Shown in pieces: positions 1-33,596 of a stretch of DNA of 33,596 nt. Source of the DNA: Loktanella sp. (GTDB lineage Bacteria > Pseudomonadota > Alphaproteobacteria > Rhodobacterales > Rhodobacteraceae); NCBI GenBank assembly GCA_024686085.1, contig JAIBDT010000030.1:1-33596 (forward strand), read 5' to 3'. Position 1 is the first letter of the stretch; every line of letters starts with the position of its first letter. A program made the translations under genes and the position numbers. Under the pieces are notes generated by a model that saw only the letters and a program-made list of their open reading frames with translations, did not search any database and was not told where the DNA came from.

Positions 1-33
1 CGCCACTTGTTTGCACAGCGCCTTTGCAGGCGG

Positions 34-768
34 TTAGGCATAGATTCGGGTCACGTCCGCTGTGAATACATACCCAATGCCACGAATCGTTTTGATCAGT
101 TTTGGGTGGGCAGGGTCGCGCTCGATCTTCTTGCGTAATCGTGCAATCTGATTGTCCACCGTGCGGTCAAGCGGTGCATATTCATGGCCGCCGATCAACT
201 CCATCAGCTGATCCCGCGACAGAGTGCGCTTTGGGCGATCCAGAAAGACTTGCAGCAGCTTAGACTCGCGGCCCGTCAACGTGATCGGCGCACCGTCTCG
301 CCCCGCCAATCCAAACTGATCAGGGGTTGCGACCAGCCCGTCAAACGCGATCTTTGGGCTTTTGGTCTCCGAGGACGTGGCCTCTGGCTGGGCCTCACCT
401 AACGCCGTTCTGCGCAAAACGCTCTTGACCCGCGCGATCACCTCCCGCACATGAAACGGCTTTACGATATAGTCGTCCGCGCCGATCTCAAGGCCCACAA
501 TTCGGTCAATAAGGTCTGCTTTTCCCGTCACCATCACAATGGGAACAGTCGATATCCGGCGAATTGCACGCGCGATTTCAAGCCCGTCATCAGGTCCCAA
601 CTGCAAATCCAAAGTGATCAGATCTGGCGCCTTTGCCTCAATCTTGGCTAGCGTTTCGGACATGCTAGATGCCTCGGACACAAGGTATGATTCGCCCTCA
701 AGACACCTGCGCAGCACCGTCCTGATTTTGGGATCGTCATCGACAATAAGTATACGCGTTCCAATCAA
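34..768 (-). CDS. OmpR/PhoB-type response regulator (orphan)
   Basis: Two-domain DNA-binding response regulator. The N-terminal receiver domain shows the acidic pair and phospho-acceptor region (ILIVDDD, then DLITLDLQLGPDDG) and the conserved Thr/Lys area (MVTGKAD, YIVKPF). The C-terminal part is an OmpR-type winged helix (LTGRESKLLQVFLDRP, then RTVDNQIARLRKKIERDP and IRGIGYVF). I place the start at the TTG at 768, because AGGAAAGGA lies just upstream and the receiver begins directly after it; another in-frame TTG 36 bases upstream has no good ribosome binding site. No histidine kinase gene is adjacent; the gene is divergent from the FNR/FixK-type regulator, so the two may share a control region. 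The only kinase in the window is the large hybrid at 28 kb, and a link to it is only inference. FixJ itself has a LuxR-type output, so this is not FixJ. Confidence 0.9.
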   Translation of the reverse strand: MIGTRILIVDDDPKIRTVLRRCLEGESYLVSEASSMSETLAKIEAKAPDLITLDLQLGPDDGLEIARAIRRISTVPIVMVTGKADLIDRIVGLEIGADDYIVKPFHVREVIARVKSVLRRTALGEAQPEATSSETKSPKIAFDGLVATPDQFGLAGRDGAPITLTGRESKLLQVFLDRPKRTLSRDQLMELIGGHEYAPLDRTVDNQIARLRKKIERDPAHPKLIKTIRGIGYVFTADVTRIYA

Positions 769-954
769 GGTATGTCCTTTCCTAGCCTCAAAATAATTCG
801 GCAAAAAAAAGTACTCGTAAGAACTGACATGGCGTTAAGTAACAGGCTAACATCTCAAACACATTGATACAATTTATTACACTTCGATACCTTCTCGCTG
901 AAGCCGCCGCGACACACCCACCCTAGGTTGTACGGATCATTGGGGAAGAAAAAA
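769..954. promoter_or_regulatory. Divergent intergenic region between two regulators
   Basis: This 186-base stretch separates the minus-strand response regulator from the plus-strand FNR/FixK-type gene and must hold both promoters. It is AT-rich around 830-890. It holds a TTGATACAATTTAT sequence near 866, which resembles only the left half of an FNR box, so autoregulation is possible but weakly supported. No clean -35/-10 pair was assigned. Confidence 0.4.
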
Positions 955-1626
955 ATGTATGTAACACTGCAAAACGGTGACAACTGCTCGCCAGATCAGC
1001 CACTAACCAAATCAAGATCGCCCGTCACGTTTCGGCGGAATCTTACGAAGGGGGACCACCTCTTTCGCGAAGCAGACCAAGCGAAAAGCATATTTGAGAT
1101 TGAATCCGGCGTTCTGCGCCTGACTCGTGTGATGGTGGACGGGCGGCGGCAAGTGATCGCATTCGGCTATCCGGGTGATGTCGTGGGCTTTCCAAGCAGT
1201 AATTGTTATCATAGTGATTGCGATGCGCTGACCCCTGCGACGCTTTTCGTTTACAGTCGCGATGCGCTCGAACGTGAGTCGGGAGATGTGGTACTTCATA
1301 GACGTCTGCTTCAGGCTGCATTGGCCGAGATTAGCGGCATGCAAGATCACTTTCTAATGCTGGGTCGCAAGTCGGCAAGCGAACGGGTCGCATCCTTCTT
1401 GATGACGATTAACGAACGCGTCGGCAGCCCCATTGGGCATTACGACCAATTTACGCTGCCAATGGATAGATCGGATATTGCCGACTTTTTGGGTCTCAGC
1501 ACCGAGACCGTCTGCCGCGCCATATCGCAATTGCGGAAATCCAATATCATCACGCTGGAAAATAGCCATACGGTCATCATTCTTAAACCCGCAGCACTCG
1601 GCGCGATTGCAGATTTCGTCAAATAG
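955..1626 (+). CDS. Crp/Fnr-family transcription regulator, FixK/FNR-like DNA-binding type
   Basis: Cyclic-nucleotide-binding-like beta-roll (about residues 25-130) followed by a Crp-type helix-turn-helix (about 165-205). The recognition helix reads LSTETVCRAISQL. Its Glu and Arg sit in the E..(S/C)R pattern typical of regulators that bind TTGAT-N4-ATCAA, and nine such sites occur in this window. The N-terminus has one cysteine (NCSPD) and another pair lies mid-protein (SNCYHSDC), but there is no FNR-style four-cysteine cluster. A FixK-like role without direct oxygen sensing is therefore more likely than true FNR; a DNR-type NO sensor is an alternative. The start is the ATG at 955, preceded by GGGGAAG; a TTG at 928 is possible but less likely. 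Confidence 0.9.
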   Translation: MYVTLQNGDNCSPDQPLTKSRSPVTFRRNLTKGDHLFREADQAKSIFEIESGVLRLTRVMVDGRRQVIAFGYPGDVVGFPSSNCYHSDCDALTPATLFVYSRDALERESGDVVLHRRLLQAALAEISGMQDHFLMLGRKSASERVASFLMTINERVGSPIGHYDQFTLPMDRSDIADFLGLSTETVCRAISQLRKSNIITLENSHTVIILKPAALGAIADFVK

Positions 1627-1942
1627 GGCCTTGGGCGTTGTAAACTGACATGACGGTTTCGCCCTGCATGGGGATTTGATTGGCGGCATAATTCGCGAAA
1701 GCGGATGATCGGTCTTTGTCACTCGACAGGGTGCCAAGATCGAAACAGTGTCTTGCAGTCGGATGCAAAACATTGGCGGAAATGATCGTGAGCGAGGCCC
1801 ATGGACTTTGATCTGTCCTGACTGTTCCGGTGGCCTCTGGTAAGCCCCGCGATCATTGGCCGTCTATCGGCTCCGCCAGCACCACAGATTTGTTCATAAC
1901 CGCAAATTTGCCTGCGCTCTACACTAGTTAAGCTATTGAATT
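1627..1942. other. Intergenic region between the regulator and repC
   Basis: About 316 bases separate the ends of two convergent genes. I find no convincing ORF or U-tailed terminator. A short perfect palindrome GCAAATTTGC lies at 1902-1911, close to the parS-like palindrome inside the end of repC. No function can be assigned from sequence alone. Confidence 0.4.
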
Positions 1943-3031
1943 TCAACATTTTAAACAATTGTCAGCTGACAATAAGCGTCTGTTTACAATCGCATCCAAT
2001 AGTGGACGCACCGAAAACGCGCCACTGCGCGCTGTTTGTGTTAATCGGCGCAGGTATCCGCCCGGATTATGGATTTCACCCATCCTCTCCAGCATGCAAA
2101 GCACCACTATCGCTGCATGTTTCGTTCCCATCTGCGCCATCGCATCTTTGAATACTGGTGGGTCAATTCCCATCATCCCCGTAAGCCGGTCAGCAATGCC
2201 AATCACATCGGTCCAATGCGTAACAGGCTCGGGATAGTAACTCTTATATTCTGTGCAAACCGACAGCACCTTCAAGAGCGCGGAATCCGCAGTTTCATCT
2301 TCACTGTGATTTCTTTTTTTATGGACGACATTTTGCGTAACGTCCGCTTCAGAGTCAGAACTAATTATATATTCATACTCTATGTGCCGCTCATTTTGAT
2401 CGTCAGTGGTGCTCATTTGCGTTGCCACAGCCTCCTCCAATCGGGTGATCATATCTGTCAATGCCCCCGCCTCGGGCTTACGGCGCAGGACCTGACGCGC
2501 CTCATCGCCAAGCGGTGTCTCAATCACCAGCTGCCGCAACCGCCCGACTTCGGCACGCAAGCTCATGAGCGCCTCATGCGCCCTGCCCGCCCGCTCTGCT
2601 GTCTGCCGCAGATAGGCTATCTGCACTGCCAGAGGCGAGAGATCAAACCCAAACGCGATCTGTCCACCCTGCCCGTTCCGACGCGCAAATCGCTTCCTAT
2701 TGGCGCTGTCATGGCGGCTGACAATTCCGAGTTCCACGAGCTTTGCAAGATGACGCCGCAGCGTGCTATCCGGCATCCCATTGAGCCGATCTGAAAGTGT
2801 CCGATTAGACGGGAAGACAATCGCGCTGCGTGGCTGTGGTGCAATCATTCGCTGGGGCAAGAACGTCATCAGCGCCTTCAGCACACCCAATGTGCGGTGT
2901 GTTACATCAAACGCCGCCGCCGCGTCGGTCAGCGCCTTGAGCGCATCCCACTTATCTACCATCAATTCTTCTGATTTCATTTGAACAGCCGTAACGGGCC
3001 GCCCAAACGCTGTTTGGGTCGTATGTTTCAT
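1943..3031 (-). CDS. repC: RepC plasmid replication initiator
   Basis: Replication initiator of the repABC family, which binds the origin (in known members located inside repC). The N-terminal winged-helix region is clear: ALKALTDAAAAFDVTHRT, then a long stretch containing FPSNRTLSDRLNGMP and RRHLAKLVELGIVSRHDS (about residues 70-120). The middle is helical and the C-terminal part (LLKVLSVCTEYKSYYPEP onward) matches the conserved RepC C-domain layout. At 362 residues it is slightly short for the family (about 400). It is the last gene of repA-repB-repC on the minus strand. A 148-base gap to repB carries the ctRNA gene, and the last coding bases hold a parS-like palindrome. The ribosome binding site in front of the ATG is weak, as expected where translation is controlled by the antisense RNA. 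Confidence 0.92.
   Translation of the reverse strand: MKHTTQTAFGRPVTAVQMKSEELMVDKWDALKALTDAAAAFDVTHRTLGVLKALMTFLPQRMIAPQPRSAIVFPSNRTLSDRLNGMPDSTLRRHLAKLVELGIVSRHDSANRKRFARRNGQGGQIAFGFDLSPLAVQIAYLRQTAERAGRAHEALMSLRAEVGRLRQLVIETPLGDEARQVLRRKPEAGALTDMITRLEEAVATQMSTTDDQNERHIEYEYIISSDSEADVTQNVVHKKRNHSEDETADSALLKVLSVCTEYKSYYPEPVTHWTDVIGIADRLTGMMGIDPPVFKDAMAQMGTKHAAIVVLCMLERMGEIHNPGGYLRRLTQTARSGAFSVRPLLDAIVNRRLLSADNCLKC
1958..1973. promoter_or_regulatory. Candidate parS centromere (perfect 16-bp palindrome)
   Basis: The sequence ATTGTCAGCTGACAAT is a perfect palindrome. Its inner 14 bases fit the alphaproteobacterial repABC parS pattern GTTNNCNGCNGNNAAC, including the central GC; only the outermost pair differs (A/T instead of G/C). 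It lies inside the last codons of repC, a place where known repABC plasmids carry partition palindromes. RepB (3180-4175) would be the binding protein. I did not find a second copy in the window. Confidence 0.6.
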
Positions 3032-3062
3032 TTTGTGTTCACGAAAGACAACAGATCCTAGG

Positions 3063-3081
3063 CTCTTCGCGGAGCGAAGAG
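3063..3081 (-). promoter_or_regulatory. Perfect stem-loop in the repB-repC leader
   Basis: CTCTTCGC at 3063-3070 and GCGAAGAG at 3074-3081 form an 8-bp stem with a 3-base loop. On the mRNA strand it lies downstream of the ctRNA target and about 30 bases before the repC start. In the repABC control model, binding of the antisense RNA favours a structure that blocks repC expression; this hairpin is a candidate for that element, though by itself it has no U-tail. Confidence 0.5.
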
Positions 3082-3111
3082 TTGACAGAGCTGCCAGTTA
3101 AGGAGTATTTC
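3082..3111 (+). promoter_or_regulatory. Promoter of the counter-transcribed RNA
   Basis: A consensus -35 box TTGACA (3082-3087) is followed after 18 bases by TATTTC (3106-3111), on the strand opposite to repABC. The predicted transcription start at about 3118 would give a transcript ending at the U-tailed hairpin at 3135-3171. The strong -35 match fits the constitutive promoters of known repABC antisense RNAs. Confidence 0.6.
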
Positions 3112-3117
3112 GAAGGT

Positions 3118-3171
3118 GCAAAGCTCGAAATTGGCCTTCTGGGATTTTTCCTAGGGGGTCTTTTTCTTTTT
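3118..3171 (+). ncRNA. Counter-transcribed antisense RNA (incA/ctRNA type) between repB and repC
   Basis: A short plus-strand transcript of about 54 bases is predicted between repB and repC, opposite in direction to the operon. It has a promoter (TTGACA-18-TATTTC) and a strong intrinsic terminator at its end. The position, orientation and length match the small antisense RNAs that repress RepC synthesis and set copy number and incompatibility in repABC plasmids. The exact 5' end is inferred from the promoter spacing. Confidence 0.65.
3135..3171 (+). terminator. Intrinsic terminator of the ctRNA
   Basis: CCTTCTGGGA (3135-3144) pairs along its full length (10 pairs, three G-U) with TCCTAGGGGG (3149-3158) around a TTTT loop. 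The T-rich tail TCTTTTTCTTTT follows immediately. The U-tract is on the plus-strand side only, so the terminator belongs to the antisense RNA rather than to repB mRNA. Confidence 0.7.
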
Positions 3172-3179
3172 GGTTGTCC

Positions 3180-4175
3180 CTACTCTCGTGCCTCCTGTTT
3201 TGTGTTGCGTACTCGATCGTCTTCCGACCGCTCGTTTTTCCAGCGGTCGTGAAGGTCAGCCAGTAGCGCCTCGGCATTGCTGGCGATCCATGTATCAAAT
3301 CCATCTGCGGTGCGGGCAGGTATGTTCAAAGTCACCCCCCGCGCAGTGGTACGAATATCGGCCAAGGCGCGACCCTCAGTATCGCGCAGTGTGCGGGGTT
3401 TGGCTGCGGCAGGCCTCGGCGCCTTTGGTGTCTGCGTGGCGCGCTTGTAAACTGCCTCAAAACGGGCATCGGAATTCAATTCAGCATAGTCGGGCGTTTT
3501 CATCAAAGCCGCCGCTCGGCCCCGCGCACTGTCCTCCTCTAGCGCCGCCGCAAGTGCCGTCCAGCGGTCGCGGCCAATGCTCGGCGCAGAGCCGATTTCG
3601 CGCAGAAAGGGCAGGGGGAATGCGGTGCCAACCTTAAGAAGCCGCGATACCATCGGCAAATCAATCGACAACGCCGCCGCAATTGTCGGCCGGTCATAAT
3701 TCATCGACTGCAATTGCGTCGCAAAAGACGCCTTCTCTATAAAGCTAAGATCTTGGCGTGCGGTGTTTTCTTGGCCTTGCGCCATTACCAAATCATGATC
3801 GTCAAGCTGTCGGATCATTGCTTTGACGGGCAGGCCCAATTCTTTGAGCGCAGCCAAGCGGCGACGGCCATAAACAATCTCGAACCTGCCTTGCAGAGTC
3901 TTATTTGGTCGCAAAAGGACGGGGACTTGTTGCCCATAAGCGGCAAGGCTTTCCTTCAACTGGCGCTGCGCGGCGGGATCAATGCCCAGGCGGTCTTCGA
4001 CACCTGCATCATCAATCAGATTGAAGTCGATTTCCTGCACCGCATTGTCCTGTAATTTGGACAGTGACGACTGCAACGCCCCCACGGCACCGCGCGCGCG
4101 CACAGGGGATTTGTCTGGCGCAGCAGGGCGTGGTTGCTTTGTGATATCGGTGCTTAAGATGCCTTTGCGTGCCAT
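3180..4175 (-). CDS. repB: RepB, ParB-family partition protein
   Basis: Centromere-binding partition protein, 331 residues, the usual size for RepB. The ParB nuclease-like domain spans about residues 50-140: the box with YGRRRLAALKELG, then QGQENTARQDLSFIEKA. A helix-turn-helix region follows (RPTIAAALSIDLPMVSRLLKVG, about 155-185). It directly abuts repA: the repA stop codon is immediately followed by the repB ATG, so the two are almost certainly co-transcribed and possibly translationally coupled. The likely DNA target is the palindrome at 1958-1973. The basic, proline-rich N-terminus (first 35 residues) corresponds to the part that contacts RepA in related proteins. Confidence 0.93.
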   Translation of the reverse strand: MARKGILSTDITKQPRPAAPDKSPVRARGAVGALQSSLSKLQDNAVQEIDFNLIDDAGVEDRLGIDPAAQRQLKESLAAYGQQVPVLLRPNKTLQGRFEIVYGRRRLAALKELGLPVKAMIRQLDDHDLVMAQGQENTARQDLSFIEKASFATQLQSMNYDRPTIAAALSIDLPMVSRLLKVGTAFPLPFLREIGSAPSIGRDRWTALAAALEEDSARGRAAALMKTPDYAELNSDARFEAVYKRATQTPKAPRPAAAKPRTLRDTEGRALADIRTTARGVTLNIPARTADGFDTWIASNAEALLADLHDRWKNERSEDDRVRNTKQEARE

Positions 4176-5360
4176 TTAACGTCCCCATGCTTTATGAAGA
4201 AGCAATTCAATTTCATCATTTACCAGATTCAATGAATCGAGCGCACGATCATAGGTATTGCGGTGGAATTGTGCCCGTTCGACCTCAAATATTGTCTGCT
4301 GTGTCAGGCCCGCATCCGAAATCGCCGTCGACTTCAGCATGGGCGCGATCATGACCTCATCGCCGAACAATTGCCGCAAGAACGCGACGACCTGCTGTTG
4401 CGGTCCGTCGTTCGGCTCATAGCGGTTAATCAGGAAGCGCAGGAAATCAAATTCCATGTTTGCCCCCGCGTTAGACACGACATCAAGCAGGTCCGCGCTC
4501 ATCTGGAGAAACTGCGACATAGACGCGACATCAAGCATGTTGGGCACAATCGTGATCAAAACACCCGTAGAAGCACAGAGCGCCGACATCGTCAGATAGC
4601 CAAGCTGCGGCGGGCAGTCAAAGATAATGACGTCGTAATTCGCCTCAACTTCCTGCAAGGCTGCGGCCATTCGGGCGTAAAACGCCGGCTGGATATTCTT
4701 GCGCAACGCTTGCGGCGTCTCATGCTCGAATTCCTGCAAAAGCAGTCCACCTGGGGCTAGGTCAATGCCCGTGAAATACGTTTTCTGGATGATCTGCGAG
4801 AAGGGCAGGGGGTCCTCATAGCGGATGGCATCGTAAATCGTCCCGGAGTCAATGAAATCGAGTTCGGGTGTATAGCCAAACAGCGTTGTCATCGAGGCTT
4901 GCGGGTCGATATCAACCGCCAAAACCCGATAACCCCGCAGCGCGAGGCGTTGCGCGGTATGTACAGAGCTGGTGGTCTTGCCCGAGCCGCCTTTGAAGTT
5001 CAGAAAAGATAAAACCTGCACCTTATCGCCAGCCTGCCGGCCGCGCATATAGGTCCCCTTATTCTTCGCGGTCGTCTCGAGAATTTTGCGAATTTCAAGA
5101 ATGTTCTCGCCCGAATAATGGCGTCTTCCCCCCGCAGTAGACTCTACATCAGGGATTTTTTCGTCAAAATGCAGTTTGCGTAAAAAGCTCGTTGAGATCC
5201 CCAATAGCTCCGCCGTCTCGCCCGCGCTAAACTGCCGTAATTCCTTGCGCGCATCGGGAGCAAAAACCTTAAGCATATGGCTTTGAAGCGCCGCACTCAG
5301 GTCTTCCGCATTCTCACGAATACGTTTATTGATATGGAAAGTCTCCTGCTCGGGCACCAT
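4176..5360 (-). CDS. repA: RepA, ParA-family partition ATPase
   Basis: Partition ATPase and autorepressor of repABC. An N-terminal MerR-like helix-turn-helix (QFSAGETAELLGISTSFLRKL) is followed by the deviant Walker A motif FKGGSGKTT (about residue 122), the switch region VDIDPQASMTTLFG, and IIFDCPPQLG as Walker B. I chose the ATG at 5360, which gives about 394 residues, the normal RepA length. The frame stays open upstream to a TTG at 5471 (37 more residues), but that extension is Lys/Asn-rich, looks unlike RepA and lacks a ribosome binding site. It is the first gene of the operon and is followed without a gap by repB. Confidence 0.92.
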   Translation of the reverse strand: MVPEQETFHINKRIRENAEDLSAALQSHMLKVFAPDARKELRQFSAGETAELLGISTSFLRKLHFDEKIPDVESTAGGRRHYSGENILEIRKILETTAKNKGTYMRGRQAGDKVQVLSFLNFKGGSGKTTSSVHTAQRLALRGYRVLAVDIDPQASMTTLFGYTPELDFIDSGTIYDAIRYEDPLPFSQIIQKTYFTGIDLAPGGLLLQEFEHETPQALRKNIQPAFYARMAAALQEVEANYDVIIFDCPPQLGYLTMSALCASTGVLITIVPNMLDVASMSQFLQMSADLLDVVSNAGANMEFDFLRFLINRYEPNDGPQQQVVAFLRQLFGDEVMIAPMLKSTAISDAGLTQQTIFEVERAQFHRNTYDRALDSLNLVNDEIELLLHKAWGR

Positions 5361-5584
5361 CAAATTCACCGCTTTCTTAGTAACGCTATTCTTCGGCAGC
5401 GTCTTATTTATCGTTTCTTTAACCTGAGACTGAGATTCGTGCAACCGATTCCTACTTCCGACCGGCACCAACCCTTCGCGGCATCACGCTACATCTGGTA
5501 GAATCGGTGCGTGTGTCGTGCACGGAGTGTGACTTCCTCTATTGCGGCTGTCGTGCGGTGCAAACCAGCCCCCTGCAGTGCTGA

Positions 5585-5598
5585 TTGACTTTGATCAA
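5585..5598. promoter_or_regulatory. FNR/FixK box 1 (TTGACTTTGATCAA)
   Basis: Matches TTGAY-N4-RTCAA in full. It ends 80 bases before the GTG of the DUF2267 gene, a distance that suits an activator site near -41 with a short leader. It probably controls DUF2267 and the following host-attachment-family gene. Confidence 0.75.
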
Positions 5599-5678
5599 TG
5601 GCGCGCGGGGCATTGTGTCGTAGCGTTCTCCGGCGGCTCTTGCCAAAGGCATACCCGCCTAAAAAAGGAGAGAATACG

Positions 5679-6110
5679 GTGTCAAAAAAAGGTTTAGAAG
5701 TCTTCGACCGCACAGTGCAAGAAAGCCACGAGTGGGTGAACGAGCTTGCGGAGAGGCTTGATTGGGCGAGCCACCGTGACGCCTTGCGCATGATGCGTAG
5801 CGTCCTGCATCTGATCAGGGATCATCTGCCAAATGATGAATCGGCGCAATTCTCAGCCCAACTCCCGATCCTCATCAGAGGCATGTATTTTGAAGGCTGG
5901 CAGCCGAAAAACACGCCGATCAAGGCGCGTCGCGCGGACCAGTTCATCGCGACCATTGAGGGTGAGGTCGGCAATGTTCTGGATTACCGTGGCCCAGAGG
6001 ACATCACGGCGGTGTTTAAGCTTATTAATGCGCGGATATCGCGTGGAGAAGTCGCCGACGTCCGCGCTAACCTTTCGGTCGAACTCCAAAACCTATGGCC
6101 TGCGCCTTGA
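5679..6110 (+). CDS. DUF2267 protein
   Basis: Small helical protein of the DUF2267 family (about 143 residues), of unknown biochemical role and often found in stress or low-oxygen gene sets of alphaproteobacteria. Family-like features are the pattern VNELAERLDWASHRDALRMMRSVLHLIRDHLP, then QLPILIRGMYFEGW, and a C-terminal FKLINARISRGEVADVRANL segment. The start is the GTG at 5679, preceded at ideal distance by AAAAAAGGAG; the frame is open upstream to 5598, but that part has no ribosome binding site and overlaps the FNR box. The host-attachment-family gene starts 63 bases downstream on the same strand, so the two are probably one unit under box 1. Confidence 0.85.
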   Translation: MSKKGLEVFDRTVQESHEWVNELAERLDWASHRDALRMMRSVLHLIRDHLPNDESAQFSAQLPILIRGMYFEGWQPKNTPIKARRADQFIATIEGEVGNVLDYRGPEDITAVFKLINARISRGEVADVRANLSVELQNLWPAP

Positions 6111-6173
6111 TTAACGCTGGGCGCACCCGGTTTTTCGCGATACTTTTTTGAACTCGAACCTTGGAGAAAACCC

Positions 6174-6611
6174 ATGAAAGCCTTAAGAACTTGGGTCCTG
6201 TTAGCAGATGCACGGCGTGCTCATGTGATGTCCTATGACATCCCCAGCAAGCGGCTCGTCCCAGTGGAAGGGGCGGAATGGACCGCCGAACCACCAGCGG
6301 AATATTCCGACGAGGCGGGCGTTATGCCGTCTCGAACTGGCTCAGGTCGTGCCTCGATATCCCGTCCGGATCCAGCGCTGCAGGCGGAGGTGTCCTTTGC
6401 AAAATACCTTGTTAGTCAATTGAATGCGGCCCGCACCAAGGCGCGGTTTGACAAATTGATCGTTGTCGCCGCCCCACATATGCTTGGCGTGTTGCGCGCG
6501 CACATGACCCCAGAACTTCAAGCCCTTATAGGCGCAGAACTGGACAAGGATCTTACGCAAAGTGATCACGACAAGCTGATGCGGTCGCTTGCAGATGTCT
6601 TTCCGGTTTAA
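6174..6611 (+). CDS. Host-attachment-family protein (baeRF/eRF1-like fold)
   Basis: A 145-residue protein of the 'required for attachment to host cells' family, which is related to the central domain of archaeal/eukaryotic release factors (baeRF group). Visible hallmarks are TWVLLADARRAHVMSYD at the N-terminus, the central FAKYLVSQLNAARTKARFDKLIVVAAPHMLGVLR, and ELDKDLTQSDHDKLMRSLADVFP at the C-terminus. ADARRA and DLTQ are the usual signature positions. The family name comes from one plant-associated bacterium; the biochemical role is unknown. GGAG precedes the ATG (CTTGGAGAAAACCC). It lies 63 bases behind the DUF2267 gene, probably under the same FNR box. Confidence 0.85.
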   Translation: MKALRTWVLLADARRAHVMSYDIPSKRLVPVEGAEWTAEPPAEYSDEAGVMPSRTGSGRASISRPDPALQAEVSFAKYLVSQLNAARTKARFDKLIVVAAPHMLGVLRAHMTPELQALIGAELDKDLTQSDHDKLMRSLADVFPV

Positions 6612-6665
6612 GGTAAAAGCCGCCGGTGTGGGAGCAGCGCGTTTTTGGACAAAATTTGTGAGAAG

Positions 6666-6679
6666 TTGATTTGGATCGC
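6666..6679. promoter_or_regulatory. Decayed FNR-like box in front of the DUF302 remnant
   Basis: TTGATTTGGATCGC keeps the full left half-site TTGAT and the first three bases of the right half (ATC), but the final AA has become GC. It ends 35 bases before the ATG of the DUF302 remnant. I read it as a site that has decayed along with its gene; it could also be chance. Confidence 0.35.
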
Positions 6680-6714
6680 TGCCGCACACGCGCTCAAACC
6701 CCAAGGACATCACA

Positions 6715-6912
6715 ATGACTTGCCCGATCAACCGCGTTTTCGACGGGGCCACGACGATGAAAACGATGTTGGGTGTGACGGTGCCGGTAACCCGGAAAAT
6801 GGGCTATTAGGCCATCGGGTTGGAACCCGTGCGTTGTGGCATGTTACCGTGCAACGTGATCATGCGTGCGGTTGCGGGTGGCGTCGAGGTCAGTGCCGTT
6901 GCCGCGATGTAG
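6715..6912 (+). pseudogene. DUF302-family gene remnant
   Basis: The frame starting at the ATG at 6715 (after CCAAGGACATCACA) encodes a DUF302-like N-terminus, CPINRVFDG, then jumps to a segment resembling the middle of the family (TMKTMLGVTVPVTRKMGY). It meets an in-frame TAG at 6808-6810 and resumes in the same frame with AIGLEP, then MLPCNVIMRAVAGGVEVSAV, the characteristic DUF302 C-terminal motif (family form LPCNVVVR), ending at TAG 6910-6912. The total is 65 codons against about 130 in intact members. The gene has therefore lost internal segments in frame and gained a stop. Function is almost certainly lost. Confidence 0.65.
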
Positions 6913-6922
6913 GGATGTCTCG

Positions 6923-8773
6923 TCACACCGCCGGATCAAGGGGCGCTATGCGCAAGGCCCGCAGCGCGTTGATGATGACTGCCACATCAATGACCTCCTG
7001 AAACAACGCGCCCTGCACAGGCGTGAGGTAGCCAAAAGCCGCCGCGATCATGCCCGCAACTGATAGGCCGATCCCAACCACCACGCTTTGAACGGCGATG
7101 CGTCTAGATCCTTTTGCGATCTCCATTCCCATGACAAACCGATCAATTTGGTCCACGAGCAGGACAACATCGGCGGCTTCGGCGGAGGCGGCTGCACCCC
7201 GCGCGCCCATCGCGACGCCAACATCAGCAGCGGCAAGCGCGGGCGCATCATTTACACCGTCGCCCACCATCATAACAGGGCCGTTTTTGCGCTCGCTCAA
7301 AACGAGCAACACCTTTTGGTCGGGGGTTAATTTTGGGTGAATGGCATCCAGACCCAGACCCTTTGTCACCTGCTCTGCTACGATGGCCCTGTCGCCCGTT
7401 GCCAAAAGAATACGCGCGATCCCACCATTGCGCAGCCGCGCGAGCATTGCGCTTGTCCCGTCGCGCAACTGGTCAGCCATGACAATCCGCCCGACAATTT
7501 GCCGGTCAACTGCCAAGGCGACAACGACCGAACCGGCGGCGAGAGCGGGATGATCACCCGAGGCCTGCCCGAGATGCCGCATGACGAAATCTTCCCCGCC
7601 GACGACAACCTCGCGACCCTCAACATGCCCGACGACCCCTTCACCTGCAATCTCCGAGACACCTGACGGCACAGGGAGATCAAGGTCGCGCGCCTTGGCT
7701 GCTGCGACAACGGCCTGCGCGACGGGGTGTTTTGAGGTTTGATCAAGTGCTGCGGCAAAGCGCAAGACATCCGCCTCGGACATGCCATTATCTGTGTCGA
7801 TTGCGACAATTTGCGGGCGTCCATCGGTCAAGGTGCCCGTTTTGTCGAGGATCAGCGTGTTAATTTTGGCCATGCTTTCGAGCGGCCCTGCGCCCTTAAC
7901 GAGCACGCCGTAATGCGCAGCGCGTGACAGGCCCGCGACCAAGGCAACAGGCACCGCCAAAATAAGAGGGCAGGGCGTCGCCACAACCAACACCGCGACG
8001 GCACGGATCGGATCACCTGTGAACCACCAGGCGGCAAGTGCGATGGCGACAGTAACGGCGAGGAACCCGAGGGACCAGCGGTCAGCCAGTCGCGCCATTG
8101 GTGCTTTGGAACGTTGCGCCGCAGCGACCAGCCGCACAATGCCCGCATAGGTGCTTTCCTCGGCGCGCCGCGTCGCCAAGAGATTGAACGGCTCGCCCGC
8201 GTTGGTGGCCCCGCTCATGGCCTCTGCGCCGCGTGACAAATGCGCGGGCATAGATTCACCGGTTAGCGCGGAGGTGTCGATATAGGCAAGCTCAGAGTCC
8301 ACAATACCGTCCACAGGCACCACATCGCCCTGCCGTATCAGCAGCAGATCGCCTGGCTGGATGCTTTCAAGCGGCACCTCCTCAATGCTGCTATTGTGGT
8401 AGCGGCTTGCGGTTCTTGGGGCGCGCAACAGCAGCGCGTGCATCTCGCGTTTTGCGCGACCTTCGGCGAAGCCTTCGAGAAATGTGCCCCCGGAATACAT
8501 GACCGCTACAACGGCGGCAGCGAGCGTCTCGCCGAATGCCAAAGCGGCAGTCATCGAGAGGGCGGCCACGATATCAAGCCCGAATTCACCTCGCAAAAGG
8601 CTACGCACGATTTCGGTGATGAGGGCAAGCAGAACAGGAATGACGCCGATCAACCAAACGGTCTTATACAGATCGCTGCTGCCTGAGAAATAAAGCCCCA
8701 GACCCACCATCAGACCGACAAACGCTACGGACAAAAGCGTCATATTCAGTCGTTCACTGTTGATCTGTTCCAC
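6923..8773 (-). CDS. P1B-type heavy-metal-translocating ATPase without N-terminal metal-binding domain
   Basis: Integral membrane ATPase that exports a transition metal. Visible motifs in order: N-terminal membrane helices beginning about residue 10; TGES actuator motif (STALTGESMPAHLS); the membrane metal-site motif TPCPLILAVP at about residue 263 in place of the common CPC; phosphorylation site DKTGTLTDG at about 308; HP motif (SKHPVAQAV); MVGDGVNDAPALAAADVG near 505; and final membrane helices. There is no N-terminal HMA domain or His-rich tail. A TPC motif is known from a P1B subgroup linked to Ni/Fe export, but the metal cannot be fixed from this alone. It lies divergent to the unknown gene at 8982, with FNR box 2 between them, 119 bases from its start. 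Confidence 0.92.
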   Translation of the reverse strand: MEQINSERLNMTLLSVAFVGLMVGLGLYFSGSSDLYKTVWLIGVIPVLLALITEIVRSLLRGEFGLDIVAALSMTAALAFGETLAAAVVAVMYSGGTFLEGFAEGRAKREMHALLLRAPRTASRYHNSSIEEVPLESIQPGDLLLIRQGDVVPVDGIVDSELAYIDTSALTGESMPAHLSRGAEAMSGATNAGEPFNLLATRRAEESTYAGIVRLVAAAQRSKAPMARLADRWSLGFLAVTVAIALAAWWFTGDPIRAVAVLVVATPCPLILAVPVALVAGLSRAAHYGVLVKGAGPLESMAKINTLILDKTGTLTDGRPQIVAIDTDNGMSEADVLRFAAALDQTSKHPVAQAVVAAAKARDLDLPVPSGVSEIAGEGVVGHVEGREVVVGGEDFVMRHLGQASGDHPALAAGSVVVALAVDRQIVGRIVMADQLRDGTSAMLARLRNGGIARILLATGDRAIVAEQVTKGLGLDAIHPKLTPDQKVLLVLSERKNGPVMMVGDGVNDAPALAAADVGVAMGARGAAASAEAADVVLLVDQIDRFVMGMEIAKGSRRIAVQSVVVGIGLSVAGMIAAAFGYLTPVQGALFQEVIDVAVIINALRALRIAPLDPAV

Positions 8774-8892
8774 GTGATTGTTCCCTCAAAAAAGCATAAG
8801 GTCGCCATTTCACCGGAAAAACTGGCGGCTCTCTCACTATTGCGCTTTCAATGCTTGCCGTCGAGAAAGTAGTGCTGCGCGGGCCCGCAAAC

Positions 8893-8906
8893 TTGAGAAA
8901 AATCAA
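8893..8906. promoter_or_regulatory. FNR/FixK box 2 (TTGAGAAAAATCAA)
   Basis: One mismatch to TTGAY-N4-RTCAA (G at position 5). It lies between the divergent P1B ATPase gene and the unknown gene at 8982, 75 bases from the latter start and 119 from the former. The spacing favours control of the plus-strand gene, but the ATPase may also respond. Confidence 0.6.
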
Positions 8907-8981
8907 TAGGGGAAATCCCCCATTTAGTAGTCTGCTGTGGTCGGCAGGTCAAAGAGCCCGCCCCGATTTCGGAGAAGCCAA

Positions 8982-9461
8982 ATGCAAAAATTTCATGAAG
9001 ACTTCGAGTCGTTTTGGGACAGGGTTTGTGAACCACAGACAGGTCTGGTTCTCGATTTGGAGATCGTTGATCTGGGCAAGCATGACGGAATAAAAGTGGC
9101 TCTTTATGTTGATCAACCGGACCGTCTTGTCTTTGAAGTTATCCTCGTCGATCCGGAATCCAGACAACTCCTGACGGATGGTAGCATTGAGACCGAAACC
9201 TTTTGGAAATGCATCCGCACGTACGTCAAAAAAGAAGCGATCACACAGCTTTTTCTAACGGCGCGTTGCAATTCAAGTCCGATGCTAAATGCCGTTTCGG
9301 CGAGGTGCATTGGCTATGCCGAGATGCGCAATGTGAGGTTCCTTCGCTTGGTCGAAGACATCTTGGATGAGGTCGCAACGCAGGAACCGGCCCTGTCGGT
9401 CGATGTTGTTGTTACATACCGAAATCCAGACAATGATCACTTTGTGAATTACATTTTTTAA
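8982..9461 (+). CDS. Unknown protein, 159 residues
   Basis: I do not recognise this protein. It is soluble-looking, acidic and mixed alpha/beta, with no signal peptide or membrane segment. Noticeable parts are the start FHEDFESFWDRVCEP, an aromatic TFWKCIRTYVKKEAITQLFLTARC block, and the end of VDVVVTYRNPDNDHFVNYIF. Three cysteines are scattered rather than in CxxC pairs. The start is the ATG at 8982 with GGAG eight bases ahead; the frame continues upstream to 8937 without support. It sits 75 bases behind FNR box 2, which puts it in the low-oxygen-type gene set of this window, and it is followed by a 411-base gap. Confidence 0.75.
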   Translation: MQKFHEDFESFWDRVCEPQTGLVLDLEIVDLGKHDGIKVALYVDQPDRLVFEVILVDPESRQLLTDGSIETETFWKCIRTYVKKEAITQLFLTARCNSSPMLNAVSARCIGYAEMRNVRFLRLVEDILDEVATQEPALSVDVVVTYRNPDNDHFVNYIF

Positions 9462-9603
9462 TCCCGCGCACCTCGCTCTGTTGGCAAGCTTAAGTTCATC
9501 GAGAGACGCACTTTTTTGCCATTGGATGGCCCTATTATTCTCGCATCGCGCGGCACTTCGGCAACCGATATTTTGGAAAAAAAGCCAAGTTTCAAGGGTG
9601 AAA

Positions 9604-9617
9604 TTGACACTTGTCAA
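9604..9617. promoter_or_regulatory. FNR/FixK box 3 (TTGACACTTGTCAA)
   Basis: Perfect, symmetric match to TTGAC-N4-GTCAA. It is 112 bases before the candidate small ORF at 9730 and 255 bases before the LuxR-type regulator, with nothing else downstream, so it either drives a small transcript or ties the curli-region regulator to the FNR/FixK regulon through a long leader. Confidence 0.65.
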
Positions 9618-9729
9618 TCCAAAATTCCCCCGATGTTTCCTAATAAAGTTGCGATTCTATTGAACCAAGTAGATCCGCAAAGCGTCTTGAAATAACCAAC
9701 CTTAAACAACGAGAGAAGGGGCTGTGACA

Positions 9730-9807
9730 ATGAATTATCTCTTCCTTTTTGAAGTGGGGTTCCAACACGTCTTAGGGCCTCTGATGCGACGCGATACTTC
9801 GACGTAA
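9730..9807 (+). CDS. Candidate small ORF, 25 residues
   Basis: Starts MNYLFLFEVGF and ends LMRRDTST. AAGGGG lies eight bases before the ATG, and FNR box 3 lies 112 bases upstream. The first half is hydrophobic but too short for a confident membrane helix. I include it because the promoter-like box and the ribosome binding site agree; without conservation data it may be only a leader. Confidence 0.3.
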   Translation: MNYLFLFEVGFQHVLGPLMRRDTST

Positions 9808-9872
9808 GTCGAGGTCTTGATGCACCGAATTCGCTTTACCCATTTAAGAATTTGTGACGTAGGAAAAATACC

Positions 9873-11027
9873 GTGACAAGCACCCAATTGGCCACATTCA
9901 GCACGCTAAACCAGCTCTATGAGTCAGCTCTGGCAGACACATTTTTTGAAACTGTCCTTGACCTGCTCTCCGAACATCTGCCCCAAACCGCGATCGTGTT
10001 TTTTGGACAAGATTCACTTCATCCAGCAGGCAATTTTTTGCTGCACAGAGGACTTGTGACGGATGCAATCGTGCCATTTGTGGCGGGTTTGGCGGTGGAC
10101 AATCCGTGGCTCGAACAACAATGGGGGGAACCCGTCGGTTCCGTCTATCAAGACGATGATTTCGTGGTATCCGACGCGCGGATATCCAAAGCCAAGACCG
10201 AGCAATGGACCACGGTTATTGGGCAATTTGTTCACGCGACGGGGATGGTGGTCAATCGCCAGCGGACGCGGCAGTTGGTCTTGGAAATCAGATTTCCAGA
10301 CACGAACCAAGTGAAGTTACGGCGCGACGCCACAGAGCTGCTCAAGGAATTGAGCCCCCATCTTGTCCGTGCGGCTAAAATCATGTGCCTCACGGATCGC
10401 AATCCATTTGACGTCAAACTGACCGATGATGTTCTCGAACTTTTCCCCTTTCCGATGTTGATCCTTGATGCGGAATGCCAAGTGAGGTGCATCAATGAAC
10501 AAGCCGAAATTCTGGCCGACAAAATGCAGACGTTTTTCATTAGCGCGGAGAATGAATTTCATGCGGTCGATCTGGACGCCGAAATGGAATTTAGGTCGGT
10601 TGTGCAGCGGCTCAGTAAAGGGCACCGGCACAATACCGAGCTGCTTTCTTTGCCCGACGCCGGAAAGAAAAACCGCATTTTCATGTCGCTGACCAAGCTG
10701 GGAACGAATGTTTCTCGGCGCAAAGACCCTAAATCGGCTTACGAAAAACATGGCGCACGGTTGGCACTGGTGGTGCAGGACACAAGAGAGCCGCTGAAGC
10801 TTAGTTATCGCGCGCTCTGGAATGCATTCAAACTGACAAACGCCGAAGCGGAACTCTCGGCTTTGTTGCTGGAGGGATGCTCTATCGGTGAATGCGCGCA
10901 CAAGCAGGGGTTGGCTAAGCAAACCCTGCGTAATCACCTTGGTTCGATCATGAAAAAGACAGAAACCAACCGTCAACCTCAACTTGTTGCTTTGCTCACG
11001 CGCTTCGCGCTGTCTACAGTGCAATAA
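9873..11027 (+). CDS. LuxR-type helix-turn-helix transcription regulator
   Basis: A 384-residue regulator with a C-terminal LuxR/NarL-type helix-turn-helix (about residues 315-375: FKLTNAEAELSALLLEGCS, then GECAHKQGLAKQTLRNHLGSIMKKT). The N-terminal two thirds resemble a PAS/GAF-like sensor region (the LFPFPMLILDAECQVRCINEQAEILA part is PAS-like, about 190-215). There is no phospho-receiver domain. It starts at a GTG with AGGA upstream (GTAGGAAAAATACC). The outer-membrane-barrel-like gene follows 65 bases later on the same strand, and the convergent curli genes lie beyond it. By position it is a candidate counterpart of CsgD, the LuxR-family curli activator; that role is inferred from context only. 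Confidence 0.85.
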   Translation: MTSTQLATFSTLNQLYESALADTFFETVLDLLSEHLPQTAIVFFGQDSLHPAGNFLLHRGLVTDAIVPFVAGLAVDNPWLEQQWGEPVGSVYQDDDFVVSDARISKAKTEQWTTVIGQFVHATGMVVNRQRTRQLVLEIRFPDTNQVKLRRDATELLKELSPHLVRAAKIMCLTDRNPFDVKLTDDVLELFPFPMLILDAECQVRCINEQAEILADKMQTFFISAENEFHAVDLDAEMEFRSVVQRLSKGHRHNTELLSLPDAGKKNRIFMSLTKLGTNVSRRKDPKSAYEKHGARLALVVQDTREPLKLSYRALWNAFKLTNAEAELSALLLEGCSIGECAHKQGLAKQTLRNHLGSIMKKTETNRQPQLVALLTRFALSTVQ

Positions 11028-11092
11028 TGGCACTTTGCTTCGCACTTAATGCGGCGGCGTTTTGCGTCAGTGATAAGCTGAAAGAGGGACGG

Positions 11093-12382
11093 ATGAAAAC
11101 TGTAGTTTCTGCGGTCACACTGACAATGGTGTGCACGGCCGCTTTATCCCAGGATATCGCAGATGGGTTTGCCGGCGTGGCCGATGACGCCTTTGATCTG
11201 GTCGGAGGCAGCGTGGCGGTAGGTGTCGCGCAGGTGTCGCAAGAGGCCGAATTCGACGCCTTTGGCCCCAGCCTTAAATTTGGACTTGCGGGCAAAGTGG
11301 GCGAGGTTGCGGAATCTCCACTATACTTACAATGGGTTGGATACTTTGCGCGTGCTTATAGCCACACCTCAAATACCGAACGTCAGGGATCCGCGCCGCT
11401 GCTTTTCACATCGAGCACAAGCCCAAGCGGCACAATTGATCTTTCGACAATTTTCAACGGAAATGGGTCCACGTCTGATGCGAGCGTCGCGATCACCGAC
11501 AGTACGGGGGACACTGCCTCCATTGTAAGCTCGGCATTTTCGCCTCTTGCAGAAGGGACTGCCGTGTCTCAGTTCGCCGTTTCGCCAACCGGCGCTGGCG
11601 GGATTTTTACCGCTCTGACTACGAATGGCGAAACCGGTTTGGGGTCCGCTTATGGCGCGGTCTTTGACGACACCGGCTTTTTGTTTCTGGGTGTTGGTGA
11701 CAATAGCCAATCGACCGTAACGACCGCGATCGACGAGAAAATCTCTGCCGCCAATCATACCGTATTTCTCAGCGCGGGATTTCCGTTGAATGAAAAATGG
11801 AATATCTCTCCCAGAATTGGACCGACCTATCGGGGCATAGAGCGGACCACGACGTCACGCAAAACGATAGACATCAATGAAGGTTCCGCACTTGAGGCGA
11901 CCCTTCCCGATGTTGTGATGACGGAAAAAATATCGCTGAATTCCAAATATTATGGCGCGGTGATCGGCGCTGATATTACGCAGAATTTTCCCGAAAACTG
12001 GTTATTGAGTCTTGGCGGCGAAGTGGGATTGGTCAAATTTTCCGCCCGCTCAAATCATTTAAGTGCGCTGAGTGTTGCAGGGGAATACGCCGAAGCTAGA
12101 GAGCCAGTGGCGACAATGAACGGAACTGCGACGATTGCCAGAATAACAAGTGACCTGACACACACGACGCGGAACGGCACAATCTTTAGTCTGAGCGCCT
12201 CTGTGAATTATCTATCGGATGCGCCATATGTGACATCCCAAGAGATCCTCAATCCGGCCCTGACGGGCGACGGGTCAAACATCGGTCTGACCGGAGCGGG
12301 TGAAACCTATCGTACTCATTCAATTGATAGCAAAAGCATGATCAGTGTCGGGGTAAGCTTTGGTGTGGTGCATTTCTTCTAG
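11093..12382 (+). CDS. Probable outer-membrane beta-barrel protein of unknown role
   Basis: A 429-residue exported protein. The signal peptide MKTVVSAVTLTMVCTAALSQD begins at the ATG at 11093, which has GAGGGA in front; the frame is open to 11027, but that earlier start would bury the signal. The body is rich in Ser, Thr and Gly with alternating hydrophobic strands (FGPSLKFGLAGKVGEV, then WNISPRIGPTYRGIERTT and WLLSLGGEVGLVKFSARS), and it ends VSVGVSFGVVHFF-like with a terminal Phe, as outer-membrane barrels do. It is not CsgG: there is no lipobox and the strand pattern differs. It follows the LuxR-type gene and converges with the curli genes, so it may be a surface partner of the fibres. It could equally be an unrelated porin-like protein. 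Confidence 0.75.
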   Translation: MKTVVSAVTLTMVCTAALSQDIADGFAGVADDAFDLVGGSVAVGVAQVSQEAEFDAFGPSLKFGLAGKVGEVAESPLYLQWVGYFARAYSHTSNTERQGSAPLLFTSSTSPSGTIDLSTIFNGNGSTSDASVAITDSTGDTASIVSSAFSPLAEGTAVSQFAVSPTGAGGIFTALTTNGETGLGSAYGAVFDDTGFLFLGVGDNSQSTVTTAIDEKISAANHTVFLSAGFPLNEKWNISPRIGPTYRGIERTTTSRKTIDINEGSALEATLPDVVMTEKISLNSKYYGAVIGADITQNFPENWLLSLGGEVGLVKFSARSNHLSALSVAGEYAEAREPVATMNGTATIARITSDLTHTTRNGTIFSLSASVNYLSDAPYVTSQEILNPALTGDGSNIGLTGAGETYRTHSIDSKSMISVGVSFGVVHFF

Positions 12383-12410
12383 CTAATTACAGGGGGCACA
12401 CCGCATCGCC

Positions 12411-12872
12411 CTATTCAATTTTTGTGTCGCAGATCACTTCGTCAGCGCCTGAGCGGACCGACAACCTTGCGAGATAACTATCTCCTCCCGAAGCATTAAC
12501 CATGACGGTTCCAACGGTTTTTCGCTCACGCGGCTCGACCTCGAACATGCCGCTTTGCGCGACATTTGACCTGCCGCTCACGCCTTGCTTTGTAACGACA
12601 AAACTATAGCTACCCGTGGCCGTTTCGGTGGACCAAACAACCGCCTTCATTTCTAGACTTTGTGATATGGACTGAGTGACAATTTCGCAGTGAAGACTGC
12701 CAGCTGTACTTTCCACCAGAATTTCTCCCATCTCCATTTTGTTGACCTCGCTCATTGCAAATGCCGCCTGATGGAAGAAAATGGACGATGCTCCAGTCAC
12801 GAGAACAGCGCTAAACACTATCCCAAGCGACCTGCGAGCTATGCTCCTCAAAGAGGAAAAAGGCTTTGTCAT
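12411..12872 (-). CDS. csgH: CsgH-like curli-associated periplasmic protein
   Basis: A 153-residue exported protein with a long signal peptide (positively charged start MTKPFSSLRSIARRS, hydrophobic core, cleavage near AAFA). The mature part is an Ig-like beta sandwich of the size of CsgH/CsgC, the periplasmic inhibitors of premature curlin polymerisation; CsgH is the alphaproteobacterial form. It has two cysteines (LHCEIV and the near-terminal VICDTKIE) that could bridge the sandwich. A repeated strand pattern is seen in MKAVVWSTETATGSYSFVV and YLARLSVRSGADEV. It lies third in csgA-csgB-csgH order on the minus strand. GAGGAG precedes the ATG. Family assignment is from size, fold pattern and neighbours. 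Confidence 0.7.
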   Translation of the reverse strand: MTKPFSSLRSIARRSLGIVFSAVLVTGASSIFFHQAAFAMSEVNKMEMGEILVESTAGSLHCEIVTQSISQSLEMKAVVWSTETATGSYSFVVTKQGVSGRSNVAQSGMFEVEPRERKTVGTVMVNASGGDSYLARLSVRSGADEVICDTKIE

Positions 12873-12976
12873 TTCAATTGCTCCTCGTCGTTGATTTTCG
12901 TCATTTCCACCACCAATGCAGCGGTGACACGGGCGGCTTGCCGATGAGCCACCTTGCTTGGCATGAGATGGCAGTT

Positions 12977-13342
12977 CTACTGAACGCCTTCAAAGACCAA
13001 GGTGGTTGATGTAAAGGCGTTGCCTCCAACTCCGGAATAAGTTCCGGTAAAAACTTTGTTGGTGACTTGGACACTGCCGTATCCCGAATTATCGCCGGTC
13101 TGAACGACGGTTCGTTCGTGGCCTTCACCGACCTGTGCAACGGCCGCAACATTGCGATGGCCAGTTTGACTGATCGATGCGCGGTTATCGGACCCATACT
13201 GCCTCGTCACAGCAAAGTTATTGCCGGACTGCACAGTCAATTGCTCATTGTTCTCACCGACCTGAACCGTGTCGGCGACGTTTTGACCCGTTGCGGCCAG
13301 TGGGGCGCAAAAGAGCGCCACGGTAATTAAGGTACGTCGCAT
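12977..13342 (-). CDS. csgB: Curlin-like protein (CsgB/CsgA type), with fewer regular repeats
   Basis: A 121-residue exported protein: signal peptide MRRTLITVALFCAPLAATGQ, then curlin-type repeats of Q-x-G-x-x-N spacing (VQVGENN, VQSGNN, RQYGSDN, SQTGHRN, AQVGEG, VQTGDN, about residues 27-95). The tail beyond VQVTNKVFTG carries no repeats and ends in hydrophobic FTSTTLVFEGVQ. The less regular repeats and distinct tail suggest a nucleator (CsgB-like) rather than the main subunit, but this is tentative. The start is the ATG at 13342 with AAGGAG upstream. It lies 181 bases behind the other curlin gene, with a strong hairpin in between. Confidence 0.72.
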   Translation of the reverse strand: MRRTLITVALFCAPLAATGQNVADTVQVGENNEQLTVQSGNNFAVTRQYGSDNRASISQTGHRNVAAVAQVGEGHERTVVQTGDNSGYGSVQVTNKVFTGTYSGVGGNAFTSTTLVFEGVQ

Positions 13343-13485
13343 GATAACTTCTCCTTTTTGATCACTCTGCGATATGTCTTCATTCTTGTTCGTCTGTGGA
13401 CGCTCCGGAAAATCCGTGGCCACCGCAAATCACAAACACCGGCGAATTTTTTCGCGTTTCTTGGCGCTGTGCTACGCGTTATGCT

Positions 13486-13511
13486 GGGGGCGGCTTTTTA
13501 AAACCGCCCCC
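13486..13511 (-). terminator. GC-rich hairpin between the two curlin genes
   Basis: GGGGGCGG (13486-13493) and CCGCCCCC (13504-13511) form a perfect 8-bp stem, extended by T/A pairs toward the loop. On the minus strand it lies just after the stop of the first curlin gene and 144 bases before the second. No U-run follows, so a partial terminator or an mRNA 3'-end stabiliser is more likely than full termination. This would make more of the first curlin than of the second. Confidence 0.5.
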
Positions 13512-13523
13512 GGCCAGATCTTC

Positions 13524-13898
13524 TTATGGGTGAGGGGAGACGCCATCAGACTGAATAGTCAGAGACATGTTTCCAACGCCCAACTGGTTTGTGTCGGAGA
13601 GGTGGCCAGTGCCAGACTGCCAAGTTTCGGCGCCGTTTAAGTGCCCTGCCTGAGCCGTGATGGAACCGTTGCCAACGCCAGCCTGAAGTGTCGCTGCGGC
13701 GTTTCCAGTGCCGTTTTGGCCGGTAATGCTACCATTGAAGCCACCAGTCTGACCAGTGTACGCGAAGTTTGCGCCAGACTGGACAGTAAGCTGGCCGTTG
13801 CCCAAACCATACTGGTCGACGATTGAGACGTTCTGAGCGCTGACAGCTCCAGCCGCGAATGTGGAAATGGCGGCGATTGCTACGATGAACTTTTTCAT
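13524..13898 (-). CDS. csgA: Curlin-like major fibre subunit (CsgA type)
   Basis: A 124-residue exported protein. The signal peptide MKKFIVAIAAISTFAAGAVSA is followed by NVSIVDQYGLGNGQ and then by a run of about seven 11-residue units of the form xxQxGxxNxxx (TGQTGGFNGSI, TGQNGTGNAAA, TLQAGVGNGSI, TAQAGHLNGAE, TWQSGTGHLSD, TNQLGVGNMSL). Curlin repeats have Gln and Asn at these spacings and stack into an amyloid beta-helix. The regular repeat run makes it the likely main subunit. GGAGAA precedes the ATG. It is the promoter-proximal gene of the minus-strand curli locus, with a 581-base upstream region. The export and assembly genes csgG, csgE and csgF are not in the window. Confidence 0.82.
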   Translation of the reverse strand: MKKFIVAIAAISTFAAGAVSAQNVSIVDQYGLGNGQLTVQSGANFAYTGQTGGFNGSITGQNGTGNAAATLQAGVGNGSITAQAGHLNGAETWQSGTGHLSDTNQLGVGNMSLTIQSDGVSPHP

Positions 13899-14479
13899 TT
13901 TCTTCTCCTAAGGATTTACGTTTTTGACTTTGTGAGGCGGGCTCATTCCCGACCTGCTCCTACACTATGTGAGGTGTTCAGATAAAAATCGCGCCGTAAA
14001 GCATCTGAAATTTGCGAATTTTTTGTTAAAAAACAGTCATATAGATCATTTCGTGGTGGAATTTCTATTTTGATAGAACCTGCCCCACGAAGGCAGTGAA
14101 ATTGCTAATTTCTGGGCGCAAGGCCATGATCCCAGCCAAAAAACCAATACCATTACTTTCGTTTGGGATTTTGGACATTTGCACTAGGGGTCTGGTATAA
14201 ACGCACTAGCAATTTGCGTGTATTTGACCTCTGGAGGCACTCAAATCATTGGTGATGGGGCGCGGCCGTGCGCCGTTCCTTGTTCGCCCAAGGGCGGAAG
14301 GCGGCAGACTTGATTGCGGAAATGTAGAGTGAAGGAATCAGATGCTCAGGTGAAGCGCGGGCATCTTGAGACAGCCCACCGGCCACAGGCCGCGCGTGAC
14401 GGATCTCAATTGTATAAGTATGGTAATTTAGGTCTGCCTGCGACTAAGCGGGACGCGGCTGAAGGAACATGTTTGATGT
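13899..14479. other. Long region upstream of the curlin operon
   Basis: About 580 bases separate csgA from the SGNH hydrolase gene. The half next to csgA (13900-14200) is AT-rich and looks like a control region; it contains the nested inverted repeat at 14051-14090. The other half (14230-14479) is GC-rich. An open frame there from 14314 has no recognisable protein features and overlaps the end of the hydrolase gene; I do not call it. No FNR box was found. Confidence 0.45.
14051..14090. promoter_or_regulatory. Nested inverted repeat upstream of csgA
   Basis: Inner arms TTCTAT (14063-14068) and ATAGAA (14073-14078) flank TTTG, and outer arms TCGTGG (14051-14056) and CCACGA (14085-14090) are also exactly complementary. 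The element is 153-192 bases upstream of the csgA start. It could be an operator, for example for the LuxR-type regulator at 9873, or a hairpin. Confidence 0.35.
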
Positions 14480-15208
14480 TCACATTTGGGTTGGTTTTTT
14501 CAGCTGTTTCACATCGCTGCGGATCGCGCGATAGACTCTGCTGCCCCATTCTGCATAAATCTTTGGACCGGGGTGAAAGCCGTCAGGGCTCATCCGCGAG
14601 ACATCAGGCTCAAAATCAACACCGACGTAGCGGCAGCCAGCGCGGCTTGTCACGAGCTTGCGCAACGCAAGATCAAACCTGTGCGCCTGCGCGCCCACTA
14701 CCCATCGAAGAGGTTGGGGCAGTAATGGAAAATATTGCATTTTGGGAATACCCGAGACGCAGATGACGTCGGCCTCAAACTTGAACGCGATGAGATCAAG
14801 TAGTGTCGCATAGCGGCGCCGCCAAACCCAAAGTGGCACAAGTCCGGTGATATCGTTGACCCCAAGCGAAACCGAAACAACATCAAACTTCTGGTGTTGG
14901 CTGTCTTGGAGTCGCGCGATCGTATCCGCAGTTGTGGCGCCGGTCTTTGCATCCACGGACCAATAGACGGTGTTGGTCTGAGACAATCTCTTGCGCATAT
15001 GGCCCAGCAACGCTTCTTCCTGATGTGAGGTGCCGACACCCATGGCGGAACTGTCACCGACGATCATTAAGCGCAGCGCAGGACCTTGCCCGCTTACGCC
15101 GTTCCTGCGGCCAACCGGATCATCCAAGCGCAACGCCGAGCGCCGCACTTTCACGACCTGAAAGACCAGGATGGGAAAAAATATGATGCGCGCAGCAAAG
15201 TCTATCAT
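14480..15208 (-). CDS. SGNH/GDSL-family hydrolase (esterase/lipase-like)
   Basis: A 242-residue serine hydrolase. The catalytic blocks are readable: GDSSAMGVG (nucleophile Ser near residue 50), a Gly region (TGATTADTI), LGVNDITG (oxyanion Asn near 118), and DGFHPGP (Asp/His pair near 210). The N-terminus MIDFAARIIFFPILVFQVVKV is one hydrophobic segment, so the protein is probably membrane-anchored or exported. I use the ATG at 15208 because GGAGG lies five bases upstream; the frame extends 22 residues further without a ribosome binding site. Members act on acyl or acetyl esters of lipids, polysaccharides or peptidoglycan; the substrate here is unknown. It stands alone upstream of the curli block, with no FNR box. 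Confidence 0.85.
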   Translation of the reverse strand: MIDFAARIIFFPILVFQVVKVRRSALRLDDPVGRRNGVSGQGPALRLMIVGDSSAMGVGTSHQEEALLGHMRKRLSQTNTVYWSVDAKTGATTADTIARLQDSQHQKFDVVSVSLGVNDITGLVPLWVWRRRYATLLDLIAFKFEADVICVSGIPKMQYFPLLPQPLRWVVGAQAHRFDLALRKLVTSRAGCRYVGVDFEPDVSRMSPDGFHPGPKIYAEWGSRVYRAIRSDVKQLKKPTQM

Positions 15209-15621
15209 CGCAACCTCCAGAAACAAGCACGCGACTGTCACGGCTGAAAAGGGTGCATGATTCCTGCATTTCATGGGCTTTCATCATCTGCTCCTTTCAC
15301 GTCGAAAGTAGTCGGTTGATCTGTTTGTAGATGTAATCGTTGCGCACAGAATTGACGATGATCAAGGTTTCTCGCAAAATTATCCCGTGAGCGGAAGACA
15401 TAGCTAGGGCTTAGCCATCATCACGTCAAAGCCACTCGTTTAAACATAGACCACACAGGCGTTGTTGATGCGTGACGAATTAGGTCTATCAGTCGCGGCG
15501 AACGGTTGAGCTGCGCCGCGGACCAAGTCAGTGAGATTGTGAACCGCGTGTGGATTTGCGTCTTGATCGGCTACATTTCCAACGCGACTTCCCACTGATT
15601 CATCTGAGGAAGAAGAGTCGA
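15209..15621. other. Intergenic region without recognised gene
   Basis: About 413 bases between divergent genes. There is no ORF of note, no FNR box and no clear hairpin terminator. Promoters for the SGNH hydrolase and for the small thioredoxin-like gene should lie here, but I cannot place them. Confidence 0.35.
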
Positions 15622-15909
15622 ATGATTATCAAAATACTTGGGTCCGGCTGCAAAAAATGCTTGGCCTCGGCGAAGAATGCCAAAGATGCCGCGCAAACGA
15701 TGGGCGTTGATGCGCACATCGAGAAGGTCACGAATATTTTCGCCATCGCTGGCCATGGCATCATGTCCAAACTCGGTCCGGTGATCAACGATAAGGTCGT
15801 GTCGCGCAGACGTGTGATAAGCGCTTCTGAGATGCCTAACCCAAACGTCGCGCGCAATTCACGACAACCGGCCTTTCTTTCGGGTGTTCTAAATCAGCAC
15901 ACCTGCTGA
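15622..15909 (+). CDS. Small thioredoxin-like protein (redox-active disulfide protein 2 family), possibly degenerate
   Basis: A 95-residue cytoplasmic protein. The first 73 residues follow the MTH895/TM0996-type mini-thioredoxin: MIIKILGSGCKKCLASAKNAKDA with the CxxC pair (GCKKC), then IEKVTNIFAIAGHGIMS and VINDKVVSRRRVISASEM. Two things are odd. The usual MS-T-P-A/G turn with its cis-proline near the active site reads MSKLGP, and after ISASEM the protein has an unrelated 22-residue tail instead of the normal short helix. The gene may be losing function, or its 3' end may have been replaced. AGGAAGAAGAG precedes the ATG. Family members often accompany permease or arsenic/metal genes; no such partner is adjacent. 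Confidence 0.65.
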   Translation: MIIKILGSGCKKCLASAKNAKDAAQTMGVDAHIEKVTNIFAIAGHGIMSKLGPVINDKVVSRRRVISASEMPNPNVARNSRQPAFLSGVLNQHTC

Positions 15910-15933
15910 GGCAGCCATCAGACACAGCTGGGA

Positions 15934-15947
15934 TTGATCTTGGTCAA
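15934..15947. promoter_or_regulatory. FNR/FixK box 4 (TTGATCTTGGTCAA)
   Basis: Perfect TTGAY-N4-RTCAA match ending 62 bases before the ATG of the bactofilin-like membrane gene, the typical distance for a Class II activator site. Confidence 0.75.
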
Positions 15948-16009
15948 TTAGGTGGCTGGTTATTGTGGGTAAATTTTTTACAGATTTAATATCTTGAAAG
16001 GATGGCCAG

Positions 16010-17176
16010 ATGAAAAGCGTTTTGAGCATCGTATTTTTTGCGGGGATGACGGTCGCGGCGCAAGGTCAGACTCAATTTGACACCCTGACCAGCGGCGCAG
16101 ACCAGTTCACAGCTGGGTCGAGTTATGAAAAACAATATAGCGCGGAGCGTGACGCCTTTGCGGTCGGAAATGTCGTGTCGGCCTCGGGCACGGTCGCAGG
16201 CGATGTCCATATCGTCGGGTTTGATGTTGATGTGAGCGCGCGCACTGGCGCCGATCTTTATGCCATTGGTGGGACCGTGAAAGTCGAGGCTGATGTGGTC
16301 GAAGACTTAAGTATCATGGGTTATAGCGTCCAATTAAAGGACGGTGCCACCGTTGGGGGAAATGCGCGGATGCTTGGTCAGACGGTGGTGGTGGACGGTG
16401 TCGTCACTGGTGCGCTTATGGCGTCTGGCGCAGAAGTCATTTTGAACGGTCAAATCAATGGCGATGCAACGCTTTACGCCTCGCGGCTCACGTTTGGGCC
16501 TGACGCACAGATTGCGGGCCAACTGACCTATGCCTCTGAAGTACCCGTTCAAATTCCTGAAAGTGTTATCGCAGCAGGGCGGGTTACCGTCGATGATTGG
16601 CATTTTTCTGATCGGCGGCAGGAGATAAAAGACAACTGGGATCACATTGAGATGCCAGTTATCCCGACAATGCTGACGCTTTTCAAAGGGTTTTTGATCA
16701 GCCTGCTGTTCTTTATCGCTATCGGCGCACTTTTCCTCGCGCTGATGCCAAAACGCGTTTCGGCATTGCGTCAGCAAATTACGGATGAACCTGGGCGGAC
16801 TTTCTTGCTTGGTATCTTGGGGCTGTCCGTACTTTTTGGATTGGTGCCGATCTCCGCACTCACGATCATCGGAATTCCATTTATTCCTTTCGCGGTGTTT
16901 CTTGTCTTCGTGGCTTGGACGCTGGGCTACATCTTGGCGGCCTATGCTATCGCGATGCGGGCAATGATCGCATTTGATGGTCCAGAAGATCCGTCCATGC
17001 TTGTGCGGCTTGTGGTTTTGGCCGTTGCGGTCTGTGTTGTTGTCGCGCTGAACTTCATCCCATTTGTCGGCTGGGTTGTGAACTTTAGCCTTGTTCTATT
17101 CGGTGTCGGAGCGATGACCCATGCGGTTCTCAACCGGATGATCGGCGGTGTGGGCGTGGATAGCAGGGACGCATGA
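16010..17176 (+). CDS. Bactofilin-like (polymer-forming) exported domain fused to a membrane domain
   Basis: A 388-residue protein. It has an N-terminal signal peptide (MKSVLSIVFFAGMTVAAQGQ) and a right-handed beta-helix-like region (about 45-190) made of short hydrophobic repeats with Gly turns (GTVAGDVHIVGFDVDV, GATVGGNARMLGQTVVV, GVVTGALMASGAEVIL). A linker follows, then about four to five membrane helices (LTLFKGFLISLLFFIAIGALF; FLLGILGLSVLFGLVPIS; LTIIGIPFIPFAVFLVFVAW; VVLAVAVCVVVALNFIPF). The repeat region resembles bactofilins, but here it should lie in the periplasm. The role is unknown; an envelope-stress or scaffold function is plausible. AAGGA precedes the ATG and FNR box 4 lies 62 bases upstream. 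It converges with the acyl carrier protein gene after 12 bases. Confidence 0.8.
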   Translation: MKSVLSIVFFAGMTVAAQGQTQFDTLTSGADQFTAGSSYEKQYSAERDAFAVGNVVSASGTVAGDVHIVGFDVDVSARTGADLYAIGGTVKVEADVVEDLSIMGYSVQLKDGATVGGNARMLGQTVVVDGVVTGALMASGAEVILNGQINGDATLYASRLTFGPDAQIAGQLTYASEVPVQIPESVIAAGRVTVDDWHFSDRRQEIKDNWDHIEMPVIPTMLTLFKGFLISLLFFIAIGALFLALMPKRVSALRQQITDEPGRTFLLGILGLSVLFGLVPISALTIIGIPFIPFAVFLVFVAWTLGYILAAYAIAMRAMIAFDGPEDPSMLVRLVVLAVAVCVVVALNFIPFVGWVVNFSLVLFGVGAMTHAVLNRMIGGVGVDSRDA

Positions 17177-17188
17177 CACGTCGCCACC

Positions 17189-17434
17189 TTAAGCGGCATA
17201 GGTTTTTAGATATCCGAGCATATCATCAAAACTGCGCATCTGGTCATAGTCCGCTTCGGGCATTGGACAGGAAAGCTCGCGACCGAGGGCAGTAATCAGC
17301 TTCAAAAAATCCATCGAATCAATATCACATTCATCGCGCAAATCGGCGGTCGTATTGATCGTGGCAATGTCGATTTCCGGCGCGATGCCGCCCAAATGTT
17401 TGATCAGGATTTCGCGCAGGTCAGATTGTGTCAT
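17189..17434 (-). CDS. Acyl carrier protein
   Basis: An 81-residue carrier protein with the phosphopantetheine site in ECDIDSMDFLKLI (Ser near residue 40; the common form is DSL). It is acidic with the expected four-helix pattern. It is the last gene of the five-gene operon, and its ATG overlaps the E2 stop by four bases. A dedicated carrier next to a 2-oxoacid-dehydrogenase-type E1/E2 pair suggests that the acyl group may be passed to a protein-bound pantetheine instead of, or besides, CoA; that is inference. It is clearly different in sequence from housekeeping AcpP (no DSLD.VEL). Confidence 0.88.
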   Translation of the reverse strand: MTQSDLREILIKHLGGIAPEIDIATINTTADLRDECDIDSMDFLKLITALGRELSCPMPEADYDQMRSFDDMLGYLKTYAA

Positions 17435-18609
17435 AACGCCTCCGGCTTTTGAAGGTTGCTGATAATGGTGCGTAGAAAGCTCGCACCGCGGCGGCCATCA
17501 CTGACCCTATGATCAGCAGCAAGCGTGATCGTCGCGGTGCGGCGTGCGACAACATTGCCGTCACGTACAACCGCCTGCCATGTGGGCGTGCCTATTCCGA
17601 TGATCGCGACTTGGGGTGGGAAAATGATGCCTGTGATCTCCGTCACCCCACGATCCCCCAGACTGGTCAAAGTGATCGTCGCGTCCGTCAGTTCGCGTGC
17701 GCGAAAGCGGCCTTGCCGCACCCGTTCAACAAGGTCACGCAATAGCGCCATCAGATCATCAAGATTGCGCTCATCCGCATCATGTAGGGCAGGGGCCACA
17801 AGCCCGCCGCCACGCAGATTGATCGCCATGCCGACATGCGGCCTTGGGTTCGGTGTGAATTGTTCGTTCTCGAAGACCCCGTTGAATTCGGGATGTTTGC
17901 CTATGGCGCGTGCCGTCGCCCTTACATAAAGCGCACTGATCAAGAGCCGCGCATCGGGCGGCAAATCAGCGTTGTGATTTGCGACAAAAGCTTCCGCATT
18001 GGTCAGGTCGACGGTATCGGACAAATAGTAATGCGGGATCTCGCGTTTTGACCGCGACATTGCCGCGGCAATTGCCTGACGCATGGCCGGCATGGGTGAG
18101 ACGGGTTGCTCTGCCTGCGTCTTGGGCAGGTCATCAAGCGAAATAATTTCTGCCGTGCCAAGGCGCGACAGGTCGATCCCTGATTGCGCGGCACGGCGTC
18201 GTGCAGCAGGGGTCACACGCTGGCGCAACTCATTGGGTAGCTCAACTTCTGGCGGTGCCTCAATAGGGGGAACTTCTGGCGGGGGCGGGATGTCTTCGGG
18301 ATCCGACGGCTGCGGCACTTCGGATGGCGCAGGTGGTGGCGGGGGATAGACGGGTTCCGGTATTTCGGGGATGTCGCTGGCGCGAATTTCGGCAAGCGGC
18401 ATACCGACTGGTACTTTTGTTCCCAATGGCACCAGCCATTTGTCGAGAAAACCGTCCTCGAACACTTCGATTTCGATGGCCCCTTTTTGGGTTTCTACGG
18501 CGGCAATGATATCACCGCGCTTTACCGGCTCCCCGGCCGCAACCAATTGCTCGATCAAAATTCCATCCTCCATATCTGCACCAAGCGACGGCATTAAAAA
18601 TTGCGTCAT
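17431..18609 (-). CDS. 2-oxoacid dehydrogenase E2 component (lipoamide acyltransferase)
   Basis: A 392-residue acyltransferase. The N-terminal lipoyl domain carries [15 protein letters not shown], with the lipoylated Lys near residue 41. A Pro-rich linker (about 85-120) leads to a peripheral-subunit-binding segment ([19 protein letters not shown], about 130-150). The catalytic domain ends in the active-site motif [14 protein letters not shown] (His near 367, Asp near 371). The subunit-binding domain is unusual: the normal GTGPGGRI loop is replaced by [11 protein letters not shown], which may alter E3 or E1 docking. It overlaps E1 upstream and the ACP gene downstream by four bases each. The substrate (pyruvate, acetoin or branched 2-oxoacid) cannot be decided from the sequence. 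Confidence 0.9.
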
Positions 18610-20609
18610 GGCTTCTGCTTCATCAGTTGCTTTACTGCCGCGACGATGGTGGTGGTCTGGGGCAGGGCGGCTTGTTCAAGTTGGCGCGCGTAGGGGATAG
18701 GCACCTCAAGGCTACACACGCGAGCGGGCGGTGCATCAAGATCGAAGAACGAGTCCTCGGCCAGCCGCATCCCGATTTCGGCGGACAGGCTGCCGCTACG
18801 CCAGCCCTCGTCCACGATCAGCACGCGGTGGGTGCGGGCAACCGAAGCGCGGATCGTGTCCATATCAAGCGGGCGCAGACTGCGCAGGTCGATCACCTCG
18901 GCGGAAATGCCCTCGCTGGCCAAAGTTTCAGCCGCATCAAGCGTTTTGAACAGCGACCCCCCGTAGGTCACAAGCGTGATGTTATCGCCCGCACGCCGCA
19001 CCACGGCGCGGTCGATATCAACGGGGCCAGCATTTTCTGGGATTTCGCCAGCCATATTATACAGCATCACATTTTCGAAAATCAGCACGGGGTCGGGGTC
19101 TTGGAGCGCGGTCCACAGCATCCCGCGTGCGTCCTCAAGCGTGGCGGGGGCCAGAATCCGCAAACCGGGAATATGCGCATACCAGCCCTCCAGACTGTGC
19201 GAATGCTGCGCGGCAAGCTGTTTGCCCGCACCCGTCGCCATGCGGATCACCACCGGCACACCGAATTGGTTGTTGGACATATGGCGCAGGGTGGCGGCGG
19301 TGTTCATAATCTGGTCAAGCGCAAGCAGCGAGAAATTGACGGTCATCACCTCGACAATCGGGCGCATACCGGCGATCGCAGCGCCGATCCCCGCACCGGT
19401 AAAACCGGATTCAGAAAGCGGAGTGTCGCGGATGCGGTCGGCACCGAACTGGTCTAGCAAGCCCTTGCTGACGGCATAGCAACCACCGTAACGGCCCACA
19501 TCCTCGCCTATCAGAAACACGCGGTCGTCGCGGGTCATGGCGTCGGTAATGGCCGATTTCATCGCATCGCGGTAGGTCGTCTGGATCATTTTGCCGGGCG
19601 TCGGAATTTCGGGCGGGGCAGGGCGGTCGGGGGCCATGACAAAGTGTTCAAGGCTCTCGACCGGTTCGTCGGTGCCAGCCTCGGCAAAGGCTATGGCCTC
19701 GGTGATTTCGGCCATCACTTCCGATTTCATGTCGACGATATCCGCTTCATGCAGCAAGCCGCTTTCGGTCGCCCAGTTCTGGAACCGGACAATGGGGCCT
19801 TTTTCGCGCCACTTCGCGACCTCTGCCTTGTCGCGGTAGAGTTGGGCGTCGAACATGGAATGCGGGCGGAACCGGTAGGTGCGGCATTCCAGAAAATAGG
19901 GCTCTTTGGTTTTTGCGATGGTTTGCAACGCGCGTCGCGCTGCGGCCTCGACAGCAACAACATCCATGCCGTCAACGATCTCAGAGGTCATGTCGTAACT
20001 GCGCGCCTTGGCGCTGATGTCTGTCTCGGCCTCCGAAATATCGAGAGCCGTGCCCATGGCGTAGCCGTTGTTTTCGCAGACAAAGAGCAGGGGCAAATCC
20101 CAAAGCGATGCCAGATTGAGGCTTTCGTGAAATTCGCCCTCGGCGACGGCACCTTCGCCGAAGAAACAGGCCGTCACGGCGTCGCTGCCTTGCATCTTGT
20201 CGGCCAAGGCCAGCCCCACGGCCATTGGCAATCCGCCGCCAACAATCGCATTGCCGCCATAGAAATTATGGTCCTTGCTGAACAGGTGCATCGACCCGCC
20301 GCGCCCGCCAGCGCAGCCTTCGGACTTGCCATACATTTCGGCCATAACGGCGCCCATCGGGACGCCGCGCGCCAGCGCATGCCCATGTTCGCGGTAGGTG
20401 GCAACAAGGCGGTCTTGCGGCTCTAATAAGGGGATAATCCCTGTCGCAACCGCCTCTTCGCCGTCATAAAGGTGCAAGAAGCCGCGTATCTTTTCTTGGG
20501 TGTAGGCCTCGGCGCATTTCTCCTCAAACAACCTGATCCGCAGCATTGTTTTCAACTGCTCTCTGACGTGGGCTGCATCAAGACGGGGTTTGGTGCGGGC
20601 AACGGTCAT
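18606..20609 (-). CDS. 2-oxoacid dehydrogenase E1, fused alpha and beta subunits
   Basis: A 667-residue thiamine-diphosphate enzyme. The alpha part (about 1-335) resembles PDH/acetoin dehydrogenase E1-alpha: [55 protein letters not shown], and the ThDP motif starting [19 protein letters not shown] (GEG where GDG is usual) and ending VCENN. The beta part (about 350-667) shows [47 protein letters not shown] and [16 protein letters not shown]. Alpha and beta are normally separate genes in bacteria, so this is a fusion. It gives oxidative decarboxylation of a 2-oxoacid and transfer to the lipoyl group of the E2 next door. No E3 gene is in the operon, so E3 must come from elsewhere. Confidence 0.92.
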
Positions 20610-22366
20610 TTCTCATCACTTTCGAGAGTCGAGATATCGCCTTCGGGCAGCCCCAGTTCGCGGGCTCTCAGCAGGCGGCGCATAATCTTGCCGCTGCGCG
20701 TTTTGGGCAGGTTTTGGCGAAACGCGATCTCTTTAGGGGCGACGGCTGGGCCAAGGCGTTTGCGTGCATGGCCTAACAGCTCCAGCCGCAACGCCTCGTC
20801 AGGGGCGTGGCCAGGCTTGAGCGCGACATAGGCTTTCACGATCTGGCCAGCGGTTTCGTCAGGTAGCCCAATCACTGCAACCTCGGTCACCGCCGGATGT
20901 TCCATCAGCGCACTTTCAACCTCGAACGGGCCGATCAGATGGCCCGCACTTTTGATCAGATCGTCCGCGCGGCCTACGAACCAGAAATAGCCGTCAGCGT
21001 CCCGCATCGCGAGATCACCGCTCAGATACCAGTCACCTTTGAAGCATTTGTCATAGCGCGCTTGTTCGTTCAAATAGCCGCGCATCATCGACGGCCATCC
21101 GGGGCGAATAACCAATTCGCCAATGGTCATTGGGGTGTCGATTTGGGTGATTTCACTGCCCGCAATCTCGGCAATTCCCGCCACAATCCCCGGCAGCGGT
21201 TTGCCCATGGACCCCGGTTTGACATCCATCGCAGCATAGTTGGCGATCATGATGCCGCCCGTCTCGGTTTGCCACCAGTTGTCATGGAATGGCTGGCCAA
21301 AGGTGGTTTGTCCCCATTTGACCGCTTCGGGGTTCAGGGGCTCACCCACACTCGCCATAAAGCGCAGCTTGGGGAACTGATGCGTTCCGATGGCCTTGGG
21401 ACCTGCTTTCATCAACATGCGGATTGCAGTGGGGGCCGTATACCAGACGTTGACGGCCTCGCTTTCCAGAATGTCATACCAGCGATCGGCATCGAATTCG
21501 GCCTCGTCCACGATCATGGTGCAGCGGTTGGTCAGCGGCGCAATAATCCCGTAGGATGTGCCCGTCACCCAGCCGGGATCGGCGGTGCACCAGTAAATAT
21601 CGTCAGGCTTCAAATCCAGTGCCATCCGTCCTGTGGCATTGTGAGCGACAACGGCCTGATGCACATGCACGACGCCTTTTGGTTTGCCCGTCGTGCCCGA
21701 GGTGAAGTGCAAAAGCGCCGCATCCTCGGGGTCGGTTTTCTCGGTCGCAAATTGATCCGAGGCCGCATCCATCAAGGGATCGAGCGCGACCGTATCAGCG
21801 ACATCCCCATCAACCGTAAACACGGTTTTCAGCGCGGGAAGGGCGGCGCGGATTCCTGCGACCTTGCGACTATAGAGACGAGAGGACGTGACCAGCGCAT
21901 TGGCGCCGCCAATCTCCATCCGCGCCTTAATTGGTTCCGGTCCAAATGCAGAAAAGAGCGGGCAGAACACACAGCCCGCCTTGAGCGTGCCAAGTGCCGC
22001 GATATAGAGCTCTGGAACGCGTCCCAATAGCGCATAGACGCGGTCACCCTTTGTCAGGCCATTTTCGCGCAAGATATTGGCAAAGCGGTTGGTCAATTGC
22101 GACAACTCGGCATAGGTAAAATCTGTGCGATCCCCCGATTTGGCAATCCAACGCATCGCGATCTGGTCGCCGTGACCCGTCGCCAAATGACGGTCAATTG
22201 CCTCATGCGCGATATTGAGATGACCACCAGGTAGCCGGTCCAACAGAGATTGCGCGTCGGTCCATGAGAAGCTGTCATAGCTTTCTTGGTAGTCCGGCAT
22301 ATTGGCGGCCTTACGCGCCGCTTCTGTCTTGCGGATAATATCGTTTGATTTGGGGTTCTCGGTCAT
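20606..22366 (-). CDS. acsA: Acetate-CoA ligase-like acyl-CoA synthetase
   Basis: A 586-residue AMP-forming ligase. It shows the P-loop [18 protein letters not shown] (about 225), the WWQTETGG motif whose Trp narrows the acyl pocket in acetyl-CoA synthetases (about 375), the [31 protein letters not shown] hinge region, and the catalytic Lys motif [11 protein letters not shown] (about 560). Acetate is the most likely substrate, with propionate possible. The length matches AcsA of the Bacillus type (about 570) rather than the longer 650-residue Acs. It overlaps E1 downstream and the SDR gene upstream by four bases. In the operon it could reassimilate acetate to acetyl-CoA under low oxygen, under FNR box 5. 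Confidence 0.9.
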
Positions 22367-23133
22367 TGTGCCACATATCCGCCATCAACCGGAATAATTG
22401 CGCCCGTGACAAAGGATGCGCGCGGCGAGCAAAGCCATACGATCAGATCGGCCACTTCTTGCGGCTTGCCGATCCGGCCAATCGGGTGCAACGGGTCCAT
22501 CATTTGGGCGCTGCTCTGCGTGCCGCCAGTGGCCTGATCTGCAAGTGAATCAAGCATCCGCGTATCTATGCCCCCGGGGCAGACCGCATTCACGCGGATG
22601 CCGGATTTGCCGTATTCCAGCGCCGCGTTTTTGGTCAGGCCCGCCACGCCATGTTTTGAGGCCACATAGGGCGCAAGCCCCGAAAAGCCGATGAGGCCCG
22701 CGACCGAAGACAGGTTCACAATCGTGCCGCCGCCGGATTTCAGCATCGCCGCAATCTCGGCTTTCATGCACAGGAATGTCCCCTTCAGGTTGACCGAAAT
22801 GATCGCATCAAAGTTATCGTCCGTCTGATCAGCAAAGGGGATGATCTTGCCTTCAATCCCCGCGTTGTTCACCGCACAGTCGATTTTGCCATAGGTTGCC
22901 ACGGCCATATCAATCAGGGCCGCAACATCGGCAGGCTTCGAGACATCGGCCGTCACCAGCGTCGCAGTGCCCCCTGCCTTTTCGATCATATTCACGGTCT
23001 CGGCGGCGCCATTGCTATCGATGTCAGAGACCACAACTTGCGCACCCTCTGAGGCAAAGCAAAGCGCCGTTGCGCGACCAATTCCCGCACCCGCGCCCGT
23101 AATAATAACAGTCAGTTCATCAACGAGTCCCAC
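22363..23133 (-). CDS. Short-chain dehydrogenase/reductase
   Basis: A 256-residue NAD(P)-dependent oxidoreductase. It has the coenzyme motif [10 protein letters not shown], the NNAG motif, catalytic Ser/Tyr/Lys in [11 protein letters not shown] and YVASKHG, and the typical end [16 protein letters not shown]. The start is the GTG at 23133, with GGAAGGA seven bases upstream; a farther ATG at 23157 has no ribosome binding site and would add eight residues. It is the first gene of a five-gene operon (SDR, acyl-CoA synthetase, E1, E2, ACP) in which every junction is a four-base start-stop overlap. The substrate is unknown. An acetoacetyl/3-hydroxyacyl or acetoin-type reaction would fit the neighbours, but the sequence alone does not show it. 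Confidence 0.9.
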
Positions 23134-23201
23134 TGTGACATCCTTCCATTTGTCCAAAGAAAAGTCTTAACGAAAGCGTATCGCGAGGCCCGTGCGTCCG
23201 A

Positions 23202-23215
23202 TTGACGAATATCAA
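23202..23215. promoter_or_regulatory. FNR/FixK box 5 (TTGACGAATATCAA)
   Basis: Perfect consensus match in the 130-base divergent gap. It is 68 bases from the SDR GTG (minus strand) and 48 bases from the ATG at 23264 (plus strand), so it may serve both the five-gene operon and the unknown gene. Confidence 0.78.
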
Positions 23216-23263
23216 TGACCCGATTTTTGGGCCGCTCTACGCTATTCGAAAAGGGAGCCCGCC

Positions 23264-23770
23264 ATGCAGATCAATTCATTTCCGAAATACGACATCAGCG
23301 AAAATACCACGGGATGCTGCCCGCGTTTCCAACCTGAAGGGTGGGACAATCAACATCTTCATTTCAAAGATAAGATGTTTGTGCGCGCCACGACGCGCAG
23401 CGCGATGCATGTGCCGTGGAACATGGGCCGTGTGTTTTCCCGCGTTCAAAACCATATCGAAGACGCAGACGCAGCCGATCCAACGACAGAGATTGTGCTA
23501 AGCCACGACATATCACCTTGGGAAGGCGAACATTTTTTTGCGGTCAACAAGGACGTACCCGACGAGGAGATGACGCGGCTCTCAGGTGATTTTATCACTC
23601 GTGTTTTTGAAGGGGGATATCGTCGGGCCAAAGATTTTGACCACGATATGCGTGTGGCCGCGACCGCTGCGGGCAAGACGGCCAAGGACGTCTTCTTTTT
23701 CTATACGACATGTCCAAAATGCGCCAAAGTATACGGTGAGAATTATATCGTCGGTGTTGCAAGCGTGTAG
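23264..23770 (+). CDS. Conserved-looking cysteine-motif protein of unknown function
   Basis: A 168-residue cytoplasmic protein that I recognise only as a widespread uncharacterised type. The N-terminal part has TTGCCPRFQPEGWDNQHLHFKD and MFVRATTRSAMHVPWNMGRVFSRV. The C-terminal part has FFFYTTCPKCAKVYGENYIVGVASV with a CxxC pair, and several His residues lie between. A CC-P plus CPKC arrangement suggests bound metal or a redox site. GGGAG precedes the ATG. FNR box 5 ends 48 bases upstream, and the gene is divergent from the SDR/E1/E2 operon, so it is probably co-induced with it. Confidence 0.78.
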   Translation: MQINSFPKYDISENTTGCCPRFQPEGWDNQHLHFKDKMFVRATTRSAMHVPWNMGRVFSRVQNHIEDADAADPTTEIVLSHDISPWEGEHFFAVNKDVPDEEMTRLSGDFITRVFEGGYRRAKDFDHDMRVAATAAGKTAKDVFFFYTTCPKCAKVYGENYIVGVASV

Positions 23771-23840
23771 ATTTTGGACGACATCGTACAGCCAGAAATA
23801 ACGTATCTTAGGTTGGCGCATTTCGGTAAGACAGGAGTGC

Positions 23841-24725
23841 CTAATGCGCAGCTTTTTTTGCTGCGTAAAATTCGGCACATTTCGCCTCTTGCCCTCGCAC
23901 GACGCGTTTGCCGTCAAGCGGACCGCCATGTTCGGTGACAACCGTGACTTGCCCTTCAGGCTGTGAGGCACGTTCAAAGTAAATGACGACCCAGTCGCGG
24001 GTTTTGCCAAAGCGATGGGCGCTTGGGCTGTTTGAAAAAAGCGCGGTGAACTGCCAATCGGCACGGTCGGTGTGCAGGATCGGCAATCGCGTGTCACCGG
24101 TGGGATTGAACCTGCGTGGTTTTATCGTCGGCAGCTGGTCTGCATGTGCACGGTAAGCCGCATCAATTGCAAGGATATCGGCAATGTCCGGCTGCTGACG
24201 GTCCTGTGCGGTGTTCCGCGGCCGTCGACGACGTGCCAACATGTCTGACAGGGAATGCCGCAAACTTTCCACACGACGCGGCCCGATACCTTTGATGGCC
24301 TCAAGGCTTCCGTCATGCGCAGCAGATTCCAATGCTTCCAGCGTTTCAATACCAAGGACTTCATGAATTTCGCGGGCCAGCGCGGGGCCAATCATCGGCA
24401 CCGTTTGAAACACTTTTTCAGGGTCGGCCGCACCGCGTAACCGATCAAGAAGCCCTGATGAACCTGTATCGAAAATTTCCGCGATTGCTGCTGCGATAGA
24501 AGGGCCAATAGTCGGTAGGTCATCCAGTCCGCGCTTGCCACCTTTTTCATAATCCAATCGGACTGGGTGCGGCAATTCGCGAACATATTCGGCTGCATCT
24601 TGATAAGCACGCACCCGAAAAGGAGACGCTGCTTGTTGCTCCAAAAGGTCTGCAATCTCAGAAAGCTTGTCCGCGACAAAACGGTTTTCAGACGAATCTT
24701 TCGTCGGGTGTTTTTGCTGCGCCAT
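23841..24725 (-). CDS. Helix-hairpin-helix DNA-binding protein related to the N-terminal part of family X polymerases
   Basis: A 294-residue protein. Residues 10-160 resemble the 8-kDa and helix-hairpin-helix region of PolX/Pol-beta: SENRFVADKLSEIADLLEQQAASPFRVRAYQDAAEYVREL, then two helix-hairpin-helix units (LDDLPTIGPSIAAAIAEIF; FQTVPMIGPALAREIHEVLG) and a third in LEAIKGIGPRRVESLR. The palm with the catalytic Asp triad and the PHP phosphatase domain of bacterial PolX are both absent. The C-terminal part (LPILHTDRADWQFTALFSNSPSAHRF onward) is a separate unknown domain. It probably binds damaged or nicked DNA. GGAG precedes the ATG and FNR box 6 lies 57 bases upstream. Confidence 0.8.
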   Translation of the reverse strand: MAQQKHPTKDSSENRFVADKLSEIADLLEQQAASPFRVRAYQDAAEYVRELPHPVRLDYEKGGKRGLDDLPTIGPSIAAAIAEIFDTGSSGLLDRLRGAADPEKVFQTVPMIGPALAREIHEVLGIETLEALESAAHDGSLEAIKGIGPRRVESLRHSLSDMLARRRRPRNTAQDRQQPDIADILAIDAAYRAHADQLPTIKPRRFNPTGDTRLPILHTDRADWQFTALFSNSPSAHRFGKTRDWVVIYFERASQPEGQVTVVTEHGGPLDGKRVVRGQEAKCAEFYAAKKAAH

Positions 24726-24782
24726 CGGTATCTCCGATCAAGTTCATTTGATTAACGGTGACACACCTCGCGCGACCATGCC

Positions 24783-24796
24783 TTGATCGCGGTCAA
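24783..24796. promoter_or_regulatory. FNR/FixK box 6 (TTGATCGCGGTCAA)
   Basis: Perfect consensus match lying 57 bases upstream of the helix-hairpin-helix gene and just after the end of the next operon. It therefore belongs to the helix-hairpin-helix gene. Confidence 0.78.
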
Positions 24797-24811
24797 TCCC
24801 TGTCAGGTGCA

Positions 24812-25060
24812 TCACTCGTCAGCGAGAAGCGTGTCCCACGCCCCGGGGCAAAGTCTTTCGATTTCGTCCCTCGACATCGGCGCGCCTTCGGGTCCGAATG
24901 CCTCAAGGATTGCGCCTTGCCGTATCAAGATGGCGACAGGGCTTTTGTATCCGAAAACAGTGAGAGCCTTTTTTGTATTATTTGCCGCAACCCTGATGCG
25001 CGTCAGTGCGACGACCTTGATAGGCCCGATCTGCTGCGGAGGATCAAATGAAAGGGTCAT
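24812..25060 (-). CDS. Unknown 82-residue protein, third gene of the GerW operon
   Basis: I do not recognise it. It begins MTLSFDPPQQIGPIKVVALTRIRVAANN and has a second part AILIRQGAILEAFGPEGAPMSRDEIERLCPGAW. It is small, with no signal peptide or membrane helix. Its ATG overlaps the end of the DUF2953 gene by four bases, so it is the last gene of a GerW-DUF2953-unknown transcription unit. Confidence 0.65.
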   Translation of the reverse strand: MTLSFDPPQQIGPIKVVALTRIRVAANNTKKALTVFGYKSPVAILIRQGAILEAFGPEGAPMSRDEIERLCPGAWDTLLADE

Positions 25061-25626
25061 CCGGCAGGGCCAAATGCATGCCAGCCGAACCGCATGATAG
25101 GGATCAAAAATGCGGCGAGTGTGACCTGAATACCTGCGGTAAGCGTGCCCCTAAGGCCGGATTGTGTAAAGTCGGGCCGAAGATTTAGCGAAACCTTGTG
25201 GGGCAGGGGGCGTGCATATTGCAGCAGCATCAACAGTCCCGAAAGTTGCCCTGTATCAGCGGGGTCGTTCAGGCCAAAGTCGGCATCAACGACAAGTTCG
25301 GACAGATGGATATGGTCGAAAATATCTGCAATCAGTCTTGGCAGGGCGCTGCCAGCCGATCCACGAAACGGCGATACTCTTGATTTTCCGTGCTTTTTTG
25401 GCGATTTCTTTTTCGCCTTGCGCGCGGATTTTTGCTTCCGATGCGGGCCTTGCACCAAAGTGATCGACGGGGCAAGCCCACCTGCCACCCGAACGTCGAG
25501 GCGGTAGGCGAGCTGTGGGGTATTGGCAAGATGCAGGCGAAACCTCATCGGTGTGATCAGTAACACAACCAAAAACACCAACACCGCACAAAGCGCCCAG
25601 AATATGATCGCGAACAAGAGCGACAT
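25057..25626 (-). CDS. DUF2953 membrane protein (YtfI-like)
   Basis: A 189-residue protein with one N-terminal membrane helix (MSLLFAIIFWALCAVLVFLVVLLITPMRF), a basic low-complexity segment (KQKSARKAKKKSPKKHGKS, about 75-95), and a C-terminal half with the DUF2953-type pattern (VDADFGLNDPADTGQLSGLL; SLNLRPDFTQSGLRGTLTAGIQVTLAAFLIP). In Bacillus, ytfI (DUF2953) and ytfJ (GerW family) are neighbours. The same pair occurs here: the GerW gene lies six bases upstream. The function is unknown; I infer a membrane partner of the GerW-family protein. Confidence 0.75.
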   Translation of the reverse strand: MSLLFAIIFWALCAVLVFLVVLLITPMRFRLHLANTPQLAYRLDVRVAGGLAPSITLVQGPHRKQKSARKAKKKSPKKHGKSRVSPFRGSAGSALPRLIADIFDHIHLSELVVDADFGLNDPADTGQLSGLLMLLQYARPLPHKVSLNLRPDFTQSGLRGTLTAGIQVTLAAFLIPIMRFGWHAFGPAG

Positions 25627-25632
25627 TTTGGG

Positions 25633-25986
25633 TTAAACGTCGACCTTGTTTTTCAAAACGGCCATTTTGTCCACGGCGGCGGATGCCGTTTCGGCGATGA
25701 TCTCGGTCATGTTCGTCAGCGTTCCCTTGATCGATTCAACGCGGGCGCCGTCCTTGTCAAAAATGATTGCACCCAGCGGTTTAATCCCGCCACCTGCACC
25801 CGTTCCAGCCGAGTTGCCGGACTTCTGCGCGACATTGCCGCCTGCGCCAAACCCAAAGCCATAACTGACTATAGGTATCACGGTGGCACCATCACGCTCG
25901 ATCGGATCGCCGAGGACATTCTTTGCATTTAGTAGCCGGTCCAGTTCCTCTACAGTGCCCTTGAGTAGTTTTTCAACATCTTCCAT
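25633..25986 (-). CDS. GerW/YtfJ-family protein
   Basis: A 117-residue protein of the GerW (sporulation protein YtfJ) family: VEKLLKGTVEELDRLLNAKNVLGDPIERDGATVIPIVSYGFGFGAGG, then the Gly-rich middle and GGGIKPLGAIIFDKDG. The family occurs widely outside spore-formers; this organism type does not sporulate, so the name says little about the role. AGGAGA precedes the ATG. It is the first gene of a three-gene unit with DUF2953 and the 82-residue unknown, 61 bases behind FNR box 7. The C-terminal helix (TNMTEIIAETASAAVDKM) is typical of the family. Confidence 0.85.
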   Translation of the reverse strand: MEDVEKLLKGTVEELDRLLNAKNVLGDPIERDGATVIPIVSYGFGFGAGGNVAQKSGNSAGTGAGGGIKPLGAIIFDKDGARVESIKGTLTNMTEIIAETASAAVDKMAVLKNKVDV

Positions 25987-26047
25987 ATTCTTCTCCTGAT
26001 GTGCGGTGTCTGATGTTTAATTCCTACCCGATTCGGGGCTGTCCCCA

Positions 26048-26061
26048 TTGACAGGGGTCAA
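26048..26061. promoter_or_regulatory. FNR/FixK box 7 (TTGACAGGGGTCAA)
   Basis: Perfect consensus match ending 61 bases upstream of the GerW-family start on the minus strand. The CFA-synthase gene ends 37 bases farther on, so the box can only drive the GerW operon. Confidence 0.78.
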
Positions 26062-26098
26062 TGAACGGGGCTTGAGCCAAATTCAGACAGACAACTGA

Positions 26099-27331
26099 CT
26101 ATTCTGCGGCCTTAGAGAGCTGCGTTAGCTGCATTTTATTGTAAAGGTAGTCGCGGGTCAGCGGCACAGCATCTTGAGCTCGCGATAATTGAAATTGGAA
26201 AACCACTTGCTTGCCGAAGCGAAATGTTTGTTCCGAGGCCACGAGATAGAACCGCCACATTCGGACAAACCGATCATCATATATCGCCGCAGCTTTGTCG
26301 CTATTGGATTGAAACCGGTCAAACCAATGCCGGAGAGTTGTGGCGTAGTGCAAGCGCCAAACCTCCACGTCGTCGAGCCAAAGATCCGCGTTCTCGATTA
26401 CCGGTAAAACCTCGGACATTGACGGAACATATCCACCCGGGAAAATGTACTTTGATATCCACGGATTTGTTGCAGCAGGAGGCGCGCAGCGCCCGATAGT
26501 GTGGATCAGCGCCACGCCGTCGGGTGTCAAGAGATCGCGCACTTTTTTAAAGTAGGTATCGTAGTGCGGCTCGCCCACGTGCTCAAACATCCCGATTGAA
26601 ACGACTCTGTCGAAGGGGCCGCTTACATCGCGATAATCGCACAGGCGAAATTCGACCTGATCGGAAAGCCCTGCGGCGCGCGCACGCGCCGTCGCAACAT
26701 TAAGTTGTTCCTGCGAGAGCGTAATCCCAAGGACCTGAACCCCGTATTCGCGGGCCAAGCTAAGGGCCATTCCGCCCCATCCGCATCCAATATCCAAGAC
26801 ACGCTGCCCGGGTTGAAGCAATAGCTTGGCTGCGATGTGAGACTTTTTGTAGATCTGCGCCTCTTCCAATGTGCTATCGGGAAACGCGAAATACGCACAG
26901 GAATATTGCCGATCCTCATCTAGAAACAGGTCGTATAGTTCACCGGACAAGTCGTAGTGGTGTGCAACATTGCGGCGGGCGATAGAAACAATATTATTCT
27001 GGTCGAACCGCTGCCGCGCACCGCGAATCAACTTTCGTCCCTGCGCCCACCAATCCAGTGATTGATCAGTGTAGTTGCGCACCACAATCTCAAGCAAACC
27101 GTGCAGGTTGTCGTCACGAATCGTAATTTCGCCGTTGGTGTAGCCTTCTCCAAGTGCGAGCTCGGGATTCAACACAAGGCGACGGATGATCCTTCGGTTG
27201 GTCAGGCGCACAATGACTTTCTGACCCCTGCCATCGCCCAGACTGACGAACTGGTGGTCGGGTAAGTGCAGTATCAGGTTACCTTCGCGTATAAGACGCC
27301 TTAAATTTTTGATAAGTATGAATTGAAACAA
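26099..27331 (-). CDS. cfa: Cyclopropane-fatty-acyl-phospholipid synthase
   Basis: A 410-residue SAM-dependent methyltransferase that adds a methylene bridge to unsaturated acyl chains of membrane phospholipids. It shows the CFA N-domain, the SAM motif VLDIGCGWGGMALSLA (about 177), the family motif YSCAYF (about 145), GITLSQEQ, FDRVVSIGMFEHVG, and the ending EVWRLHYATTLRHWFDRF. The start is the TTG at 27331, with GAGGA seven bases upstream and no better ATG nearby. FNR box 8 lies 53 bases upstream, which ties cyclopropane ring formation to the low-oxygen-type regulon. The annotation by family is secure; exact product chemistry (plain cyclopropane or another methylation) is not shown. Confidence 0.93.
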   Translation of the reverse strand: MFQFILIKNLRRLIREGNLILHLPDHQFVSLGDGRGQKVIVRLTNRRIIRRLVLNPELALGEGYTNGEITIRDDNLHGLLEIVVRNYTDQSLDWWAQGRKLIRGARQRFDQNNIVSIARRNVAHHYDLSGELYDLFLDEDRQYSCAYFAFPDSTLEEAQIYKKSHIAAKLLLQPGQRVLDIGCGWGGMALSLAREYGVQVLGITLSQEQLNVATARARAAGLSDQVEFRLCDYRDVSGPFDRVVSIGMFEHVGEPHYDTYFKKVRDLLTPDGVALIHTIGRCAPPAATNPWISKYIFPGGYVPSMSEVLPVIENADLWLDDVEVWRLHYATTLRHWFDRFQSNSDKAAAIYDDRFVRMWRFYLVASEQTFRFGKQVVFQFQLSRAQDAVPLTRDYLYNKMQLTQLSKAAE

Positions 27332-27384
27332 GGTATTATCCTCGGCTGTGTCTTATGAGACTAGCGCGCAGGACAGGATGCAAA

Positions 27385-27398
27385 TTGACAAGCGTCAA
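27385..27398. promoter_or_regulatory. FNR/FixK box 8 (TTGACAAGCGTCAA)
   Basis: Perfect consensus match 53 bases before the CFA-synthase TTG. It lies 207 bases before the plus-strand small gene at 27606, which is less likely to be its target. Confidence 0.78.
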
Positions 27399-27605
27399 TT
27401 CCGGAGAAACGCCACTTCGCTTTTTCGACACGGCAAAGCGGGCGTCATTCGCCGATTTGACGATCCAGAATGGCGCTTTGTTGCCACCGAATCGGCGATA
27501 ATGGCAGGTTCAAACCGCATCGTGATCTAACGCAATTCGACCTCGGTTTTCTTCACTAAAGTCTAACCAGACGGGAATCGAAAAGCCTACAGGGAGGATT
27601 AAATC

Positions 27606-27905
27606 GTGCAACAATTCAATAACTTGGTAAGTTTGCCGATGCTGGAAACCCAGAATCAGAATGTGCCTCAGAAGACGCGTGAAACTGGATTTGGTGGTGC
27701 CTCAATCAGGTACCTGCCAAAACGTAACTTCAAGGGAGAAATCTACGATGCCTTTGGCCCTGACCCGGATTGGGCTGTGAAGTGCTTTGTCGACCTCGGG
27801 CTTTCTGACGCTGAAATCTCCCGCTATGTTGGCCTTCCCCTGACATGCATACGCATGCTCACGCGACAAATTCGCGCAGACCATCATGAGGCATACCGCG
27901 ACTAA
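27606..27905 (+). CDS. Small unknown protein with possible helix-turn-helix
   Basis: A 99-residue protein starting at a GTG with GGGAGGATTAAATC in front, a strong ribosome binding site. The N-terminal third is polar and probably disordered. The C-terminal part (DWAVKCFVDLGLSDAEISRYVGLPLTCIRMLTRQI) looks like a helix-turn-helix of about 35 residues, so a small DNA-binding regulator is possible. I do not recognise a family. No FNR box is close. A perfect 10-bp hairpin follows its stop. Confidence 0.7.
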   Translation: MQQFNNLVSLPMLETQNQNVPQKTRETGFGGASIRYLPKRNFKGEIYDAFGPDPDWAVKCFVDLGLSDAEISRYVGLPLTCIRMLTRQIRADHHEAYRD

Positions 27906-27916
27906 GGCGTCATTTT

Positions 27917-27942
27917 ATGCGTGCTTATGCAAAAGCACGCAT
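27917..27942 (+). terminator. Perfect 10-bp hairpin after the small regulator-like gene
   Basis: ATGCGTGCTT (27917-27926) and AAGCACGCAT (27933-27942) pair perfectly around a six-base loop, 11 bases after the stop of the 27606 gene. There is no U-tract after it, so Rho-independent termination would be weak; it may protect the mRNA end instead. Confidence 0.5.
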
Positions 27943-28168
27943 GGCAAGCGGCCCATTATGCGCGGGCTACGCTCTGCGACATCTTGTTATCGCATCAATA
28001 TTGGCCCATTAGCCGCCTCACAAAAATGACACTAATCATTCGACATGCTTCGGTTTTTCTTTACTAATTTTCACAAGGGCGATGTTCTCGATGCGCAGCT
28101 AGCGCAAAACAGCCGTCGCCTTGTACAAAAACCGCAATCGAAGCCTTCGGGCAGAAATTTGGGACCAC

Positions 28169-31100
28169 ATGGCGCGAACGACACCAAAAACCGTCGCAAC
28201 GACCAAAGCAACGGCAAAGACTGAAGTTACGATTCCTATTGTCGGGATAGGTGCCTCTGCAGGGGGCCTTCAAGCCTTTAGCGACTTCTTTGATGCCGCA
28301 CCAATTTCATCTGGTGTCGGCTATGTTTTGGTTCATCATGTTGATCCCGACCACAAAAGCCTCATGGCGGATTTATTAGCCAAACACACGACCATGCCTG
28401 TGGTGCTTGCCGTAGATCAGTTGCGGGTTAAGGCGGATCATGTGTATGTTATCCCGCCTAAAAAATATTTGGAAATCAAGGGCGGCGTCTTGCACCTCAC
28501 GGAACCGACGGAGCGCCGTGGTGCACGGCTGCCGATAGATTTGTTTTTTAAATCGTTGGCCAAGGATCTGGGCCAGAACGCAGTCGCGGTCATCCTGTCG
28601 GGATCCGGAAGCGATGGGGCAGCATCCATTCGCGAGATCAAAGAACAGGGCGGCATCGTGTTGGTGCAAGACCCTATTGAGGCGCAACATGATGGGATGC
28701 CGCGCAGCGCAATCGCGACCGGAGCCGTCGATCACGTTGTCTCTGTCCCTCAGATGCCGGAAATTATCACCAACTACATCCGTCATCCGTTCATTCAAAG
28801 TGGCGGTGAGCAAAAAGAGACTGTGGGGAATGCCAAGGGGGTTTTGGACCAAATCATCGCCGTATTGAAAAAGCATTCACCGATCAATTTCGAGCTCTAT
28901 AAAGATGGTACAATGTTGCGCCGGATTGAGCGGCGGATGGCGCTCAAGCACATGGAGAACCCAAGTGACTATCTTGCGCTCTTACGGGATTCGCGCGAGG
29001 AGGCGCAAAATCTCTGCGCGGATCTATTGATTAGTGTCACTTCGTTTTTCAGAGACCCAGACGCGTTCGAGTACCTTGATAAGTCATTCCTTGGGGAGTT
29101 GGTGAAATCCCATGACAAAAAACAGCCAATCCGCATATGGGTGCCAGGATGCGCGACGGGAGAGGAAGCCTATACACTTGCGATGCTGGTCATCGAGAAG
29201 ATATCGACGCTCGGAAAAGACGTAAAACTGCAAATTTTTGCATCGGATGTTGATGAGCGGGCTTTGAAGATTGCGCGCGAAGGCGTTTATCCAGATTCTA
29301 TCTCGGAAAATGTATCTGCCGCTCGGTTAAGACGGTTCTTTACCAAAGAAGATCACAGTTACCGCGTGACGCCCGAACTGCGCGACACGGTTGTCTTTGC
29401 CCAGCAGAACATTCTAGCAGATGCGCCCTTTTCCAAACTTGATCTGGTTTCGTGCCGCAATGTGCTGATCTATCTGACACCCAATGCGCAAGAGCGGGTT
29501 TTGCAGATGTTCCACTTTGCGCTGAATGACGGTGGCACATTATTCCTAGGCACGTCCGAGACAACCGGAAGTCACGACGAACTTTTCCTGCCGTTGTCTA
29601 AAAAGTATCGCATTTACAAACGTGTGGCCAACATTCGCAATCGCGCGTTTGATTTTCCGCTTGCGCAACGTCCTTTCGCGAATTCGTCTGATGTTGCATC
29701 ACGAAGCCAAGCTCAAATCACTGGTGACAGACTGGCCGAGCTGAGCCAAAGTCTTTTGGTCGCGCGCTATGCACCTGCGGCTGTGCTCATTAACGTCAAT
29801 TCAGAGACGCTTTATTTTGACGGCCCGACTGACAATTATCTTAGGGTGCCGTCGGGTGAATCAAGCCGCGATCTATTGGCGATGGCACGGGAGGGCCTTC
29901 GCACGCGCCTGAGAATCGCCATTAGAACGGCGCGCTCCGGTGCCGTGGACGTCAAAGAAAGTGCCACAATCACCCGCGGTAACGAAAAGGTTAATGTAAT
30001 AATCCAAGTGCATCCGGTGAAGCTGGATGAGGCCGAGATGTTTTTGGTCACCTTCGTTGACCAACCCGCGACGCGGCCCTCTTTGGACGTTGCCCCCCCC
30101 AACGGACATCTGGAACAAGAGCTTGAGGCGACGCGGGCTGACCTGCGCAACACAGTTCGCGACTACGAGCGTTCGACTGAAGAGCTAAAGGCCGTAAACG
30201 AAGAAGCCATGTCGATGAACGAAGAGTTCCAATCGACAAATGAAGAACTTGAGACATCCAAGGAAGAGCTGCAATCATTGAACGAGGAATTGACCACGCT
30301 CAATTCCCAACTTCAGCAAAAGATCGACGACGAACGCCGCGTATCGGACGATCTCAACAACTTGTTGGCAAGTTCGGGCATCGCAACGATATTTTTGGAC
30401 TCGAATCTCAAAATCATGCGCTTCACGCCCGCGACGCGGGAGCTCTTTAACCTCATCAGCAACGATATGGGTCGCTCCTTTAGCGACATCACTGGCAAGT
30501 TCAAGGATTCCGACCTGTTGGTAGACGCGAAAACCGTTCTTGAAACCTTGGCAACAACCGAGCGCGAAGTTGAGTCCACGGATGGGCGTTGGTTTATTCG
30601 CCGCGTGCTTCCTTACTGCACTCAGGATGGCAAGGTCGGCGGCGTTGTCGTCACGTTTGCCGACGTCACAAAACTCAAGGAGTTGCAGCGCCTGACCGCT
30701 GTAGCGCGCCAGTATGCCGAAAAAATCGTCGACACCTTGCGCGAACCTTTGCTTGTGCTTGACGGGGCGTTCAACATCATTTCGGTAAGCCAGTCTTTTC
30801 ATCGGGTGTTCGTCGCGGGTTCCGAACAACTCGTCGGTCAAAACCTGTTCACGATCCAGAATCGGCAATGGGATGAGCCAAAGCTTCGAGATCTGTTAGG
30901 GAATATTCTGCGCCAGAAGAAAGCGGTGGAATCCTTTGAGCTTACGCTCGACACCCCTAACGTTGGTCAAAGGGATATGGTTATGAACGCCCGCATGATT
31001 GAGGATGGACAGGACTTCATTCTTCTAGCATTGGAAGATGTGACCGAACAGAAAAAGGCGCACCAAGAAATCTTGAACCGTGAAGCCCGCCTAAGCGCCA

Positions 31101-32587
31101 TTCTCAATGCCGCCCCCGAGGCGATCGTGACAATCAACGAGGCCGGTATTATCGGTAGCTTCAGCACCGGAGCAGAGGAAATTCTGGGATTCAAAGCTGA
31201 CGAGGTCATCGGCCAAAATGTAAATATCTTGATGCCCGAACCTAATCACAGCGGTCATGATGGCTATCTTGAACATTACGTTAAGACCGGAGAGAAAAAG
31301 ATAATCGGGATGGGGCGCGAAATGGATGCGTGCCACAAAGACGGCACACGCGTGCCGATCCGGTTGACGGTGTCGGAAATGGTTCTGGACGGGACGCGCC
31401 ACTTTCTGGGAATTATGCATGACTTGACCACTGACAGAAAGCGGCAGGTAGAATTGCAACGCGCCCAAAAGATGGAGGCCGTCGGCCAACTGACCGGTGG
31501 TTTGGCACATGACTTTAACAACCTGCTGACAGTTGTCATCGGCAATCTCGAACTATTGGAAATGCGCACCGACGATCCAAAGCTGCTTGAGTTGATGCAT
31601 GGGGCGCTGGAGGCCTCGAATATCGGCGCCGCGCTCACAAGTCAGTTGTTGTCCTTTTCGAAAAGTCAGGCCCTCGAGCCCGAAAATGTTGCTTTGAATG
31701 ACTTGGTCAAAACCATGCTTTCAATTCTTGAGCGCACGCTTGATGACCAGATCGTCGTTGAAACGCGGCTTGGCGACGATCTTGCCGAAACGCTTGCAGA
31801 TCCAGGACAGGTCGAAAGCGCGATCCTCAATCTCGCGATCAACGCGCGCAACGCGATGCCGAACGGCGGAACTCTGACCATTGAGACCCGTAACGTTACG
31901 CTTGATGCCGACTTTGCGGCCACTCAGGTTGATGTCACTCCGGGGGATTACGTCTGCCTTGCGATGACCGATACGGGCGTAGGGATAGATCCGGAAATTC
32001 AGGCCCGTGTCTTCGAGCCATTCTTTACCACAAAAGGGCCGGGGGCCGGATCGGGACTGGGGCTGAGCATGGTTTATGGCTTCGCCAAGCAATCGGGCGG
32101 ACATGTTTCGATTTACAGCGAGGCGGGGCAGGGGACCACCGTCAATCTCTTCCTTCCCAAAGCCGCCTCAAAGAAAAAAGACCAAAAAAATGAGCGGTTG
32201 GAACAACCCACTCAGGCGTCGGGTGAAACGATCCTTGTGGTCGAAGATGATCCAAAAGTCCTACGACTTACGGTGACGCGCCTTAAGCAGTTAAACTATC
32301 AGGTTATTGCCGCCACTAACGGCCCCGAAGCAATAAAAATCCTGACAGAAAATAAGAAAATCGACTTGGTGCTGTCTGATGTCGTGATGCCCGGCGGCAT
32401 GTCGGGTTTCGACGTCGCAGCCAAGGCCATGGCCCTTAGACCCGATTTGAAAATCATTTTATCCACAGGCTATGCCAAGGGGATCGAGCCGCACGACGCG
32501 ACATCTGGCATGGTCAAGCACAAAGTCTTGCGAAAACCCTATGGATTACAGGAATTGGCGCGCTCCCTTCGGGAGTTACTGGACTAA
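28169..32587 (+). CDS. CheB-CheR-PAS-histidine kinase-receiver hybrid with a FixL-like heme PAS
   Basis: A 1472-residue multi-domain sensor. In order: CheB methylesterase-like domain (about 20-210; [14 protein letters not shown] with the catalytic Ser and HHVDPDHKS with the His); CheR methyltransferase (about 225-485; [18 protein letters not shown] loop, [11 protein letters not shown]); long coiled coil (about 670-725; [30 protein letters not shown]); three PAS domains (about 730-840, 850-965, 970-1090); HisKA with [11 protein letters not shown] (phospho-His near 1113); HATPase with [10 protein letters not shown] and [20 protein letters not shown]; and a C-terminal receiver ([11 protein letters not shown], Asp near 1402). 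The third PAS carries the FixL heme-pocket His and Arg (His1030 and Arg1050, spaced 20 as in FixL). I use the ATG at 28169 rather than the TTG at 28121. No partner response regulator is adjacent. Confidence 0.9.
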
Positions 32588-32700
32588 GATTCTTTGTAAT
32601 TTCTGACATCGGCAGCGCACAAAAAGCCGATTCCGCGCTCTACTTTCGTCAAGGTCCCCACGCGGGTTTTTGCGCAACGATGCTGCTTGGTCTTGACCAC

Positions 32701-32714
32701 TTGATAAAAATCAA
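32701..32714. promoter_or_regulatory. FNR/FixK box 9 (TTGATAAAAATCAA)
   Basis: Perfect TTGAT-N4-ATCAA. It lies 64 bases before the small membrane ORF at 32779, the same spacing as other boxes in this window, and nothing larger lies between it and the IS element. Confidence 0.75.
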
Positions 32715-32778
32715 TCGGAAAAATCCTCCACAATCCAAAGTCACATTCACACCAAGGAATGTCGCGAAAGGGTATCAA

Positions 32779-32868
32779 ATGGAGTGGACTACCTTTGCAG
32801 CAATGGCGGTGATGATAGGTTTCAGTGCCGTCGTTGCAGGCAGGCTCCGTCGGAAGGTTTGTGCGTAG
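32779..32868 (+). CDS. Very small membrane protein, 29 residues
   Basis: The sequence begins MEWTTFAAMAVMIGFSAVVAG and ends in a basic tail RLRRKVCA, which gives one membrane helix followed by positive charges on the cytoplasmic side. AAAGGG lies about eight bases before the ATG, and a perfect FNR box lies 64 bases upstream. Size and composition resemble small oxidase-associated or stress-related membrane peptides (compare CcoQ or CydX in size only); no homology claim is possible. The gene may have been cut off from a larger downstream unit by the IS insertion. Confidence 0.5.
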   Translation: MEWTTFAAMAVMIGFSAVVAGRLRRKVCA

Positions 32869-32967
32869 GATCCCGTTAAGGCGGAACAATCAGGGAACTT
32901 TGAGTGGACCTGTCGCGGTTTGATGCCGCTCCTTTGATAGCATTTACTGCAACAAAGGAGATGAACT

Positions 32968-33243
32968 ATGGGACTGAAACGAACGGACGAATTCCGGCAA
33001 GATGCGGTGCGTATCGCGCTGACCAGTGGGCTAACGCGTAAGCAGGTGGCTGATGATCTGGGCGTCGGGATGTCGACGCTGAACAAATGGATCACGGCAC
33101 ACAGAGACACGGATGTGGTGTCGAAAGAGGATATTAGCCTCGCTCAAGAGAATGACCGCCTCCGGCGGGAGAACCGTATTCTCAAGGAGGAGCGGGAGAT
33201 ATTAAAAAAGGCCACGGTGTTCTTCGCGAGCCAAAAGCCGTGA
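32968..33243 (+). CDS. IS3-family transposase OrfA
   Basis: A 91-residue protein: helix-turn-helix RTDEFRQDAVRIALTSGLTRKQVADDLGVGMSTLNKWI (about 5-42), then a leucine-zipper-like DRLRRENRILKEEREILKKATVFFASQKP. This is the standard OrfA of IS3 elements, which binds the terminal repeats. AAAGGAGATGAACT precedes the ATG. A slippery sequence for the -1 frameshift lies close to the end. Confidence 0.92.
   Translation: MGLKRTDEFRQDAVRIALTSGLTRKQVADDLGVGMSTLNKWITAHRDTDVVSKEDISLAQENDRLRRENRILKEEREILKKATVFFASQKP
33204..33210 (+). other. Programmed -1 frameshift site (A AAA AAG)
   Basis: The heptamer A AAA AAG fits the X XXY YYZ rule in the orfA frame (codons AAA and AAG). Slipping by -1 joins the end of OrfA to the OrfB frame, giving the OrfAB transposase. 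The two frames are exactly one base apart in the needed direction. Confidence 0.75.
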
Positions 33244-33596
33244 GGTTCAGGTTCATTGAAGAACACCGATCCGCATTTTCTGTTTGCCGGATGTGTCATG
33301 TTATGAATGTCAGCCCGCGTGGTCTACGTGCGTTCCGCACTCGGCCTGCAAGCCGTAGGCAGCGGTCAGATATGGTGACTTTGGCCCACATAAAGGAACA
33401 ATCTCGTCTCAGTCTTGGCAGCTATGGCAGGCCGCGCATGACTGAGGAATTGAAGGAGATTGGCCTGGATATTGGCCATCGTCGCGTGGGTCGATTGATG
33501 CGCCAGAACGGCATATCAGTCATTAGAACCCGCAAACACAAGGCGACAACCATTGCCCGGCAGGCGATTGCAACGCAATCTGCCGAGAGGGGGATA
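33240..33596 (+). CDS. IS3-family transposase OrfB, N-terminal part (incomplete)
   Basis: This frame is in the -1 phase of orfA and overlaps its stop by a few bases (GTGAGG). It reads through the HTH_21-type region before the DDE catalytic domain: FIEEHRSAFSVCRMCHVMNVSPRGLRAF, then LAHIKEQSRLSLGSYGRPRMTEELKEIGLDIGHRRVGRLMRQNGI, and KATTIARQAIATQSA. It is open to the last base of the window, so the catalytic domain lies outside. The GTG may act as a weak start, but most OrfB is made by frameshifting. Confidence 0.88.
   Translation, partial: MRFRFIEEHRSAFSVCRMCHVMNVSPRGLRAFRTRPASRRQRSDMVTLAHIKEQSRLSLGSYGRPRMTEELKEIGLDIGHRRVGRLMRQNGISVIRTRKHKATTIARQAIATQSAERGI

Follow-up and report, generated by a model that had tools for sequence, protein, structure and literature searches.

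Known oxygen-responsive cascades

In the FixLJ-FixK systems of Sinorhizobium, Bradyrhizobium and Caulobacter, a haem-PAS kinase acts through a response regulator on FixK, which acts on anaeroboxes. FixJ is a NarL-type regulator. Another cascade, composed of hFixL, FxkR, a K-box, FixK and anaeroboxes, is outlined in PMC7888657 for Rhizobium leguminosarum/johnstonii 3841 (pRL9) and R. etli (p42f). Features of that cascade are activation via the kinase at about 1% oxygen and the inclusion of fixNOQP among the targets with an anaerobox. In the part of a comparative survey of 50 genomes that is cited here (PMC4999443), the origin of hFixL-FxkR-FixKf is placed in the ancestor of the Rhizobiaceae, and only FnrN is reported for the Rhodobacterales.

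The DNA analysed here (the window) is the entire contig JAIBDT010000030.1 of Loktanella sp. (GCA_024686085.1), with a length of 33,596 nt. Judged from its genes and motifs, this plasmid-like repABC contig probably encodes both an hFixL-FxkR-FixK-type microoxia cascade and the regulon of that cascade. Like the Rhizobium cascade, it combines a predicted haem-PAS hybrid kinase with an OmpR-type regulator divergent from fixK and a K-box-like repeat between the two genes; the FixK-like protein likewise lacks Fe-S cysteines, and anaeroboxes precede the candidate targets. Unlike in Rhizobium, the FixK-like protein comes from another clade, the K-box half sites are mostly GATACA, the candidate targets are stress, envelope and metabolic genes with no recognised cbb3 oxidase genes, a second sensor is fused to CheB-CheR, and the host group is the Rhodobacterales and not the Rhizobiaceae. 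The order of components in the FixLJ-FixK systems is also similar, but the candidate site of the window regulator is K-box-like, and 34-804 has an OmpR-type Trans_reg_C domain and is not of the NarL/FixJ type. The FnrL/Dnr network of Dinoroseobacter shibae belongs to the same bacterial group and uses the same box family, whereas oxygen is sensed there directly, through the Fe-S cluster of FnrL; FixK is not mentioned in the main text of that report (PMC5398030). As in CheB/CheR fusion hybrid kinases, CheB and CheR domains stand ahead of PAS and kinase domains in the fused protein, but its last PAS is a predicted FixL-type haem domain.

Gene organization of the contig

The genome totals 2,993,401 bases and contains a second box-rich contig (C50) of 43,662 bases. 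Genes, domains, haem-site residues, the K-box-like repeat, boxes and conserved synteny were read directly from the sequence, and the features of the window are listed in Table 1. The original prediction had assigned the boxes to one replicon; they do lie together on a repABC contig, but this contig is open at both ends.

Table 1. Regulatory genes, boxes and candidate target genes in the window
Feature	Position	Strand	Remarks
FxkR-type OmpR-family response regulator (putative relay)	34..804	-	Response_reg + Trans_reg_C
K-box-like repeat GATACA-N4-ATTACA-N4-GATACC	866..891	+	89 nt upstream of FixK-like start
FixK-like Crp/Fnr activator	955..1626	+	Pfam HTH_Crp_2 / cNMP_binding
repABC: RepC 1943-3031, RepB 3180-4175, RepA 4176-5471	1943..5471	-	NCBIfam RepABC_RepC, partition_RepB, partition_RepA above cut-off
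Exact FixK/FNR box	5585..5598	+	80 nt before DUF2267 start (GTG 5679)
DUF2267 protein, candidate target	5679..6110	+	PF10025
Host_attach / baeRF family protein, probably in one operon with DUF2267	6174..6611	+	Pfam
P1B-type heavy-metal ATPase	6923..8773	-	TIGR01525 above cut-off; box 8893 119 nt upstream
Variant box TTGAGAAAAATCAA, divergent gap	8893..8906	+	75 nt to ATG 8982
Protein without Pfam match above cut-off, possible target	8982..9461	+	
Exact box without clear target	9604..9617	+	LuxR-like gene start 255 nt downstream
GDSL hydrolase, candidate target	14480..15274	-	PF13472
Exact box TTGACGATGATCAA	15352..15365	-	77 nt before GDSL start at 15274
Exact box	15934..15947	+	62 nt before bactofilin-like gene
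Bactofilin-like membrane protein, candidate target	16010..17176	+	label from original prediction; no Pfam match
SDR / AcsA-type ligase / pyruvate-dehydrogenase-type E1 / E2 / ACP operon, candidate target	17189..23157	-	domain profiles
Exact box, divergent gap	23202..23215	+	44 nt to SDR, 48 nt to hydrolase
Bact_hydrolase family protein, candidate target	23264..23770	+	PF20603
Helix-hairpin-helix (HHH) PolX-like protein, candidate target	23841..24725	-	PF14716, PF14520
Exact box	24783..24796	-	57 nt before HHH gene
GerW / DUF2953 / small ORF operon, candidate target	24812..25986	-	PF09579, PF11167
Exact box	26048..26061	-	61 nt before GerW
Cyclopropane-fatty-acid (CFA) synthase family, possible target	26099..27331	-	PF02353; box not conserved
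Exact box	27385..27398	-	53 nt before CFA synthase
Predicted hybrid FixL behind CheB/CheR: CheB-CheR-PAS-PAS-haemPAS-HisKA-HATPase-REC	28121..32587	+	Pfam
Exact box	32701..32714	+	64 nt before 29-aa membrane-like ORF
Small ORF, 29 aa, possible target of box 32701	32779..32868	+	sequence

Regulatory genes

The gene at 955-1626 had been proposed to encode a FixK/FNR-type regulator, and its product is a FixK-type Crp/Fnr protein without Fe-S cysteines. The best solved relative is FixK2 (4i2o, E 3.7e-31). The N-terminal cysteine cluster of FNR/FnrL-type Fe-S oxygen sensors is absent, C11 being the only cysteine in the first 80 residues. Another contig of the same genome (C63) encodes a chromosomal FnrL that does have N-terminal cysteines; this FnrL could bind the same boxes and drive some of them. 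The recognition helix E-T-V/I-S/C-R is found in 66/66 FixK-like proteins, and an H-x-D-C motif in 60/66 of those linked to a response regulator versus 3/14 others. FixK-like genes occur in 33 of 196 Rhodobacterales genomes. In a tree with weak deep forks, the protein groups apart from the rhizobial FixK9a and FixK9b and R. etli FixKf, so that orthology of the last cascade component is not established.

The response regulator (34-804) shares 48% identity over 233 aa with Rhizobium FxkR9, compared with 30-36% for other OmpR-type hits in the genome (seven of ten were compared). It falls with FxkR9 and 12 others in a clade of 14 rows (support 99/97), apart from 20 other rows. By identity and clade it is a putative FxkR ortholog, with weaker support (87/63 for the grouping with FxkR9) in an earlier tree with a different row sample. 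The regulator gene is divergent from the FixK-like gene here and in 66/80 loci of relatives, and fxkR9/fixK9b show the same order on pRL9.

The repeat between the two genes matches the K-box GTTACA-N4-GTTACA with two mismatches. At this threshold (at most two mismatches) a K-box was found at -80 to -104 in 51/66 relatives and not found in 15/66, and with at most one mismatch it was found in 16/66; the controls at two mismatches gave 0.28 (shuffles), 0 (reverse strand) and 0-4 (other spacers). A second sample, possibly overlapping with the first, contained it in 23/27. The half sites in the relatives are mostly GATACA-N4-GATACA, and permuted consensi also score (up to 45/66) because they overlap this repeat. 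Equating it with the rhizobial K-box depends on one change per half site.

The protein encoded at 28121-32587 is predicted to be a hybrid histidine kinase with a FixL-type haem PAS and a receiver. It matches hFixL9 at 40% over 628 columns (E 3e-140), its C-terminal 610 aa aligning with hFixL, and has His, His and Arg at the positions of hFixL9 H196, H202 and R216. The PAS ranks FixL crystal domains first (8js5, E 1.1e-29) and DosP next, and the first 13 of its 14 solved matches are FixL or DosP/YddU haem sensors. Among 120 family genomes, with four candidates scored per genome at E<=1e-100, one other full-length CheB-CheR-FixL match was found (G036, 58%), and in one genome from a different genus (G084) the two halves are encoded at the ends of contigs.

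In 65/66 relatives the gene of a FixL-like kinase is convergent with that of the response regulator. For the top match to hFixL9 at each locus, the H196 position is His in 59/65 (three not alignable, three with another residue), and the R216 position is Arg in all 63 alignable kinases of the 65 loci. A kinase truncated by the C50 end is likely the counterpart of these converging kinases; it has Glu at the His202 position, and its receiver is cut off.

FixK/FNR boxes in the window

All nine sites listed in the original prediction are present, eight of them exact TTGAY-N4-RTCAA boxes and the one at 8893 (TTGAGAAAAATCAA) with one mismatch. An exact site at 15352 (TTGACGATGATCAA) had been overlooked, so the window contains nine exact boxes and one variant; these ten boxes have nine distinct N4 cores. 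The claimed spacing on the activating side holds, the box end lying 44-80 nt from a start codon for 9/10 boxes, and the 8893 and 23202 boxes do sit in divergent gaps. The exception is the 9604 box, whose closest sizeable gene start on the right is 255 nt off.

A chance origin of this density had been judged implausible, and the controls agree: exact sites averaged 0.22 over 300 dinucleotide shuffles of the window and never exceeded 2, and each of 11 scrambled palindromes occurred at most once. A whole-genome scan, suggested as a check, showed unequal densities. The genome contains 50 exact sites, nine in the window, seven on C50 and 34 elsewhere, and three sites of the reversed pattern. Without these two contigs there is one exact box per 86 kb, above which the window is enriched 23-fold (Poisson P 4e-10 against the remaining 34 sites; P 1e-6 if the rate over the whole genome is used, with a factor of 109 for contigs). 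Open frames of at least 189 codons contain 19/34 sites elsewhere versus 0/9 in the window; on C50, 1/7 lies within a 263-codon frame, antisense to the start of a BON gene. Outside long frames there are 15 boxes elsewhere versus 15-16 on the window and C50. The box density of the genome, 16.7 per Mb, is the highest among 61 family genomes (median 6.2; sizes of the other genomes rounded).

Conservation in related genomes

The 80 genome loci sampled around FixK-like orthologs (1,398,074 bp; 66 with a divergent response regulator) contain 155 exact boxes, or one per 9.0 kb. Shuffling gives an expectation of 6.4, so boxes and regulator travel together; 11 scrambled patterns gave 0 to 21 matches, and 10/80 loci contain no exact box. 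A dense regulon of the low-oxygen (FixK/FNR-box) type is supported, with a FixK-type regulator on the same repABC contig. The term portable holds only in part: at least 17/80 loci lie on contigs >500 kb, so the core is probably chromosomal in many species; tblastn found repABC genes within 10 kb of the regulator in 0/80 loci.

The bactofilin-like gene is the candidate target most often preceded by a box (37/80 loci, 34 boxes 52-82 nt upstream), and it occurs in 24/33 genomes with a FixK-like gene versus 4/163 others (P 1.7e-19). The Host_attach gene is found in 21/80 loci, with 12 boxes 48-58 nt upstream, and the DUF2267 gene near the FixK-like gene in 34/80, with four boxes in the 250 nt upstream. 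In 29 CFA loci no box matches the CFA-synthase box in spacing (six carry one at -111 to -174), and the gene does not co-occur with the regulator (14/33 vs 57/163, P 0.43). Conservation also fails for half of the acsA-operon boxes. Targets differ from species to species, and the box is not conserved at every target. CcoN is encoded in 5/80 loci, with four boxes upstream, and also on pDSM110093_a; no cbb3 oxidase (cco) genes were recognised in the window. G084 has window-type and C50-type genes together on a contig of 82.6 kb, the first 60 kb of which contain 10 boxes; its FixK-like gene is on a separate contig (C49). Of the first interpretation, the regulon and the FixK-type regulator stand, but the FxkR-type regulator, the K-box-like repeat, the predicted haem-PAS hybrid FixL and the C50 boxes had been overlooked.

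Alternative explanations

The boxes could serve mainly the chromosomal FnrL, with direct Fe-S oxygen sensing and the plasmid FixK-like gene as a minor or divergent partner. The FnrL on C63 and its identical box sequence agree with this, as does the bactofilin-like box, which is missing in 4/5 other genomes of the same genus that have the FixK-like gene and retained in 3/4 genomes without a FixK-like match at the threshold. Clustering of boxes at the FixK-like gene over the 80 loci, the concentration on two contigs of roughly half the boxes that lie outside long frames in this genome, and the tracking of the FixK-like gene by the bactofilin-like gene nevertheless make this account rather unlikely. 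PAS domains bind varied ligands, and the response regulator and FixK-like protein might answer redox, nitric oxide, light or stationary phase, through the conserved H-x-D-C motif or a non-haem PAS ligand, with oxygen not being the input. The C50 kinase deviates at the His202 position in keeping with such a signal; against it, the haem His and Arg are retained in nearly all kinases and the 13 top solved matches of the window PAS are haem sensors, and we regard it as improbable.

That the box density is an accident of local composition or of promoter duplication and has no regulatory role is extremely improbable and already contradicted by conservation. Palindromes this short may occur by chance, the shuffles were taken over the window as a whole, and boxes 8893 and 32701 have the same N4 and partly the same following sequence, so one duplication is possible; but the low shuffle and scrambled counts, the spacing of 44-80 nt, the 34 boxes at -52 to -82 from bactofilin-like genes elsewhere and the nine different N4 cores argue against an accident.

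Proposed pathway and significance

In the favoured hFixL-FxkR-FixK reading, low oxygen would be sensed by a haem-PAS hybrid histidine kinase, for which the candidates are the short kinase at the C50 end, the CheB-CheR-fused protein, or both. The kinase would pass phosphate to the FxkR-type regulator, which would bind the K-box-like repeat and switch on the FixK-like activator. This activator, without an Fe-S cluster, would bind anaeroboxes about 45-80 nt before target starts. Its targets in the window would be genes for stress, for transport of metals, for the envelope and for alternative pyruvate/acyl metabolism; on C50 it would turn on genes of chaperone, protease, universal-stress and cyclic-glucan-synthase-like type. 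We infer that oxygen is the signal, that phosphotransfer, DNA binding and activation take place, and that C50 adjoins the window.

A broader reading is possible and is offered tentatively. One replicon may hold a self-contained, transferable low-oxygen programme (sensor, FxkR, K-box, FixK and at least 16 target promoters) beside the chromosomal FnrL, with the CheB-CheR-hybrid-FixL as a second oxygen input; the cascade may be old or widely shared in Alphaproteobacteria, rhizobia and roseobacters plugging different FixK proteins into the same K-box. If true, CheB and CheR fused before a complete hybrid FixL could couple chemotaxis adaptation to oxygen.

A cascade of nitrogen-fixing root symbionts would be extended to free-living marine Rhodobacterales, with its core in many related marine bacteria. 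Plasmid genes annotated as "helix-turn-helix domain-containing protein", "response regulator" or "PAS domain" proteins would receive likely functions and wiring, and it could be predicted which of the genes on these bacteria's plasmids respond to microoxia. The finding would help to explain plasmids as carriers of whole physiological programmes in roseobacters, and would make it testable how the oxygen cascade of rhizobia arose and was rewired.

FixK/FNR-type boxes in the window and the genome

All nine boxes (TTGAY-N4-RTCAA) listed in the original prediction are present in the sequence, eight being exact and the one at 8893 a TTGAG variant. An overlooked exact box at 15352 is the tenth site. 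The window spans contig C82 from end to end (33,596 bases). The assembly (2,993,401 bases, 109 contigs) contains 50 exact boxes, of which nine are in the window and seven on a second box-rich contig, C50 (43,662 bases). The anticipated excess over the rest of the genome was borne out, since the window is 23-fold enriched relative to the 34 other boxes (P 4e-10), and C50 is 14-fold enriched relative to the same 34 (P 1e-6). Nineteen of these 34 boxes fall within open frames of at least 189 codons, compared with none of the nine exact window boxes.

An origin of the boxes by chance or composition was ruled out by shuffles, scrambled patterns and conservation. Shuffling of the window gives an expected 0.22 exact boxes. 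A genome scan identified at least 523 confirmed relatives of the FixK-like regulator, of which the best 80 were analysed together with flanking sequence of at most 10 kb. Around the FixK-like genes of these best 80 loci, 155 exact boxes were found in 1,398,074 bp, against 6.4 from shuffling and 0 to 21 for scrambled patterns, and 70 of the 80 contain at least one. No common -10 element was detected 3' of the boxes in 85 box-gene pairs, which showed only weak base preferences. By eye, boxes 8893 and 32701 have the same N4 core, and the sequence that follows is also alike, suggestive of a promoter duplication.

Coordinates of features in the window and in the loci compared
Sequence	Positions	Feature
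Window	34-804	FxkR-type response regulator gene (OmpR family)
Window	866-891	K-box-like repeat, GATACA-ATTT-ATTACA-CTTC-GATACC
Window	955-1626	FixK-like Crp/Fnr gene
Window	8893-8925	Box and following sequence, N4 core AAAA
Window	12411-12872	CsgH-like gene (curli-type region, 12411-13898)
Window	12891	One-mismatch box within curli-type region
Window	12977-13423	Curlin-repeat protein gene
Window	13524-13898	Repeat protein resembling the 12977-13423 product, no Pfam match
Window	16010-17176	Bactofilin-like gene
Window	17189-23157	SDR-acsA-E1-E2-ACP operon (relatives L196-L203)
Window	28121-32587	CheB-CheR-hFixL fused protein
Window	32701-32733	Box and following sequence, N4 core AAAA
Window	32968-33596	IS3-like transposase genes running off right contig end (ORFs read by eye)
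C50 (L019-L021)	1-43662	Second box-rich contig
G055, chromosome-sized contig (L188)	7950-9110	CheB-side part (residues 1-375) of CheB-CheR-hFixL, behind a box
Tropicibacter oceani (L016)	39729-46143	FxkR-FixK pair beside replication/partition genes, as in the window
Sulfitobacter SK012 plasmid (L017)	5836-12606	F1F0 ATP synthase operon beside GerW, HHH, acetate kinase and acsA

The FixK-like regulator and the adjacent FxkR-type regulator

The FixK-like gene encodes a Crp/Fnr protein whose closest solved structure is FixK2. Its scores against the NCBIfam FixK and FnrL equivalogs (141 and 114 bits) are below the cut-off of 300. Direct Fe-S sensing was ruled out because the protein lacks a cysteine cluster at its N-terminus. 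The genome also encodes an FnrL that does have N-terminal cysteines, on another contig, C63. An H-x-D-C motif occurs in the sensor domain of the window protein and of 60 of the 66 relatives accompanied by a response regulator, and is rarer in FixK-like loci lacking one (3 of 14). This conserved motif is possibly a redox or metal switch.

An ortholog of the response regulator is divergent from the FixK-like gene in 66 of the best 80 of at least 523 loci, and a FixL-like kinase is convergent on it in 65 of those 66. The fxkR9/fixK9b genes on pRL9 of R. johnstonii 3841 have the same layout. According to PMC7888657, signalling by hFixL of the rhizobial cascade at 1% oxygen runs through FxkR, which induces fixK by binding the K-box (GTTACA-N4-GTTACA). 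A plain FixLJ-FixK system was ruled out, as the regulator is OmpR-type. It shows 48% identity to FxkR9, whereas its identities to seven further OmpR-type regulators encoded in the genome are 30-36%. In a first tree with other rows, the FxkR9 grouping was weak (87/63); a second tree with nearer outgroups placed the regulator with FxkR9 and 12 others (99/97), apart from 20 rows that include 16 of the nearest other regulator family. A sister OmpR-type family (L217-L232; 41-45% identity to the window regulator) is common in the bacterial family and branches outside the FxkR clade.

A scan with the published K-box located the repeat between the two window genes. At two mismatches or fewer, the K-box occurs at -80 to -104 in 51 of the 66 relatives (0.28 expected), with a spacer of almost only 4 nt (other spacers, 0-4 of 66), and none was found on the opposite strand among the 66. 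The relatives' repeat is mostly GATACA-N4-GATACA, and for this reason permuted consensi that overlap this form also score, in up to 45 of 66. The direct repeat upstream of the FixK-like genes is firm, and it is likely the equivalent of the rhizobial K-box. Of 29 loci in a second sample, with possible overlap with the first, 27 contain the divergent regulator, and the K-box is present in 23 of those 27.

Haem-PAS kinases

Haem residues were scored in the best match to hFixL9 of the rhizobial cascade in each of the 65 kinase loci from the best 80 of at least 523. Of these matches, 59 retain the FixL haem histidine, three differ at it and three are not alignable there, and the distal arginine is retained in all 63 alignable kinases. 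Two other kinases of the genome are either not alignable at the haem positions or different.

The fused protein contains CheB, CheR, PAS domains, a haem PAS, HisKA, HATPase and a receiver. Over its C-terminal 610 residues it can be aligned with nearly all of hFixL9 (40%, E 3e-140), and solved structures matching its haem PAS are FixL crystals first and DosP/YddU next. A search of 120 family genomes (E<=1e-100, four candidates scored per genome) yielded one other full-length match, in genome G036 (58%); genome G084 has the fusion as two halves at contig ends. Only the CheB-side part was observed in G055, possibly as a remnant.

A short canonical kinase, which would be expected beside the response regulator, is absent from the window, which starts 33 bases past the stop of that gene. 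C50 ends inside a short haem-PAS kinase in the required orientation, closest to the T. oceani kinase (46%, compared with 36% to the fused protein), and this end probably borders the window on its left. Two kinases, the fused and the C50-end one, could therefore feed the response regulator.

Contig context and distribution

The window contig carries repABC genes. Megablast of 5500-24000 against PLSDB returned five weak matches and no near-identical plasmid; the nearest carriers of the regulator are T. oceani NZ_CP124618 and a Sulfitobacter DSM 110093 plasmid. The IS3-like transposase genes are a likely cause of the contig break at the right end. A Sulfitobacter SK012 plasmid has seven boxes in 41.7 kb.

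By gene functions named by eye from the sequences, C50 encodes universal stress proteins, three adjoining Hsp20 proteins and a fourth apart, DegP, GrpE, Lon, BON, a giant cyclic-glucan-synthase-like protein, cytochromes c and a P-type ATPase, genes of the kind recurring in this regulon. In G084, from another genus of the family, C50-type genes and window-type genes (the 5' part of CheB-CheR-hFixL, HHH, CFA, DUF2267 and bactofilin-like) share a single contig of 82.6 kb, and 10 boxes lie within the first 60 kb of that contig. The arrangement is evidence, though not proof, that C50 and the window go together. The FixK-like gene of G084 sits on a different contig.

The distribution of the module is patchy. 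FixK-like genes were detected in 33 of 196 genomes and 20 of 87 genera of the order (E<=1e-45), and an FxkR-type regulator at >=50% in 13 of 120 family genomes, counting that of the window. Among the matches listed, the closest relatives assigned to a named genus belong to Yoonia. Of the best 80 loci (of at least 523), at least 17 are on contigs >500 kb and are hence probably chromosomal; the module is also plasmid-borne in T. oceani and Sulfitobacter DSM 110093.

Probable targets of the regulon

The target that most frequently retains a box is the bactofilin-like gene, present in 37 of the best 80 of at least 523 loci, with 34 boxes 52-82 nt upstream. In a set of 196 genomes of the order, this gene was found at >=39% identity in 24 of 33 FixK-positive and 4 of 163 FixK-negative genomes (P 1.7e-19), a list of 28 genomes whose cut was chosen after a gap appeared in it and which leaves out 12 genomes with 29-34% matches. 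An exact box lies within 200 nt in 18 of 23 bactofilin-like loci of FixK-positive genomes other than that of the window. Four of the five box-less loci belong to the window's own genus, where one of five has a box. Three of four loci from FixK-negative genomes have the box, and two distant homologs have none.

Genes for DUF2267, Host_attach, Hsp20, universal stress, CBS and P-type ATPase proteins also recur near the regulator in the best 80 of at least 523 loci. CFA synthase, which the original prediction had placed in the regulon, was unsupported as a conserved target and does not track the FixK-like gene. The box of the acsA-E1-E2-ACP operon is only partly conserved: among 10 loci, two have an exact box (-90 and -88), three a one-mismatch box (-69 to -104) and five no box in that range, two of these with a one-mismatch site at -163 and -292. 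Regulon membership therefore differs by species.

The operon is ACP-linked and pyruvate-dehydrogenase-like, with an acetate-CoA-ligase-type enzyme. An SDR gene precedes acsA in the window, and acsA leads the operon in other loci where annotated. Annotated relatives are on plasmids of Methylocystis, Leisingera, Sinorhizobium and Burkholderia, and matches without annotation are in Azospirillum, Ciceribacter and Cupriavidus.

Relation to the known cascade

The sensor, relay and synteny evidence is not affected by the same-genus box absence, the permuted K-box consensi, the core shared by boxes 8893 and 32701 or the four-candidate scoring of the fusion search. We infer all functional links of the cascade from sequence. 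Its parts and logic are already known; this system departs from the known hFixL-FxkR-FixK in its bacterial group and FixK clade, in having a dense regulon on a repABC contig, and in the fusion of CheB-CheR to hFixL. No published description of the cascade in Rhodobacterales was found in the titles and abstract openings of the papers listed, from non-subscription journals, and the paper found linking FxkR with Rhodobacter is PMC4999443, a comparative survey of 50 genomes. The wider genome set analyzed here does not fit either of two statements in that survey, namely that Rhodobacterales have only FnrN and that hFixL-FxkR-FixKf originated in a Rhizobiaceae ancestor.
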